A stretch of DNA of 64,000 bases from Azoarcus sp. CIB (GTDB lineage: Bacteria > Pseudomonadota > Gammaproteobacteria > Burkholderiales > Rhodocyclaceae). Location of the stretch: assembly GCF_001190925.1 (NCBI RefSeq), contig NZ_CP011072.1, forward strand, positions 4,898,001-4,962,000, written 5' to 3'. The notes beneath the pieces were generated by a model. The model was not told where the DNA came from. It made no database searches and saw only the letters and a list, made by a program, of their open reading frames with translations. The position numbers were made by a program, and so were the translations under genes. Positions 1 to 64,000 of the stretch are shown here, piece after piece (position 1 is the first letter of the stretch; each line of letters begins with the position of its first letter).

Positions 1-324
1 GCCAGATAGCCGCGGATCGATGCAGCCGCAGGGGACGGCGATGCGAAGAATCCCCTGATAGCCTGACGAAACCGCTTTTACGTTTTCACGGGCAAGTTCC
101 AGCGTCGAGAACAACCGAAGCACATCCTGGAGAAAAACTGCACCGGCCTGTGTCAGCCGTGTGCCGCGGCGGTCACGATCGAATAGCAGTGCGCCAAGTT
201 CGTCTTCGAGCTCCTTGATGGTACGGGACAGGGGGGACTGCTCGATATGCAGCCTTTCAGCAGCACGGGTGAAGTGCAGTTCCTCCGCCAGGACAGCGAA
301 GCAGCGAAGGTGGCGCAACTCCAT
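1..324 (-). CDS. LysR-type transcriptional regulator, N-terminal part (cut by left edge)
   Basis: Reading the minus strand from 324 gives 108 codons with no stop up to the window edge. The first ~65 residues form a typical LysR winged helix-turn-helix (MELRHLRCFAVLAEELHFT at the start, then AAERL, SPLSRTIKELE, LFDRDRRGTRLT). The effector-binding domain lies outside the window. A good Shine-Dalgarno (GGAGG, 7 nt before ATG) fixes the start. LysR regulators usually control a divergent neighbour, but here the divergent side is occupied by an IS630 element only ~120 bp away, so the original target is displaced or lost. Which effector it senses cannot be told. Confidence 0.85.
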   Translation of the reverse strand, partial: MELRHLRCFAVLAEELHFTRAAERLHIEQSPLSRTIKELEDELGALLFDRDRRGTRLTQAGAVFLQDVLRLFSTLELARENVKAVSSGYQGILRIAVPCGCIDPRLSG

Positions 325-440
325 GGTTTGTCCTCCATCGTGATGTTACCGTACGGTTCCACTTGCAGCCTCGGGATACTTGCAGTTCTAGTCAAATCAC
401 GAGGCCTGTCGGTTGGACCGCCTATCCAGAAGCGATGAAT

Positions 441-1557
441 TACTAAGAAGTGCGTTGGTTAGCGAACATTGATTGAAGGCGACATGCGATAATTCGGCAT
501 GGAAAAGAGAGACGGTCGCTCCCTGTCGCATGCCACGCTCGAAGAAATGCGGATTCGGGCGGTGCAACGAGTTGAAGCGGGCGAGTCGCCCGAAGTCGTG
601 GTCAAGGCGCTCGGCTTTTCGCGCCCGCGCATCTACGAGTGGCTGGCGCTGTACCGTGAAGGCGGGCTCGACGCGCTGCGTGCCAAACCTGTGCCGGGTG
701 CCAAGCCCAAGCTCGACGGCAAGGCGCTCGATTGGCTGTACTGCACGATCACACTGTCGAACCCGCAGCAGTTCAAGTTCGAGTTTGCGCTGTGGACGCG
801 GGCGATGGTTCGAGAACTGATCCGCACCCAGTTCAAAGTGGCAATGTCGGAGGTGAGCGTTGGGCGTCTGCTTCGCAAGTTGGGGCTGTCGCCGCAACGG
901 CCGCCGATGCGCGCCTACCAGCGCGACCCGGCTCTGGTGACCGACTGGATCAAGAATGAGTTTCCGCGCATTCGCGCCGAAGCCAAAGCGGTCGGGGCGG
1001 AGATCTTCTTCGGCGACGAGGCCGCGGTGCGCTCGGACTACCATACCGGCACGACCTGGGCGCCGGTGGGGGTGACGCCGGTGGTGAAGACGACCGGCGC
1101 CCGCTTCAAGCTCAATCTGATCTCGGCCATCAGCCCAAAGGGGCAGTTGCGGTTCATGTGTACTGAGGGGAACGTCACCGCGGACGTCTTCATCGAGTTT
1201 CTGAAGCGACTGATGCAGGGCACAACGCGGCCAATCTTCTTGGTGGTCGATGGTCATCCGGTGCATCGCAGCGCCAAGGTCCGAAAGTTCGTCGAGGGGT
1301 TCGATGGCAAATTGCGGCTGTTCCGGCTGCCGGCCTACTCGCCCGATCTGAATCCCGACGAGCACGTCTGGGCACATCTGAAAAGCCACAAACTGGGCCG
1401 CAGCATCATCAAGGGGCCCGAGCAGATGAAGAAGCTCGCGCTGCGCTTCATGCACTCGCTGCAGAAAACCCCGGACATTGTGCGTGCGTTCTTCAGGCAT
1501 CCGAGTACCCGCTATGCGGCCGAATAGAATGTACGGTAACCAACGCACTTTTTAGTA
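441..1557 (+). mobile_element. IS630-family insertion sequence
   Basis: Terminal inverted repeats of about 25 bp are visible just outside the transposase gene. The left end begins CTAAGAAGTGCGTTGGTTA at 443 and the reverse complement of the right end (to 1555) reads CTAAAAAGTGCGTTGGTTA. Both ends are flanked by TA (441-442 and 1556-1557), the target dinucleotide duplicated by IS630/Tc1-type elements. The element is about 1.1 kb, carries one intact transposase and looks complete. Confidence 0.9.
499..1527 (+). CDS. IS630-family transposase
   Basis: 342-residue DDE transposase. The N-terminal ~130 residues are a helix-turn-helix region (VVVKALGFSRPRIYEWL) followed by a winged-helix segment. 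The C-terminal catalytic domain shows the family's FFGDEAAVRSDYH block with the first Asp, VVDGHPVHRS with the second, and LPAYSPDLNPDEHVWAHLK with the final acidic residue. Length and motifs match full-length IS630 transposases and there is no frameshift. It lies alone between the inverted repeats of its element and would cut and paste it at TA sites. Confidence 0.93.
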   Translation: MEKRDGRSLSHATLEEMRIRAVQRVEAGESPEVVVKALGFSRPRIYEWLALYREGGLDALRAKPVPGAKPKLDGKALDWLYCTITLSNPQQFKFEFALWTRAMVRELIRTQFKVAMSEVSVGRLLRKLGLSPQRPPMRAYQRDPALVTDWIKNEFPRIRAEAKAVGAEIFFGDEAAVRSDYHTGTTWAPVGVTPVVKTTGARFKLNLISAISPKGQLRFMCTEGNVTADVFIEFLKRLMQGTTRPIFLVVDGHPVHRSAKVRKFVEGFDGKLRLFRLPAYSPDLNPDEHVWAHLKSHKLGRSIIKGPEQMKKLALRFMHSLQKTPDIVRAFFRHPSTRYAAE

Positions 1558-1579
1558 CTCGTCAGGCGCTACTGAAATA

Positions 1580-3132
1580 CTAGCAGCCTGTCGGACTATC
1601 GCCCGGTAAAATGCCGTGTCACCCTTGGAGCCTGACTGCGTGAGCCGCTTCCGCCCGATCGACCGCCAAACGGACTACCTGCTGCCGCCGTCGGTGCAGG
1701 ACTGGCTACCCGAATCGCACCTGGCGCGCTACGTGGTCGATGTGGTCGACGGGCTGGACCTGTCGGAACTGGAGCGAGCCTACGCCGGCCGTGGAAGCGA
1801 CGCCTACCATCCGGCGCTGCTGCTGTCGCTGCTGATCTACGGCTACGCGACGGGGACGCACTCGAGCCGCAAGATCGAGCGGGCCACCTACGATTCGCTG
1901 GCCTTCCGCTTCATCGCCTGCGACCAGCACCCGGACCATGACACCTTGGCGAGCTTCCGGCGCCGCTTCGGCGAGCAGTTCGCCGATATCTTCGTGCAGG
2001 TACTGCAAGTGGCGCGTGAGAATCGGCTCTCGCGCTTTGGCACGGTGAGTCTGGACGGCTCCAAGATCCACGCCCACGCCAGTCGGCACAGCGCGCTCTC
2101 CTACGGACACGCCGAAAAGATCGAAGCCCAGCTCAAGGCCGAAGTGCAGGAAATGCTCAAGCTGGCCGAAGCGGCCGATCAAAGCAGCGTGCCCGAAGGC
2201 GTGGATCTGCCGGCGGAAATTGCGCGTCGCGAAGCGCGGCTGGCCGCCATCGCCGCCGCCAAGGCCAAGATCGAGGCGCGCGCCGCCGAACGCTTCGCGC
2301 ACGAGCAGGCCGAGTACGAGGCCAAGATGGCCAAACGCCAAGCCAAGCAGGCGGCCACGGGCAAGAAGCCCGGTGGCAAGCCCCCCAAGCCGCCCCAGGC
2401 GGGTCCGGGCGCCGAGGACCAGATCAATCTCACCGACGAGGACTCGCGCATCATGAAAGTGGCCGGCGGCGGCTTCGAGCAGTGCTACAACGCCCAGGCG
2501 GTGGTCGATACCGAATCGATGCTGGTGATGGTCCCCCACGTCACCCAGGCGGGCAACGACAAGGAGCAGGTCGAACCGATGCTGACGCGCATCGGCGCCT
2601 TGCCCGAAGGGCTCAATCGGCCCGAACAACTGCTGGCCGACACCGGTTTCTTCAGCGAACGCAACGTCCAGTGCTGCCAGGACGCCGGGGTCGAACCGCT
2701 GATCGCCGTGGGGCGTGATGAGCACCATCCCGATTGGCGCAGCCGCTTCGACGAACCCGCGCCGCTCGAGCGCTCAGCCAGCCACGTCGAACAGATGAAG
2801 CACGCCCTCAAGACCCGCGCGGGCCGCGCGGCCTACGCGCTCAGGAAACAGACGGTAGAGCCGGTGTTCGGCATCATCAAGTCAGTGATGGGCTTCCGCC
2901 AGTTTCTGCTGCGGGGCTTGGACAACGTGTGCAACGAATGGACCCTGGTGTGCCTGGCGTGGAACTTCAAGCGCATGGCCGTATTGCGTCCGCAGTGAGA
3001 AAAAAGGACAGGGGCATTGTGATTTCGAACAAAAACCGCCGATTGGAGCCTGAAATGCCCATCGTCTCTCACAATGTGAAATCAATCCCTCGGCCGCGGT
3101 GCCCGCGAGCTTGAAGTCCGACAGGCTGCTAG
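1580..3132 (+). mobile_element. IS1182-family insertion sequence
   Basis: An 18-bp perfect inverted repeat bounds the transposase gene: CTAGCAGCCTGTCGGACT at 1580-1597 and its reverse complement at 3115-3132. The outermost CTAG is itself palindromic and may be the duplicated target rather than part of the repeat. The element sits only 22 bp to the right of the IS630 element and 185 bp to the left of the IS66 element, making a three-IS stack. Confidence 0.85.
1640..2998 (+). CDS. IS1182-family transposase
   Basis: About 452 residues from GTG 1640, chosen because a GGAG lies 9 nt upstream and the family usually begins MSRFRPIDR; an in-frame GTG at 1616 has no ribosome site. The N-terminal DUF772-type region (LPPSVQDWLPESHLARYVVD, then YHPALLLSLLIYGY) is followed by the DDE domain (SLDGSKIHAHASRH, ADTGFFSE, and near the C-terminus the RKQTVEPVFGIIK block). 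An Ala/Lys-rich charged insert at about residues 180-265 is typical of the family. The frame is intact. Confidence 0.9.
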   Translation: MSRFRPIDRQTDYLLPPSVQDWLPESHLARYVVDVVDGLDLSELERAYAGRGSDAYHPALLLSLLIYGYATGTHSSRKIERATYDSLAFRFIACDQHPDHDTLASFRRRFGEQFADIFVQVLQVARENRLSRFGTVSLDGSKIHAHASRHSALSYGHAEKIEAQLKAEVQEMLKLAEAADQSSVPEGVDLPAEIARREARLAAIAAAKAKIEARAAERFAHEQAEYEAKMAKRQAKQAATGKKPGGKPPKPPQAGPGAEDQINLTDEDSRIMKVAGGGFEQCYNAQAVVDTESMLVMVPHVTQAGNDKEQVEPMLTRIGALPEGLNRPEQLLADTGFFSERNVQCCQDAGVEPLIAVGRDEHHPDWRSRFDEPAPLERSASHVEQMKHALKTRAGRAAYALRKQTVEPVFGIIKSVMGFRQFLLRGLDNVCNEWTLVCLAWNFKRMAVLRPQ

Positions 3133-3362
3133 ACGGGAACCCAATGGGATTTGCTCGCAGCCTCGCGCCCAAGCCGTTCCGAACCAGGTATGTTTGACCC
3201 GTTCAATAACAGCCAAGGCGTGCGTCAGATCGATATGGCTGTACGGGCCGGTACGTGGTGGATAGGCGCGGTCGGTAGCGATACCACAGTAGATCTGCAC
3301 AGCCTTCCGAGTCAGACGTAAGCGTCCGCCCAGCACCGTCTTTCGGGACTGACAGAGATCGC

Positions 3363-3404
3363 CCAGAGTGGTCCCCACCAAATATCTGGTGGGGACCACT
3401 TTGG
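3363..3404 (+). promoter_or_regulatory. Strong hairpin at the start of IS66 tnpA
   Basis: A 14-bp perfect inverted repeat (3367-3380 pairing with 3387-3400, 6-nt loop AATATC) extends to 18 bp with one G-T pair. It covers every candidate tnpA start (GTG 3368, GTG 3389, TTG 3401). RNA reading in from outside would fold over the start region, which is how several insertion sequences limit transposase made from external promoters. The structure is seen directly; the regulatory role is inferred. Confidence 0.6.
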
Positions 3405-3814
3405 CCACGAATGGCAACGCCCGGGTAACCCGCAAGGGGAGCCCAAACTACCCGGTCGATTTCAAACGCCAGCTGGCGGCCCTCGCATGCGAGCCGGGGA
3501 TTTCGGTGGCGAAGCTCGCACTCGAGCATGGCCTCAACGCCAATCTGCTGTTCAAGTGGCGCCGCCACTATCGTGCCGGCCTGTTCGGCAGCCCACAGCC
3601 GGAACATGTAGCGGCTGCGCCGCGGGGCGGAATCATGGCGCCGAAGCTGCTGCCGGTAGTGACCTTGTCGTCGACGGCCAGGCAAGACGCGGAGGGCGTG
3701 AAGCAGTCGCCTGCGCTCGAGATCGTCGTGGGCGGCGCCGTCGTGCGGGTGATCGGCGAGGTCAGTCGCAAAGTGCTGCGCACGGTCCTTGACTGCTTGG
3801 CCGAGCGGGCATGA
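3368..3814 (+). CDS. tnpA: IS66-family accessory protein TnpA
   Basis: A protein of up to 148 residues with an IS3/IS66 OrfA-type helix-turn-helix: YPVDFKRQLAALACEPGISV, then LALEHGLNANLLFKWRRHY. The start is uncertain because GTG 3368, GTG 3389 and TTG 3401 all lie in a strong hairpin; homologous proteins begin near the helix-turn-helix, which would favour 3401. The stop overlaps the tnpB start by 4 bp (ATGA). Its role in IS66 transposition is accessory and poorly defined in the family. Confidence 0.85.
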   Translation: MVPTKYLVGTTLATNGNARVTRKGSPNYPVDFKRQLAALACEPGISVAKLALEHGLNANLLFKWRRHYRAGLFGSPQPEHVAAAPRGGIMAPKLLPVVTLSSTARQDAEGVKQSPALEIVVGGAVVRVIGEVSRKVLRTVLDCLAERA

Positions 3815-4158
3815 TCGGTCTACCCGCCGGCACGCGTATCTGGTTGGTAGCCGGGGTGACCGACATGCGACGCGGCATGGATGGCTTGGCGGCGCTCGTG
3901 CAAGGGGCGCTCGCCGAGAATCCGTTCTCCGGTCACGTCTTCATCTTCCGCGGTCGACGGGGCGATCTCATGAAGCTGCTGTGGTGGAGCGGCGATGGGC
4001 TGTGCCTGTTCGCCAAACGCCTGGAGCGCGGCCGCTTCATCTGGCCGCAGGCGACCGAGGGGGCGGTGCATCTCACCGCGGCGCAGTTGTCGATGCTGCT
4101 CGAAGGCATCGACTGGCGACGGCCCGAGCGGACCTGGCAGCCCGACTGCGCGGCCTGA
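3811..4158 (+). CDS. tnpB: IS66-family accessory protein TnpB
   Basis: 115-residue IS66 Orf2-like protein, the standard family length. Family blocks visible are TDMRRGMDGLAALVQ near residue 18, then VFIFRGRRGDLMKLLWWSGDG and GLCLFAKRLERGRF. The gene is translationally coupled to tnpA by a 4-bp overlap and followed after 66 bp by tnpC. It is required with TnpA and TnpC for efficient transposition of IS66 elements in known cases; its biochemical role is unclear. Confidence 0.92.
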   Translation: MIGLPAGTRIWLVAGVTDMRRGMDGLAALVQGALAENPFSGHVFIFRGRRGDLMKLLWWSGDGLCLFAKRLERGRFIWPQATEGAVHLTAAQLSMLLEGIDWRRPERTWQPDCAA

Positions 4159-4224
4159 AGCATCGAGGCACGGCGCGCCCGGGAGGGGCTGTTCACGCCC
4201 CCCAGCATCGCGTAGACTCTCGTC

Positions 4225-5754
4225 ATGGATGCGACGACGCCTCTTCCCGACGACCAGGCCGTGCTCAAGGCCCTCGTGACGGCGCAGCAGGCCGAGATCG
4301 CCCGCCTGAACCTCATCATCGCCAAGCTGCGGCGGATGCAGTTCGGCCGCCGCTCCGAACAACTCGACGCGACGCTCACCCAACTCGAACTCGCGCTCGA
4401 AGGCATCGAGACGGTTCGACGCGAAGCGGCCGCAGACGTCTCGCCAGACACGGCGTCCGGCGTAGCCCCGTCACCGAAACGCCCCGCCCGCAAACCCTTG
4501 CCTGATCATCTGCCGCGCGAGACGGTCGAGCATGCACCGATCGAAGTCTGCTGCCCCGACTGCGGCAGCACGTTCGTGAAGCTCGGCGAGGACGTCTCGG
4601 AGATGCTCGAGTACGTGCCGGCCCACTTCAAGGTCATCCGGCACGTGCGCCCGAAGCTCGCCTGCTCACACTGTGAGCGCATCGTGCAGGCCGCAGCGCC
4701 CTCGCGACCCATCTCCCGCGGATTGTCCGGGCCGGCCTTGCTCGCGCATGTGCTGGTGGGCAAGTTCTGCGACCACCTCCCGCTGTACCGGCAAAGCGCC
4801 ATCTACGCGCGCTCGGGCATCGAACTGGACCGCTCGACGCTCGCGGACTGGGTCGGGCAATCGGCACAGTTGCTCGATCCCCTGGTCGAGGCGCTGCGCC
4901 GCTACGTGCTCGCTGCCGACAAGGTCCATGCCGACGACACCCCGCTGCCGGTGCTCGCGCCCGGCGAAGGCAGAACCAAGACCGCGCGGTTGTGGACCTA
5001 TGTGCGCGACGACCGCCCGGCCGGCAGCGACGATCCACCGGCGGTGTGGTTCGCATACTCGCCCAACCGCAAGGGCGAGCATCCGCAGCGTCATCTGCGC
5101 ACCTTCAACGGCATCCTGCAAGCGGACGCGTACGCCGGCTTCGACCCCTTGTATGCCACCGGTCGCGTGCAAGAGGCCGCCTGCTGGGCGCACGTGCGAC
5201 GCAAGTTCTTCGACGTGCATCGGGCACAGGCTTCCCCCATCGCCGCCCAGGCACTCGCGCAGATCGGCCAGCTGTACGCCATCGAAGCGGCTATCCGCGG
5301 CGAGCCGCCCCCAATTCGGCGGGAGGTGCGGCACAGCCGGGCGCGCCCGCAACTGGAGGCTTTGCACGCCTGGCTGGAAACCCAGAGCCGGCGCGTGTCG
5401 CGCAAGTCCGGCATCGCAGAGGCGATCCAGTACGCCCTGAATCATTGGGGGGCGTTGATCCGCTACGTCGAGGACGGACGCATCGAGATCGACAACAATG
5501 CCGCCGAACGCGCCCTGCGCGCGGTGGCATTAGGACGGAAGAATTTCCTCTTCGGCGGCTCGGATGCCGGGGGCGAGCGCGCGGCGGCCCTCTACAGCCT
5601 GATCGGTTCGGCCAAGCTCAACGGCCTCGATCCGGAAGCGTATCTGCGCGACGTGCTCGGACGCATCAGTGAGCATCCGATCAACCGGATCGACGACTTG
5701 TTGCCCTGGAATCTGGGCCGCGATCAATCCGAACCCTTGCGCCAGGCGGCCTGA
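4225..5754 (+). CDS. tnpC: IS66-family transposase TnpC
   Basis: 509-residue DDE transposase. Order: N-terminal coiled-coil/leucine-zipper region (residues ~10-55), the LRRMQFGRRSEQL block, a zinc-binding segment (CCPDCGSTF, then LACSHC), the catalytic domain with KVHADDTPLPVLAPG (first Asp), QADAYAGFDPLYA (second Asp) and DNNAAERALR (Glu), then a C-terminal tail ending in EHPINRIDDLLPWN. Length and motifs are normal and the frame is open throughout. Stop and the next start are 2 bp apart, so the passenger is probably co-transcribed. Confidence 0.95.
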   Translation: MDATTPLPDDQAVLKALVTAQQAEIARLNLIIAKLRRMQFGRRSEQLDATLTQLELALEGIETVRREAAADVSPDTASGVAPSPKRPARKPLPDHLPRETVEHAPIEVCCPDCGSTFVKLGEDVSEMLEYVPAHFKVIRHVRPKLACSHCERIVQAAAPSRPISRGLSGPALLAHVLVGKFCDHLPLYRQSAIYARSGIELDRSTLADWVGQSAQLLDPLVEALRRYVLAADKVHADDTPLPVLAPGEGRTKTARLWTYVRDDRPAGSDDPPAVWFAYSPNRKGEHPQRHLRTFNGILQADAYAGFDPLYATGRVQEAACWAHVRRKFFDVHRAQASPIAAQALAQIGQLYAIEAAIRGEPPPIRREVRHSRARPQLEALHAWLETQSRRVSRKSGIAEAIQYALNHWGALIRYVEDGRIEIDNNAAERALRAVALGRKNFLFGGSDAGGERAAALYSLIGSAKLNGLDPEAYLRDVLGRISEHPINRIDDLLPWNLGRDQSEPLRQAA

Positions 5755-5756
5755 CC

Positions 5757-6341
5757 ATGGGCAATGTCGTACGAATTGCGAAGGCGCGGCCCGCGCCGCA
5801 TCGGCTGCAACTGCGCATTGAGCTCGCCTGGGTCAAACCCGCCATCTGGCGCCGGGTGGTCGTGCCGGAAACCATCACGTTGCCGAAGCTGCACCAGGTC
5901 ATCCAGGCGGTGATGGGCTGGCTCGACTGCCACCTGCACGAGTTCGAGATCGCCGGCGAGCGCTACGGCGTCCCCGATCCCGACTATGACTTCGAACCCG
6001 TGCGTACCGAGCAGCGCGTGCGGCTGGCGACCGCGCTCGGCGGCGCCAAGTCGTTCCGCTACGTCTATGACTTCGGCGACGACTGGGAGCATCGCATCAA
6101 GGTCGAACGCCGTCTGCCGCCCGACCCGCTCTTCGATACGGCACTCTGCATTGCCGGCGCCAACGCGAGTCCGCCCGAGGACGTCGGCGGCGAACCCGGG
6201 TATGCCGACTTCGTCGCGGCGATGGCCGATCCAAATCATCCCGAACACCACGACATGCGGGCATGGCACGGGGAGCCGTTCGACCCGACCGCTTTCGACG
6301 TCACAGCGGTCGATCTTCGCCTGCACAGAATCAAGATCTGA
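5757..6341 (+). CDS. Plasmid pRiA4b ORF-3-like protein, IS66 passenger
   Basis: 194-residue protein of the pRiA4b ORF-3 family, recognised by QLRIELAWVKPAIWRRVVVP, LPKLHQVIQAVMGWLDCHLH and YVYDFGDDWEHRIKVE, and a late block PPEDVGGEPGYADF. The function of the family is unknown. It starts 2 bp after the tnpC stop and lies inside the right inverted repeat (ends ~30 bp before 6371), so it belongs to the transposable unit rather than to the host locus. Confidence 0.88.
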   Translation: MGNVVRIAKARPAPHRLQLRIELAWVKPAIWRRVVVPETITLPKLHQVIQAVMGWLDCHLHEFEIAGERYGVPDPDYDFEPVRTEQRVRLATALGGAKSFRYVYDFGDDWEHRIKVERRLPPDPLFDTALCIAGANASPPEDVGGEPGYADFVAAMADPNHPEHHDMRAWHGEPFDPTAFDVTAVDLRLHRIKI

Positions 6342-6634
6342 TCGTCAAGACGGTCTGGGGCGGACGCTTACAGTCAGACGGGACGCGGGGCTGAAGAGCG
6401 CAAAGGAAGGCGACTTTCCTTCGCAACTAAAACAGCCCTTTCATTGGACGCGACCACGACCATGCAGGCGATACACGATGAGGCTATGTGAGTCTTGTAT
6501 AAGAAGGACTTGGTTCCACAACCAGCGGTAACGCCTTCATGAGACCATCAACTCGATTTCTCCTTCCAATCAATTCGGACGCATTACCCAATTATCTGGA
6601 AGAAGAAATTTCGCCGGATGCGCAGAACGCTCAA

Positions 6635-7459
6635 TCAATGCGGCTTGCTAAGAAAGTCTACAACCAATCTACAAAAGTCATTGGCGGCTTCAATTTGCAC
6701 CCAGTGCCCACAGCGAGCAAAAGAATGCAACTGGACGTTCTCCAATAGTTGAAAAAGACGAAGACTGCTTGACAGTGGTACCACCTGGTCATCACGGCCG
6801 TGAATCAAGAGCACCTCATTCGCGAGGTTGCGAATTTGCTCATCCGAGCTCGCCAGTGCGTCAACCCAGCGCTGCCGAGGAGCGGGGAACATACTGCCGA
6901 ATGACTCTTGAAAGCCTGGCCGAATGCTTGCCTCATAACGCAGTTTTGCAAGTTCATCATTCACAAGCGAACGATCAAAGGCAAATATATCCAGCAGGTT
7001 GCGCATTTTTTCAATTGACGGCGTATAACCCCAAACTGCATCCAGCCCAGGGGTAAGTTCGAAATGTGTTCCAGCTGCGCCCATCAAGACCAAACGGCCA
7101 ATGCGGTCGGGGTGCTTAACGGCGGTTGCGATTGCAAGGGCACCACCGAAAGAATTCCCAATAAAATCTGCACGCTCGATTTTCAATGCGTCAAGCATAC
7201 CTATGATGTGCTCAACCCAATTATCCTTTGAGTAGATGTAATTCTTCGGGCGCTCTGTAAAACCGAACCCTGCCATATCCGGTGCTATGACGCGAAATAA
7301 TTGCCCCAGTGTTGGCAACACCAAGCGCCAATTTGCATAAGCGCTGACACCTGGACCCGATCCGTGAATAAGAAATACAGGCTCTCCAGTTCCGAGCTCG
7401 TGATAATTGGTCTTAATTCCAGCAGCGACGATTTCCTTTCCAATTTCTACGTTGGTCAT
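6635..7459 (-). CDS. cumD: CumD/TodF-type meta-cleavage product hydrolase
   Basis: 274-residue alpha/beta hydrolase that should cleave the C-C bond of ring-fission products of alkylated catechols (2-hydroxy-6-oxo-alkyl-hexadienoates). Catalytic Ser103 lies in GNSFGG, Asp224 in GRDD and His252 in CGHW; these positions coincide with those known for CumD of the cumene pathway. HGSGPG near residue 32 forms the oxyanion-hole loop. ATG 7459 follows AGGAAA. It is the last gene of the catabolic operon and a second hydrolase besides the BphD-type one at 9118-9975, suggesting handling of side-chain-substituted substrates. An intergenic gap of 99 bp separates it from the channel gene. Confidence 0.88.
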   Translation of the reverse strand: MTNVEIGKEIVAAGIKTNYHELGTGEPVFLIHGSGPGVSAYANWRLVLPTLGQLFRVIAPDMAGFGFTERPKNYIYSKDNWVEHIIGMLDALKIERADFIGNSFGGALAIATAVKHPDRIGRLVLMGAAGTHFELTPGLDAVWGYTPSIEKMRNLLDIFAFDRSLVNDELAKLRYEASIRPGFQESFGSMFPAPRQRWVDALASSDEQIRNLANEVLLIHGRDDQVVPLSSSLRLFQLLENVQLHSFARCGHWVQIEAANDFCRLVVDFLSKPH

Positions 7460-7558
7460 TTCAATTTCCTAGTTAATTCACCATAAAATATTAAAGCAGG
7501 TAGAATCTTGTAATTTTAAGATTTGCACAACCATGACAATTCCAACTTAATATCAAAC

Positions 7559-8935
7559 CTAAAAACGATAAGTGAAGGCAATAGTGGCACTATCTTGGGC
7601 GTGATTTATTTCGATAGGAGCAGACGTGTTTGGCAATGAAGAGTTTTGCATCGTCTTTTTAAATGAATGAGTCCAAGCAAAATCAAAACTACTCATAGGT
7701 GTAAGTTGGTAACCAAAGCCAAGAGTCCCGAATCTATTTGGAATAGCAGGGATTACAGCCAATACCGTGTCCGATCTCAAAGTCTGTGTAGTAACACGAG
7801 CACCTCCGCGCAATGTCCATTTTCCGGAAGTGTAGGCGACACCCAACGACAATGCAGTCTGGTCCTTATAGTTTTGAGGCAGATCAATATCGATATTTTG
7901 ACCAGCGTTTGAAACAAAGGAGACATGAATATCTTTTACTGCATGTTTCCAGAATACCCTGGAGATATCCGCCACGACCATCCACTGATCGTCAAAACGA
8001 TGGCTTATTCCGAAATTCAATTGTGCAGGCGATTGGAAGTCCTTAATACGAATCTTTCCATCTAGCTTGACTTGGCCTGCCAAGCCATTAATTGCGGTAA
8101 GGGTAGCACTCCCAGTCATGTCATCAAGATGTGATTCAAGAACGTACGAAGCACCCAGGATCGTATCCTTGCTGACCTTGTACGTCAGGCCGATTTTCCC
8201 TCCCCAGCCCCAGGCGTCGGCGCCACTCGCAATTGGTTCATTCTTGGTGAAGCTCAAATGCGCACCACGCATATCCGGCAACCCTCCAAGTACAGGGATC
8301 AAACTTCCCCGCGCACGCCCGGCGCCAATTAAGGAACCCACTTGATCGGCCCCGAGGAGCATATCTAAATTCAGTCCCTGCCACACTGCATCCACGCTTG
8401 CGCCAACGGCAAGACTATCAGTCATCTGAAAGCTTGCGGCCATGGGTATATTTAGTGTCAATAAGCGACTTGAATTTTCCAAACCCGTATTCAATCCACC
8501 TGTTGCACGTGAAAGAAAGCTATCCTTTCCGTACTCTGTGCCTACTCCGCCACGTGCAAAGGCTCCAATACCGAATGCAAATCGTTCGGCACGATAAGTA
8601 TATGCCATTTGCGGAGCCGCATAGGGTCCTCGGTTGTTGGAATGCTCATTGGATTTTGCGGATTCGCCCGTCGCGGTGTTCTTGACTGATAGATCTGCAA
8701 AAATGACGTCCATTCCAAGATGCATTTCCTCGCCAGGCTTGCCAAGGGATAAGGTAGCGGGATTTGTCATCATGCCGGCCGCACCGACGTCAAAGGCTGT
8801 AGCGGCCCCACCCAATGCCCCTGAAACTGGACCATGACCGACAAGCCGATAAACATCGCTTGTTGTCGCCAAGGCAGTATAGGATACCCCTGCTAGAGCA
8901 ACGCCCATTACACTAGACTTAAGATTGAATTGCAT
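7559..8935 (-). CDS. FadL/TodX-family outer-membrane hydrocarbon channel
   Basis: 458-residue outer-membrane protein: an N-terminal signal peptide (residues ~1-23, ending ALA), a FadL-type hatch segment (GHGPVSGALGGAATAFDVG, MMTNPATL) and a beta-barrel ending in the C-terminal aromatic TYRF. The family (TodX, XylN, FadL) imports hydrophobic compounds across the outer membrane. GGAGGAGG lies just before the ATG. Position between two ring-fission hydrolases strongly suggests uptake of the aromatic growth substrate. Confidence 0.88.
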   Translation of the reverse strand: MQFNLKSSVMGVALAGVSYTALATTSDVYRLVGHGPVSGALGGAATAFDVGAAGMMTNPATLSLGKPGEEMHLGMDVIFADLSVKNTATGESAKSNEHSNNRGPYAAPQMAYTYRAERFAFGIGAFARGGVGTEYGKDSFLSRATGGLNTGLENSSRLLTLNIPMAASFQMTDSLAVGASVDAVWQGLNLDMLLGADQVGSLIGAGRARGSLIPVLGGLPDMRGAHLSFTKNEPIASGADAWGWGGKIGLTYKVSKDTILGASYVLESHLDDMTGSATLTAINGLAGQVKLDGKIRIKDFQSPAQLNFGISHRFDDQWMVVADISRVFWKHAVKDIHVSFVSNAGQNIDIDLPQNYKDQTALSLGVAYTSGKWTLRGGARVTTQTLRSDTVLAVIPAIPNRFGTLGFGYQLTPMSSFDFAWTHSFKKTMQNSSLPNTSAPIEINHAQDSATIAFTYRF

Positions 8936-8980
8936 ACAGCCTCCTCCATTTTTATATGTTAATTAAATAAATCAACCCCG

Positions 8981-9000
8981 TTTTTTCTAAGGGGGGGGGG
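8981..9000. repeat. T6/G10 homopolymer tracts upstream of the channel gene
   Basis: TTTTTT at 8981-8986 and a run of ten G at 8991-9000 lie about 45-65 bp upstream of the channel start, in the 182-bp gap after the BphD-type gene. Such a run is prone to length change. Whether it alters expression is unknown. Confidence 0.5.
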
Positions 9001-9117
9001 CTTACTTCCTGTTCCGTTTAATTGCTTCTGATTATTCATCTCGAAAATCCGGAATTCTTACTTCTCGTTCGTAACCGGTGGTTACGTAGTAAAGTGGTCT
9101 ATCGAGCCCCTTTGGTG

Positions 9118-11060
<1,943 letters not shown>

Positions 11061-11076
11061 GATTATTTTCTCCGTA

Positions 11077-12024
11077 TCAGTTGGAACCGCAACCGGCCAG
11101 TTTGGGGGAACCGGTAGCAACCCTGGGTTCGAGGGTGAGGCGACCAGCAATAATTTCTTCGGCGAACATTTCGGCGGTACGGGCACCGGCAGCAGTCATG
11201 ATGTCGAGGTTACCGGCGTAGGTCGGGAGGAAATCCCCGAGTCCGGTGACTTCCATGTAGACGGACACACGGTTGCCGTCGAATACTGGACCGTTGACCA
11301 GGCGATAGCCCGGCACGTATTTCTGGACTTCCTTGATCATGGCGTGGATGGATTCAGTTATTTTTTCCTGATCAGGCGCGGTTTCGGTCAGGCAATGCAC
11401 GGTGTCGCGCATGACAAGCGGTGGTTCGGCCGGGTTGATGATGATGATGGCCTTGCCTTTTTTGGCGCCGCCAACCTTTTCGACAGCACTGGCGGTCGTG
11501 CGGGTGAATTCGTCGATATTCTTGCGGGTGCCGGGGCCGGCGCTCTTCGAAGAGACAGTGGCGACGATTTCGCCGTAAGCGACCGGCTGGACACGGGAGA
11601 CGGCTGCAACCATCGGGATGGTGGCTTGTCCGCCGCAGGTGACCATATTGACGTTCATTTCGCGCTTGCCGACGTGCTCGACGAGGTTGACCGGCGGCAC
11701 GCAGTAGGGGCCGATGGCCGCCGGCGTCAGGTCGATCATCAGGACGCCGAGCTCATTGAGCTTACGACTATTCTCGGCATGGACGTAGGCGCTGGTCGCA
11801 TCGAAGGCGATCTGGATGCTATCGGCGAGGACATGCGGCAGGAAGCCATCGACGCCGGTGGCACAGGTCTTGAGGCCCATGTCGGCGGCGCGCTTGAGGC
11901 CTTCGGATTCGGGGTCGATGCCGATCATCCACACCGGTTCGAGGAAGGGGCTGCGCTTAAGTTTGTACAGAAGATCGGTGCCGATGTTGCCCGGGCCGAT
12001 CAGGGCGCACTTAATCTTGTTCAT
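11077..12024 (-). CDS. bphJ: Acetaldehyde dehydrogenase (acylating)
   Basis: 315-residue DmpF/BphJ enzyme converting acetaldehyde, CoA and NAD+ to acetyl-CoA. The N-terminal Rossmann motif is [11 protein letters not shown] (residues ~7-17); catalytic Cys130 lies in MVTCGGQAT; the C-terminal dimerisation region carries [15 protein letters not shown]. Start ATG 12024 has GGAG 7 nt upstream. It precedes the aldolase by 16 bp, the usual gene pair for the channelling complex. This pair completes the lower meta pathway. Confidence 0.93.
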
Positions 12025-12218
12025 CAAAACTCCAATTCATAAAGCATAGATTTAACATGCACATATACACAATTCTTTTGGGGGTGGCGTTATTTGCATG
12101 GCACGTCCCTCTGCAAACTTAGCCTATTGGAAATCAGTATTGCTGAGGAATACCGCAACACAAGGAGCGGCATAGTGACTTAGTGGCATCCAATAACCCC
12201 ACGTCAATGGCTATCCAG

Positions 12219-13004
12219 TCAGACAAAGGAGACGGAACAACTACCGATACCTCCAATTGCCACACGATAATGGTCGCCTGCATGAACACTAAACATACTC
12301 GCAAGCGCCCCAGAAAGAATAATTTCTCCTGCCTTAAGTGGAATTCCCAGGCCACCAAGTGTATTCCCCAACCAAACTACAGCATTGATAGGAGACCCCA
12401 ACGCCGCCGCCCCTGCTCCTGTCGCCACAATCTCACCATTCTTTTCCAAGACCATGCCACAAGTTGTTAGATCAAGCTTCCTCGGATCGGCCATGGTGTT
12501 TCCGAGCACGAATAGGCCGCAGGAAGCGTTGTCTGCGACCGTATCCTGTATCTGGATTTTCCAGTCCCGAATACGCGAATCGACAATTTCAAAGCAAGGC
12601 ATAACAAAATCGGTAGCCGCAAGGACTTCGGCTGCGCTGATTCCTGGCCCCATCAAGTCGCGCTTTAACACAAAGGCAATTTCGCCTTCAATTTTTGGCT
12701 GAATAAGCGATTCAATTGGAATGCGCGCTCCGTCACTGATAGACATTCCATCGAGCAAATACCCGAAATCAGGCTGATAGACCTTGAGCAGATCCATTAC
12801 AGGCCGACTTGTGATTCCAATTTTCTTTCCAACAATTCTCTCTCCTGCTTTTTGGCGGCAGGAAATCATCCGTAACTGAATCCTGTAAGCGTCATCAATT
12901 GAGATACTGGGATAACGGTTGCTCAAAGGCTCGAGCATTCTTTTTGCACATAATGCGTCGTAAAGCTCGTCTCCCAGCTTGGTGACAATATCTTCATCCA
13001 TCAT
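12219..13004 (-). CDS. bphH: 2-hydroxypenta-2,4-dienoate hydratase
   Basis: About 261 residues, the usual length of DmpE/BphH/MhpD-type hydratases, which add water to 2-hydroxypenta-2,4-dienoate to give 4-hydroxy-2-oxovalerate. Family blocks: GKKIGITSRPVMDLL, PKIEGEIAFVLKRDL (metal-binding Glu residues), LPCFEIVDSRI-like segment and the LGSPINAVVWLGNTLG region. ATG 13004 is preceded by AGGAGA at 9 nt. A 194-bp gap follows before the dehydrogenase gene, longer than elsewhere in the operon. Confidence 0.9.
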   Translation of the reverse strand: MMDEDIVTKLGDELYDALCAKRMLEPLSNRYPSISIDDAYRIQLRMISCRQKAGERIVGKKIGITSRPVMDLLKVYQPDFGYLLDGMSISDGARIPIESLIQPKIEGEIAFVLKRDLMGPGISAAEVLAATDFVMPCFEIVDSRIRDWKIQIQDTVADNASCGLFVLGNTMADPRKLDLTTCGMVLEKNGEIVATGAGAAALGSPINAVVWLGNTLGGLGIPLKAGEIILSGALASMFSVHAGDHYRVAIGGIGSCSVSFV

Positions 13005-13172
13005 GCCATTCAATCTCCTATTCGGAACTTTAGTAAATCCACCGTCTGCCGTCATAGACCGCTAGCTTTTGTTTAGAAAATCACACAGCTCTCACTTTGT
13101 CCTAAAGGCGTTTTCCTATCCCCCCCAAACATCTGAAAATCCACCGTTTGGGAAGAATAGTTTGATCACACG

Positions 13173-14108
13173 CTATTTTTGTTTCCGGAGCGACTTGTGC
13201 CCCCACATGGCTGTGCGACTGTGGCGGGTCATTGTCCAGTTGCAATCGTCAACAGCACGAGCGCCCCAACCAAATTCCATTTCGAATCCTGATGGCGTCC
13301 GGGCATAAAATGAAACCATATGGTCGTTTACATGTCTGCCAATAGTGGTGGTCAGGTAGCTATTGGGCTTTTCTTCTGCAACTCCAAGATTGGAATCGGT
13401 AGTTTGGTCATCAAAACCGTCCAAACGATCACATGCATGCCCAACGTCATCCAGCGTGGCGGCTTGGAGCATGAAATGGTGGATGCGCTTAGGCATGGGG
13501 GCTTCAGCGATTGCCATGGTATGGTGACGTCCATTACAATGCAGAAAGTGGCCACGTACCGTCATATCCGGACCTAAAGGAATATCGATTACGTCCGACA
13601 ATTTGAAGCCAAGCACGTCAACGTAAAATGACAAACCCTTGACAACATCTGGAACGGCATAAAAATAGTGCCCCAACCCTTGCTCTCCCGTTTGAAAGCC
13701 TGTTACGCCCGTTGGCGAAACAAAGGGTTTTTCGTAGGAATCCCCCGCGCCATAGAAGATTTCTATTTGCATGCCGAACGGGTCTTTGAAGGCAATCAGA
13801 TCAAGCACATCGCGCTTTTTCGCGAGATCGCCAACATCGCTTATGATTTTTACTCCAGCTTCCTGAAGTCGGACACGCATTTTTTCTAGAGCGCTAGGAT
13901 TAGCAACTTCAAATCCTGCGAATGCCAGATCATCCAAGTCGCCTTGTTCTACGCCAATACGCCAGCTTCTCGAATCCATTCGAAAACGGGCCTGTTCATC
14001 TGTTGAGCATGGCGTTTCCATCAAACCGGCCAGCTTGGTGAGATACCGCCGCCATTCCGGAACATCGTTTACGGAAAACCCCATATAACCCAATGCCTTG
14101 ATCTCCAT
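13173..14108 (-). CDS. bphC: Type I extradiol dioxygenase (2,3-dihydroxybiphenyl 1,2-dioxygenase-like)
   Basis: 311-residue two-domain vicinal-oxygen-chelate dioxygenase that opens the catechol ring next to the hydroxyls. Fe(II) ligands are about His147 (GLGHYF), His211 (RIHHFM) and Glu278 (GFEMEFG); acid-base residues about His195 (GRHHT), His263 (NDHMVSFY) and Tyr268. Start ATG 14108 follows AAGGAG. It is longer than typical BphC (~295) because of an acidic insertion at about residues 230-252. Substrate could be dihydroxybiphenyl or an alkylcatechol; steroid-type TesB relatives are less likely given the neighbours. Confidence 0.9.
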   Translation of the reverse strand: MEIKALGYMGFSVNDVPEWRRYLTKLAGLMETPCSTDEQARFRMDSRSWRIGVEQGDLDDLAFAGFEVANPSALEKMRVRLQEAGVKIISDVGDLAKKRDVLDLIAFKDPFGMQIEIFYGAGDSYEKPFVSPTGVTGFQTGEQGLGHYFYAVPDVVKGLSFYVDVLGFKLSDVIDIPLGPDMTVRGHFLHCNGRHHTMAIAEAPMPKRIHHFMLQAATLDDVGHACDRLDGFDDQTTDSNLGVAEEKPNSYLTTTIGRHVNDHMVSFYARTPSGFEMEFGWGARAVDDCNWTMTRHSRTAMWGHKSLRKQK

Positions 14109-14134
14109 CCTATTTCTCCTTGGTTGGTTATGAA

Positions 14135-15019
<885 letters not shown>

Positions 15020-15026
15020 TCATCAT

Positions 15027-16600
<1,574 letters not shown>

Positions 16601-16635
16601 TCACCTCGTAGATTGGACTTAACTTTTGAATCCGC

Positions 16636-17082
16636 TCAATTTTTTTCTGCATCAACAGCATGGGCTTGGTTCAAGCGGTCGCCTACCTGGCGCCAGAGGC
16701 TGATTCCCCATATGATCCACACCAAATGAATAGCAAGTGTAGTAAGCCCAAACCACAGGGTCTCGCCATTTAAGACTATGCTATAGACATCCCACATTGC
16801 GTCAAAAATCTCGATGAGCACAACGACAGGAATAATGCCTGCATAGCGAATGGGTTCGCGCAGGGCCCAAAGGGCAAGCACACCCACAGCGCCAAGCTGC
16901 ATCCCGACCACGAGCCATGCATCCTGAAGCAGCATCATGAGTTCCCCTTGAAAGCCATTCGCGACAGAGGGGTACATCAGCATCAGGACGGCAGCACTAC
17001 GGGCAGGAAGCAGTCCCAAAAAATTTAGTAAATAAAAGATGCCGATTGCAGCCAGGAAACGGCGGATTGCTTTATCGTTCAT
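16636..17082 (-). CDS. Small membrane protein between dioxygenase beta subunit and ferredoxin genes
   Basis: 148-residue protein with about four hydrophobic segments (residues ~8-25, ~50-75, ~80-100, ~112-130) and no recognised catalytic motif. ATG 17082 follows a strong AGGAGG site. Its position between the small subunit and the ferredoxin is the same as that of the uncharacterised orf (orf1/orf3) in known bph operons of Burkholderia/Pseudomonas, though homology to that protein cannot be checked here. A role in substrate handling at the inner membrane is possible; the function is unknown. Confidence 0.8.
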   Translation of the reverse strand: MNDKAIRRFLAAIGIFYLLNFLGLLPARSAAVLMLMYPSVANGFQGELMMLLQDAWLVVGMQLGAVGVLALWALREPIRYAGIIPVVVLIEIFDAMWDVYSIVLNGETLWFGLTTLAIHLVWIIWGISLWRQVGDRLNQAHAVDAEKN

Positions 17083-17153
17083 TGCTTCCTCCTGAACGAC
17101 AGGATTCACACCCCAGGTGCGAACCCTGTCGTCGGTTCTCCGATACCCCAGCC

Positions 17154-17708
17154 TTAGAAGAACATGCTCAGATTGTTGGCCGTGATCGTGCCTTGATCGA
17201 GCAATACTGTGCGCTTGTCGATCTTGAAACCCAGACCATCATTTACCCGCAGGAGAATATCGCGACGCTCCCCGACGTAAATGTCAGTCATTCGTTCAAG
17301 ACGATTGCGATAGCACAAGAAGGCGGAACTCACTTCGAGCTTCTCAGCTGACACTTCGCGCACAATCACATTAGTGATCATGTGACGGGATCGGGAAGGG
17401 GGGTCTTCGGTCCAGTTAAGGCCTGACAACCTGCCACGGATACGGGCAGTCAATCGACTGTGGTCTTCGTCGAAGTGGGCGTTACATCCCGGACCGTAGT
17501 ATTCCAGGTTCGAATTCTTTGTGGTCTGAGTGGTCCGAATTGGAACCCAATAATGGATGTCCTCAGTGAGCAGGGTTAACCATTCTTGATATTTACGATG
17601 ATCAAGAAGTTGCGCTTCCCGATAGTAAAACTGTTCGACTGCGTTTTGGAGCTCAAGACTCACAGGCTTTTCGAGATAATTAAACGGTTGTGTCAATTCT
17701 ATGGACAT
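17154..17708 (-). CDS. bphA2: Aromatic-ring-hydroxylating dioxygenase, small (beta) subunit
   Basis: 184-residue beta subunit of a Rieske dioxygenase. The cystatin-like fold is recognised by VEQFYYREAQLLDHRKYQEW, LLTEDIHYWVPIR, SRSRHMITNV and RRDILLRVNDGLGFKI near the C-terminus. The beta subunits pack with the catalytic alpha subunits in an alpha3beta3 hexamer. It lies 106 bp after the alpha subunit gene and ends before the small membrane protein gene. Confidence 0.93.
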   Translation of the reverse strand: MSIELTQPFNYLEKPVSLELQNAVEQFYYREAQLLDHRKYQEWLTLLTEDIHYWVPIRTTQTTKNSNLEYYGPGCNAHFDEDHSRLTARIRGRLSGLNWTEDPPSRSRHMITNVIVREVSAEKLEVSSAFLCYRNRLERMTDIYVGERRDILLRVNDGLGFKIDKRTVLLDQGTITANNLSMFF

Positions 17709-17814
17709 GGAACGTCTCCATTATTTCGTTTGGATCGACGTTTCGGCAGGTCTGGCCTGACGAGTAGATCTATTTGGTTAGTGCGGCAGGGATAACGACT
17801 TGGGCGGCGGTTAA

Positions 17815-19999
<2,185 letters not shown>

Positions 20000-20109
20000 C
20001 GCTCTTCTCACCTATCTTTTCTGAAATTGACCTTCGAAAGCGCCTAGAGACAGCACATCGCACTTGTGGCGGCGCTGCTGCTCGACTGGCGACGTACTTG
20101 TCACGAGTG

Positions 20110-20133
20110 TCGATTAACGATAATCGATTTTTT
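20110..20133. promoter_or_regulatory. Palindrome with T-run upstream of the GntR gene
   Basis: TCGATTAACGATAATCGA (20110-20127) has 7-bp arms around a 4-nt centre and is followed by TTTTTT. It lies 111 bp upstream of the GntR start. It could be a GntR operator or, read on the plus strand, a small Rho-independent terminator. The rest of 20000-20326 shows no convincing gene. Confidence 0.4.
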
Positions 20134-20326
20134 GGAGGTTCGCACGCTGCAGCGCAGCATTGCAAGAGCACCACTAAGTGCTCTGGTACGAACGACTGGC
20201 CCAAGCGATGATCTTTTGGGAAGACGAACCCTGCTCAGGGGCGTACATCTGGAAGCACGCTCAGCTCAACACTGACGCGCCGGCCCCGCCTTTCAAGCGC
20301 GTCGAACTGCAAGGCCTAGAATCGGG

Positions 20327-20553
20327 CAACAAGGCATCGGGTTGCTCGAGCCGATCTACACCACGCAGTTCGACTCGATTCGCGCCTCGTGCGTCAAGGC
20401 GATGGACGAGACGCCGATCAAGGCCCGGCGTGCGGGGCCGGGGAAGTTGAAAGCGGCGTACTTCTGGCCGGTCTACGGCGAACTCGACGAAATCTGTTTC
20501 CCGTTCTTCGAGAGTCGAAGGATCGAGCACGTCGAACAGGCGCTCGGCCTTCC
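20327..20553 (+). pseudogene. IS66 tnpC internal fragment (5' part of interrupted gene)
   Basis: About 75 codons of IS66 transposase: GIGLLEPIYTTQFDSIRAS, KAMDETPIKARRAGPGKL (first catalytic Asp) and AAYFWPVYGELDEICF, ending at RIEHVEQALG. Start and end are missing. Immediately after this the reading shifts into a tyrosine recombinase. The C-terminal end of an IS66 transposase of the same type resumes at 21788, so a single tnpC gene appears to have been interrupted and its middle lost. It is of a different IS66 subgroup from the intact element at 3318-6371. Confidence 0.75.
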
Positions 20554-20673
20554 GTCAAAGAGATCGCCGATCTTCTGCGCCACCAAAGCCTCGACACGGC
20601 CAACACCTACGCCCGCGTCGATCTGGAAGGGTTGTGGACCGTGGCCCTGCTGTGGCCCGGGAGTCTGCCATGA
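20551..20673 (+). pseudogene. Tyrosine recombinase 1 of the trio, C-terminal tail
   Basis: About 40 codons with the C-terminal recombinase signature EIADLLRHQSLDTANTYARV (box II His and the nucleophile Tyr), followed by the DLEGLWTVALLWPG tail seen in the first gene of such trios. The stop overlaps the next ATG by 4 bp. The first ~300 codons have been replaced by IS66 sequence. Confidence 0.7.
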
Positions 20674-21675
20674 ACGCCCTGGTTTCATGGATGACTCGGG
20701 TCGAGACGTATCTGGCGTATCGGCGTCGTCACGGATTCAAGCTCAGCATCGATGCCACGCAGCTTCAATCGTTTGCCCGCTTTGCTGACGAAGCCGGCAC
20801 GGCAGATCACCTGACGGTGGCGCTGGCCATCGCATGGGCCCGCTCGTCGCGGCGGCGGAATCCGCTCATGTGGGCGAGTCGTAACGAGGTTCTGCGTGGC
20901 TTCGCACGTTTCTGCCTGCGCGACGATCCGGCGACGGAGATGCCGCCGCAGGGGCTCTTCGGCCCGGCGCACCGGCGCCTCGTCCCGCACATCTACACGC
21001 ACAGCAGGTCCTGGCGATACCCATGAAACGCTTCGAGCGGCCCCTGCTCGAGTATCTCTCCCGCGATGAGGTTCAAGCCGTTCTCGCCGCCCCCGACACG
21101 AGCACCTGATGTGGTCACCGTGATCGGGTCATGTTCGCGTTGCTCTACAACACCGGCGCGCGAGTTTCCGAAATGATCGGCATCCGGGTGGCCGATGTCA
21201 CGCTCGCCACGACGTCCTCGGTGCGCTTGCAGGGCAAGGGGCGCAAGCAACGAACCGTGCCGCTGTGGAAGGAGACGGCGGCCGAAATCGGTCACTGGTT
21301 GAAGTATGCAGACTTGCGTGCAGACCAGCCCCTGGTCCCCAACCGCAGCGGGCGACCGATGACTCGCACGAATGTGGCCGACCGACTTGCCCTCGCGATC
21401 ACGGCCGCGACGACGCAGTGTCCGCGGCTGGCGGGGCGCAGAATATCGCCCCATTCCTGGAGGCACACGACGGCCATGCATCTGTGCAGGCCGGTGTCGA
21501 CATCACGGTCATCGCCTTGTGGCTGGGTCACGAGAGCCCGGTCACGACCCATGGCTATGTCGAGGCTGATCTGGCAATGAAGGAACGTGCCCTCGCGACC
21601 CTCGCGCCCCCGGAGACCAAACGCAAACGCTATCGCCCAAGCGACGCCGTCCTCAAATTCCTCGAAAGCCTCTGA
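20670..21675 (+). pseudogene. Fused remnants of tyrosine recombinases 2 and 3
   Basis: From ATG 20670 the N-terminal SAM-like domain of recombinase 2 reads YLAYRRRHGFKLS, LQSFARFADEAG to LVPHIYT. A frame change near 20995 then leads into the middle of recombinase 3 (QQVLAIPMKRFERPLLEYL), implying deletion of the end of gene 2 and start of gene 3. A TGA at 21107-21109 replaces an expected Trp codon before CGHRDRVMFALLYNTGARVSE (catalytic Arg). After HTTAMHL near 21485 a 1-nt deletion shifts the frame into AGVDITVIALWLGHESPVTT and GYVEADLAMKERAL. The gene is non-functional. Confidence 0.75.
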
Positions 21676-21758
21676 ATTATGCAAACCTGTGCATGCGGAC
21701 CACCGTACAGGAGAACGCTCGCGACGGCGTAGCTTGCCTAATAGTTGACCGAGGATAA

Positions 21759-21790
21759 CGGCGCTTATCGAAATATTTCGATAAGCGCCG
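21759..21790. repeat. 32-bp perfect palindrome at the recombinase element/IS66 junction
   Basis: A fully self-complementary sequence with 15-bp arms (CGGCGCTTATCGAAA) around a central TA. It lies 84 bp after the last recombinase remnant and touches the codons RRNW of the IS66 transposase C-terminal part. Palindromic ends are expected for RIT-type elements, so it is probably the right terminus or crossover site. Confidence 0.7.
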
Positions 21791-22023
21791 GAACTGGCTG
21801 TTCTGCTGGACCGAACTCGGCGCCAGGCAGGTCGGCATCATGCAGATGCCTGATCGTCACTTGCCGCCTGCACGAAATCGATTCGTATGACTATCTGGTC
21901 GATGTCCTGCAGCGAGTTGGTCAGCATCCGGCCAGTCAGGTCCACGAACTGACGCCACGCATGTGGAAGCAACTCTTCGCTAGCAATCCTCTCCGATCGC
22001 CTTTGCAAAATCCACAGGCGTAG
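21788..22023 (+). pseudogene. IS66 tnpC C-terminal fragment (3' part of interrupted gene)
   Basis: Reads RRNWLFCWTELGARQVGI then, after a 1-nt frameshift near 21841, LIVTCRLHEIDSYDYLVDVL, QRVGQHPASQVHELTPRMWK and NPLRSPL, the typical C-terminus of an IS66 transposase. It matches the fragment ending at 20553 in type and orientation; the recombinase element lies between them. No intact tnpA/tnpB accompany it. Confidence 0.75.
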
Positions 22024-22058
22024 GCAAGTACGCCGGGCAGTTACCGGTTACGCTTGGC

Positions 22059-22469
22059 CTACCTGACTGACGCTTGCGTCGGCACTTGCGCCTGAAATCT
22101 GGCACGTGCGACGGCGATCGCCGGCTGGTGGTGCTCCGCCCAAGCGATGAGTGCGGTGAGCGGGGGCATGAGCGAGGTGCCGAGCGCCGTGAGTCCGTAA
22201 CGCACCGCTGGCGGCGTGGTGGAGGTCACCTCGCGCCAGACGAGCCCGTCGCGTTCGAGATGACGCAAGGTTTCGGCGAGCATTCGACGGGAGATGTCGG
22301 GTACGGCGCGGAGGAGTTCATTGAAGCGCATGGAGTTGTTGGCAAGGGTGATCAAAATCAAGACCGACCACTTGTCCCCCAGCCGATCAAGCACATCACG
22401 CACCGGGCAACTTTCGCCGTGGGTGGGCAAAGGCAGTGGAGTGGTTCCCTTATGATTACCTTGCGACAT
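22059..22469 (-). CDS. HxlR-family transcriptional regulator
   Basis: 136-residue single-domain winged-helix regulator: [54 protein letters not shown] and YGLTALG are the canonical HxlR blocks, including the N-terminal Cys. Start ATG 22469 was chosen for family length; the open frame upstream overlaps the divergent gene. It faces an NmrA-like oxidoreductase gene across 78 bp, an arrangement common for redox/quinone-sensing HxlR regulators that repress the divergent gene. Confidence 0.88.
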
Positions 22470-22530
22470 ACGCGTGCCTTCTTGTGCAGTTTGACGACAG
22501 TTCCTAGAATGCACCAAGTTCTTTATTGTA

Positions 22531-22541
22531 ACCTGAAAGGT
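22531..22541. promoter_or_regulatory. Candidate HxlR operator between divergent genes
   Basis: ACCTGAAAGGT is a short inverted repeat (4-bp arms, 3-nt spacer) in the 78-bp divergent region, overlapping the likely ribosome site of the oxidoreductase gene. Position suits an autoregulatory operator, but the symmetry is weak. Confidence 0.25.
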
Positions 22542-22547
22542 AATGCT

Positions 22548-23428
22548 ATGCCCCATTTTCGCGACGCACGGATTTTCATCACCGGCGCTTCGGGCAAGTT
22601 TGCCACTCAGGTGCTGCGGGCGCTCAACGCCCAAGGCGCCCGGTACGTGACCGCAGGGAGCCGGTTCCCGGTGCGGATCAGCGGGCTCGCCGAGTCAAAA
22701 ATCAGGGTGGATTTCGACGACCCAGTCAGCCTGGACGAAGCCTTCGAGGGTATCGATCGATTGCTGATCGTTGCCACCGATGCTTTGGGTGAACCTGGCA
22801 AGCTCGCCCGCCAGCAGAAGGCGGCGATCGAGGCGGCCGCCAAGGCTGGCGTCGGGCATATCCTCTACACCTCGATGACCAACCCTGGACCTGAAAGTCT
22901 GATCCCCTTCGCGCCGGACCATCGCAGCAGTGAGGAGGCGGTCATCGCCACCGGCATCCCTTACACCATTCTGCGTAACAACTGGTATTTCGACAACCTG
23001 CTGTTCACGATGCCCTCGGTGCTTGCGTCGGGGCGCTGGTACACCGCGGCCGGCGATGGGACAGTGGGCTATGTGACGCGCCTCGACTGCGCGGCAGCGG
23101 CCACAGGCGCCCTGCTCACAGAGGACCAGTCATCGATCCAGGACATCACCGGCCCTGTGGCCTTGACCGTTGACGCGCTGGCAACCGCGACCAGCAAGCA
23201 ACTGGGCAAGCCCATCGAGGTGGTCCAGGTCTCCGACGACGCGCTCGCGGCCGGGATGCGCGACGCAGGGGTCCCCACCCATTCGTTGAGCTCATGGTCG
23301 CCTTTGATGCCAACGTGCGCGCAGGGCACATGAACGTGGTCACCGATGCGGTGACATACTTCGCTGGCCGTGAACCGCAAAGCCTGGGCGACTGGCTGGC
23401 GGTGAACCGCACGGCCCTGACAAGCTGA
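22548..23428 (+). pseudogene. NmrA-like NAD(P)-dependent quinone oxidoreductase, frameshifted near the C-terminus
   Basis: From ATG 22548 it has an N-terminal Rossmann motif ([17 protein letters not shown]), the ILYTSMTNPGPES segment and the ILRNNWYFDN block of YtfG/QorB-like proteins. After GVPT at about 23278 the frame should continue as PFVELMVAFDANVRAGHMN to WLAVNRTALTS and stop at 23428, but a 1-nt deletion sends it to an early stop at 23333. This removes the last ~48 residues. It may be a true mutation or a sequencing error; nearby genes are also broken. Confidence 0.75.
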
Positions 23429-23432
23429 GCCC

Positions 23433-24009
23433 ATGCGCCGCCAGCCCACGCGCTACCTCCCTCACTGCGGCGGGCCCCGTTTTTTCATGGGCTGGATCCA
23501 CCCGACACTTACGAACTCACCTGGCCGGCGCCGGGTGCGCCATGGCTGGCCGAGCGAGCGGGCTGCTCGAGGCCGCAGCCATCGCCACCGCCTTCGACGG
23601 ACAGGGCTTCGACCACGGGGTGTTCGTGCCACTGAAGATCGCCCCTCCCAAAGCAAGATTTCCATGCGCGCAGACGTCGCTCAAAGCCGGCCTCGGCCTC
23701 GACGTTCACTTGACCGCAGGCGCGGCGCTCGCCCCGTTGCGCGAGGAAGGGGTGCTGATCATCGGCTCGGACAACAGCTTCCACAACATGCAGGAGATGA
23801 TAGCGGGTATGCACGGGCGCAGCCGGGTGCGAGCCGTGAATTCGATGCCTGGCTGGAGGCGGTCGCCGCCGACACGCGTGAGGAACATCTGTTACCCCTG
23901 CATGTGGTGGCTGGCGCCGCCGCTGGCGAGCCACGCCGCAAGATGCTGGAAGATCACGTCATGGGCACCGTGGAGAGTGCCTTTGAATATGGAGGTATGG
24001 AGGCAGGCC
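23433..24009 (+). pseudogene. Degenerate LigB/DODA-type extradiol dioxygenase
   Basis: Pieces of a class III ring-cleavage dioxygenase (YgiD/DODA-like) are spread over three frames: YLPHCGGPRFFMGWIHP, DPPDTYELTWPAPGAPWLAE, then FDGQGFDHGVFVPLKIAPPK, LAPLREEGVLIIGSDNSFHN and finally TREEHLLPLHVVAGAA with DHVMGTVESAFEYG. The expected metal-binding HGGGP motif is degraded (CGGP). At least three frameshifts make it non-functional. It starts 5 bp after the oxidoreductase remnant, so both were probably one transcription unit. Confidence 0.65.
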
Positions 24010-24493
24010 ATGAGCTTCGAATTTCCGCCACGCCCGGGCGAACGTCCGCGGACCACGCCTTGTGCACCGCACACCCAGATCAGCCAGAACAGCGCTCCGG
24101 AGGTGCACCGGACCTTCAAGGTACACGCATCGAGTTGCCTTCGTGCGCAGCGAGCCATCGAGAATCTCGGTCCCCGGGGCCGAGGCTCTGGTGCTATCCC
24201 ATGAGCGCGCATGTGGTCCGCCCCAAGCCTTCATGGTCGGTCGCGAGTTCGCCCATGTGCATCCGGCTGATGACGGTTCGATGCACCTGATTCTGCCCCT
24301 GGAGCTGGTCAGCAAAGGCTGGGGCGAGCCACATCCCATGGCCGAGGCGGGCTACATCCCGGCCAATGCCGTGATGGCCTACGCGCCCCGGGACATCGCC
24401 GAGATCGACATCCTGCTGGGCATCCTGCGCACCTCCTGGGACTTTGCCTGCGGCCATATAAATCTACCTTCAACCATCGTCATCCATGAATGA
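24010..24493 (+). pseudogene. DUF5519 (luciferase-domain-like) gene, frameshifted
   Basis: ATG 24010 opens MSFEFPPRPGERPRTTPCAP then HTQISQNSAPEVH. Near 24165 the frame must shift to give SVPGAEALVLSHERACGPPQ, FMVGREFAHVHPADDGSMHL, KGWGEPHPMA and VMAYAPRDIAEID, all features of the DUF5519 family of unknown function. Stop 24491-24493. One frameshift separates the halves, so it is broken as written. Confidence 0.6.
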
Positions 24494-24503
24494 GGAGAAA
24501 GCA

Positions 24504-25595
24504 GTGACTCAAAACAACCGTGATTTGTACTCACCGGCCACCGTCGCCGGCCACCGGCTACAGAACCGCATCGTCATGGCGCCGATGACGCGCAACCGCG
24601 CCATCGAGAATCTGCCCAACGCGCTGATGGCCGAGTATTATGCGCAGCGCGCCTTGGCCGGGCTGATCATCACCGAAGGCACCAGCCCCTCGCCCGAAGG
24701 CCTGGGTTATCCGCGCATTCCAGGGCTGTTCTCAGAGGCCCAGGTGGCCGGCTGGAAGGGCGTCACCGGCGCGGTTCACAGCCGCGGCGCCAAGATCTTC
24801 GTCCAGTTCATGCACACCGGACGTATTGGCCATCCGCACAATCTGCCGCAGGGCGCGCAGGTACTGGCTCCCTCGGCCATCGCCGCCGCCGGCGAGATCT
24901 ACACCGACCGCGCCGGCATGCAGCCGCACCCGGCGCCCCGGGCGATGAGCCTCGACGACATCGCCCGCACCCGGCAGGATTTCGTCAAGGCGGCCCAAAA
25001 CGCCATTGCTGCCGGTTTCGACGGGGTCGAGCTGCACGGCGCCAACGGCTACCTGCTGGAGCAGTTCATCCGCCCCACCAGCAACCAGCGCAGCGACGAC
25101 TACGGCGGCCCGATCGAAAACCGCGCCCGTTTCGTGCTGGAAGTGGCCAGGGCCACGGCAGAGGCCATCGGCGCCTCCAGGGTGGGCATTCGCCTCTCGC
25201 CCTACGGCGTGTTCAACGACATGCCGCCTTACGCGGAAATGGAGGCCGACTACACCTACCTGGCCGAGCAATTGGGCAAGCTGGGGCTGGCGTATCTACA
25301 CATCGTGGATCATTCCGCCATGGGCGCGCCTGCAGTGCCGGAGCAGATCAAGCAGGCCATGCGCGCGGCCTTCGGCGGCCCCGTCATCCTGGTCGGCGCT
25401 TATGACGCGCAGCGCGCCCAGGACGATCTGAACGCCGGCCGCGCGGATCTGATCGCGGTCGGGCGTGATTTTCTCGCCAACCCGGACCTGCCCGACCGGT
25501 GGCAACAGGGGTTGGCGCTCAACGCGCCGGACTTCGACACTTTCTACACTCCCGGCGAGAAAGGCTACACGGACTACCCTACCCGCGCCGCTTAG
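24504..25595 (+). CDS. Old Yellow Enzyme family alkene/ene reductase (NemA/XenB-like)
   Basis: 363-residue FMN-dependent NAD(P)H oxidoreductase reducing activated C=C bonds or nitro groups. TIM-barrel landmarks: IVMAPMTRNRA (residues ~23-33), LIITEGTSPSPEGLGYP, FVQFMHTGRIGHP, GVELHGANGYLLEQFIRP with the substrate-binding His/Asn pair, SDDYGGPIENRARF, and VGRDFLANPDLPDR near the end. GTG 24504 is preferred over ATG 24486 because GAGGAG lies 7 nt before it. It is intact, unlike the genes just upstream. Confidence 0.9.
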   Translation: MTQNNRDLYSPATVAGHRLQNRIVMAPMTRNRAIENLPNALMAEYYAQRALAGLIITEGTSPSPEGLGYPRIPGLFSEAQVAGWKGVTGAVHSRGAKIFVQFMHTGRIGHPHNLPQGAQVLAPSAIAAAGEIYTDRAGMQPHPAPRAMSLDDIARTRQDFVKAAQNAIAAGFDGVELHGANGYLLEQFIRPTSNQRSDDYGGPIENRARFVLEVARATAEAIGASRVGIRLSPYGVFNDMPPYAEMEADYTYLAEQLGKLGLAYLHIVDHSAMGAPAVPEQIKQAMRAAFGGPVILVGAYDAQRAQDDLNAGRADLIAVGRDFLANPDLPDRWQQGLALNAPDFDTFYTPGEKGYTDYPTRAA

Positions 25596-25723
25596 CCGGC
25601 CACCTCGCACGCCGCGGTGATCGACAGGGACGATCGGTCATCGCATGGCGGCGCGGCAGAAGCTGATCTACATCACGTGGCCCGATGAACAGAGGGTGCT
25701 CGTCACCCGGTTCACGTCATGGC

Positions 25724-26872
25724 CTAGCCAAACTGCCGCCTGAACCTGCGCACGCCAATACCGAAGATCCCCACCCCCAGCAGCGTCAATCCCAGCAGCG
25801 AATCCCACAGCACGTCGAGCCCCGCGCCCTTGAGCAGGATGCCGTAGCCCATCTCGATGAAGTAATAAAGCGGCGAGAGGTACATTGTCTCGCGCAGTCC
25901 GGCGGGCATGGCCTCGGGCGGGGTCCAGGCGCCGGACAGGAAGACCATGGGCATGAGGATGAAAATGGCCAGCATCGCCGCCTGGGCCAGGTTGCGGCTC
26001 AGGGTGGCGATGTAGAGACCGAGCCCGGAGGTGGCGACGGTGTAGAGGGTGGTCACGGCGAAAAACAGCGGCAGGCTGCCCTTGATGGGCACGCCGAAGA
26101 CCGGCACCAGGACCAGGAACAGGGAGATTGCGGTGCCCGCGAGGATCACCAGGGTCATGGAGATCACCTTGGGCAGCAGGATCAGCGCCGGGGTCAGCGG
26201 CGAAACCAGCAGTTGCTCGATGGTGCCGCGCTCCTTCTCGCGCACCGCGGCGGCGGCCGGCAGCATGATGGCCATGACGGTGATGACGGTCAGCAGCTCC
26301 GAGATGGGGATGAACCAGGCATCGTTCTGGTTCGGGTTGTACCAGACGCGGTGCTGGTCCTGGATCATGGGGACAGTGTCGAGGCTCGCCTCGCTCGCCC
26401 CCATGCGCGCCAGCGCCGCCTCGAAGCCGTAGCGACCGATGATCTGGCCACTGTAGCTGGCGGCCAGCGTCCCCAGCACGGTGTTGCTGGTGTCCACCAG
26501 AACCTGCACGTCCGTGGGCCGGCCGCTCTGCAGGTCACGCTGAAAGTAGGGAGGGATGTCCAGCACCGCCAGCGCCTGCCCCTGGTCCAGCAGCGCCTGC
26601 CCTTCGCGGCTGTCCTGGATCTCGCCGCCCAGCTGGAAATAAGGCGGACGGAAGCGGTAGATCAGCTCGCGGGAGGCGGCGCTGTGATCGGCATCGTGCA
26701 CCACCACCGTGGCATGGTTGAGCTCCAGGCGCACATTGCGGGTCATGTAGATGTCGGCGGTGAACAGGAAGACGATGGCGAACATCAGAAAGCCGTCGCG
26801 AAAGAGCTGCAGCAGCTCCTTGACTGTCATCGCTGCCAGCCGCGACCACCAGAGTGTCAACCTTGAGTTCAT
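25724..26872 (-). CDS. ABC-2 type transporter permease (second)
   Basis: 382-residue YhhJ/YbhR-like permease: N-terminal membrane helix (residues ~23-45), a large periplasmic segment, then a five- to six-helix ABC-2 domain with the AAAAVREKERGTIEQLLVSP motif (residues ~215-235) typical of drug-efflux permeases. ATG 26872 overlaps the stop of the preceding permease (ATGA). It is the last gene of the long minus-strand array and pairs with the other permease as the membrane channel for the ATPase. Confidence 0.9.
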   Translation of the reverse strand: MNSRLTLWWSRLAAMTVKELLQLFRDGFLMFAIVFLFTADIYMTRNVRLELNHATVVVHDADHSAASRELIYRFRPPYFQLGGEIQDSREGQALLDQGQALAVLDIPPYFQRDLQSGRPTDVQVLVDTSNTVLGTLAASYSGQIIGRYGFEAALARMGASEASLDTVPMIQDQHRVWYNPNQNDAWFIPISELLTVITVMAIMLPAAAAVREKERGTIEQLLVSPLTPALILLPKVISMTLVILAGTAISLFLVLVPVFGVPIKGSLPLFFAVTTLYTVATSGLGLYIATLSRNLAQAAMLAIFILMPMVFLSGAWTPPEAMPAGLRETMYLSPLYYFIEMGYGILLKGAGLDVLWDSLLGLTLLGVGIFGIGVRRFRRQFG

Positions 26873-28023
26873 GTGCGCGGTCTTTTGTGAAAGAGCGCGA
26901 AGCTGATCAGCCACAGCACGGCCGCGTAAATGGCCAGCGCCAATGCCTTGCCCCAGAGCTGTTCCAGGCCCACCCCCTTGAGGAAGCTGCCCAAGGCGAT
27001 GTCGGTGAAATACATGGCGGGAAACAGGTGCGCCTCGAATTGCCCCTGCGGGTCCATGGAGGCGATGGGCACCAGCAGGCCCGAGTACAGCACGGAGGGG
27101 ATGATGGTCATGACTACGGTCAGCATCATCGCCGCCACCTGGGTGCGCACGATGAGCGAGGCGAGCAGGCCGATGCCCGTGGTGCAGGTGACATAGATCA
27201 CCGAGGAGAGGAAGAAGAACAGCGGATCGCCCTTGAACGGCACGCCGAACAGACCGGTGGCGAGCGCCCACAGAATGAGGCTGTTGACGATGGAGATACC
27301 CACGTAGGGCAGGAGCTTGCCGGCCAGGAATTCGCCGCGGGTGACGGTGGAGGCATAGATGTTGTAGATGGAGCCGCTCTCCTTCTCGCGCACCACCCCC
27401 AGCGCGGTGAGGAATGGAGGCGCCACCATCAGCACCAGCATGACCAGCGCCGTGGCGATCGACCAGGTGCTCTTGAGCTCCTGGTTGTAGAGATAGCGCA
27501 GCTGCACCCGCACCGGCTGGGCGAGCGCCGCCGCCCGTTCCGGCGCGACGCCGAAGCGGCGGCTGATATAGGCGGCCAGCAGTTCGCCGTTGAAGGCCGC
27601 GTTGATGGCGATGACGTAGGCCTTGCTGGTCGAGGCGCGAAACGGGAAGGTGCCGTCGATCAGGCTCTGCACCGCCGCGGGCCGCCCCGCCATGAGGTTC
27701 TCCTCGAATTTTGGCGGAACCACGATGGCGAAGCGGATGCGGCTGTCGGCGAGCAGGGGGTCGAGCTCGCGTTCGCTCTTCACATGGCCCCGGTAGTCGA
27801 AGTAGCGCGAGTCGATGAAGCGGTGGGTGTAGTCGCGCGAGAGGGCGCTGCGGTCATGGTCCACCACCGCGAACGGGATATGCTCCACGTCGAGCGACAG
27901 GCCGTAGCCGAAGACCAGCATCAGCGCAGCGGGCACCACGAAGGCCAGCGCGAGAAACAGGCGGTCGCGCACGATCTCGCGCCACTCCTTGTGGGCCAGC
28001 GCCGCGATGCGTGCGAGGTTCAT
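26869..28023 (-). CDS. ABC-2 type transporter permease (first)
   Basis: 384-residue YbhS-like permease with the same layout as its downstream partner: KEWREIVRDRLFLALAFVVP at the first helix, an extracytoplasmic domain, then ALGVVREKESGSIYNIYAST and a C-terminal block of hydrophobic helices. It overlaps both the ATPase gene (28020-28023) and the next permease by 4 bp. Two different permeases probably form a heterodimer. Confidence 0.9.
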   Translation of the reverse strand: MNLARIAALAHKEWREIVRDRLFLALAFVVPAALMLVFGYGLSLDVEHIPFAVVDHDRSALSRDYTHRFIDSRYFDYRGHVKSERELDPLLADSRIRFAIVVPPKFEENLMAGRPAAVQSLIDGTFPFRASTSKAYVIAINAAFNGELLAAYISRRFGVAPERAAALAQPVRVQLRYLYNQELKSTWSIATALVMLVLMVAPPFLTALGVVREKESGSIYNIYASTVTRGEFLAGKLLPYVGISIVNSLILWALATGLFGVPFKGDPLFFFLSSVIYVTCTTGIGLLASLIVRTQVAAMMLTVVMTIIPSVLYSGLLVPIASMDPQGQFEAHLFPAMYFTDIALGSFLKGVGLEQLWGKALALAIYAAVLWLISFALFHKRPRT

Positions 28024-29981
28024 AGCCGCTGCTCCCCCTGTTCCAAGGCCGTGATCCGGTAGACGAACACATCCTCCAGCGAGGGCGGGCGCGGTGTCAC
28101 GCCGGCGAGCCCGATGCCGCGGCCGGCGAGGATGGTCTGAATCTCGCGCGTCGCGGTGTGCGCATCGCGGGCAAACAGATGGATGTGCCGGCCGAACAGC
28201 GCCACCCCCGCGAAGCCCGCCTGCTCCAGCAGCGCCATGGCGGCCAGCGGCCGGTCGGTGGCGACCTCCAGCAGCTCGCCGGCCTCCTCGCGCAGGGCCT
28301 GCTTCAATGCCGCGGGCGGGTCGTCGGCGACGATCCGTCCGGCGTGCATCAGGGCCAGGCGGTCGCAATGCTCGGCCTCGCTCATGTAGTGGGTGGTGAT
28401 GAGGATGGCGACCTGCTCCACGCGGGCGAGATGGACGAGGATGTCCCAGAAGCGGCGCCGGCCGATCGGGTCCACGCCGGAGGTGGGTTCGTCCAGGAAC
28501 AGGATGCGCGGCCGATGCACCAGGGCGCAGGCGAGCGCCAGGCGCTGGCGGATGCCCAGCGGCAGGCGGCCCGCCAGCTGCCGCTCGCGGCCCGTAAGCC
28601 CGGTCAGCTCCGCCACCTGTTCGATGCGCTCGCCAGCCGCGTGCCGCGCTACGCCGTAGATGCGGGCATAGAGGCGCAGGTTCTCCAGCACGCTCAGGTC
28701 CTGATACAGGGAAAACGCCTGGGAGGTGTAGCCGATGCGCGCCTTGATCGCCTGCGCGGCAAAGTGCATGTCGGCCCCGGCCACCCGCCCCTCGCCATCG
28801 CTGGGCGGCAGAATGCCGGTGAGCATCTTGATCAGCGTGGTCTTGCCGGCACCGTTGGCGCCCACCAGACCGAAGATATCGCCCTGATGGACGGTGAAGC
28901 TCGCGCGATCCACGGCACGGAAGCCGTCGAAATCCCGCGTCAGATCCTTGGCGAGGATGGCGACATCGTCGCCAGGCGGATCGCCGTCGCCGGCCCGAGG
29001 TTTGGCAACGGCCCTCTCCTCGACCAGCCGCTGCCGGCGCAGGAGGGCGACGAAGGCGTCCTCGAGATCGGGCGTGGTGGCGTGCAGGTCCCGCAGAGAC
29101 AGTCCCTTGAGGAGCCCGGCTACCGTGCCGACGGCGGCTTCGGGCTCCGCGTCGTCCACGAACACCCGCAGCCGCGGCCCCACCGACTCCGCCTGCGCAA
29201 GGCTGGCCTGGATGCGGTCCAGCGCCTCCACCTGCGGCTCGGCCTCGAGTTCCACCACGCTGCCCGGCGTCCGGGCCCGGATCGCATCGGGTTCGCCGCT
29301 CGCAAGCACGCGCCCGCCGTGCATCAGGGACAGGCGGTGGAAGCGCTCGGCCTCGTCCATGTAGGCGGTGGAGATCAGGGCGGTGATGCCATTCTCGCGC
29401 AACAGCTCGGCGAGGATGGCCCAGAAATCCCGGCGCGAGACCGGATCGACACCGGTGGTGGGCTCGTCCAGGACGATGAGCTCCGGCTCGTGGATCAGGG
29501 TGCAGACGAGGCCGAGCTTCTGCTTCATGCCGCCGGAGAGGTGTTTCATCGGCCGGCCGGTGAAGCGGTCGAGCCGCGTCATGGCCAGGAGCTTCGCCTT
29601 GCGCGCGGCAATCTCTGCGGCCGGCACGCCGCGCAGGCGGGCGAAAAAGTCGATGTTTTCTTCCACCGACAGCTCGGGATAGAGGTTGAGGCCCAGGCCC
29701 TGGGGCATGAAGCCGAGCCGGCCCTTCACCCGCTCGGCCGCCGCCTCCGAATCGATGCGGATGCCGAACATTTCGATCGAGCCCTCCTCGAAGGCGAGCA
29801 CCCCGGCGACGGCCTTCATGAGGCTGGACTTGCCGGCGCCGTCCGGCCCGATGAGGCCGTAGATTTCACCGCGCCGCACCTCGAGATCGACCCCGGCGAC
29901 CGCCGCCTGCCGGCGATAGCGCTTGCCGAAACCCTGCACCCGGACGGCCGGCGCGGGCGTTAGCGGCGCGGCTTCGCCCAT
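28020..29981 (-). CDS. Tandem ABC transporter ATPase (RbbA/YbhF-like)
   Basis: 653-residue protein with two nucleotide-binding domains. Domain 1 (~15-235): Walker A GPDGAGKS, signature LSGGMKQK, Walker B LIVLDEPTTGVD. Domain 2 (~345-570): Walker A GANGAGKTT, a degenerate signature (LPLGIRQRLA), Walker B ILFLDEPTSGVD. ATG 29981 follows GAGGACACCCC and overlaps the adaptor gene. With the HlyD adaptor and two ABC-2 permeases it forms an exporter of the YhiI-RbbA-YhhJ / YbhGFSR type. Confidence 0.92.
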   Translation of the reverse strand: MGEAAPLTPAPAVRVQGFGKRYRRQAAVAGVDLEVRRGEIYGLIGPDGAGKSSLMKAVAGVLAFEEGSIEMFGIRIDSEAAAERVKGRLGFMPQGLGLNLYPELSVEENIDFFARLRGVPAAEIAARKAKLLAMTRLDRFTGRPMKHLSGGMKQKLGLVCTLIHEPELIVLDEPTTGVDPVSRRDFWAILAELLRENGITALISTAYMDEAERFHRLSLMHGGRVLASGEPDAIRARTPGSVVELEAEPQVEALDRIQASLAQAESVGPRLRVFVDDAEPEAAVGTVAGLLKGLSLRDLHATTPDLEDAFVALLRRQRLVEERAVAKPRAGDGDPPGDDVAILAKDLTRDFDGFRAVDRASFTVHQGDIFGLVGANGAGKTTLIKMLTGILPPSDGEGRVAGADMHFAAQAIKARIGYTSQAFSLYQDLSVLENLRLYARIYGVARHAAGERIEQVAELTGLTGRERQLAGRLPLGIRQRLALACALVHRPRILFLDEPTSGVDPIGRRRFWDILVHLARVEQVAILITTHYMSEAEHCDRLALMHAGRIVADDPPAALKQALREEAGELLEVATDRPLAAMALLEQAGFAGVALFGRHIHLFARDAHTATREIQTILAGRGIGLAGVTPRPPSLEDVFVYRITALEQGEQRL

Positions 29982-31069
29982 GGGGTGTCCTCGCGCCAAC
30001 GGATGATGGCATCGGCCGGCAGCCCCGGCGTGAGGCGGTGCTCCGGGTTTACATCCAGATACAGCTTGACCGCATAGACCAGCTTGACCCGCTCGTCCGG
30101 TGTTTGCACCTCCTTCGGCGTGAACTCCGCCCGCGCGGCGATGTAGCGCACCGTGGCGGGGAACGGCCGGTCGGGGAAGGCGTCGGTGTACACCCGCGCC
30201 GGCAGCCCCAGGCGCACCTTGCCGATGTCCTTCTCCGGCACATAGGCCTTGAGATAGAGGCGGTCGAGATCGACGATGTCGAAAAGCGGCGCACCCGCGC
30301 CGACCACCTCGCCCGCATTCACCAGACGCTGGGTGATGATGCCGTCGGCAGGCGCGACAATGGCGAGATCGGCGAGCACGCTCTCGGCCTCTTTCAGCGC
30401 GGCCCGCGCCTGATCGAGCTGGGCGGCCAGGGCCTTGACTTCATCCTCCCTGGCGCGCAGCCGTTCATCGCCCAGACGCGCCTGGGCAAGCTGCCTTTCC
30501 GCCACGCGCACGGCCTCTTCGGCCGAGCGCGCCTGGTTGGCCGCAACCTCGGCGGCCAGCGCCATCTGCTCGTAACGGTGCCGATCCACCGTTCCCGCCT
30601 CGGCCAGCCTGCGGAAGCGCTCGGCATCCCGCGCCGCCTGCTCCGCGCTGGAGTGGGCCGAGGCGAGCTGCGCGCGGGCATGGGCGAGGTTGGCCTCGGC
30701 GGTTTGGATCGCCAGGGGCAGGTCCTTGCGCGCGACTGCGAGCGCCGTCTGCGCAGCCCGCCATTGCGCCTCCATGGCGCTTGCCGCCTGGCGGGCCTGA
30801 TCGAGTCTGGCGCGGACCTGGGCATCGTCCAGGCGGGCGAGCACCTTGCCCTTCTGCGTGCTATCCCCTTCGCGGGCAGGGAGATCAGCCACCTTACCCG
30901 GCATCTTGCCGGCGACGGCATAGTGATCGCCCTCGATACGGCCGTTGGCTTGGATCAGTCCATCAGGCAGCGGCGGCGTGCGCAGCCAGAACCACCAACC
31001 CGCGACGGCGAGCAGGGCCAGCACGGTCAATCCGGAAACGAGCCCAACGGACGGGATGTTTTTCTTCAC
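29960..31069 (-). CDS. HlyD-family membrane fusion (adaptor) protein
   Basis: 369-residue periplasmic adaptor: one N-terminal membrane helix (residues ~10-30), a split lipoyl/barrel-sandwich domain (QANGRIEGDHYAVAGKMPG and IVAPADGIITQRLVNAGEVV), a long Ala/Arg/Glu-rich coiled-coil hairpin between them (~85-235) and a beta-barrel. GTG start at 31069 after GAGGGAGCCAGC is preferred to an in-frame GTG further upstream, and begins MKKN. Bridges the ABC exporter to an outer-membrane factor. Confidence 0.9.
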   Translation of the reverse strand: MKKNIPSVGLVSGLTVLALLAVAGWWFWLRTPPLPDGLIQANGRIEGDHYAVAGKMPGKVADLPAREGDSTQKGKVLARLDDAQVRARLDQARQAASAMEAQWRAAQTALAVARKDLPLAIQTAEANLAHARAQLASAHSSAEQAARDAERFRRLAEAGTVDRHRYEQMALAAEVAANQARSAEEAVRVAERQLAQARLGDERLRAREDEVKALAAQLDQARAALKEAESVLADLAIVAPADGIITQRLVNAGEVVGAGAPLFDIVDLDRLYLKAYVPEKDIGKVRLGLPARVYTDAFPDRPFPATVRYIAARAEFTPKEVQTPDERVKLVYAVKLYLDVNPEHRLTPGLPADAIIRWREDTPWAKPRR

Positions 31070-31082
31070 GCTGGCTCCCTCT

Positions 31083-32387
31083 CTAAAGATCGCCCACGGC
31101 ACGCTTCAGTCGCAGTCCAGCCAGCGCGGCGTCATAGTGCGCGGCGGCGTGATTGGCCTCGCTGTTGACGCGCAGGGTTTCGGCGTCCAGCACCTCGGTA
31201 TGGGTGGACAGGCCGTTGGCATAGCGGTCGCGCACCACGCGCAGGTTTTCCTCGGCCTGGTCGATGGCCGAGCGGGTGACCTCGATGCGCTTTCCCGTTT
31301 CCTCCACGTCGAGCCAAGTCTGGCGCACCTGCAGGGCGACCACCGAGGCGAGCTCCTCGCGCTGCTCCGTCAACGCTGCCGCCTGGCGCTCGACCGCGCC
31401 GGCGCGGTGACCGGCCACACCGCCATCGAACACGTTCCATCGGGCTCCCAGGGTGACCATCCACTGCCCTTCATGCACCTGATAGCGGTTTTGCTGGTAG
31501 CCATAGCCGCCGGACAGCGCAATCTGCGGACGATTTTCTCCGCGCACGGCTGCCGCCTGATGGCGTAAGGCCTCGATCTGTCCGGCCAGCGCGGCCAATT
31601 CGCTGCGCTGGACGAGCGCCCGCTCGGTCAAGCGCGCCAAGGGTACCCGACCCGCATCGGGGGCCAGTTCATCCAAGCTGACGGCCTGGTCAAGCGGTCG
31701 CCCCAGCAGCCGGTTGTAGGCCGCGCGGGCCAGATCCAGGGCATTGGCCGCCTGCAGGGCCTTTTGCCGTGCATCGGCCAGGGCGACCCGCACGGAGAGC
31801 AGGTCGCTCCTGGCCACCATGCCCTGCTCGTGCAGGTTTCCCACATCGCGAGCATGGGCCGACAGACTCTCGACATGGCTTTCGGCGACCTTCAGCATCC
31901 GGCCGGCGCGCAGCCCGTTGACGTAGGCATCGGCCACGCGCAGCTTGAGGTTCTGCACGTCGGCCGTCTCGCCCAGCCTCGCCGCCTCCAGGCCCGCCGC
32001 CGCCGCATCGATGCCGCGCTCGATGCGGCCCCCGGTGTAGAGCGGCAGGGTCGCCATGGCCTTGTAGGCGGCGCTGTCTTGCTGGGCCATCGGCATCTGC
32101 AGCGACTGGCCGAGCAGGTCGGCCCTGAACGCCGGCGTCTTGTCGAGGGCGATATAGCCTGCCTCCAGACTCACGCTGGGCAGGCTGCTGGATCGGGCAG
32201 CCTCCAGCAGGCTCTCGGCGGCGCCGGTGTTTTCGCGCGCCGCCTTCAGGCCGCGGTCCACGCCCAGGGCGGTGTCCCATGCCTGCGGCAGGGATTCGGC
32301 AGCGGCGTTGCCCGCGAGCAGCGCGGCGGCCAGGCCTGCCAGCGGCAGCAGGCCGCGGAGTCTTTTTGGGTGATGAGCGGAATTCAT
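31083..32387 (-). CDS. TolC-family outer-membrane efflux protein
   Basis: 434 residues with a signal peptide (cleavage after about AGNAAA, residue ~29) and the two OEP repeats of TolC-like proteins: AWDTALGVDRGLKAARENTG and SLEAGYIALDKTP in repeat 1, then LSGGYGYQQNRY, WNVFDGGVAGHRAGAVERQA and TWLDVEETGKRIEVT in repeat 2. It lies between the RND pump and the HlyD/ABC genes, overlapping the RND gene by 4 bp, so it could serve either pump. Confidence 0.9.
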   Translation of the reverse strand: MNSAHHPKRLRGLLPLAGLAAALLAGNAAAESLPQAWDTALGVDRGLKAARENTGAAESLLEAARSSSLPSVSLEAGYIALDKTPAFRADLLGQSLQMPMAQQDSAAYKAMATLPLYTGGRIERGIDAAAAGLEAARLGETADVQNLKLRVADAYVNGLRAGRMLKVAESHVESLSAHARDVGNLHEQGMVARSDLLSVRVALADARQKALQAANALDLARAAYNRLLGRPLDQAVSLDELAPDAGRVPLARLTERALVQRSELAALAGQIEALRHQAAAVRGENRPQIALSGGYGYQQNRYQVHEGQWMVTLGARWNVFDGGVAGHRAGAVERQAAALTEQREELASVVALQVRQTWLDVEETGKRIEVTRSAIDQAEENLRVVRDRYANGLSTHTEVLDAETLRVNSEANHAAAHYDAALAGLRLKRAVGDL

Positions 32388-35300
32388 GTTGTTCCTTCTT
32401 TTGTGGCCGCTTCTTTGCGCTGTTTGTGGCGCAGCAGCAGATAGAGCAGCAGGGGCACGACGATCAGGGTGAGCACGGTGGAGACCAGCGTGCCGAAGAT
32501 CAGCGAGATGGCCAGGCCGCCGAACACCGGGTCGGCGAGCATCACGGCGCTGCCCAGGACGATGGCCAGCGCCGTCAGCAGGATGGGACGCAGGCGCACC
32601 GCACCGGCTTCGAGGATGGCTTCGCGCAGGTCCATGCCCTGGCGCCGGTAGTCGAGCACGAAGTCGATGATGAGCAGCGAGTTGCGCACCACCACGCCGG
32701 CCAGGGCGATGATGCCGATCATGGAGGTGGCGTTGAACGGCTGCCCCATGAGCCAGTGTCCCGGAAAGACACCGGCCAGCCCCAGGGGGATCGCCGCCAT
32801 AGCGACCAGCGGCAGGCTGAAGGACTGGTAATAGGCCACCAGCACCAGGAAGATGAAGGTGATCGCCAGCCCCAGGGCACCCAGCATGTCGCGGTAGGTA
32901 TCGAGCGTCATGCGCAGTTCGCCATCCCAGAGCAGGCGGGGGCCGTCCAGGGTGTCGGGCGCCACCGGCTTGAAGCGCAGGTTGCCGGTCACAAGGCGGC
33001 TGCCGTCGGCCAGCGCCAGGCCGTCCAGGCGCCGGTCGAGATCGAGCACCGCGTAGACGGGGGCGGTGGATTCGAGCTCGCCGCCCACGAAGGTGACGCG
33101 CTCGCCATCCTTGTGCAGGATGGGCCGGTCGGCCCGGGCGGGCGCCACCTGCACCAGTTCCGACAACGGCACCCGCTGGCCCTGCCGATTGGTCAGCGAC
33201 ACCCGTGTCAGCAGTTCGGGGTCGATTTGGTGGCTGCGCGGGATTTGCAAGCGGATGGGCACGGGGTTCTTTTCGCCTTGAACATGGGCGCGCCCCAATG
33301 CCTCGCCGTCGATCAAGCGGCGCAGCGCGACGGCCACCTCGGCGACGGTCAGCCCGGAGAGCGCGGCCTTTTCCCGGTCGACGGTCAGGCGGTGTTGGTA
33401 CACATCCTCGACCTCGGTGTCGGTGACTTCGACCATGTCGTAGGTTTGCCCGAAGGCCGCTTTGACCTGCCCGGAGAGCGCGCGCAGTTGCTGCGGGTCG
33501 GTGCCGTAGATTTCGGCCAGCACCGTGGCGCGCACCGGCGGCCCCGGCGGGTCTTCCACCAGCTGCACGGTACTGCCGGGGAAGCGCGCGGCGATGGCCT
33601 GCACCGCGGGACGCAGCTCGCGAACGATATCGATTGAGGTCTTGTCGCGCGCCGTTTTGTCCCGGAGGTTGACGCGGACTTCCCCCACATGCGGTCCCTG
33701 CTTGCTGCCGGCGCCGCGCAGCAGGCCATTGAAGTCGATCACACCGGCCTGGCCGATCCAGCTCTGGTAATCGCTCACGTCGGGGTTCTGGCGCAACAGG
33801 GCACCGATCTCACGGGCGAGGCGATCGGTGGTTTCTACCGGGGTGGTCTCCGGCAGGTCGAAGGTGATGTTGAAGGTATTCTTGTCGTCCTTGGGCATCA
33901 TCGCCATCTCGACGCCGAACCAGGTCTGCGGCCCGCTCAGACCCGCCGGGCGCACGAACTGCCAGGCGGCCTGGAACAGGGAGAGCACGATCGCCAGGGC
34001 GGCCAGCAGAAAGACGCCCCGCCGTCTGGGCGGGCGGTCCACCAAGGGCGCCATGAGCGCGTGGTAGAAGCGGTGCAGGCGGTCCCCGGTGTCGTGGTCT
34101 TCCAGGTCGTGCCCCTCGCCCGGTTTGAGCCAGCGGTTGGCCGCCCAGGGCACGACGGCATAGGCCACCAGCAGGGAGGCGGCCATGGCGACGGGGACGT
34201 TGAAGGCGACCGGATAGAAATACTGCCCCGTCATGCCGGAGACGATCAGCAGCGAGCCGAACACCAGCATCACCGCCAGCGTCGCCAGGTTGGTGGGGGA
34301 GCCGATCTCGTTGACCGCCTGCACCGTGGCCCGCGCCTTGTCCTCCTGGCCGAGGCGGGCGTAGCGGCGGTGGATGTTCTCGATGACGACGATCGCGGCA
34401 TCGACCAGCAGCCCGAGCGATAGGATCAGCGCGAACAGGGAGACGCGGTTGATGGTCAGGCTCCCGAAATAGGCCGCGCCCAGGGTGAGCGCCAGAATCA
34501 GCGGCACCGTCACGCCCACGATCAGCGCCTCCTTCAGCCCCAGGAAGACGGCGGTCACCAGGAACACGGCCAGCACGGCGATGCCCAGGTGCTCGATCAG
34601 GCCGTTGACGGCGGCGTCCGCCTTCTGGCCGTCGTTGCGGGTCACCACGAGCTCGACGTCGGCCGGTACGAATTGCACCCGCATCCGCTCGATGCGGGCG
34701 AGCACCTCATCAGCAACGACCACGGCATTGGTGCCGGCCTTCTTGGCCACAGCCAGTGTCACCGCCGGCATCTCCGCCTGCTGCACCTTGCCGAAGCGCG
34801 CATCGGCCGGACCGAAGGCCATGCGGCTCAGTTTATCCCGCTCTTCGGGGGGGCCGTCGACGACGCGCGCCACCTCGCCCAGGTAGATGGGGCGGCCGGC
34901 GTGGTTGCCGACGATCAGGCGCCCGAGCTCCTCCGCCGAGGCGAGGAAGCCGTCCAGGTACACCTGGCGGTTCTCGCCCTGCTGCACCACCGTGCCCAGG
35001 GGAGCGGCGACGTTGCCCGCGCTCAGGAAGGCGCGCACCTGGTCCAGCGTCACGCCAAAGGACTGCAGGCGCTGCGGGTCTAGTTCGATGCGCATCTCCC
35101 GGTCGCGGCCACCCTGCACGAAAGTGGTGGATACCGCCTCCAGGCTGCGCAGCCCCTCCAGCATGCGGTCGGCCAGCCGCTTCAGCGCATAGTCGTCATA
35201 GCGCTCCGAGGCCAGAGTGACCGTGACGATGGGCACGTCGTCTACGTCCACACTGCGGATGAGCGGCTCCATCGCCCCGAGGGGCAGGCGGTCGCGCTGG

Positions 35301-35665
35301 CCGAGCACGCGGTCGTAGAGCTTGACCAGGGATTTCTCCTTGTTCTCCCCTACCTTGAACTGCACCATCAGCACGCCCAGCGAGTTCATTGCCGTGGCGT
35401 AGGTGTGGTCCACCCCCGGGATCTGCTTGACGATACCCTCCAGTGGCCGGATCACTAGTTCCTCCACCTCTTCGGGGGAGGCGCCGGGCAGGGCCACCCG
35501 CACCTCGGCGCCGGGCACCACGATCTGCGGGTTTTCCTCGCGCGGGGTGAGCGCCATTGCCAGCAGGCCCAGCAGCGCACAGGCGAGCATGAACAGCACG
35601 GTCAGTTTGGAGGAAACGAATATCTCGGCCAGGCGTCCGGCGCTGTTGAGTCTGCGGTCGGTCAT
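32384..35665 (-). CDS. RND-family efflux pump, inner-membrane subunit
   Basis: 1093-residue AcrB-superfamily transporter with twelve expected membrane helices and two large periplasmic loops. In helix 4 the proton-relay position reads GLLVDAAIVVIEN (residues 419-430): one Asp followed by Ala, rather than the Asp-Asp pair of AcrB, which resembles heavy-metal and some non-canonical pumps. ATG 35665 overlaps the adaptor stop. Substrate is unknown; organic compounds or lipids fit the context better than metals because no metal-binding Met cluster was noticed. Confidence 0.9.
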   Translation of the reverse strand: MTDRRLNSAGRLAEIFVSSKLTVLFMLACALLGLLAMALTPREENPQIVVPGAEVRVALPGASPEEVEELVIRPLEGIVKQIPGVDHTYATAMNSLGVLMVQFKVGENKEKSLVKLYDRVLGQRDRLPLGAMEPLIRSVDVDDVPIVTVTLASERYDDYALKRLADRMLEGLRSLEAVSTTFVQGGRDREMRIELDPQRLQSFGVTLDQVRAFLSAGNVAAPLGTVVQQGENRQVYLDGFLASAEELGRLIVGNHAGRPIYLGEVARVVDGPPEERDKLSRMAFGPADARFGKVQQAEMPAVTLAVAKKAGTNAVVVADEVLARIERMRVQFVPADVELVVTRNDGQKADAAVNGLIEHLGIAVLAVFLVTAVFLGLKEALIVGVTVPLILALTLGAAYFGSLTINRVSLFALILSLGLLVDAAIVVIENIHRRYARLGQEDKARATVQAVNEIGSPTNLATLAVMLVFGSLLIVSGMTGQYFYPVAFNVPVAMAASLLVAYAVVPWAANRWLKPGEGHDLEDHDTGDRLHRFYHALMAPLVDRPPRRRGVFLLAALAIVLSLFQAAWQFVRPAGLSGPQTWFGVEMAMMPKDDKNTFNITFDLPETTPVETTDRLAREIGALLRQNPDVSDYQSWIGQAGVIDFNGLLRGAGSKQGPHVGEVRVNLRDKTARDKTSIDIVRELRPAVQAIAARFPGSTVQLVEDPPGPPVRATVLAEIYGTDPQQLRALSGQVKAAFGQTYDMVEVTDTEVEDVYQHRLTVDREKAALSGLTVAEVAVALRRLIDGEALGRAHVQGEKNPVPIRLQIPRSHQIDPELLTRVSLTNRQGQRVPLSELVQVAPARADRPILHKDGERVTFVGGELESTAPVYAVLDLDRRLDGLALADGSRLVTGNLRFKPVAPDTLDGPRLLWDGELRMTLDTYRDMLGALGLAITFIFLVLVAYYQSFSLPLVAMAAIPLGLAGVFPGHWLMGQPFNATSMIGIIALAGVVVRNSLLIIDFVLDYRRQGMDLREAILEAGAVRLRPILLTALAIVLGSAVMLADPVFGGLAISLIFGTLVSTVLTLIVVPLLLYLLLRHKQRKEAATKEGTT

Positions 35666-36744
35666 CACGGCGCCTCCGCCGGCATGACGCGGTCGCCGTC
35701 GCGCAGGGCGGGCTCGACCGCTGCCACCAAGCGCTCGTCGGCTGCCAGACCGGCGCTCACCTCGACCCGGTCGGGCCATTCGCGGCCGGTGCGCAGCCAG
35801 CGGAACAGCGCCCGGCCCTCGCCGTCCAGCACGAAAACGCCGGTGAGCCCGCCGCGCTCGGCCAGCGCCCGCCGCGGCACCACCGGCGAGGGGCTTTCCC
35901 CGACCGTGAAGACTGCGCGGCCGAACATCCCCGGCATCAGCCCTACCGTCTCTGGCAGCGCGATCTTGACCTGGTAGCTGCGAGTAACAGGATCGCCGGA
36001 GGGAACCACCCGGGTCACCGTGCCTTCCAAGGGCGTGGGCAGGCGGTCAAGGCTGACCACCGCCGGCTTGCCCTCGCCCATGGCGGCGACCTGGCCTTCC
36101 GCCACGAAGGTCTCGAACAGCAGGCCACGCCCCGACTCCACGGTCAACAACGGCATGCCGGGCACAGCGAGATCGCCGGCCCGTTTCAGGCGGGCCACCA
36201 CCGTGCCGGCCACGGGGCTGACGATTTCGGCATAGGCGCGCTGGGCCAGCGCCGTGTCGAGACCGGCGCGCGCCTGGTTCAGGACCTCGCGGGCGGCGTC
36301 AAACTTCAGGCGCACCTTGCGCATCTCGTTTTCCGAGACGCTGCCGCGTTCGAACAGGCGCTCGAATCGCTCGCGGTCGGTCTGCGCATCCCGGAAGGCG
36401 GCCTCGGCTGCGCCTTGGGCCGCGCGCGTTTGGCGGATGCCGCCTTCCACGTCCGCGGCATCGAGGCGGGCAAGCACCTGGCCGCGCCGCACCCGTTCAC
36501 CCTCCTGCACCCGGATCTCGCGGATATAACCGCTCAGCCGCGAGGCGACCTCGACGCGCTGATCGGACACCACCGAGCCGACCGTAGTGTACTCGACCGG
36601 TGCACTGGCGGTCGCCGTCATGACCGGAAGATTCCAGGTCTTGGCGTCGATTTGAGTCGGGGCCTCCGGCGCTTTACCGCATCCGGTCAAGAGAGCGTAG
36701 AGCGCCAGCGGCGCCATGTGTGTGAGCAGGTTTTTTCTTTTCAT
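35665..36744 (-). CDS. RND efflux adaptor (membrane fusion) lipoprotein
   Basis: 359 residues with a lipoprotein signal (LLTGC, Cys ~22). Domain order: barrel-sandwich half (VASRLSGYIREIRVQEGERV), helical hairpin (~90-165), second half (IVSPVAGTVVARLKRAGDLA), beta-barrel and membrane-proximal domain. It is the partner of the RND pump downstream, coupled by overlapping stop/start. Length is normal for AcrA/MdtA-like adaptors. Confidence 0.9.
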   Translation of the reverse strand: MKRKNLLTHMAPLALYALLTGCGKAPEAPTQIDAKTWNLPVMTATASAPVEYTTVGSVVSDQRVEVASRLSGYIREIRVQEGERVRRGQVLARLDAADVEGGIRQTRAAQGAAEAAFRDAQTDRERFERLFERGSVSENEMRKVRLKFDAAREVLNQARAGLDTALAQRAYAEIVSPVAGTVVARLKRAGDLAVPGMPLLTVESGRGLLFETFVAEGQVAAMGEGKPAVVSLDRLPTPLEGTVTRVVPSGDPVTRSYQVKIALPETVGLMPGMFGRAVFTVGESPSPVVPRRALAERGGLTGVFVLDGEGRALFRWLRTGREWPDRVEVSAGLAADERLVAAVEPALRDGDRVMPAEAP

Positions 36745-36988
36745 GGGGCGGGTTTTTCCGATTGGACTTTAAATGGTGATTAGCAGGACGCGGGCCAGCC
36801 ATTCTGCGGACGCGGCCTTGTCGGTGCCGCGAGTGTTGCGGCGGCCGGTGCGGAGCGGCCTCGTAGGCAGCGCGCTCCGGCTGGGGCATCCGCATCTGAA
36901 ACTGTTTGCCGAGCTGATCGGCACCGAATGCCGGTGTGCTGCCGAAAGACAGAAGAGCGCCGGACAGAACGTGCGAGAGCCACATTGA
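36674..36988 (-). CDS. Possible small exported protein upstream of the RND genes
   Basis: 104 codons beginning MWLSHVLSGALLSFGSTPAF, with a plausible signal peptide (cleavage after about residue 22), then a basic, Pro/His/Arg-rich tail. Its last ~70 bp overlap the start of the adaptor gene. No family is recognised and the tail looks like translation of non-coding sequence, so it may be a truncated or spurious gene filling the 266-bp gap at 36745-37010. Confidence 0.3.
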   Translation of the reverse strand, partial: SMWLSHVLSGALLSFGSTPAFGADQLGKQFQMRMPQPERAAYEAAPHRPPQHSRHRQGRVRRMAGPRPANHHLKSNRKNPPHEKKKPAHTHGAAGALRSLDRMR

Positions 36989-37010
36989 ATGGGGGCGTGG
37001 TGAAGGCAAG

Positions 37011-39539
37011 TTACTTCTCTCTTTTGCGGAAATACACCTGGGCAACGCGGCGAGCAAACACCACCTTTTGACGCCACCAAACATGCAGCGATGTCCGCAC
37101 TCTGTCGGTCCACGAAGCGCCCGGGGGCAACAGCTCCCGTCCCAGCACCGACTCGAACGCCCGTAGCTGCGCCAAGTAGACCTGGACGTGACGCAATTCG
37201 AAGCGCTGCGGGTCGATCTGCCCGTAGTCTTCCACGAGCCGGTTGAATAGCGCGCGCAGCCGGTCCGCGCGAAGACGGAGCAGACCGTCTTCGGCATGCT
37301 CCGTCGCCAGCCGGGCGAGTTCGAGTCCCCGATTGACGAGCGCGTCAAACCCCTTGATGGCAGGGCGACCCTCCAAGCGCCCGATCCGCTGGAACGGAAG
37401 TTCCAAGTACACCGCGAGCACACGCCGCAAGTCGGCGAGGATCGCCTCCTCCAGTGCCAGGGGAGGACGCTCGACAAGCGGGATATCCTCGGTTCCCGAT
37501 GCCGACCGGCAGGCCCGCAAGTCCTCGACATAAAGCCGGGAATCGCTGAAATACCCAGTGACCTGTCGGGTTGTTGCCTGCTCAAGCTCGTCGCGAGACG
37601 CGTCGCTGAGCACGCGCGCCATCGAGCGCAATGGCTGCCACATCGAGAGCGGAAAACGGGAAAAGCGATAAGGCGCCTGAGTTCCAGGCAGCAAACGGTA
37701 GGCGATCAATTCCTCCTGCAACGACGGGTCTTCTTCGAACCGTGCTCGGATGCCCTCGAACACGTCCAAAGGCATGCTCGGCAGCCCTATCCGGTTGCCG
37801 AGGGAGCGGCGGCCATAGCCACCGGCCGCAAGCATCTGCGCCACGACGTCCGCGCAATTGAAATCGCTCCGGTGCCATTGCAGGCTGCCATCCCGGAACG
37901 CGCCTTCCTGGCGGCGCGCCTCGGCCACCATCGCGGCGCGGCTTTCGGGGGGAACGCCCCGGACGCGCAAACCGAGCGTCTCGCGGCCGTAGGCCATGCC
38001 ATAGGTGTTGGTATGAACTTGCGATGGGGACGGACGAGTGACACCGTACAAATAGTCCGCAAGGCTCACGTGCTGGAGAAAATTTGGATCGACGGAAGGG
38101 TCCGCGATGTAGTTCGCGCTATAAACGACGCCCTCGATACGGATGGCAAGGTGTCCGAACGGATTTTCGCGGACGAGCCGCTCCGGCGTCTGCGAGGTCG
38201 CGTAGGAAAGCAGCAACTCGACCTCGGCCGGTGACTCGGCGTCGAGTCGTGCGAGCGCTGCGTCGATACCGAGCACCGGCGCGCCATCTTCGACCCCGTA
38301 AGTCGGCAATGGATGTACGGGATCCTCCGCGTCGTCCAGTGCGAACCGGGCGATGCTGACGATGTTCGTCCGCTCTCTGTACTGCCGTTGGGCGGTGAGG
38401 ATTTCTTCCCGTCGGACCGGATCGGAGAGGATTTCCTCGACCAGTCTTCCCGCGTCTTCCGCATTGCCAGCAAAACTGGCCAGCCCTTGGCGCACGAACA
38501 GGGCGGCGTTCTCGCGCTCGTGGCCGCTGATGACATCGAGGAGGATAGTCGGCACGCCGATCGTGAACGCTTCCGCCGGCGTCAGTCCTCCCGCCTTGGT
38601 GATCAGGACGTCGGCGGCACCCATGTACGCAGTCATGTCGGATCGTGGCACCAGTCCCACGACCTTCAGTGTTAGCCGCGACGGCAGGCTTCCGCGCAGC
38701 TCCTCCAGCCTGGCGCGCAGGCGCGCATTCGCGCCACAGGCGGCGATGATCTGCAGGCTGCCGGGAACATGACGCATCACGCCGTCGATGATGCCCGCAT
38801 AGTCCCCCTGGCCTTCCTTGCCGCCCGCGAGCGTCAGGGTGGGAATGTCCGGCGATAACCCGATACGCGCGCGGATGTCCTGGCGAGCGACTGCGGACAC
38901 CGCCTCAAACTGCACCGGCATCCCGCTGGTGATTACCTTGTCCGGTGGCACGCCTGCCGCCAGCCAGCGCGATTCCAGTTCCGGGTGCGCCAGAAAGGTG
39001 CGATCAATCAGCTTGGAGATACGTGGAAAGTAGCCCTCGAAAAAGTCCGTATGCAGCCATCCGATTCTTCGATTGGCCAGGAACCCCTTTTCGCGCAGCG
39101 TTCCCAGCACCTGGGCGGCGCCGTAGTGGGTCGACAGGATGACGTCCGGCGCCTCTTGGGTCAGGTAGGCGTTAACTTTCCCCTCAGGGTAGTCAGTGGG
39201 CAGCATCGACAGCGAGGGAATGCGGTTGCCTCCGGTTTGCGTCGCGTCGAACAGGCTCTCGAAGCACTCGGGCAAGTTGCTGGCGACGAACCAGTACAGG
39301 CGTTCGTCGACTCTCCGCCAAACCGGGTGCATGAAGGCGCGAATGTCCTGTAGAACCACCTCGGTGCGCCGGGATTGTCGATGTATTTCAGCCCTTATGG
39401 CTTGAGCAGCGCTGATGTGCCCGTAGCCGATCGACGAATAGAAAATGACGATCTTCTTCGGTGGCAAGGACGCGTCCATTTTCATTCCCTGCTGGCTTGT
39501 CACGCGGGCCGGCTGAGGGTTGGGGCTCATTAAATTCAT
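37011..39539 (-). CDS. MGDG-synthase/MurG-like glycosyltransferase fused to a papain-like domain
   Basis: 842 residues, about twice a normal enzyme of the family. N-terminal ~400 residues are a GT-B glycosyltransferase: FYSSIGYGHISAAQAIRAEI (acceptor-side glycine/His loop) and the donor-side LITKAGGLTPAEAFTIGVPT, as in diacylglycerol glycosyltransferases. Residues ~460-600 hold a possible circularly permuted NlpC/LRAT-like papain fold: FGHLAIRIEGVVYSANYI with His, then DFNCADVVAQML with Cys. The C-terminal ~240 residues are helical and basic, ending FRKREK. Start ATG 39539; alternatives 39485 and 39479 would still keep the Gly loop. Probable glycolipid synthesis or modification; substrate unknown. 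Confidence 0.75.
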   Translation of the reverse strand: MNLMSPNPQPARVTSQQGMKMDASLPPKKIVIFYSSIGYGHISAAQAIRAEIHRQSRRTEVVLQDIRAFMHPVWRRVDERLYWFVASNLPECFESLFDATQTGGNRIPSLSMLPTDYPEGKVNAYLTQEAPDVILSTHYGAAQVLGTLREKGFLANRRIGWLHTDFFEGYFPRISKLIDRTFLAHPELESRWLAAGVPPDKVITSGMPVQFEAVSAVARQDIRARIGLSPDIPTLTLAGGKEGQGDYAGIIDGVMRHVPGSLQIIAACGANARLRARLEELRGSLPSRLTLKVVGLVPRSDMTAYMGAADVLITKAGGLTPAEAFTIGVPTILLDVISGHERENAALFVRQGLASFAGNAEDAGRLVEEILSDPVRREEILTAQRQYRERTNIVSIARFALDDAEDPVHPLPTYGVEDGAPVLGIDAALARLDAESPAEVELLLSYATSQTPERLVRENPFGHLAIRIEGVVYSANYIADPSVDPNFLQHVSLADYLYGVTRPSPSQVHTNTYGMAYGRETLGLRVRGVPPESRAAMVAEARRQEGAFRDGSLQWHRSDFNCADVVAQMLAAGGYGRRSLGNRIGLPSMPLDVFEGIRARFEEDPSLQEELIAYRLLPGTQAPYRFSRFPLSMWQPLRSMARVLSDASRDELEQATTRQVTGYFSDSRLYVEDLRACRSASGTEDIPLVERPPLALEEAILADLRRVLAVYLELPFQRIGRLEGRPAIKGFDALVNRGLELARLATEHAEDGLLRLRADRLRALFNRLVEDYGQIDPQRFELRHVQVYLAQLRAFESVLGRELLPPGASWTDRVRTSLHVWWRQKVVFARRVAQVYFRKREK

Positions 39540-39541
39540 GA

Positions 39542-40321
39542 TTACTTTTCACTGCCTCCAGCCTCGATGCTGGCAGCGATCCGTTCAGCCAGTTCGAGTG
39601 GACGGCCGTTCCCTGTGGCCGTCGCAAGGGTGCGCGCCTCCTGCGTCGCCTGACGGCACAGGTCGCGCGCGGCGCACAGGAGGGCGGTGCGTGCCTCGCA
39701 GCGCTCCATGGCATTGGCTTCTTGCAGCAACACGTGGCTCGCCACGAGGGTTTCGCCGTAGCGCCGAGCGACGCCGGCGAGCGGTTCCGGGTAGCCCGCG
39801 AGCGCAGCCCCTGTGGCACCGGCCGCCCCGCCCAGCGGCGCCGCCAACCGTTGACGGGTTCGCACCCGCTGCGTCGGGTCATCGACGCCATCTCGCGCCG
39901 GGCTCAGATTGGCGGCCTCCAATTCCGCGGCACGGTTGACCGCATTAGAAACCAGGGCGAGGACTTGCAGGTCAGCGCAGCGCACCAGCAGGCGGAAGGC
40001 CCCGGTGGTCAAGTAGTCGCCCGCCAGCACGGTGGCGGCGTTGCCGAGATGCGCGGATGGGCCGCTCGCCGCATCGACGTGGGCATGCAATTGCTGCAGG
40101 CTGAGATGGATCAGGTCCAGGGCCGTGCCGGCATCGATGCCCGCCTGCCCGGGATGGAAGCTGCTGGTCACCAGCGCCCGGATCGGAATCTGCTGGCCTG
40201 ACAGCAACAGGCGCAAGGCAAGCTGGACGGGGGCGGCCTCGCAGGTCAGGGCGCCTGTAATGGCGGCGCGGACGCCCGTCATCACAGCCTCGGGGAAGTT
40301 CATGGGATGCCTGTCAGTCAT
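39542..40321 (-). CDS. Isoprenoid-synthase-like protein (polyprenyl synthetase family, atypical)
   Basis: 259-residue Ala/Leu-rich helical protein. The segment LIHLSLQQLHAHVDAASGPS followed by GNAATVLAGDYLTTGAFRLL resembles the polyprenyl diphosphate synthase pattern in which an Asp-rich motif precedes a VLxGDxL block, but DDxxD is replaced by HAHVD and no second Asp-rich motif is obvious. It may be an inactive or regulatory homologue, or use a different substrate. The start at 40321 overlaps the patatin stop; ATG 40303 is an alternative. Next gene starts 2 bp after its stop. Confidence 0.55.
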   Translation of the reverse strand: MTDRHPMNFPEAVMTGVRAAITGALTCEAAPVQLALRLLLSGQQIPIRALVTSSFHPGQAGIDAGTALDLIHLSLQQLHAHVDAASGPSAHLGNAATVLAGDYLTTGAFRLLVRCADLQVLALVSNAVNRAAELEAANLSPARDGVDDPTQRVRTRQRLAAPLGGAAGATGAALAGYPEPLAGVARRYGETLVASHVLLQEANAMERCEARTALLCAARDLCRQATQEARTLATATGNGRPLELAERIAASIEAGGSEK

Positions 40322-41261
40322 CAGTGGGCGCTCCTGCCCAGCGGGCCAATTGCTGCGCCGCGCTGCGGTAGCCGATCTCGATGATTTCCTCGGCGCGGTC
40401 GAACTCCATGAAACGCACCGCGCCCAGCGGCGGGCGGATGAGGATGTCCGACTTGTCCTGCCGCAGGCTGGCCTGGGTCATGCGCGCCTGCATGATGTAG
40501 ATCGAGCTCAGCAGCACGTCGAAGATGCCCGGCAGCGGTTCCGGCTCCTTGTGCAGCCAGGCTTCGAACTGGGCCAAGCCGGGGTTTGTTCGCAGGCTTG
40601 CCATCAGGCGCGCCATGGCCTGGGTATGGAATGTTCCCTGTGAGTTCGAATCTTGGCGGGATACCCGGCTCGCCACGATGTCGTGGTTGAGGTCGACGGC
40701 GATGACCAGGCCAGCGCCCATGGCACGCACCACGCTCACCGGCACCGGGTTGACCAGACCGCCGTCGACGAGAATGCGGCCATTGCTGCGCACCGGCGTG
40801 AAGATGCCGGGCACCGAGATGCTGGCACGCACCGCATCGATCAGGTCGCCCGAGGCGCACGCCACCTCCTCGCCGCTCATGATGCAGGTGGCCACGGCGC
40901 GGAAGGGAATCGGCAGGTCCTCGATGTTTGCCGCTGCCACATGGGCGCGCACGAAGTCCGCGATTCTTTGCCCGTCGATCAGGCCCGAGCGGGGGAGAAC
41001 GGGGTCGAGCAGACCGGCGATCTGGCGCCAATCGAAGGCGCGAAAACGATCGGCCAAGCCCCCGATCTTGCCGGCGGCATATACCGCGCCCACCACCGCG
41101 CCTATGCTGGTGCCGGCGACCAGATCGACCTTGATCCCGGCCTCCTCGATGGCGCGCAGCACGCCGATGTGCGCCAGCCCGCGCGCTGAACCGCTGCCCA
41201 GCGCCAGGCCGACCTTGCGCGCGGGCGGATTGGGAACGGTTTCGGGTGCGGGTTTCGCCAT
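40314..41261 (-). CDS. Patatin-like phospholipase (RssA-type)
   Basis: 315-residue lipid acyl hydrolase. GLALGSGSARGLAHIGVLR (residues ~18-36) forms the oxyanion hole, GTSIG (~50) is the nucleophile elbow with catalytic Ser, and VDGGLVNPVPV (~165) supplies the Asp of the Ser-Asp dyad. No signal peptide or transmembrane helix, so cytoplasmic or membrane-peripheral. It starts 2 bp after the kinase gene. Likely releases fatty acids from phospholipid. Confidence 0.9.
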   Translation of the reverse strand: MAKPAPETVPNPPARKVGLALGSGSARGLAHIGVLRAIEEAGIKVDLVAGTSIGAVVGAVYAAGKIGGLADRFRAFDWRQIAGLLDPVLPRSGLIDGQRIADFVRAHVAAANIEDLPIPFRAVATCIMSGEEVACASGDLIDAVRASISVPGIFTPVRSNGRILVDGGLVNPVPVSVVRAMGAGLVIAVDLNHDIVASRVSRQDSNSQGTFHTQAMARLMASLRTNPGLAQFEAWLHKEPEPLPGIFDVLLSSIYIMQARMTQASLRQDKSDILIRPPLGAVRFMEFDRAEEIIEIGYRSAAQQLARWAGAPTDD

Positions 41262-41263
41262 CT

Positions 41264-42937
41264 CTAGCCCTTGCCGCCACGCCAGATGGAGAACAGCACC
41301 CAGATGCCGCCGATGACGGCGGCGATGAAGCCGAGCAAGCCGAAAGATGGCAGGCCGGGCTCGCGCTCGACGGTCATGACGATGGCCGAGCCGATGATCA
41401 GGGCGGCGGTGACGACGCTGATCGCCAGGCGGCTGGCGGCGCGGTCGAGACGGTCGCCGAAATGCTTGAGGGGCAGGACCTCGACTTGCACCAGGAGCTT
41501 GCCGCGCCGCGCGGCGCGCAGGAGCTGGCGCAGGTCTTGCGGCAGCCCGGCGACGAGGGCAAGCGTGTCGCGCAAGGCGCGCCAGCCGCGCCAGACCAGG
41601 GCGCCGGGCGCGGCGTGGGCGAGCAGCACCCGTTCGAGAAACGGCGTAGCCTCGCCCGCCATGTCGAAGTCGGGGTCGAGCTGGCGCCCCAGTCCCTCCA
41701 GGGCGATGAAGGCCTTGATCAGCAGCGCCAGGTCGGGCGGCAGGGTGAGGCCGTGCTCGCGCAGGATGGCGACCAGGTCGGAGAGCATGGCGCCCAGATC
41801 GAGGTTCTTGAGCGGCACGCCGTGATACTGGTCGGCGAAGGCGTCGATCTCGGGCTGCAAGGTCTCGCTGTCGATCTCGGCGCCGCCGCTCCAGTCCAGC
41901 AGCACTTCGGCCACCTTCTCCGCATCGTGGCTGACGAGACCGTGCAACAGCACGGCCAGCTGATAGCGGCGCTCCTCGGAAAGGCGCCCGACCATGCCGA
42001 AGTCAATGAAGGCGATGCGGTTGTCCGGCAGGTAGAAAACGTTACCGGGATGCGGGTCGGCGTGGAAGAAGCCATCTTCGAGCATCATCTTGAGCACGGC
42101 CCGGGCACCGCGACGGGCCAGCAGCCTGCGGTCGAGGCCGGCCGCGTCCACGGCGGCCAGGTCGCGGCCGGCAATGCCATCGACATAGTCCTGCACATTG
42201 AGCCGCCCGCCGGTCCACGGCCAGTGGATGCGGGGAACGACGATCTCGGGGTGATCCGCGAAGTGGGCGGCGATGCGCTCGGCGCTGCGGCCCTCGGCGG
42301 AAAAATCCAGTTCGCGGCGCAGCGACAGGGTGAAATGGCGCACCACCTCCCGCGGCCGGTAGCGGCGCAACTCGGGCGCTTCCGCCTCGACGATCTCGGC
42401 GAGACGGGCCAGCAGGCGCAGGTCAGCCTCCACGATCGGCCGGATGCCGGGGCGCCGCACCTTGAGGATGACCGCCGTGCCGTCAGCAAGCCAGGCGCGA
42501 TGCACCTGGGCCAGCGAGGCCGCCGCAAGCGCCTGCATCTCCAGGCGCGGAAAGATGGCCTCGGGCGGCTCGCCCAGGTCCTCCGTCAGTTGCGGCAGCA
42601 GCTCGGCGAAAGGGATGGCGGGCGCCGCGTCCTGCAGCTTGCTGAACTCGGCGATCCATTCCGGCGGGAACAGATCTACGCGGGTGGCGAGGATCTGCCC
42701 CAGCTTGACGAAGCTCGGCCCCAGCTCCTCCAGCGCCCGGCGCAAGCGGGCCGGCGGCTCCAGCCGCGCCAGTTCCTCCGGTTCGTGCCAGTGCAGGGCG
42801 CGGCCGGCACGTTCCAGGGCGCCCGCCATGCCGATCCGCCGCACCAGATCGCCGAAGCCGTAGCGGATCAGGACTGAGGCGATGTCATGCAGGCGGCCCA
42901 GGTCGCAGACGGCGCCGATCGCTTGCCATAGCATCAA
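41264..42937 (-). CDS. UbiB/ABC1/AarF-family atypical kinase
   Basis: 557-residue UbiB-like protein. Diagnostic elements: the family KxGQ motif in LGPSFVKLGQILATR (residues ~73-87), ALAAASLAQVHRA (Ala-rich nucleotide loop), HADPHPGNVFY (catalytic) and IAFIDFGMVGRL (metal-binding DFG), then two C-terminal membrane helices (~500-550). UbiB proteins support ubiquinone synthesis and lipid homeostasis. Its grouping with patatin and lipid-type enzymes, rather than ubi genes, suggests a specialised lipid role. Overlaps the upstream gene by 4 bp. Confidence 0.9.
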   Translation of the reverse strand: MMLWQAIGAVCDLGRLHDIASVLIRYGFGDLVRRIGMAGALERAGRALHWHEPEELARLEPPARLRRALEELGPSFVKLGQILATRVDLFPPEWIAEFSKLQDAAPAIPFAELLPQLTEDLGEPPEAIFPRLEMQALAAASLAQVHRAWLADGTAVILKVRRPGIRPIVEADLRLLARLAEIVEAEAPELRRYRPREVVRHFTLSLRRELDFSAEGRSAERIAAHFADHPEIVVPRIHWPWTGGRLNVQDYVDGIAGRDLAAVDAAGLDRRLLARRGARAVLKMMLEDGFFHADPHPGNVFYLPDNRIAFIDFGMVGRLSEERRYQLAVLLHGLVSHDAEKVAEVLLDWSGGAEIDSETLQPEIDAFADQYHGVPLKNLDLGAMLSDLVAILREHGLTLPPDLALLIKAFIALEGLGRQLDPDFDMAGEATPFLERVLLAHAAPGALVWRGWRALRDTLALVAGLPQDLRQLLRAARRGKLLVQVEVLPLKHFGDRLDRAASRLAISVVTAALIIGSAIVMTVEREPGLPSFGLLGFIAAVIGGIWVLFSIWRGGKG

Positions 42938-43794
42938 ACGTCCTTGCCGGTCTCTTTCGATTCCAGGCGGGCAGCGATGCCTTGGAGCAGGCCGGCGGCC
43001 AGACCGGCCAGCAGCGCGGCTTCATGGCGCACGACCTCCGCCCCTTTCTTGGCCTGTTCGCGCGCACCTGCCGTAACGGCCTGGGTCAGTTGCTCGAGCG
43101 CGATCCGGGTACGTTGGCCGACGGCCGAGCCACTGCTGCGGGCATGTTCGGCAAGCTCGGTGAAGGTGGCCTGGACAGTGCCCCGGGTATCGCGCGCTGC
43201 GTCCTGCAGCGTTTCGATGAACAGCGTCTGCAGCGTGGCCAGTTCGTCCGCCGCCTGCTTCAGCCCCTGCCGGGAGAACTCACTGGTGCGACCCGTGGCC
43301 TCCTGAATGGCCAATTGTGCGGCCTCCGCTGCGCCGGCCAGCGCCTCGTCCAGACCGCGCATCGCCTCTTTCAGCGCTTGTCCGCCGCGTTCCCCGAGCG
43401 GCACGGCGCCTTCGCGGGCGCCTCTGACCACGGCCGCCGTCACGCGTTTGAGTGCATCGGCATCAAGATGCCCGCGCGTGAGAGCATCGAGCGTGATCGC
43501 ACGCACCTGAGAGGCGACCGCGGCCGGGTCGGTGGCAAGTGCGCCTTGTACGCGTTGCTCGAGTTCCTCTGGCGTCATGGAGGGAAGACGTCCCTGCTCC
43601 TTGAGCATCCGGTCGATCTCGGCCTCGGCCTCCAGCCAGTCCTCTGCCACGTTGCCGCCCACAAAGCCGCTCTTTTCCGCGCGAAAATAGGCGGCCTCCG
43701 CGATCATTCGATAGCGTTCCTCGGCGGTGACGGGCGGATTCTTCTCCGCAACGGATTCCTGCGCCGCATTCGAAGTGGAAGTGGATTTGGCCAT
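42934..43794 (-). CDS. DUF2934/DUF6781-like, phasin-like helical protein
   Basis: 286 residues without membrane segments. N-terminal RYRMIAEAAYFRAEKSGFVG and EDWLEAEAEID match the short DUF2934 motif. The rest is a long run of amphipathic Ala/Gln/Glu-rich helices (VTAGAREQAKKGAEV and similar), as in DUF6781 and phasin-like proteins. Such proteins coat hydrophobic surfaces in some cases, but no function is established. AAGGAG precedes ATG 43794. Overlap with the UbiB gene shows coupled translation. Confidence 0.7.
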   Translation of the reverse strand: MAKSTSTSNAAQESVAEKNPPVTAEERYRMIAEAAYFRAEKSGFVGGNVAEDWLEAEAEIDRMLKEQGRLPSMTPEELEQRVQGALATDPAAVASQVRAITLDALTRGHLDADALKRVTAAVVRGAREGAVPLGERGGQALKEAMRGLDEALAGAAEAAQLAIQEATGRTSEFSRQGLKQAADELATLQTLFIETLQDAARDTRGTVQATFTELAEHARSSGSAVGQRTRIALEQLTQAVTAGAREQAKKGAEVVRHEAALLAGLAAGLLQGIAARLESKETGKDV

Positions 43795-43883
43795 GGTCGC
43801 TGCTCCTTTTCAAAGTGAGAGTGTGGAAAATCCGGCGTGTGCGGGGCCGGGTATCGGTATGAGCTTGTCCAGGCGCCCCATCC

Positions 43884-44510
43884 TCAGCGTGCCTCCCCAT
43901 CGGCTGAGGCCAGCCTCCCTCGCAGCAGATCGCATACGTGGCGTGCCAATACCTCGGGGTTGTCCTGCTGGGGCCGGCGTCCTGGCATGAACTTACGGGT
44001 TGCACCGGCTTGGAAATGGAAGATCACCAGGCCAAAGATCGACATCGCGAGCAGGTGGGCATCCACATGTGGGTCCAACTCGCTGGCGAGATCGTGGACG
44101 GCAACGAACATGTCCCTGAATACCTGTTTGGCCAAGGTACTCTGACGCGCCTCGTTGGTGTCCAGCAGTACCCACTGCACCAGCCGCAGAAAGTCCTTGT
44201 CCGAGGCCATCATCCGGGCGAGCCCCGCAACAAAGCATTCAAGCCGTTTCCATGGGGTGCCGTTGCCGGCCAGCATGTCTTTCAGTGCGGCCACTCTTTC
44301 CCGGAATTCGTAGGCCACTGTATCGAGATAGAGCTGGTTCTTGTCGGCGAAGTGGTAGTAAAGCGCCGCCTGGGTGAGGCCGACGGCGGCAGCGATATCG
44401 CGCATCGAGACGCCGTCATAACCGTGCCGCGCAAACAAAGGCGTCGATAGCTCAAGAATCTCTTCCCGCGTTTTTCGCTTGCGAATGATCCTAATCGGCT
44501 GGCGGATCAT
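43884..44510 (-). CDS. TetR-family transcriptional regulator
   Basis: 208 residues: an N-terminal helix-turn-helix (LELSTPLFARHGYDGVSMRD, IAAAVGLTQAALYYHFADKN) and a helical ligand domain with a TetR_C-like hydrophobic core. First gene of the long minus-strand array, 89 bp upstream of the DUF2934-like gene, and most likely the repressor of the whole lipid/efflux unit. The ligand is unknown; a lipid or aromatic compound would fit the neighbours. Confidence 0.88.
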   Translation of the reverse strand: MIRQPIRIIRKRKTREEILELSTPLFARHGYDGVSMRDIAAAVGLTQAALYYHFADKNQLYLDTVAYEFRERVAALKDMLAGNGTPWKRLECFVAGLARMMASDKDFLRLVQWVLLDTNEARQSTLAKQVFRDMFVAVHDLASELDPHVDAHLLAMSIFGLVIFHFQAGATRKFMPGRRPQQDNPEVLARHVCDLLRGRLASADGEAR

Positions 44511-44542
44511 AGATTGGTGGCCCTTCCGATAAACTTAACGAA

Positions 44543-44576
44543 CGATCAGTATATCGCTGTCAGATGTGGTTTGCAC
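44543..44576 (-). promoter_or_regulatory. Candidate promoter/operator of the TetR-led operon
   Basis: On the minus strand TATACT (-10, 44549-44554) lies 17 bp from GTGCAA (weak -35, 44571-44576), about 40 bp before the TetR start. A short inverted repeat CGAT-6-ATCG (44543-44556) overlaps the -10, which would suit autorepression. Only 89 bp separate the gene from an IS remnant. Weak matches only. Confidence 0.3.
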
Positions 44577-44599
44577 CATCCAGCCTACTGAGAACCTGT

Positions 44600-44865
44600 T
44601 CACAATCCTTTGAGCAGTAGTGCGATGAAGGCCAAGTGGACGAACTGCAAGCTGGTGTTGAGTTTCCGCTCGCAGTTTTTCCAGTGGCGGCGGCATTTCT
44701 CGATCCAGGCGAATGACCGCTCGACGACCCATAGCTGAGGCATGACGGCAAAGGAATGCAACTCGCTGTGCTTGGCGATTTGGACTTCAGCGCCAAGCCA
44801 TTCCTCAACGGCATGAGCGAATGGCTGGCCGACATAGCGTAAGCGCCCGGAAAACTCACCTGTCC
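44600..44865 (-). pseudogene. IS5-family transposase C-terminal remnant
   Basis: About 85 codons reading FSGRLRYVGQPFAHAVEEWL, LWVVERSFAWIEKCRRHWKN and TSLQFVHLAFIALLLKGL with stop at 44600-44602. The WVVERSFAWI block with its Glu is the C-terminal signature of IS5/IS427-type transposases. The 5' part is missing, so this is a truncated copy lying just upstream of the TetR operon promoter. Confidence 0.75.
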
Positions 44866-44891
44866 CATGGCGCGGTCATCCGCTGAAGATC

Positions 44892-44918
44892 GTGTCCACC
44901 AAGTTCGATGGTGGACAC
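44892..44918. repeat. 10-bp hairpin upstream of the ISAs1 element
   Basis: GTGTCCACCA and its reverse complement around a 7-nt loop, followed by TATGGACTATGGACG. In layout and sequence flavour it resembles the longer GTGGTCCCCACCA hairpin at tnpA of the IS66 element (3367-3400), so it may be a relic of an IS leader. No function assigned. Confidence 0.4.
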
Positions 44919-44964
44919 TATGGACTATGGACGTTGGCATCCCGCGCCGAGCCCGGCGAACAGG

Positions 44965-46239
44965 CAGGGCAATCGCATGAATCCGCGGTGGCGCCCCGTG
45001 AGAATTGTCGTTGACAATCATGATGTTACGAAGGGGCTGTTCACAAGCGTTTGTTTTGTGTAGTTTTCTGTCTTTTTGGGGCGACTCATGGAGACGGAAG
45101 GCCGGTTGCGGTTGGCGGACGTGTTTGTGTCGATCAGCGACCCGCGTCAGGCGAGGAAGACGCGCACGATCTGGTGGAGGTGCTGGTAGTGGCGGTCAAT
45201 GGCGTCCTTGCCGGAGCCGATACCTTCGTCGAGATCGAAGGGTGGGCAAACGAGAAGCTCGCGTGGTTTCGGCGTTACCTGAAGCTCGAACACGGCATTC
45301 CGTCGCATGACACGTTTGGCCGGCTGTTCGGGCTGATCGATCCGAGCGAATTCGAAGCCGCCTTCCGGCGCTGGGTCAGCAGCATCCTGCCCGCACTGGG
45401 GCCTGATGCGGTGGTCGCCATCGACGGCAAGACCAGTCGGCGCACGGGCAAGGTCGATGCGACCGCGTTGCATTTGGTGAGCGCCTTTGCGGCCGGTGCA
45501 GGGCTGGTGCTGGGGCAGACGGCCACGGCGCAAAAATCCAACGAGAAGATGGCGATTCCGACGCTGCTGCAAACGCTGGCCCTCGAAGGCTGTATCGTGA
45601 CGATCGATGCGATGGGCACGCAGGCCAACATTGCGCAGGCAATTCGCAACAAGAACGCCGACTATGTCCTGGCGGTCAAGGACAACCATCCGACGCTCGC
45701 CGAGGCGATCGGCGATTTTTTTACCCAGTTCAAGGCAACTGCGCCTGCCAAGACGCCCCACAGTTTCTACCAGGACATCGACAAGAACCACGGACGCATC
45801 GAGCATCGCCGCTGCTTTGCCTTCGATCAGCTCGACTGCCTGCACAATCCGGCACAGTGGCCTGATCTCAAATCCTTCGTCGTCATCGAATCCGAGCGCA
45901 CGATCAAAGGCAAGACCACCTCCGAGCGGCGCTGCTACATCAGCAGCCTGCCGCCCGATGCGCAGCGCCTAGCCCACGCCGTCCGCTCGCACTGGGCCGT
46001 CGAGAACCGTCTGCACTGGTGCATGGACGTCGTCTTCGGCGACGACCAGATGCGCGCCCGCACGGGCCACGCCGCTCACAACTTGGCTGTGCTCAAGCAC
46101 ATCACGCTGAACCTCATTCGCCTCGATCCCATCCCCCGCAAAGGCGGAATCAAGCTGCGCAGGCTTATTGCCGCAACATCCGACGAATACCGCGCTCACC
46201 TCTTCGGTCTGGAGTAGCCGCATTCATGCGATTGCCCTG
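44965..46239 (+). mobile_element. ISAs1-family insertion sequence
   Basis: Perfect 18-bp terminal inverted repeats, CAGGGCAATCGCATGAAT at 44965-44982 and its complement at 46222-46239, enclose one transposase gene. Identical 10-bp sequences GGCGAACAGG flank both sides (44955-44964 and 46240-46249), the size of target duplication usual for this family. The 1,275-bp copy therefore inserted intact and recently, even though its gene carries a frameshift. Confidence 0.93.
45088..46217 (+). pseudogene. ISAs1-family transposase, frameshifted near the N-terminus
   Basis: ATG 45088 opens METEGRLRLADVFVSISDPR then QARKT. The family continues RHDLVEVLVVAVNGVLAGAD, which is found one frame away after ~45164, implying a 1-nt loss. 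The remaining ~350 residues are intact: AIDGKTSRRTGKVDATALHL with the first Asp, VTIDAMGTQANIAQAI with the second, and HWAVENRLHWCMDVVF with the final Glu. The perfect element ends suggest either a very young mutation, programmed frameshifting or a sequencing error. Confidence 0.8.
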
Positions 46240-46362
46240 GGCGAACAGGTGCTCATTGCCAAGTACCAGGGCATCGTGTGCTACGAACGCAACCGCCAAT
46301 GACGAGGTGGAAGCGATGCTTTACCAAAGATGAGGGGAGGCCCCTCGAAGTCGGCTTGCAGG

Positions 46363-46517
46363 GGCGGGCTCTTTGTCAGTTTCTCTCCTGCCGTGAGTGA
46401 CAGAGCGGCGAAAGCGATGCGGGAGACCATGCGTCACTGGCGGCTGTATCATCGTGGTGACCTTCCTTTGGACGATCTCGTACGTTGGACTCGCTCCGTG
46501 ATTCATGGGTGGGTTGC
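46363..46517 (+). pseudogene. Group II intron reverse transcriptase/maturase fragment
   Basis: About 50 codons reading GLFVSFSPAVSDRAAKAMRE, TMRHWRLYHRGDLPLDDLVR and SVIHGWV, the linker between the reverse transcriptase fingers-palm and the maturase domain of LtrA-like proteins. Both ends are missing and no intron RNA domains were recognised around it. It abuts the 3' end of the relaxase gene. Confidence 0.7.
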
Positions 46518-46531
46518 CGATAGGTGCCTTC

Positions 46532-48343
46532 CTACACAGGATCGGCGGCAGCAGATACCGACAGGTAAGGGTTGTTCGGTGGCATATCGCTGAACAGGAC
46601 TCGCGGGTCTTCCAGCAGGTAGCCGTGGAGTCTCCGCGATTTCCGCGGCCCTGTGACTGCGCATATCCAGATGTTCAGACCATTCTGCTGCTTGCGGTGC
46701 AATTGCAGCTTCTCGAAGCGTTTTTGCACCCATTGCCAATCGGCCAGTTGGTCTTGCTTGGCAAGGAAGGCAGTTCTTGGATGTTCCTGAGCGTAACGCT
46801 GGAACACGCCAGGGCTGACCAGATAGACGGTATCGGCGACCGTATGCACCAATGCCTTGGTGTCGTTGATGATGAGCTTGCGCTCTTCGATATGCCGGCG
46901 CAGCCAGGCGACGAAATGCTCGCCTGACGGCGTTTCCTCCAATCCTGGAGTCGACGCAGACGCCGCCGAGTCGGCCGGTAACCTTGATTCACCTGACTCA
47001 AGAGGCGGCTCTTCCAGGGTTGGAGAAAACATTTCGGAGGTCGACGAGAGAACGGCCGATGCGATATCTGGAGTGTCGAGCAGATCCAGAAGCGCCTCGA
47101 CGCCTTCGCCGGCTGGCTGCGCCGACAGAGGCTCGGAGGCGGCCGAGTCCGGTACGGCGGGCAACGACGCGGAAACTGTTGGTTCCCCCTCTTCCTGCAC
47201 CACCGTCACTGTGCCGGCGAACGGTGTGGGCCGCTGATTACCTTCCCAGATCAGGGATGGCGCGAGGCGCAGGAGCGTGAAGGTGTGAGACCAGCCCGCG
47301 TCGCTGGTGATGGTGGCCTTCCAGATAGCCTTTCCCTCCGGCGTCGGCTGCGCAATGCCATGATCCTGCAGCACGTTGAAGACGGCGGTGTTGCTGGACG
47401 GAATGCCATCGACGCCCTGGACCAACAGATGGGCGCGCAGCTTGTCCGAGACCGTTTTGCTGACCAGCCACAGCGCGTCCTGGGTCAGCCATCCGTCCGA
47501 GGCCTGGGGCTGGTTCAGCTTGAACTCTTCCTTGAGCAGGTAGCGCAATCCGTCGAGGAGCTTGCGTTGGAGCGCATGGCGGGGGGCCGCCAGCGCCTTG
47601 GCCGGATCACCGCCCAGCGCCTGGGCGACCGAGGCCTGATCGGCCTGCACGACCAGTTCCCCGAGCATGCCGGCATGCTCGTACTGGCCGGCCAGCACGT
47701 ACAGGAGTGCCGACCACAGGTCGGGATATCCGCTGAGCCAGTCGAAGATACCGGCGTCGAGCAGTCGGGCGTAGAGCAGCCCGGTGGCTGCGCTGTGCAG
47801 CCGGTATTCGCGCGCCTTGTGGTAGCGGAAGCGGTACGGCTTCCGGAGCGGACCATGCCAGGGATGCCAGATCGTGCCGTCGGCATACTCGACATGCAGG
47901 TCGACGGCGACCTTGCCGACGTCGTGCAGCAGTGCTGCGTAGGCGATGCCGGCGGTCCAGGCCTCGGCCTGGGCGGCCTGGGTTTCCGGCGTGGCACCGG
48001 CCGGCAGGAGATGGGGCTGTCGCAGCTTCAGCGCGTAGGCCACGATTTCCAGGCCGTGGTCCAGCATGCCGCCCGGGTAGGCGTGGTGGTGGCTTTCCGA
48101 GGCTGGGAAATTCTGGACCAGCTCGGCGTAGCGCTCCAGTGGCGCCCGATACAGCGTGGCGAACTGGTCACGGGAGACGGACGTGCGCTGCCAGATGTGT
48201 TCCAGCAGCTTCTGCCGGCGCGGTGTCGCCAGCAGTGATGCGGCCGATTCCGTCCGCGTCAGCCCTTTGGGGGGCTCGGCGGAGGGAGTGGGCGTGACTG
48301 CGGTGGCAGGTGGCATCCGTTTGCGTTGGAACAGCGAGAGCAT
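46532..48343 (-). CDS. traI: MobH-family (TraI_2) conjugative relaxase of the ICE
   Basis: 603-residue relaxase that nicks and leads the transferred strand. N-terminal TraI_2 domain: TRTESAASLLATPRRQKLLE, the ASESHHHAYPGGMLDHGLEI block with the family His cluster, and an HD-type ALLHDVGKVAVDLHV. An Ala/Pro/Glu-rich linker (~400-470) leads to the C-terminal TraI_2_C region (GEHFVAWLRRHIEERKLIIN, VHTVADTVYLVSPGVFQRY). ATG 48343 is chosen because family proteins start MLSLF near there. It is oriented like the transfer genes to its right. Confidence 0.9.
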   Translation of the reverse strand: MLSLFQRKRMPPATAVTPTPSAEPPKGLTRTESAASLLATPRRQKLLEHIWQRTSVSRDQFATLYRAPLERYAELVQNFPASESHHHAYPGGMLDHGLEIVAYALKLRQPHLLPAGATPETQAAQAEAWTAGIAYAALLHDVGKVAVDLHVEYADGTIWHPWHGPLRKPYRFRYHKAREYRLHSAATGLLYARLLDAGIFDWLSGYPDLWSALLYVLAGQYEHAGMLGELVVQADQASVAQALGGDPAKALAAPRHALQRKLLDGLRYLLKEEFKLNQPQASDGWLTQDALWLVSKTVSDKLRAHLLVQGVDGIPSSNTAVFNVLQDHGIAQPTPEGKAIWKATITSDAGWSHTFTLLRLAPSLIWEGNQRPTPFAGTVTVVQEEGEPTVSASLPAVPDSAASEPLSAQPAGEGVEALLDLLDTPDIASAVLSSTSEMFSPTLEEPPLESGESRLPADSAASASTPGLEETPSGEHFVAWLRRHIEERKLIINDTKALVHTVADTVYLVSPGVFQRYAQEHPRTAFLAKQDQLADWQWVQKRFEKLQLHRKQQNGLNIWICAVTGPRKSRRLHGYLLEDPRVLFSDMPPNNPYLSVSAAADPV

Positions 48344-48610
48344 GGCGAATCCTGGATGGCGGGCTGTTCGGGGGAGCCTCTTGGCCCTTTCGGGTAGGGC
48401 CTTTCCCCTTGACCCCGTTCCCTTGCCCCTTCCCAGCCCTTTGTCCTTTGTCGGAAAGCCTTTGGTATAGGGCAGCGAAGGCAGCCGAGCCACAGCCAAT
48501 GGGGGACTGGCCCAAATCGGATTCTGGCGGGAAGGCGGCCTGTGCCGGGCCTACGATGGGGCCTTCTCTTTCAACTGGACGGAGGTCCCATGCTCAAGCA
48601 GATTGACGAT
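48344..48610. other. Non-coding, pyrimidine-rich leader upstream of the relaxase
   Basis: The stretch between the relaxase start and the antitoxin operator has no convincing gene. At 48378-48465 it contains repeated CCCTT/CCTTT runs (TTGCCCCTTCCCAGCCCTTT). It must hold the divergent promoters for the relaxase and the toxin-antitoxin pair, and could contain the transfer origin; no clear nick site was recognised. Confidence 0.4.
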
Positions 48611-48628
48611 GTAAGGAATATTCCTTAC
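48611..48628. promoter_or_regulatory. Perfect 18-bp palindrome, likely PrlF-YhaV operator
   Basis: GTAAGGAATATTCCTTAC is fully self-complementary and lies 30 bp before the antitoxin ATG. Toxin-antitoxin pairs usually autorepress through such sites, so it is the likely operator. Confidence 0.7.
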
Positions 48629-48658
48629 CATGCAAGTATTGTCATCAGGAGAACAGCC

Positions 48659-48976
48659 ATGCCTGAGATCCATGAAGTCGCCACGCTGACCTCCAAGGGC
48701 CAGATCACACTGCCCAAGCCCATTCGGCAGGCACTGGGCGTGGACGCCGGCGGAAAAGTGGCCTTCGACCTGCGCGGAGGCGAAATTATCGTGACCCGCG
48801 CGGACGCCGAACACGAAGACCCGGCCATCGAGGCCTTCCTGGGCCTGCTGGAGGCCGACATCCGGGCCGGTCGGCACGTCCAGTCCCTGCCGGATGATCT
48901 GGCCCGAGCCATGTTGGCGAATGCCGGCCACGCGGTCAATCTCGATGAAGACATCGACGGCGAAGTGGCGCTCTGA
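48659..48976 (+). CDS. prlF: Antitoxin PrlF (AbrB/SpoVT fold)
   Basis: 105-residue antitoxin with an AbrB-type swapped-hairpin DNA-binding domain at the N-terminus (EVATLTSKGQITLPKPIRQA, then LGVDAGGKVAFDLRGGEIIV). The acidic C-terminal half presumably wraps the toxin. ATG 48659 follows AGGAGAACAGCC. Its stop and the toxin start overlap (TGATG). Slightly longer than minimal MazE-like antitoxins, as usual for PrlF/SohA. Confidence 0.9.
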   Translation: MPEIHEVATLTSKGQITLPKPIRQALGVDAGGKVAFDLRGGEIIVTRADAEHEDPAIEAFLGLLEADIRAGRHVQSLPDDLARAMLANAGHAVNLDEDIDGEVAL

Positions 48977-49440
48977 TGCAGCGGCACGGCTGGACGCTCT
49001 TGTTCCACGAGGGCGTGATCGAGCAGTTGCGCAAGCTGCAGGTGGCCGCGGAGCGGGCCGAACAGAGCGACCCGCAAGGATTCGAGGGCAACGCCAACGT
49101 CAAGCTGTTTCGGGCGTTGAGCCAGTTGATCATGGAGGTCGTGCCGAGCGATCCCGCGCGGGACGAGTACCGCCAGGGCAACACCCTGGGGCCGGCCTAT
49201 CGCCACTGGCGGCGCGCGAAGATCGGGCGGCGATTCCGCCTGTTTTTCCGCTACGACTCCAAGGTGAAGGCGATCGTGTTCGCCTGGGTCAACGACGAGC
49301 AGACCCTGCGGGCGGCGGGCAGCAGATCCGACCCCTATGCGGTGTTCGAGAAAATGCTGGGCCGAGGCAACCCGCCGAACGATTGGGCGGCGCTGGTGGC
49401 GGCGAGCCAGACGGATTGGCGTGCACCGGAGAATCCTTGA
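48976..49440 (+). CDS. yhaV: Toxin YhaV (RelE-superfamily ribonuclease)
   Basis: 154-residue toxin of the YhaV family, which cleaves RNA. Recognised by the N-terminal HGWTLLFHEGVIEQLRKL, the RDEYRQGNTLGPAYRHWRRA block and GRRFRLFFRYDSKVKAIVFA with the basic active-site face, ending in the family motif FEKMLGRGNPPNDW. Coupled to prlF by overlapping codons. Placement inside the transfer module suggests a stabilising role for the ICE. Confidence 0.92.
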   Translation: MQRHGWTLLFHEGVIEQLRKLQVAAERAEQSDPQGFEGNANVKLFRALSQLIMEVVPSDPARDEYRQGNTLGPAYRHWRRAKIGRRFRLFFRYDSKVKAIVFAWVNDEQTLRAAGSRSDPYAVFEKMLGRGNPPNDWAALVAASQTDWRAPENP

Positions 49441-49459
49441 AACGTACTTGGTAGCCACC

Positions 49460-49828
49460 ATGAAACCCACTGCACACACCAACTTCGCGGAACGCGCCGG
49501 CCGGACGCTGGGTCGGATGTGGCGGGGAATTGTGCGACTTGACCGGAAGGCGCACGGCCTGCTGATTGTGCAAGGATGGGCGCCTGGTGTGGCCTCGGCG
49601 GTGCTGCTCGTCATCAAGCTGGTTGTGCTCGGTGTGCTGGCCTACGCCTCACTCTGGCTGGCGGCGCTGCTTGCCCTGCTGGCTCTTGCTGGTTGGAGCG
49701 TGCGCGACCCAGCAGCTTGGAACGCGGAGGACGAGAGCAAGCCGGAATGGCGCGAGGGGCACGGCGGCTTTGGCTTGTATGACAAAAGCGAGTGGCGCCG
49801 CGACATGGGTGATCCCGACAATCCTTAG
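49460..49828 (+). CDS. DUF3742 family ICE protein
   Basis: 122 residues with one or two central membrane helices (~40-77), flanked by a basic N-terminus (RAGRTLGRMWRGIVRLDRKA) and the C-terminal GHGGFGLYDKSEWRRDMGDP, the DUF3742 signature. Genes of this family commonly sit beside the TraG-like gene in PFGI-1/ICEclc elements. Start ATG 49460 is 19 bp after the toxin stop. Function is unknown. Convergent with the gene to its right. Confidence 0.85.
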   Translation: MKPTAHTNFAERAGRTLGRMWRGIVRLDRKAHGLLIVQGWAPGVASAVLLVIKLVVLGVLAYASLWLAALLALLALAGWSVRDPAAWNAEDESKPEWREGHGGFGLYDKSEWRRDMGDPDNP

Positions 49829-49853
49829 GCTAGCGACTGAATCGGGATCACCT

Positions 49854-51383
49854 TCACTTGGCGGATCCCTTGGCAGACGAGATCGCGAGCCGCGAACCGC
49901 TCCCTCCTGCTGATTTCGCGTCGCCGGTTGCAACGGCAAGCCCGTTCAGGACATTGCCGGCCCGAACGCCAACCCATCCCAGCGCAGCCACCCAGAATCC
50001 CGGCAGCACGATGAACATCGTCGCCATGACGAAGTTCAGCAGCATATCCCCGAAGGCATTGTTCAGGCCGATCAGGGGATCGAAGTTCGAATGCGGCCGG
50101 CTCGCGCCGAAGCCCCAGCCATAGAGCGCATCGAGGATCGTACTGTCGAGCCAGCGCGCGAGCTGGAACCAGAAGTCCACGAAGAACAGCGCGAATTCCG
50201 CGCAGCTCACCGCGACCAGGGCCTTCAGCTCGTAGGTACCGACCACCAGCACCAGCGGGATGCAGATGACCAGCGCCATCTTGAGCAGCGACAGCACCAT
50301 CGGCAACGCCTGGCGGACCACGTCCATGGCCGGAAAGAAGCCCAGCGAGCCTACGGTCATCCCGAGGTCGCCGGCACCGCGGGTCACGATGTTGGGCAGC
50401 GTCTTCTCGATCTGTCCGCCGTAGTCGGTATAGACGGCGCCTTGGTTCATCTTCTGCTGCCGGGGAGAGACGACGGCGCGGATCACCGAGTCGTTGACCT
50501 CGTTCTGCGACAGGAACCCCGCCCAGCGGCCGATGCGAGAGAGCAGATCGGGATCGACTTGGGCCAGCAGGCGGGCGCGCAGCCCGCTGTTGCCGTCCGA
50601 CCACCACTGCCGGCAGCTCGGATAGCCGCCGCCGCTGTCCACTTGGGCCAGCCCCGCGTCGCGGGTGGCGTCGTAAGGCCAGGCCGTGCGCGGGGTGCTC
50701 GAGTGGTAGGTGTCGTAGAAGCCGGCTGTGTCGAGGAAGTAGCTCGAGCCGATCCAGGTCACGTCGTTCATCTGCTCGTCGGAGAGCGTCGGCCGGCTCA
50801 TGAACAGCTTGGCGCGCGAAGGTCCATAGCAGTCGTGCACGAAATCACCGACCTCCTGCGCCAGCACCGGGTCGTTGATGCGGGTGGAATCGACGTCCAT
50901 GCGCATCTGCCGCAGATCGGTCCCGCAGGGAATCGCTGCCACCGCGGCGCCCGTGACGGCCTTGGAGATGGCGTGCATGAAGAACCACCACACCGGCACC
51001 AGCGCGCTCTGGTTGTTGAGCGTGGTGTAGGCGTTGGACCAGCCGGTGTCCTTCGGCTGCGGAACGCTGACCTGGCACTGGGCGGAGCGGGTCGTATCGA
51101 AGCGGATCGTGCTCAGATCCACCGGAATGAAGGGGATGCCGGCGAACATGATGACCACGATCGCCACCCAGACGCGGTTCTCGATGCGCATCGAGGACAG
51201 CACACCTTTGTTGCCCTCGTCCGCGCCTTCCGCGCGCGCCCGCAGCCACTCCTGGATGACGATGGCGACGAACGGCAGCGCGAACACGCCGCTGGCGACG
51301 AGGATGTTCCAGATGCCGTTGTTGACCAGCCAGCCCACCAGGGTCAGGTAATACTCCAGGTAGTCGGTCGTGTAGAGGGTCAT
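49854..51383 (-). CDS. TraG N-terminal-like conjugal transfer membrane protein
   Basis: 509 residues with N-terminal helices (~12-48, ~70-90) and a group of C-terminal helices (~375-480); the middle (~100-370) is a periplasmic domain with several Cys. MTLYTTDYLEYYLTLVGWLV and the C-terminal segment match the TraG_N-type protein of mating-pair formation in ICEs, which takes part in mating-pair stabilisation and entry exclusion in F-like systems. The Gly/Ser/Ala-rich tail is typical. Followed upstream by a small membrane protein gene. Confidence 0.85.
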   Translation of the reverse strand: MTLYTTDYLEYYLTLVGWLVNNGIWNILVASGVFALPFVAIVIQEWLRARAEGADEGNKGVLSSMRIENRVWVAIVVIMFAGIPFIPVDLSTIRFDTTRSAQCQVSVPQPKDTGWSNAYTTLNNQSALVPVWWFFMHAISKAVTGAAVAAIPCGTDLRQMRMDVDSTRINDPVLAQEVGDFVHDCYGPSRAKLFMSRPTLSDEQMNDVTWIGSSYFLDTAGFYDTYHSSTPRTAWPYDATRDAGLAQVDSGGGYPSCRQWWSDGNSGLRARLLAQVDPDLLSRIGRWAGFLSQNEVNDSVIRAVVSPRQQKMNQGAVYTDYGGQIEKTLPNIVTRGAGDLGMTVGSLGFFPAMDVVRQALPMVLSLLKMALVICIPLVLVVGTYELKALVAVSCAEFALFFVDFWFQLARWLDSTILDALYGWGFGASRPHSNFDPLIGLNNAFGDMLLNFVMATMFIVLPGFWVAALGWVGVRAGNVLNGLAVATGDAKSAGGSGSRLAISSAKGSAK

Positions 51384-51398
51384 GGCATCCTCCCCGCC

Positions 51399-51755
51399 TC
51401 AGCCATGGCGCAGCAGCTGACTGGCTTCGAGCAGCACGATGGTCGTCACGGCCGCGATCTCGACGCGCAGCAGGCGGTGATGCGCTTCGGCCGACGGCTC
51501 GCGTTGCAGCAGGCGCCGACGCATCCACCACCAGCCATAGGCCGTCGCTGCGTAGAGAAGCAACCGCCAGACGTGGAAGAGGGCGGAATGCGCACGCAGC
51601 CACTGCTCCCAGCCGTCGATGCCGCCGACGATGTGAATGCCGACTACATTCACGGCCACCGCGATTCCGGCCACCAGCAGCGTCCATAGCAGTGCGACGC
51701 CCACGCGACGGTTGAACAGCCACGTAGGCCACCGCAGCCACGTGCGGCCGGTCAT
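51399..51755 (-). CDS. Small ICE membrane protein, unknown function
   Basis: 118 residues with three likely helices (~18-42, ~62-78, ~98-115) and a basic loop (WWWMRRRLLQREPSAEAH). It overlaps the preceding gene's stop by 4 bp and lies between the 51752-53152 gene and the TraG-like gene, so it belongs to the transfer operon. No named family is recognised. Confidence 0.75.
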   Translation of the reverse strand: MTGRTWLRWPTWLFNRRVGVALLWTLLVAGIAVAVNVVGIHIVGGIDGWEQWLRAHSALFHVWRLLLYAATAYGWWWMRRRLLQREPSAEAHHRLLRVEIAAVTTIVLLEASQLLRHG

Positions 51756-53152
51756 GGCGTGCTCCGGGGCTTCTGGACTTCCTTGAGCCGGTCGCGCGTG
51801 GTGTCGCCCTCGAAGATGCCGCGCGAGCCACCGGCGCGGGTGCCGTGGCGCTGGACGATGGCCATCGCGGAGTTGCCCGCCAGCGTGCGCCGCAGCTCCA
51901 GCTCGGTCTTGAGGTTGTTGATCTCCTGCTCCAGCGCGCTGTTCTCCTGGTCGACCGCCTTCACGGCCAGCTCGTTGGCCGCGACGTTCGGCTCTTTCTT
52001 GCCGGTCAGCAGCGTCCGCTGCAACAGCAGTGCCTTCTCCAGCACGCTGGACAGCGCCGCCTCCGACGCCAGGCGCTTGCCCAGCAGGTCCTGGTCGGGC
52101 TCGTCGCGCAAGGCCTCGATCACGCCGCGGGTGATCGGCAGCGAATTGCTGCCGGCCGCTTCCAGGTTCGCTACCGTCGTCGGCTTCGCACCGGTCACCA
52201 GTTCCTGCAACGCCTGCAGCTTGGTCTCGTACTCCTCCTGGATCACCGGCGTGAGCCCGACCCCGGGAGTGGTCTGGGTCTTGGTGCAGCTATCGCAGGT
52301 GCGCTGCTCACGTTCGCCCAGCACGCGCGTCGCCCAGGCTGCAGCCGCACCAGGCGAGGACCAGGTCTGGCAGGTCAGCCGGTTGCCGCAGGAAGTGCGC
52401 GGGATCGACGAGGTGTCCGTCGCGCTGCGCCCGTTGAGCAGGTTGTAGCCCGCGCGCGTCATGTCGCCCACCACCTTGATCGCACTCTGGCCCGATCCGC
52501 CCGCGTTGCCGCCGCCGACCCAGGGCACGCCGTTGTTGCCCCTGTTCGACTCGGCCTGCTCGACGGCCGACACGGCATCGGTGCTGCTCACCGCATCGCG
52601 CAGTGCCATGCCCTCGGCGAGCTGGTCCCACCCGGCCTGCCCACCCGCCATGTCCGCCAGGCGGTTGGCGATGGCCCGGCAGGTCATCTTCGAGCGGTCG
52701 AAGTCCAGGCGAGCCTGCAGGACGCCGTTGGTGAGCAGGTTGTAGAGGCCCGGATCGGCGCGCTGGATGATCAGCGCCGGCAGCGACGCCACCGCACTGG
52801 TGGCGTTCTGGATCACGGTGCTCATGATCGCTTGGAAGCCGTTGGTGATGCCGTTGAGCTGGTTCTGCAGCGTGGTCGTGATGCTCATGTTTCCGCAGAT
52901 CAGGTTGCTGTTCCAGCCGATCCCCACGCCGATGCTCTGCATGTTCCCAGCACCGCCCATGGACACGGCCCTGCCGCCACCGATGCTGTAGAGCACGTCA
53001 TCGCCGATGACGCTGCCATTCACGCTGACGCTGCTGCGGTCGATGCGGGTCTGCGCCCAGGCGACACCGGCCGCCGTTACGGCACAGGCGAGCGCGACGG
53101 CCAGGGTGTAGGGCTTGGCACGCTGAGTGAAGCGGGAAATGAGTGCTTTCAT
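51752..53152 (-). CDS. ICE transfer protein of the PFL_4711 type
   Basis: 466-residue exported protein: a signal peptide (ALACAVTAAGVAWA, cleavage ~33), a long segment with conserved Cys (LICGNMSITT, RTSCGNRLTCQTW, EQRTCDSCTKTQ) and a C-terminal coiled coil (ENSALEQEINNLKTELELRR). This matches the PFGI-1-class ICE protein encoded next to the TraU-like gene. ATG 53152 follows GGAGACACC-type sequence. It acts in the periplasm, probably in pilus assembly or mating-pair stabilisation. Confidence 0.8.
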   Translation of the reverse strand: MKALISRFTQRAKPYTLAVALACAVTAAGVAWAQTRIDRSSVSVNGSVIGDDVLYSIGGGRAVSMGGAGNMQSIGVGIGWNSNLICGNMSITTTLQNQLNGITNGFQAIMSTVIQNATSAVASLPALIIQRADPGLYNLLTNGVLQARLDFDRSKMTCRAIANRLADMAGGQAGWDQLAEGMALRDAVSSTDAVSAVEQAESNRGNNGVPWVGGGNAGGSGQSAIKVVGDMTRAGYNLLNGRSATDTSSIPRTSCGNRLTCQTWSSPGAAAAWATRVLGEREQRTCDSCTKTQTTPGVGLTPVIQEEYETKLQALQELVTGAKPTTVANLEAAGSNSLPITRGVIEALRDEPDQDLLGKRLASEAALSSVLEKALLLQRTLLTGKKEPNVAANELAVKAVDQENSALEQEINNLKTELELRRTLAGNSAMAIVQRHGTRAGGSRGIFEGDTTRDRLKEVQKPRSTP

Positions 53153-53162
53153 CGGAGACACC

Positions 53163-54113
53163 TCACTGGAAATCAACGCTGCCGAGGAAGACCTGCCCCC
53201 GGCGTCGGCAGCAGGCATAGGGCCGCCACAGTGCCCAGGCGTAGTCGCCTTGCCGGGCTTGCACGCGCGTGTTGGTGTGCGGGAACACCGCGCAGGTGTT
53301 CGAGAGGGTCGGCGTCAGTTCCTGCCATTTGCCGGTGGAGGCATCGCCTTCCACCAGGGCACCGGCGGGCCAGTAGCCGGCGCGCGCGGTCGCGAGCAGC
53401 GGCTGGTAGACGTGGGGCTGGGCGCGCCGCGTCACGACGTCGCCCGCGCGCTGCGCCACCACGGCGCCGCTCTTGTAGTCGTCGGTCTGGTGCAGGAAGC
53501 CGCCGCGCGGATAGACGTTGCCCCACAGGTTCAGCGTCGTGCGGCCGCCGATCTCGCGCATGCCGGGGATCAGCGCTTCCGGGTACACCATCTCGGGGAT
53601 GTTGTAGCGCCAGGCCAGCGTGTCGAGCGTGCTCAAAAGGTACGGCATGAAGGCGGTGCCGGCGCCCTGGCAGGTGTACCCGGATGCACTGGCGAACTGG
53701 CTGAACACCGAGCCCGCGGGATGCCCGATCACGTCCGCGTTCTTGAACTTGGCCAGGTTGTTCTCGTTGTCGTGGTTGGTCGTGCCATCACCGCCGGCCC
53801 GTGCTGTGGGATTGGGCATGCTCATCGCCCGCACTTCCACCCATGGGTTTTCGCCGGTGTTCGAGTAGCTGGACACCACGGCATCGGGTACGTAGTGGCG
53901 CACCTTGACCGAGGTGCGTACCGAGCAACCGAACATGGTGCAGAACAACCAGTAGCAGATGCCGACGACGCGGTACTCCAGGCAATTCGGCGACACGGCC
54001 GAGGAAATGATGGTCGCCGTGTCCAGGGCGAAGGTCGACGTGGCGCCGCAGAGCAGCAGCGAGGCCATGGCTGTCCGCAGGCGCCCGGACGGCGCGGTCG
54101 GCAGGCGGGTCAT
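53163..54113 (-). CDS. TraU-like ICE transfer protein (PFL_4710 type)
   Basis: 316 residues with a signal peptide (residues ~1-29, TAMASLLLCGATSTFA), then a Cys-rich body (SPNCLEYRVVGICYWLFCTM, FGCSVRTSVKVRHYVPDAVV) and C-terminal YACCRRRGQVFLGS. These match the TraU-family PFL_4710 protein of ICE transfer systems. The start overlaps the DUF1525-like gene stop by 4 bp. Periplasmic role in pilus/mating-pair formation is inferred from the family. Confidence 0.85.
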   Translation of the reverse strand: MTRLPTAPSGRLRTAMASLLLCGATSTFALDTATIISSAVSPNCLEYRVVGICYWLFCTMFGCSVRTSVKVRHYVPDAVVSSYSNTGENPWVEVRAMSMPNPTARAGGDGTTNHDNENNLAKFKNADVIGHPAGSVFSQFASASGYTCQGAGTAFMPYLLSTLDTLAWRYNIPEMVYPEALIPGMREIGGRTTLNLWGNVYPRGGFLHQTDDYKSGAVVAQRAGDVVTRRAQPHVYQPLLATARAGYWPAGALVEGDASTGKWQELTPTLSNTCAVFPHTNTRVQARQGDYAWALWRPYACCRRRGQVFLGSVDFQ

Positions 54114-54562
54114 GGCCGTGCGCTCCGGTGGGCATCGATACGAGCGACGGCGCGTGCCACGTCGGGCTCGCCATAGACGACGTAGCGGCGATCGACCACC
54201 ACCGCGGGAATCGCGGCAATGCCCAGGCCCCAGGCATCGGCGACATCTTGGTAGGCACGCCCGATCCGGCGCTGCAGTGTCTCTTTCCCCTCACGCAACC
54301 GCTGCTGCACGATGGCCTCGGCCTGGCCTGGATCGGCCGGCAGGCCGGCGGAGAGTTCGGCCTCGATCCGGGCCGGCAGGTCCAGCTCGATGATTCGCTC
54401 GCCACCCATGGTCTTGATCGGGTGATGGCTGTCGGTGACGACCAGCACATCGGCTGCTGCGAGCGGGCTGAACAAGGCCATGCACGACCACGCAGCCACC
54501 GCGACAGCCATGGATTTCCACGAAGCAAGGTCAGGAAGAAAGCCATAAGGTGAAAACTGCAT
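54110..54562 (-). CDS. DUF1525-like ICE protein (PFL_4709 type)
   Basis: 150 residues: hydrophobic N-terminal signal (to about residue 37), then DVLVVTDSHHPIKTMGGERI and GLGIAAIPAVVVDRRYVVYG, a thioredoxin-fold pattern with the cis-Pro-like AIPAVV but no CxxC. Matches the DUF1525/PFL_4709 component. Probably a periplasmic assembly factor like TrbC/TraW. Overlaps the TraU-like gene. Confidence 0.85.
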   Translation of the reverse strand: MQFSPYGFLPDLASWKSMAVAVAAWSCMALFSPLAAADVLVVTDSHHPIKTMGGERIIELDLPARIEAELSAGLPADPGQAEAIVQQRLREGKETLQRRIGRAYQDVADAWGLGIAAIPAVVVDRRYVVYGEPDVARAVARIDAHRSARP

Positions 54563-54730
54563 GTGGCGCCTCAGTGGTGTCGATGCAGGTCATAGTCGAA
54601 TCCAATGACGCTCGTGGAGCGACAAAGAATCCGACGCCGGGAAATCCCCGTTTTGCAGGGGCGCTGCCGAAAGAAAGGGAGCCCGAGGGCTCCCATGGGG
54701 ATGAACGGCACATACCGGGATAGCGGAGAG

Positions 54731-55225
54731 CTACAGCAGGCCGGCTTCGGCGAAGGAGTATGGGTTGCCCTTGCCGACGATGAAGTGATCCACCACACGC
54801 ACGTCGACCATGGCCAGGGCGGCTTTCAACCGCTCCGTGAGCGCACGATCGGCGATCGAGGGCTCTGTCACCCCCGAGGGGTGTTGGTGCGCCAGGATCA
54901 GCGCCGAGGCGTTGAGGGCCAAGGCACGCTGGACGACCACCCGCGGATACACCGAGGTCTGGTCGACCGAGCCCCTGAACAGCGGCTCGAAGGCGAGCAC
55001 CTGGTGCTGGCTGTCGAGGAACACGACGGCGAAGACTTCGTTGGGCTCCACGACCAATTTCAGACGCAGATAGTCGCGCACGGCGGCGGGACTGCCCAGA
55101 GACGGGCCAGCTTTGAAGACGCGCTTCTCCAGCAAAGTGATGGCCTGCTGGATGATCCAGTCCTCGTGCTGGGCGACGATCAGGGTGAGCGACTCCGGGC
55201 GGGAGTCGGCGACGACACAAGACAT
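54731..55225 (-). CDS. radC: RadC-family JAB/MPN domain protein
   Basis: 164-residue truncated RadC: lacks the N-terminal helix-hairpin-helix of chromosomal RadC and consists mainly of the JAMM domain, with [26 protein letters not shown] carrying the metal ligands (HxH plus Asp), and [20 protein letters not shown] 55225 follows GGAGG. Such short RadC proteins are frequent in mobile elements and near anti-restriction genes; the role is unknown. Separated from transfer genes by gaps of ~170-195 bp. Confidence 0.9.
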
Positions 55226-55419
55226 GGCGAACCTCCAATGGATGAGATCGGAGGGCGCCTGCCCCGGGAGGGCAAACCCTCCAGGGGACGATGGGGATGG
55301 GACAGTGGACGAACGGGCATCCACCACCACAGGCGTGGCAGCTGTTCGCGGGCAAGGATGCGAAGCGAACGGGTTCGATCAGCGCGGTAACGACGCGCCG
55401 TAGCCTTGAAGATCGGGGG

Positions 55420-56229
55420 CTACCTAGGCATGTCGCCGACGGACGCGGCGGGCATGTCTCGGGTTTGTGACGACTCCACGCCGGTCTTGTCACCAGCGGC
55501 GAGCAGATCGAGGGCCGATAGCAGCGCGTCGCCTTCGACGGGGCCGTGCAGCAGGATCACCTTGTCGGTCTCGCGGTCGCGCAGTTGCAGTATCGGCGTG
55601 GCGGTGATGCCGTTCTTTTCCGCTTCCGCAGCTTGGGCGCGGACCACCGCGTCGGGCCGGTCGCTGGCGAGACAGTGCTGCACAGCAGGCGTGAGGTCGG
55701 GATAGCGCAGTCCTTCGGGCAGGCCCTGCCCGTCGCCGCGCGTGTGAGCGTAGACCCAATCCACGGCCTGCCAGAACGCGGCGGCGCCCCTGGCCTCACC
55801 GATGCACTCGACCAGGCGTGCTTCGGCGGAGGCCGCCGGCTCGTGCATGGCCAGCGGCAGGTGATGCCATTGCCAGTTCACCTCGGGATGCTCGTCGATC
55901 CAGCGCTTGAGCACAGGGAAGTACGTCCGGCAGAACGGGCATTCCAGATCCGCGTACTCGACCACCGTGAAACGTGCGTCGGGCCGACCATGGCGCCAGG
56001 GCGGCCCGGAAGGCGTCGCTGGTGTTGAAGGCGTCGCTGGTGTTGAAGGCGTCGCTGGTGGTGAAGGCGTCGATGGTGGCGTCTCTGCGTGGCTCGGGGG
56101 GCGAGCTTCAACTTGTGCCGCGGCATGTGGGCGCAGGAACGTCCAAGCGACAGAGCCCAGAAGCAAGGCGACCATCAGCAACGCGAGCAGAACGAAACGG
56201 CGGGATCGAACGAATCCGGGCAGGTGCAT
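55420..56229 (-). CDS. DsbA-like thioredoxin-domain protein of the ICE
   Basis: 269 residues: one N-terminal membrane helix (~11-30), a Pro/Thr/Ser linker with near-identical TPATPS repeats (~48-75), then a thioredoxin fold with FTVVEYADLECPFCRTYFPV (active site CPFC) and GITATPILQL (cis-Pro). Anchored in the inner membrane facing the periplasm, it probably forms disulfides in the Cys-rich transfer proteins nearby. Starts 14 bp after the ATPase stop. Confidence 0.88.
   Translation of the reverse strand: MHLPGFVRSRRFVLLALLMVALLLGSVAWTFLRPHAAAQVEARPPSHAETPPSTPSPPATPSTPATPSTPATPSGPPWRHGRPDARFTVVEYADLECPFCRTYFPVLKRWIDEHPEVNWQWHHLPLAMHEPAASAEARLVECIGEARGAAAFWQAVDWVYAHTRGDGQGLPEGLRYPDLTPAVQHCLASDRPDAVVRAQAAEAEKNGITATPILQLRDRETDKVILLHGPVEGDALLSALDLLAAGDKTGVESSQTRDMPAASVGDMPR
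56009..56080. repeat. 18-bp tandem repeat in the DsbA-like gene
   Basis: Unit GAAGGCGTCGCTGGTGTT occurs at 56009, 56027 and 56045 (last copy with one change) plus a partial, diverged fourth copy. In the gene this encodes Thr/Pro/Ala/Ser hexapeptides in the linker; because 18 is a multiple of 3, copy-number change keeps the frame. Confidence 0.8.
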
Positions 56230-56242
56230 CGTCGCCTCCCCG

Positions 56243-59113
56243 TCACGCCAACGCATCGAGCGCCAGCGGCTCGATGCCGCGGGCACGGTCGATCTTCTCG
56301 GCGACCTTGAAGGCCGCATCCAGCTCACCGATGCCGTATTGCTGGATCAACTGGAAGCGCTCGGCCTTCTCTTCCGGCTCGGTCTGGGCCAGCGCCAGGT
56401 ATAGGCTGGGCGGCACCGCGCGGAACAGCACTTCCATCGACTTGGACAGGATCACGCCCTCGCTGAACTTGCCGGCCTCCTTGCGCGCCGACAGCATCAG
56501 CGCTTTCTGCGCCGGGCTCAGCTCGCGGAAGCGCGCGATCTTTTCCACCTCATCCGGCGGCATGGAGAGGCAGATCCACCACTCGATCATGTTGAGCATC
56601 GGTTCGGCCGCCTTCGGCAGATCGTCGATGTTCTGGGTCGCCAGCCAGTACCAGGCGCCGAGCTTGCGCCACATCTTGGTGATCTTGACCACGTAGGGAG
56701 CGAGCAGCGGGTTCTTGGTGATGATGTGGCCCTCGTCGGTGACGTTGATGATGGGCCGCCCGAGAAACTGATCGCGCTCGGCGATGTTGTTCACCGTGTT
56801 GATGAGGCTGATGTAGGCGATCGAGAGCTGGGCGTTGTAGCCCTCGCGGGCGAAGGTCGCCAGATCGACGATGGTGATGTCGGCCTCGGGCCAGGGCGTT
56901 CCGGGGCGGTCGAACATCTCGCCGTCGACGCCTTGGCAGAACATGTCCATGGCGTCGGCCATCTCCAGCAACCGGGTGCGCCGTGCCTCCGGTAGCGTCG
57001 CATCGCGGGCGCGTTCGCGCAGCGCATCGCGCACGTCGCGCGTGAGCACCGTGCGTTTCTCCGCCACGCAGCGCTGAGCCGCGTCGAGGATGCACTGGCG
57101 GATCAGGCTGCGGTCGGCGCGCGTCATGCGGGCCTCTTCCTTGTCCTCGCCGCCGGTGATCATCAGCCGCGCGGTGATCTCCAGTTCGCCCAGCACATCG
57201 CGCTGCTCGTCGGCATCGGCGACCTGCGCTGCTTCCTCGCGGTCCTCGTCCAGGGCGTCGGCGTCGAGGGTCTGCACCTGGCTGGGCGTCTCCACCAGGC
57301 GGTGTGCATCGGCGAACGGAGCGAGACTGACCCCTGCGCCGGGTGCGAGCTTCACGCGATGCACCGTCAGCCCCAGCCGCGCCGCGAAGTCGCCAAACAG
57401 GCCGAACGAGTTGCCCGCCTCGACGATGAAAAGGCGCGGCCGGTAGATCGCCGTGACCTGGTTCAGGATATTGTTGAGGGTCGCGCTCTTGCCTGAACCC
57501 GTCGGGCCGAACAGGAACAGGTGCGCGTTCATCTGCCGGTCGAGGCGATTCAAGGGATCGAAGGTGATCGGACCGCCGCCGCGGTTGAAGAAGGTGATAC
57601 CCGGATGCCCCGTCCCCTGGCTGCGGCCCCAGACCGGCGCGAGGTTCGCGGCGTGTTGCGCGAACATGAGCTGGGTGTACCACTGGCGCTTGTCGAGGGC
57701 CGGGTCGAACACACAGGGCAGCCAGCGCAGGTAGCTGTTGAGCGGCGCCACCTCGTCTTCCTCGCGCACCGGCTGCAGGCCGGCATTGAGCATGACGTTG
57801 ACCAGTTGCAAGCCGCGGGCGTCGAGCTGCGCCAGATCGCGACCGCGCAGGTAAAATGCCAGCGCGCCGCGATAGAGCTTGTGCGCACTGCCGATCAGGC
57901 TGCGCGCCTGCTGGACGTCCTGGCGGGTCTGCTCCGAAGCGAGGGTCTCGCCGACCGACTTCCTGCTCAGGTGGTTCAGGTACGCTTCCAGCACGTCCTG
58001 AGGCGTGGCCACGAGCGTCAGGCACATCACCGTGTCTTCCGGCATCTGGTCGAACAGCGCATTGACCGCATCGCCACCCTTGCGGGTCTCCCCGGTGAGG
58101 TGTCCCGTCGGCGGTGGCATGCGCAGGCGGTCCATGACGATGACCCGGTGCGGCAGGCCGTCGAGGAACCAGACGCCATTCTCCACATCCGAGCGCGGCT
58201 GTCCGAAGAACAGGCGCTGGGCGAAATCTCCGCTGGCCAGCTCGATTTCACCCTCCTCATGCTCCGTTGGATAGCGGGTCAGCGCGTAGAAGCGTTCCCG
58301 GTCCTCGACGTTCGGGCCGAGACAAGTCGGATGGGGGTTGAACCAGCGCAGCAGCCAGTCTTGGATGTCGGCGGCGTCCATGCGACGTGCCTTCACACCC
58401 GCGTTCGCGAGGCCGCCCACGAGCCGGTCGCAGATCGTCGTCAGCGCCTGCTCGGGCGACTGGCCGCGGCCGGACGACGCAGACATGGGCGTGCGCCGAT
58501 AGACCACCATGCGCACCCGCCGGATCTGGCCGCGCCATGGCAGGCGCGTCACCGTGGTGTCTTCGAACAGGCCACCGGGCTTGGTGATCGCGCGCAGGTG
58601 GTGGGCGAAGAAGCGCAGGTAAAACTCGCTGAAAGCGCTGCCTTGGGCGCGCGGCCGCACGTAGCTGGCCAGCCCGCGCAGATAACCGTCCCAGTTCGCC
58701 TCGTCCTGGGCATAGAGCTGGACCACCCAGGGGTTCTCGTCGAGTTCGTCGAAGGAGTCCTGCAGCGCGTTCTCCAGCGCGTCTCGCGCCTGCCACAGCC
58801 AGGCCAGCTCGCGGCCTTCGGTGCCGACCGGAGCCAGCTCGAAGAAAGCCGCCACCGACAGGCCATCCTCGAGCAGCATGCTCTTCGAGCCGGGCAGGTA
58901 CTCGGCCCAGGGCAACAGATCGGCGAAGGACGGAGCCACGTCGTAGAGCGCCTGGGCGTCCGCCTCGGTGGCCGGCTTGCGGCGGCGGACGGCCAGCGCA
59001 CTGCCGGGCTCGCTGATGCCATGCTCGGTCAGCATCGACACGTGCCGCGTCCAGGCGTCGTCGGCTGGCGTTTCAGCCTGACGTGCCCGCAGGAAGGGAA
59101 CGGTCCAGGCCAT
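56243..59113 (-). CDS. traC: TraC/VirB4-family type IV secretion ATPase (PFL_4706 type)
   Basis: 956-residue cytoplasmic ATPase that powers pilus assembly. The N-terminal TraC_F_IV-like domain (~50-500) precedes the P-loop ATPase, with Walker A GPTGSGKS at 536-543 and Walker B near IINVTDEGHIIT (~775). WYWLATQNIDDLPKAAEPML and the C-terminal helices are typical. Length is normal for ICE TraC. It overlaps the lipoprotein gene stop by one base and precedes the DsbA-like gene. Confidence 0.93.
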   Translation of the reverse strand: MAWTVPFLRARQAETPADDAWTRHVSMLTEHGISEPGSALAVRRRKPATEADAQALYDVAPSFADLLPWAEYLPGSKSMLLEDGLSVAAFFELAPVGTEGRELAWLWQARDALENALQDSFDELDENPWVVQLYAQDEANWDGYLRGLASYVRPRAQGSAFSEFYLRFFAHHLRAITKPGGLFEDTTVTRLPWRGQIRRVRMVVYRRTPMSASSGRGQSPEQALTTICDRLVGGLANAGVKARRMDAADIQDWLLRWFNPHPTCLGPNVEDRERFYALTRYPTEHEEGEIELASGDFAQRLFFGQPRSDVENGVWFLDGLPHRVIVMDRLRMPPPTGHLTGETRKGGDAVNALFDQMPEDTVMCLTLVATPQDVLEAYLNHLSRKSVGETLASEQTRQDVQQARSLIGSAHKLYRGALAFYLRGRDLAQLDARGLQLVNVMLNAGLQPVREEDEVAPLNSYLRWLPCVFDPALDKRQWYTQLMFAQHAANLAPVWGRSQGTGHPGITFFNRGGGPITFDPLNRLDRQMNAHLFLFGPTGSGKSATLNNILNQVTAIYRPRLFIVEAGNSFGLFGDFAARLGLTVHRVKLAPGAGVSLAPFADAHRLVETPSQVQTLDADALDEDREEAAQVADADEQRDVLGELEITARLMITGGEDKEEARMTRADRSLIRQCILDAAQRCVAEKRTVLTRDVRDALRERARDATLPEARRTRLLEMADAMDMFCQGVDGEMFDRPGTPWPEADITIVDLATFAREGYNAQLSIAYISLINTVNNIAERDQFLGRPIINVTDEGHIITKNPLLAPYVVKITKMWRKLGAWYWLATQNIDDLPKAAEPMLNMIEWWICLSMPPDEVEKIARFRELSPAQKALMLSARKEAGKFSEGVILSKSMEVLFRAVPPSLYLALAQTEPEEKAERFQLIQQYGIGELDAAFKVAEKIDRARGIEPLALDALA

Positions 59114-59547
59114 CAGTAGTCCTCCAGACGCTCGCCCGGCATGGCGTACTGCACCCGTTGGTAGAGCGGAAACACCGTGGTGTAGCCGGGTACCGGCACG
59201 GGGTCGCTGCCGGCCAGGTGCGGGAAGACGTACATCACCAGGTCCGGGTTCGGCAGCCGGTGGAACTGGCGGTGGATTTCGTTGGCCGCCGTGCGGGTGT
59301 AGGCCGCGTTGTTCGCGGGGACGGCCTGCACGTCGGCCTCGGTCAGCGGCCGGCGCAGGCCCTGGCGCGCATCGAGCAGTTGCCGGGCCGGCTGGCCCCC
59401 GCCCGCGCTGCCGCCGGTCTCCTGGTTCCAGACATCTAGCATGGTGTGATCGCCATGCGGCAGCACCTTGTCCTTGCTGGTGGCACAGCCGCCCAGCGCC
59501 GTGGCCACGAGCATGGCCACGACCGTATCAGTCCAGTTCCGACGCAT
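59113..59547 (-). CDS. ICE conjugal transfer lipoprotein
   Basis: 144 residues with a lipoprotein signal (VAMLVATALGGCATSKD, Cys ~20) and the ICE-specific body HTMLDVWNQETGG, then RTAANEIHRQFHRLPNPDLV and PGYTTVFPLYQRVQYA. Probably the outer-membrane core lipoprotein corresponding to TraV/VirB7. ATG 59547 lies inside the end of the TraB-like gene (20-bp overlap). Confidence 0.85.
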   Translation of the reverse strand: MRRNWTDTVVAMLVATALGGCATSKDKVLPHGDHTMLDVWNQETGGSAGGGQPARQLLDARQGLRRPLTEADVQAVPANNAAYTRTAANEIHRQFHRLPNPDLVMYVFPHLAGSDPVPVPGYTTVFPLYQRVQYAMPGERLEDY

Positions 59548-60985
59548 GGGCTTCTCCGATGCGGTGATTGACCCGGCGCCCCTTGGCGTCGTAGTCGATG
59601 TTGAGGGGTTGCTCCAGGTGGACGGCGACCTTCGCGCCTGGCTGCACGTAGATGGCGGCGAAGGCCTGGCCGTAGAGCTTGTTGACCCAATCGGCCATGT
59701 CGCGCACGCCACCGGCCAGGATGCGGCCCATGGCCTCGTTGCCCGAGATGCCGACCGTGCCGAGCGAGCCGTTGCTGTTGGAGACGACGGCCACGCTGCC
59801 GTTGTCGGACTTGATGAGCGAAGCGGCGCCCGCACCTGCCGCGGTGATCAGCGCCTGCGAGCCGAGGTACTGCTGGGCGTTGCTGCGCCGCTCGCCGGAG
59901 ACGCATGGGATGCCGTAGGGATCGCTGATCCAGCCCAGGCCGCCCTGGGTGGCGCTGCCGCCCGCGCTGCTGTTGCCGCCCTGGCTGCGCGCGCCGTTCT
60001 CCGGCACGGTGCGGATCGTCCCGTCCTGGAACACGAAGGTCACGCTGCGGATCTGGCCGCGCACGCACGAGAGCGTCCAGTCGCCCGAAGCCGTGCCGCT
60101 GACGACGGCGCCAGCCACGTCGGGAATGTCGATGCCGTTGGCGGTCAGATTGTCTGGGCCGATCAACACCTTGAACGGGTATGGGTCGTTCACCGTGCCG
60201 TCGATCGGCACGCGCCCGATCAGCGCCGTCATGGCAATCGACCCCATCAGCGTCGAGTTCGACGGCACCGTGTAGACAGGCCTGGTGGAGGCGCCCACGG
60301 TGCGGCTGCCGGCGTCGGCGATAGTATCCGCAGCACTGGACAGGGTTTTCTGGGCCGGCCCGAAACTCGTCGGGAAGCTCGGCGTGCTGCCGGCGCCGCT
60401 GTTCTTGGCCTGGGGCTTGGCGTCGTCGGGTTCGAGCCAACGCGTGCCACTGCCGCTCCCATGAATCCCGCTACCCTGGCCGCCGACGAAATTCTTGCCG
60501 TCACCCTCCTCCAGGCCAAGCCCGACGGGTAGATCGGGTTGGCCGCCCTTGCCGGAGAGGCCGTCGAGGCGCCGCTGAAGTTCCTGCAGCAGATTCTGAG
60601 TCTGCTGGCGGTCGCCAGCTGCTTGATCGCGGTCCTGCTGCAGGCGGCCACGCTCGCCGTCCAGCGCAGTCTGGATGCGCTGGTCGATCGCGCTCTCGCG
60701 TGCGCGCAGGCGCTCATTTTCGGCCTTCTGGTTCTTGTTGTCGTTGAGGGAGGTCTGCAGTTCGTTGCGCAACTGCTTGACCTGGGCCACCAGCGTGGCG
60801 ACGGTATCGCGCGGCGTGTCGCCCTCGATGCCCAGGGCCTTCATCTCTTCCGGCGTGAGCTGGCTGGCGGTGCCGGGCGGCGCGGACTTGGTGCCGCGCT
60901 CGTTTGATGCGAGCTTGACGCCGACGAACACCAGCAGCAGCACCATCGGGATCAGCAGCCACTTGAGCAGCGGATTACTCTTCAT
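59528..60985 (-). CDS. TraB-like (VirB10) core-complex protein of the ICE
   Basis: 485 residues: N-terminal membrane helix (~8-25), coiled coil (VATLVAQVKQLRNELQTSLN to residue ~145), flexible Gly/Ser region, then a C-terminal beta-rich domain (NSTLMGSIAMTALIGRVPID, DWTLSCVRGQIRSVTFVFQD, YVQPGAKVAVHLEQPLNIDY) matching TraB/TrbI. It spans the envelope as the VirB10-equivalent. Overlaps its upstream gene by 11 bp. Confidence 0.88.
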   Translation of the reverse strand: MKSNPLLKWLLIPMVLLLVFVGVKLASNERGTKSAPPGTASQLTPEEMKALGIEGDTPRDTVATLVAQVKQLRNELQTSLNDNKNQKAENERLRARESAIDQRIQTALDGERGRLQQDRDQAAGDRQQTQNLLQELQRRLDGLSGKGGQPDLPVGLGLEEGDGKNFVGGQGSGIHGSGSGTRWLEPDDAKPQAKNSGAGSTPSFPTSFGPAQKTLSSAADTIADAGSRTVGASTRPVYTVPSNSTLMGSIAMTALIGRVPIDGTVNDPYPFKVLIGPDNLTANGIDIPDVAGAVVSGTASGDWTLSCVRGQIRSVTFVFQDGTIRTVPENGARSQGGNSSAGGSATQGGLGWISDPYGIPCVSGERRSNAQQYLGSQALITAAGAGAASLIKSDNGSVAVVSNSNGSLGTVGISGNEAMGRILAGGVRDMADWVNKLYGQAFAAIYVQPGAKVAVHLEQPLNIDYDAKGRRVNHRIGEAHASELD

Positions 60986-61892
60986 CGCGCGCCCCTCCTT
61001 CGGGCTGGCCGGCAGCGGCTTCCGGCGGCAGGTTCACCATCGCGTCGATGGGTGCCACTGCCGGCAGTAGCGACTCGGCCAGGCCATGGCCGCGCGTGAC
61101 GAGGAAGACCACGGTGGTGTCGGTCGAGCGGCCGGCGGGCCCCAGGGTCGTGTGCTGGAAGGTCGCCGCGAGGAAATCGCCCTGCAGGGCGCGCGGATCG
61201 AGGTCCAGCCTGCGTGCGGAGGTGTTGGTGAGCTTCACGGCCGTCACCCACTGGTCTTCAAGCCGCCACGCGGCCAGCGCCCGTGCGCGCACCGGGAGCG
61301 TAGGCAGCAAAGTGTCCAGCGGCAGATCGCGGCGTAGGTTGACGCGGTCGATACCGGGCACGGGCTCGACCGCCCGCAGGGGGGCATAGAGGTTCTGCGC
61401 CGCATGGCGCGTCAGTACCACGGGCACCGGGGTCGCGCGTCGCGTGGCTGCGCTGGCCGTGTCGCGGGGTTCCTCCTCATTTGCGGTGGCACTGGCCTGG
61501 CCGGTGCCACGCGACGGCAATCCATCGCCTTCGACGATGCGCACGGGCTCCAGCGGTGTTTGGCCGGCTTTGGCCGGCTCGGCCGCGACGTCGAGCAGGA
61601 TCAGCGCGCCGGACTCCACGTCCTGCAGTTGCAGCCGCGAAGGCGGGATCGGTTCGCTCGCGCGCAGGTAGATCGCGCCGCCCGCGCTCTGCACACGCAG
61701 GTGCGCACCGACGCTTTCCGGCACGCCGATGCGCACGTTGCGGTCGATGAAGATCACGCGTTCCTGTCCGACCACGAGGGGCACGGCCAGGGGTAGACGC
61801 TCCCAACGCAGGACCTCCACGGCCTCACCGGTTGAGACGAGCCCCATGCTGAGCAGGAGGCCGGCCAGGGCCGGCAGGACAAGGCGCTTCAT
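60975..61892 (-). CDS. TraK-like (VirB9) ICE transfer protein
   Basis: 305 residues with a signal peptide (residues ~1-24), then LRWERLPLAVPLVVGQERVI near the N-terminus and, in the C-terminal half, RALAAWRLEDQWVTAVKLTN followed by DLDPRALQGDFLAATFQHTT. This fits the ICE protein encoded beside TraB that plays the TraK/VirB9 secretin-like role. Overlaps upstream gene by 4 bp. Confidence 0.85.
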   Translation of the reverse strand: MKRLVLPALAGLLLSMGLVSTGEAVEVLRWERLPLAVPLVVGQERVIFIDRNVRIGVPESVGAHLRVQSAGGAIYLRASEPIPPSRLQLQDVESGALILLDVAAEPAKAGQTPLEPVRIVEGDGLPSRGTGQASATANEEEPRDTASAATRRATPVPVVLTRHAAQNLYAPLRAVEPVPGIDRVNLRRDLPLDTLLPTLPVRARALAAWRLEDQWVTAVKLTNTSARRLDLDPRALQGDFLAATFQHTTLGPAGRSTDTTVVFLVTRGHGLAESLLPAVAPIDAMVNLPPEAAAGQPEGGARDEE

Positions 61893-62578
61893 GGGGCTCC
61901 TCCTTGCAGTTTGGTGGCGACTGCCGGTTGGCTGGCCGACGCCGGTGCCGGCAACGGTTCAATACGCTGCGGCGCGCTCGCGTAGCAATCCAGGGCGAGA
62001 CCGAAGGGGTTGCGCTCCGGGTCGACGTCCATGCGCACGACCTTCAGCGCATAGCGCACCAGCGCACGCTTGACCTGCTCGGAACCCAGGTACTCGTCGG
62101 CACTTACGTCCAGCGTGACGATCCAGTCGTTCGCCGATGCGGCCCGGACGCGCGAAGTGGGATCGTCCCCGTAGCCCCGGCCGGGAATCTCGTAGATGCC
62201 GCGCACGCGCTGACGCAGCTCGCCGTTGCCACGCCGGAATTCGTAGTCCTGCTGCAGGAAGGACCGGCAACTCGGCGTGAGGTAGGCGGACAGCGCCTTG
62301 AGGTTGCGCGGGTAGTCCTCCTCGCCGTTGGTCGGCCAGCGTTGGGCCTGCTGCCAGATGTAGAAGGTAAAGGCGTAGACGCTCTCCGGAGGGACGTCCC
62401 ACCACTTGCGGGTACTGCCCGAACGCAGGTCCGGGGGCACGTGGATGGTCAGGCTCTTCGGTGCGCTCCACCAGCCGAAACCGAGCAGCAAGGCCACAAC
62501 GAAGAGCGCGGTGGCGCCGAAGCGCAAGGTCTTGACGTGCGCCTGCAGGTGCGTGACTTCGTTCTTGAACCGGCTCAT
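61889..62578 (-). CDS. TraE-like (VirB8-type) ICE transfer protein (PFL_4703 type)
   Basis: 229 residues: one N-terminal helix (~21-40, ATALFVVALLLGFGWW) followed by a periplasmic domain with VYAFTFYIWQQAQRWPTNGE and LKALSAYLTPSCRSFLQQDY. These match the PFGI-1 PFL_4703 family, whose architecture resembles TraE/VirB8. ATG 62578 overlaps the stop of the gene upstream. Confidence 0.85.
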   Translation of the reverse strand: MSRFKNEVTHLQAHVKTLRFGATALFVVALLLGFGWWSAPKSLTIHVPPDLRSGSTRKWWDVPPESVYAFTFYIWQQAQRWPTNGEEDYPRNLKALSAYLTPSCRSFLQQDYEFRRGNGELRQRVRGIYEIPGRGYGDDPTSRVRAASANDWIVTLDVSADEYLGSEQVKRALVRYALKVVRMDVDPERNPFGLALDCYASAPQRIEPLPAPASASQPAVATKLQGGAP

Positions 62579-63012
62579 GCCGCACCTCGATGGATGGACG
62601 TGAAAGAGTGCTGACGCCGCGTGGTCCACCAGCCCGAGCGGGTGATCTGGGACTGCCCGCCCATATGGGCCGCCAGCGCGGGATAGCGCAGCGCGAGCCA
62701 CCACTGGAGCTGACGGTACAGCCAGGTGTCGGGCCGGCCGCGCTTCTGCCGGCGCATGAAGCCGCCGCCCGCGAAGACGCCGATCCCGACGCCGACGACG
62801 ATCAACGTGGGCAACATGGCGATGCTGCGGGTCAGCCAGGCCAGCGGCACCCCGACCAGGAAACCTGCCGCGGCCGACAAACCGGCGCAGACCCACAGCT
62901 CGTCGGCGGTCAACCCGCGCACGACCACCGGATGGCGGTTCAGGCGATGCGGCAAGAAGGTCACGAGCCCATCGCGCGGTGTCTCCCGCGGACTCTCCGG
63001 GTAGCCGGCCAT
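62575..63012 (-). CDS. ICE transfer membrane protein (PFL_4702 type)
   Basis: 145 residues. FLPHRLNRHPVVVRGLTADE precedes two adjacent membrane helices (~40-85) and a basic stretch MRRQKRGRPDTWLYRQLQWW. This is the short DUF-type protein in the same position in PFGI-1-class elements and recalls TraL. Inner-membrane pore or pilus anchor role is inferred. Confidence 0.82.
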   Translation of the reverse strand: MAGYPESPRETPRDGLVTFLPHRLNRHPVVVRGLTADELWVCAGLSAAAGFLVGVPLAWLTRSIAMLPTLIVVGVGIGVFAGGGFMRRQKRGRPDTWLYRQLQWWLALRYPALAAHMGGQSQITRSGWWTTRRQHSFTSIHRGAA

Positions 63013-63024
63013 CGGTGCCGGCCC

Positions 63025-63390
63025 TTACAGCACGCCGGTGGCCTTGGTCAGCAGCCAGATGCCGACGACCAGCAGGATGGCGCCCACCGCCACTGTGAGG
63101 CCGAACTGGCCCCAGGTGGCGCGGCCGGTGTGGATCTCCGAATAGCGTGTATAGGCGTGGTAGCAGACCCCGACGAACATCGAGGCGACCACGAGCAGCG
63201 CAATCAGCAGCACGATGTCGTAGCCGTAGTTCTGCAGCGTCTGCATGATGCCGCTGCCCGCGCCGCGCGATGGGTCCTCCATGGTCGGCAGGCCCGCCGC
63301 GACTGAAGCCAGCGGCGTGGCCGCGAAGACCGGCGGAACGAGCACGGCGGCAATGCGCCCGGTGCGATGAGAAGTCGAGGAAGGATTCAT
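63025..63390 (-). CDS. ICE transfer membrane/pilin-like protein
   Basis: 121 residues: a signal-like N-terminus (AAVLVPPVFAATPLASVAA), a short loop, then two helices (~58-75, ~92-114: GQFGLTVAVGAILLVVGIWL). The layout of a small protein with cleavable leader and two helices suits a TrbC/VirB2-like pilin or an associated protein. Family assignment by position in the PFL_4701-4711 series. Confidence 0.8.
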   Translation of the reverse strand: MNPSSTSHRTGRIAAVLVPPVFAATPLASVAAGLPTMEDPSRGAGSGIMQTLQNYGYDIVLLIALLVVASMFVGVCYHAYTRYSEIHTGRATWGQFGLTVAVGAILLVVGIWLLTKATGVL

Positions 63391-63413
63391 AGCGATTCAA
63401 CCTTTCGTGGGGG

Positions 63414-63653
63414 TCAGGACAGGAGGAAGAAGCTCAGCACCAGGTACATTGCGACGAAGCGCACGACCACGCCGAGGAACTGGCGCTGGGTCAGTCGGTT
63501 CTCGGCCCAACCGACATAGGCGGTACGCATCGCCCACACGCCCCACAGCAAAAGGACGGCGAAGACGAAGCCGAGGACGACGGTGGAGACGGTCGCGGGC
63601 GTGAAACCGCCGTTGGCCTGGAAGGCGGCGACCTGATCGGCGGAGGGCGTCAT
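63414..63653 (-). CDS. Small ICE membrane protein (PFL_4701 type)
   Basis: 79 residues with two helices (~22-45 and ~60-79); FQANGGFTPATVSTVVLGFV and TQRQFLGVVVRFVAMYLVLS are features of the short transfer proteins next to the RAQPRD gene. Overlaps that gene by 4 bp. Function unknown, perhaps a pilin-like or channel component. Confidence 0.82.
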   Translation of the reverse strand: MTPSADQVAAFQANGGFTPATVSTVVLGFVFAVLLLWGVWAMRTAYVGWAENRLTQRQFLGVVVRFVAMYLVLSFFLLS

Positions 63654-64000
63654 GGCGCTTGCTCCGCATTCGCGGTTTCGCGGCGGTAGTCGCCGACCAG
63701 CGGGACCGGATCGCGCGGTTGAGCGCGCTGCGGCGTCAGGTAGTCGTTGATGCCGGCGCGGATGCGCTCGACGTCCTGGTGCAGGCGGGCGTAGTCGAAG
63801 TGATAACGGGCGCGCTCATCCCGAGCGAGGCTCGCGCCGTACTGGGCCGTCCGCTCGAGCATGTCGAGCTGGCGGACCAGGGCCGCCAGCTGTGCGCGCT
63901 CCGGGGCGGTATCGCCCGCTGCTGCGGGCGTCGCACTGCCCAGCGCAAGGGCCAGCGTCAGGGCCAGGGCCGGCGCGCGGCGGCAGTCGTTCGTCGGATT
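63650..64000 (-). CDS. RAQPRD-family ICE protein (start beyond right edge)
   Basis: Open from the right window edge to the stop at 63650. A hydrophobic leader (RAPALALTLALALGSATPAA) is followed by a helical body (QLAALVRQLDMLERTAQYGA) and the family-naming motif RAQPRD near the end (TPQRAQPRDPVPLVGDYR). No start codon is available in the window in this frame before the leader, so the gene begins just outside. Periplasmic; role in transfer unknown. Confidence 0.85.
   Translation of the reverse strand, partial: NPTNDCRRAPALALTLALALGSATPAAAGDTAPERAQLAALVRQLDMLERTAQYGASLARDERARYHFDYARLHQDVERIRAGINDYLTPQRAQPRDPVPLVGDYRRETANAEQAP

Follow-up and report, generated by a model that had tools for sequence, protein, structure and literature searches.

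A candidate mobile hydrocarbon-tolerance cassette joining envelope-lipid and efflux genes in Azoarcus sp. CIB

Why should enzymes of lipid cleavage and sugar transfer stand in one array with two exporters, and what could such an array do for its host? The question arises from a block on the minus strand of Azoarcus sp. CIB, at positions 25724-44510 of the window (here, the whole 64-kb stretch of DNA that was analysed), in which 13 tightly packed genes are interrupted by a single 266-bp gap (Table 1). An earlier note, made from the sequence, had counted about 13 head-to-tail genes; all 13 are present, their families were confirmed by Pfam and NCBIfam, and the gap lies where it had been placed. 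On one side the block has conjugation genes, on the other a toluene-dioxygenase-type pathway. Bacteria from sites of oil, fuel and solvent carry related blocks, also of mixed ancestry, suggesting a kit for life in hydrocarbons that can be passed on. We give even odds to the reading of the block as a mobile hydrocarbon-tolerance cassette in which the remodelling of an envelope lipid (a glycolipid) is coupled to efflux. Solvent tolerance in degraders is usually put down to RND pumps and housekeeping membrane changes; here, lipid remodelling and a pump appear to form one package that has passed from species to species close to catabolic genes and has been reassembled from components of differing ancestry.

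Table 1. Features of the block and its surroundings (window positions)
Feature	Position	Strand	Evidence
Toluene-dioxygenase-type meta-cleavage pathway, companion outside the cassette	6635..20011	-	Rieske/ring-hydroxylating alpha (frame 17815-19281) and beta (frame 17154-17708), BphC-type dioxygenase, DmpG-type aldolase, TodX/FadL protein
Old-yellow-enzyme-type oxidoreductase adjoining the block	24486..25595	+	PF00724, 292.4 bits
ABC-2 permease 2	25724..26872	-	PF12698, 116.5 bits
ABC-2 permease 1	26869..28023	-	PF12698, 153.5 bits
Double ABC ATPase	28020..29999	-	PF00005, two stretches
HlyD-type adaptor, YbhG-like	29960..31102	-	PF13437, 78.3 bits
TolC-family outer-membrane channel, the only one in the block	31083..32387	-	PF02321, 183.5 bits
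RND pump, AcrB/AcrD/AcrF family	32384..35665 (ATG) or 35668 (GTG)	-	PF00873, 518.8 bits
RND periplasmic adaptor	35665..36744	-	TIGR01730, 200.1 bits (cut-off 94.9)
Gap between lipid and efflux genes	36745..37010	-	266 bp
MGDG-synthase/GT28-type glycosyltransferase (~residues 25-406) with unclassified C-terminal part (~420-842)	37011..39539	-	
Degenerate octaprenyl-diphosphate-synthase paralogue (by motif)	39542..40321	-	Profile match to solved octaprenyl diphosphate synthases, E 1.2e-13
Patatin-like phospholipase, RssA-like	40314..41261	-	PF01734, 116.2 bits
UbiB/ADCK-type atypical kinase or ATPase, hydrophobic C-terminus	41264..42937	-	PF03109, 234.8 bits
DUF2934+DUF6781 helical protein, UbiB partner	42934..43794	-	PF20572, 163.8 bits; PF11154, 52.8 bits
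TetR-family regulator, block head	43884..44510	-	PF00440, 56.2 bits

Gene content and spacing of the block

Counted from the first possible start codons, the TetR gene and the gene of the DUF2934+DUF6781 protein are 89 bp apart, and the successive spacings in the lipid half that follows are -4, 2, -8 and 2 bp. In the efflux block every junction is an overlap, the longer ones (TolC/HlyD and HlyD/ABC) hinging on GTG and TTG starts. In a consensus scan of the gap region (36600-37100), no promoter of sigma-70 type and no terminator turned up, a result that carries little weight in either direction. The earlier note took the gap to mean that the block could be two units; the same border is close or overlapping in Polaromonas. 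Because the annotated genes at that junction share 37 bp, or lie about 14 bp apart when counted from the start of homology to the window's adaptor, the gap is, on this comparison, a property of the window's own arrangement.

The glycosyltransferase part scores 56.4 bits against MGDG_synth (PF06925; cut-off 25) and has a GT-B fold that is closest to MGD1 in a fold search; the enzyme may transfer a sugar to diacylglycerol. Its C-terminal domain has no credible match in profile searches of Pfam, NCBIfam and PDB: short haemagglutinin matches and a dynein match (E 0.0013) were taken as chance, and the matches of a fold search with the whole protein were all taken up by the glycosyltransferase domain, none informing the C-terminal one. 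In this domain, H463, H509 and N561-C562 are invariant in 20 sequences, and a medium-confidence model places the cysteine at the start of a helix (562-575), an arrangement that was compared with the LRAT/Lnb/NlpC-like permuted papain fold. Across 21 genomes, Lnb_N (PF13387) was matched at one locus, L153, within which a regular-expression look gave nothing. The cassette may offer a role for an unclassified enzyme domain.

A correction is due for the protein that the earlier note called isoprenoid-synthase-like. Neither DDxxD aspartate-rich motif is found in the window protein, and both are replaced in all four paralogues (the window's included) aligned to IspB, the row IspB_L151 being disregarded as it is in a wrong frame. 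The protein scores 23.4 bits against Pfam polyprenyl_synt, below the cut-off of 27, and its predicted structure is poor in the first half (mean pLDDT 60). An active isoprenoid synthase is ruled out by the loss of the active-site motifs; judged by motif, the protein is a dead octaprenyl-diphosphate-synthase paralogue. Heteromeric prenyl synthases offer a comparison, as they have inactive subunits. A distant relative of the synthase-like protein was also seen on an Ideonella plasmid (L038), outside any cassette.

The gene previously described as DUF2934/DUF6781-like does encode both domains, which belong to one protein. An 11-residue periodicity seen in hypA was not found in DUF6781 itself (the window's value was reached by 393 of 500 shuffles). 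The UbiB protein carries the motifs KxGQ, AAAS..QVH, D.H.GN and DFG. The patatin has the motifs of the Ser-Asp dyad (GTSIG nucleophile and DGG) and scores 223 bits against the curated RssA model NF007623 (cut-off 272). Inverted repeats lie upstream of the TetR gene. Among the efflux genes, the HlyD-type adaptor reaches 147.3 bits against NF002939 (secretion protein HlyD; cut-off 393). From the arrangement of the genes, we take the double ATPase to be YbhF-like and the ABC exporter to be of the YbhGFSR type.

Recurrence and mosaic ancestry

The fused glycosyltransferase recurs at 27 loci outside the window, on 25 genome contigs and two conjugative Polaromonas plasmids. It is accompanied by an adaptor and RND pump of the same family at 19 of them, and by the RND pump and a full UbiB at 16. 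The idea that lipid and efflux genes travel together is therefore upheld for the RND genes, which are anything but rarely adjacent to the glycosyltransferase elsewhere, and chance adjacency is ruled out by this recurrence. The ABC exporter is no constant part: it occurs with the glycosyltransferase at 9/27 loci and at none of the seven type B loci, their fetched flanks included. A relative of the TetR gene is present at 15 of the 27 loci, and a different regulator, TetR_B, at the seven type B loci. The synthase gene is missing at 15 of 27 (with the patatin at L012-L015 and L027), and the UbiB kinase region at L013, L024 and L027; a UbiB remnant at L032 was detected by tblastn only. The patatin, synthase, ABC module and UbiB are therefore dispensable somewhere. 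The partners also vary in order: TolC and UbiB genes are 9 bp apart in type B, and at L019 the glycosyltransferase gene stands between those of the adaptor and the RND pump, the latter being in two pieces on opposite strands. Additional proteins with signal-peptide-like starts are a repeat protein in type A and a coiled-coil protein in type B. On a plasmid of Sphingopyxis fribergensis, the gene of a related RND pump (56%) and alkB lie about 9 kb apart. In the literature, the cassette itself was found in no paper.

In gene trees, the window's RND pump groups with the type A cassette, its glycosyltransferase with type B and its UbiB with chromosomal UbiB of Rhodocyclales. Trees forcing alternative groupings were rejected (p-AU 7e-49, 1e-45 and 6e-8, for groups named after the trees had been seen). 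By contrast, a tree holding together all cassette, L019, Roseibium and Sphingopyxis RND pumps was not rejected (p-AU 0.23); that the narrower RND set is rejected comes as no surprise, given that L019, L036 and L037 sit among its members, and the cassette RND pump may have been recruited either once or twice. The trees left out L009 and L010 (near-identical), as well as the glycosyltransferase of L031 (two frames) and the short UbiB of L013, L024 and L027, which fell under the length limits; the RND tests left out L131, L135, L136 and L138. Simple vertical inheritance of one cassette is ruled out by these separate ancestries. As the trees read, the window copy is a mosaic, in which parts of differing ancestry bring the same functions together.

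Mobility, catabolic neighbours and glycolipids

The mobile island proposed earlier, a candidate integrative conjugative element, is borne out by the conjugation genes alongside the block (TraI_2, 452.6 bits; TraG_N, 272.7 bits) and by the two homologous loci on conjugative Polaromonas plasmids. Homologues of the adjoining oxidoreductase also lie near cassettes at L007, L029 and L072 (66-80% identity) and in four sister elements (99-100%). The toluene-dioxygenase-type pathway is 96-99% identical in L064, and its alpha subunit has a 72% identical counterpart on pPNAP01. Flanks were fetched for 21 of the 27 loci (L017, L023, L025, L028, L029 and L030 were left out); an AlkB-type fusion, tod-like or Ndo-like genes lie near the cassette at eight of these, and a strong catabolic marker is absent at the other 13. 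Strong markers, drawn from annotated plasmids and from window or locus genes labelled by eye and in part later confirmed, occur in 7 of 40 fetched flanks and in none of 20 control stretches (one-sided p 0.048), four of the seven being one element; weak ligase or aldehyde-dehydrogenase matches occur in 5/20 control stretches.

The host genomes are enriched for two catabolic markers: catechol 2,3-dioxygenase exceeds the cut-off in 11/25 of them versus 6/250 order genomes (Fisher p 2.9e-9), and phenol/toluene hydroxylase in 7/26 versus 11/250 (p 4.6e-4), both with ancestry ignored, with controls from the window's order (to which some hosts do not belong) and with contaminated-site bacteria favoured in sequencing. 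The suggestion of solvent tolerance beside an aromatic-hydrocarbon pathway gains from this enrichment and loses from the window's own genome, which has no phenol hydroxylase and no catechol 2,3-dioxygenase above the cut-off.

Glycolipids are reported in both Extensimonas carriers of the cassette and not in E. vulgaris (PMC11936349, Table 1), a comparison of two carriers with one strain known here from its lipids alone, with TLC spots partly from different studies. Published data support, without proving, that the cassette forms a glycolipid. These two carriers and the MGD1-like glycosyltransferase favour the envelope (glyco)lipid pathway that had been proposed, against which stand the dead synthase, the optional ABC exporter and the loci that have neither patatin nor synthase.

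Possible functions and comparison with known systems

If the block is a hydrocarbon-tolerance cassette, a hydrophobic compound would release the TetR repressor, and the MGDG-synthase-type enzyme would attach a sugar to an inner-membrane acceptor resembling diacylglycerol; the resulting glycolipid would stabilise an envelope loaded with hydrocarbon. Acyl chains would be trimmed or transferred by the patatin and probably also by the C-terminal domain of the glycosyltransferase. The UbiB-DUF6781 pair may move hydrophobic lipids using ATP, the dead prenyl-synthase paralogue perhaps serving as its lipid-binding partner. Hydrocarbon that has entered the membrane would be expelled by the RND-adaptor-TolC pump and, where present, by the ABC exporter, which presumably shares that TolC. 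It is tempting to go further and imagine a lipid-assisted efflux machine, in which a dedicated (glyco)lipid is moved by UbiB-DUF6781, the dead synthase fold, periplasmic amphipathic carriers and the RND or ABC exporter, the hydrocarbon leaving with, or dissolved in, the exported lipid. We offer this tentatively; if true, cells would tolerate solvents in a way that differs from the stand-alone pumps known so far.

Alternatively, the glycosyltransferase, patatin and C-terminal domain could make a glycolipid that the RND and/or ABC exporter delivers to the outer membrane or surface, for example as a coat or emulsifier aiding hydrocarbon use. The close synthase-adaptor junction in Polaromonas and the gene order at L019 are consistent with such synthesis and export, and the type A repeat protein and type B coiled-coil protein could carry periplasmic lipid. 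However, of the 28 chromosomal relatives of the RND pump found besides the window's, 15 were fetched (not strictly the closest), and none of these has a cassette lipid gene in the stretch taken, so that the pump family works without such genes; as the ABC module is also optional, this alternative appears doubtful. It is unlikely that lipid remodelling and solvent efflux are two independent modules, bundled by selection at hydrocarbon sites and sharing no biochemistry. Their separate histories in the trees, the window's gap, the chromosomal occurrence apart of the DUF6781-UbiB pair (DUF6781 adjoins UbiB at 4/6 chromosomal UbiB loci examined) and of the adaptor-RND pair, and the lone glycosyltransferase at L023, L025, L028 and L030, as far as the contigs reach, would fit that view; against it, the same partners recur in varied order, with close junctions across the module border in both Polaromonas and type B.

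A role in quinone protection, in which UbiB and the dead IspB paralogue would adjust the chain length, level or location of ubiquinone for respiration in hydrocarbon-loaded membranes, draws on the UbiB score against the equivalog TIGR01982 (475.6 bits), on the synthase profile nearest to octaprenyl diphosphate synthase and on the yeast UbiB relatives Cqd1/Cqd2, which govern CoQ distribution (PMC8346625). Nevertheless, that score is just under the curated cut-off (487.55), the block holds no other ubiquinone gene, the synthase is so often absent, and the glycosyltransferase, patatin and pumps would be left unexplained, making this role very unlikely. Least probable of all, and only barely credible, is the idea of a common cluster for multidrug or metal efflux that carries passenger genes. 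RND, TolC, HlyD and ABC proteins are standard exporter families, and the single aspartate of the pump (VDAAIV), which we take to sit in the TM4 region, presumably resembles that of heavy-metal pumps; yet the pump falls far under curated multidrug models (best NF033617, 465.1 bits; cut-off 1250), and the hosts are enriched for hydrocarbon catabolism.

Should the reading we prefer hold, a mobile hydrocarbon-tolerance cassette would make it possible to study by genetics how degraders withstand the hydrocarbons they feed on. It might also explain glycolipids left unidentified when taxa were described and might give the UbiB-DUF6781 pair a role, and it could be of use in bioremediation and solvent-tolerant production strains.

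Several parts have known counterparts from which they depart. Unlike MGDG synthase and processive diglucosyldiacylglycerol synthase (GT28), the glycosyltransferase has an additional C-terminal part of ~430 residues without a library match. The synthase-like protein aligns with the core of IspB, but both aspartate-rich motifs and GGKRxRP are replaced and the C-terminal part is lost. The ABC1 domain and motifs are common to the UbiB/COQ8/Cqd family, whereas the window protein is paired with DUF6781, lies inside a mobile lipid-efflux block and falls under the UbiB equivalog cut-off. The HlyD adaptor, fused double ATPase and two ABC-2 permeases are shared with YbhGFSR-type exporters; here, the adaptor is under the NF002939 cut-off and the exporter is embedded in a cassette. 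In Pseudomonas putida, the operons of the toluene/solvent pumps SepABC (strain F1) and TtgDEF comprise adaptor, pump, channel and regulator; a genomic island of strain F1 holds tod, and TtgDEF is linked to tod in DOT-T1E. The mobile, horizontally spread tod-like cluster of Zoogloea oleivorans and Thauera DNT-1 encodes subunits of the same sizes as the window's (alpha, 458 aa, counted in the window from the first internal Met; beta, 184 aa), and the accessible text on it mentions no neighbouring cassette and contains neither "efflux" nor "transporter" (PMC7012976). In F1, sepABC lies upstream of a genomic island (PMC3056050). An RND efflux operon near aromatic catabolic genes is common to these strains and the window. 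The window's RND set has the same Ttg/Sep-type layout, an AcrB-family pump with adaptor and TolC-type channel, but its pump lies under the curated multidrug models, and the cassette adds lipid enzymes, UbiB and an ABC exporter.

Gene content and setting of the cassette in the window

The 13 genes that the earlier note had described as a TetR-led array joining lipid-type enzymes with two exporters were all confirmed at their coordinates, every one on the minus strand. According to family profiles, the lipid half comprises, in block order, TetR, a single DUF2934 and DUF6781 protein, a UbiB/ABC1 protein, a patatin, a weak polyprenyl-synthase relative lacking Asp-rich motifs (the synthase), and a glycosyltransferase (GT) consisting of an MGDG-synthase/GT28 enzyme with a long C-terminal extension. 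The efflux half comprises an RND adaptor, an AcrB-family pump and TolC, followed by an HlyD adaptor, a double ABC ATPase and two ABC-2 permeases. Neighboring genes overlap or lie within 2 bp of each other, except for 89 bp past TetR and 266 bp at the border of the two halves. Conjugation genes (TraI_2 and TraG_N) flank the block on one side, and a toluene-dioxygenase-type meta pathway (ring-hydroxylating alpha and beta subunits, a BphC-type dioxygenase and a TodX-type porin) on the other. An old-yellow-enzyme gene is found repeatedly near cassettes from several lineages, to one side or the other. The genome is a 5.26-Mb single contig, and its GT protein matches the one from Aromatoleum toluolicum at 100% identity.

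Coordinates of features in the window and in other loci
Feature	Location	Remark
Cassette	window 25724..44510	minus strand
GT	window 37011..39539	minus strand
Transposases	window 1616-2998; 4225-5754; 45051-46217	
Old-yellow-enzyme gene	window 24486-25595; L007:9260; L029:503; L072:117	
UbiB without kinase region	L013:9426-9989; L027:9426-9989; L024:9264-9833	187-189 aa; about residues 1-67/75 and C-terminal part kept
DUF6781-UbiB pair	L110:9597-13966	own genome, ~2.256 Mb
HlyD gene fragment	L007:24962-25219	Polaromonas JS666 plasmid, after TolC
TolC fragment	L058:3895	Hydrogenophaga aromaticivorans flank; 85 residues, 75% identical
Split layout	L036:8868-21402	Roseibium aggregatum plasmid
Partial GT homologue	G512:C84:1-873	Zoogloea oleivorans, contig end; 50% identical over residues 514-804
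AlkB-type fusion and following genes	L018:16351-22139; L006:26461; L044:649	

Distribution, arrangements and ancestry

The locus set (n = 27) combines 25 loci found when the GT protein was used to scan genome contigs and two conjugative Polaromonas plasmids from a plasmid search; gene counts cover the available DNA, and some contigs stop early, as in L029 (within the RND gene). The notion that lipid and efflux genes form a traveling set was borne out for the cassette-family adaptor and RND, which accompany the GT in 19 of 27 loci, and much less so for the ABC module, HlyD and the ABC ATPase being present in only nine. Full UbiB occurs in 16 loci, all within those 19, and a shortened UbiB in three; patatin is found in 13 and the synthase in 12. 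The nineteenth RND locus, L019, carries GT, TetR and adaptor, lacks UbiB and has its RND gene split into two pieces. Among the eight loci without a cassette-family RND, four (L023, L025, L028 and L030) have a GT from other phyla, the remaining cassette genes being absent from the available DNA; L020, L024 and L032 look like remnants or variants, and L017 is a short contig. The GT is rare: none of 398 further genomes from the window's order gave a full-length match, the three matches obtained being 28-29% identical and covering less than half of the protein; the GT is present in 4 of 200 relatives, all of the window's genus and including its own genome. Zoogloea oleivorans has a second, partial GT homologue.

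Three arrangements recur among the GT loci. The Aromatoleum/Zoogloea type (L008-L011 and the window) reads TetR, DUF6781, UbiB, patatin, synthase, GT, RND, TolC, ABC. Type A (Polaromonas, Rhodoferax, Herbaspirillum and Hydrogenophaga) reads TetR, hypA, DUF883, DUF6781, UbiB, GT, patatin, synthase, RND, TolC, followed in some by ABC; L022 lacks the synthase. The Polaromonas synthase and adaptor genes overlap by 37 bp as annotated, with a gap of ~14 bp when measured to the start of homology to the window's adaptor. Type B (Pseudomonas, Halomonas, Stenotrophomonas, Tepidicella, Extensimonas and Sulfuricella) reads RND, TolC, UbiB, GT, another TetR unlike that of the other types, and a pair of coiled-coil proteins, with 9 bp between TolC and UbiB, and with patatin and synthase between UbiB and GT in two of seven loci. 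The ABC module was probably lost from the JS666 cassette, because an HlyD fragment sits where the Herbaspirillum and Rhodoferax loci carry that module. The TolC fragment of L058, immediately past the second ABC-2 permease, may be left over from a previous gene order. The Roseibium plasmid has a split layout, with coilB and TetR_B, a TetR-adaptor-RND group, and UbiB-DUF6781 as a pair of its own; this layout may be intermediate between the chromosomal and cassette forms.

The window's genes group differently in trees: RND with type A (support 100/99), GT with type B (100/100), and UbiB with Rhodocyclales chromosomal UbiB, one of them elsewhere in its own genome (100/99). Constrained trees uniting all cassette UbiB (p-AU 5.5e-8), the window's GT with type A (1.3e-45) or its RND with type B (7.5e-49) were rejected, with p-AU values that flatter the result because group names were assigned only once the trees had been inspected.

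DUF6781 adjoins UbiB at four of six chromosomal loci inspected (L110, L112 with patatin, L113 and L114; not L111 or L115). The L110 pair, the second one in the window's own genome, adjoins MacB/FtsX-type ABC genes, with an MlaD-type gene ~6 kb away, hinting that the pair serves lipid traffic. Of 28 chromosomal RND relatives found, 15 had their surroundings fetched, and none of these 15 stretches contains a cassette lipid gene. The type B isolates L013 and L027 differ from L024, a MAG, in the junction of the UbiB gene that lacks its kinase region; thus, this loss may have occurred more than once.

Hydrocarbon catabolism and published lipids

Catechol 2,3-dioxygenase exceeded the curated cut-off in 11 of 25 host genomes, compared with 6 of 250 genomes from the window's order (Fisher p 2.9e-9). 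For phenol/toluene hydroxylase, with the window's genome added to the hosts, the counts were 7 of 26 and 11 of 250 (p 4.6e-4). Both p values ignore ancestry and sampling, and all controls came from that one order. The genome of the window itself has no catechol 2,3-dioxygenase over the cut-off and no phenol/toluene hydroxylase. Strong catabolic markers lie near 8 of 21 loci with flanks (L006, L008-L011, L016, L018 and L021), and L032 has weak ring-hydroxylase matches; 20 control stretches (20 kb each, eight host contigs) contained no strong markers, and five had weak ligase or aldehyde-dehydrogenase matches. Counted by flank, the contrast (7/40 vs. 0/20, p 0.048) is suggestive only, because four of the seven positive flanks are one element. 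Near type A (L006) and type B (L018, and L016 with flank L044) cassettes lies an AlkB-type fusion, an alkane-hydroxylase-type protein with ferredoxin and reductase domains of its own, ahead of genes for a GMC oxidoreductase and an acyl-CoA ligase. A tod-like pathway occurs near the window's cassette and that of pPNAP01 (L076; alpha subunit 72% identical), and a Sphingopyxis plasmid carries a 56% identical RND ~9 kb from alkB. According to published accounts, P. frederiksbergensis SI8 came from soil beneath a fuel bladder and grows on jet fuel (PMC4505138; PMC7900218), Tepidicella baoligensis from an oil well (PMC7516150) and Extensimonas soli from coking-plant soil with PAHs (PMC11936349); the Z. 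oleivorans tod-like cluster is described as flanked by mobile elements, with transfer as its probable route of spread (PMC7012976), in a text where “efflux” and “transporter” do not occur.

In PMC11936349 (Table 1, whose note assigns the data for the latter two species to earlier studies), the polar lipids include unknown glycolipids in E. soli H3M7-6, a glycophospholipid and an aminoglycolipid in ‘E. perlucida’ HX2-24, and no glycolipids in E. vulgaris. The first two carry the cassette (L027 and L013, respectively), and E. vulgaris gave no match in the GT scan of genome contigs, its genome possibly lying outside the collection scanned. This pattern, two carriers versus one species by TLC only, is what the GT predicts; with patatin and synthase absent from L013 and L027 and UbiB truncated in both, the responsible enzyme would be the GT.

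Possible function and known systems

With roughly even confidence, the block can be read as a hydrocarbon-tolerance cassette capable of transfer, coupling efflux to lipid mobilization and to envelope remodeling based on glycolipids; what the regulator binds, what the pumps carry, and what UbiB, the dead synthase and the C-terminal domain do is all inferred. That the block exports the lipid itself is unlikely, although it is the foremost of the alternatives. Parts of different ancestry have been assembled into one functional set, and we regard this as the strongest indication that these functions go together. Mere bundling of modules is rather improbable. Quinone protection seems more doubtful still, and generic drug efflux is the least credible.

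A tolerance cassette of this kind would work like the solvent pumps of Pseudomonas putida, which are tied to aromatic catabolism, as sepABC presumably is to tod in strain F1. The sepABC genes are placed near an F1 genomic island (PMC3056050). No counterpart of the lipid half was found in the literature searched. The cassette also differs from these solvent pumps in that its RND scores under the curated multidrug models.
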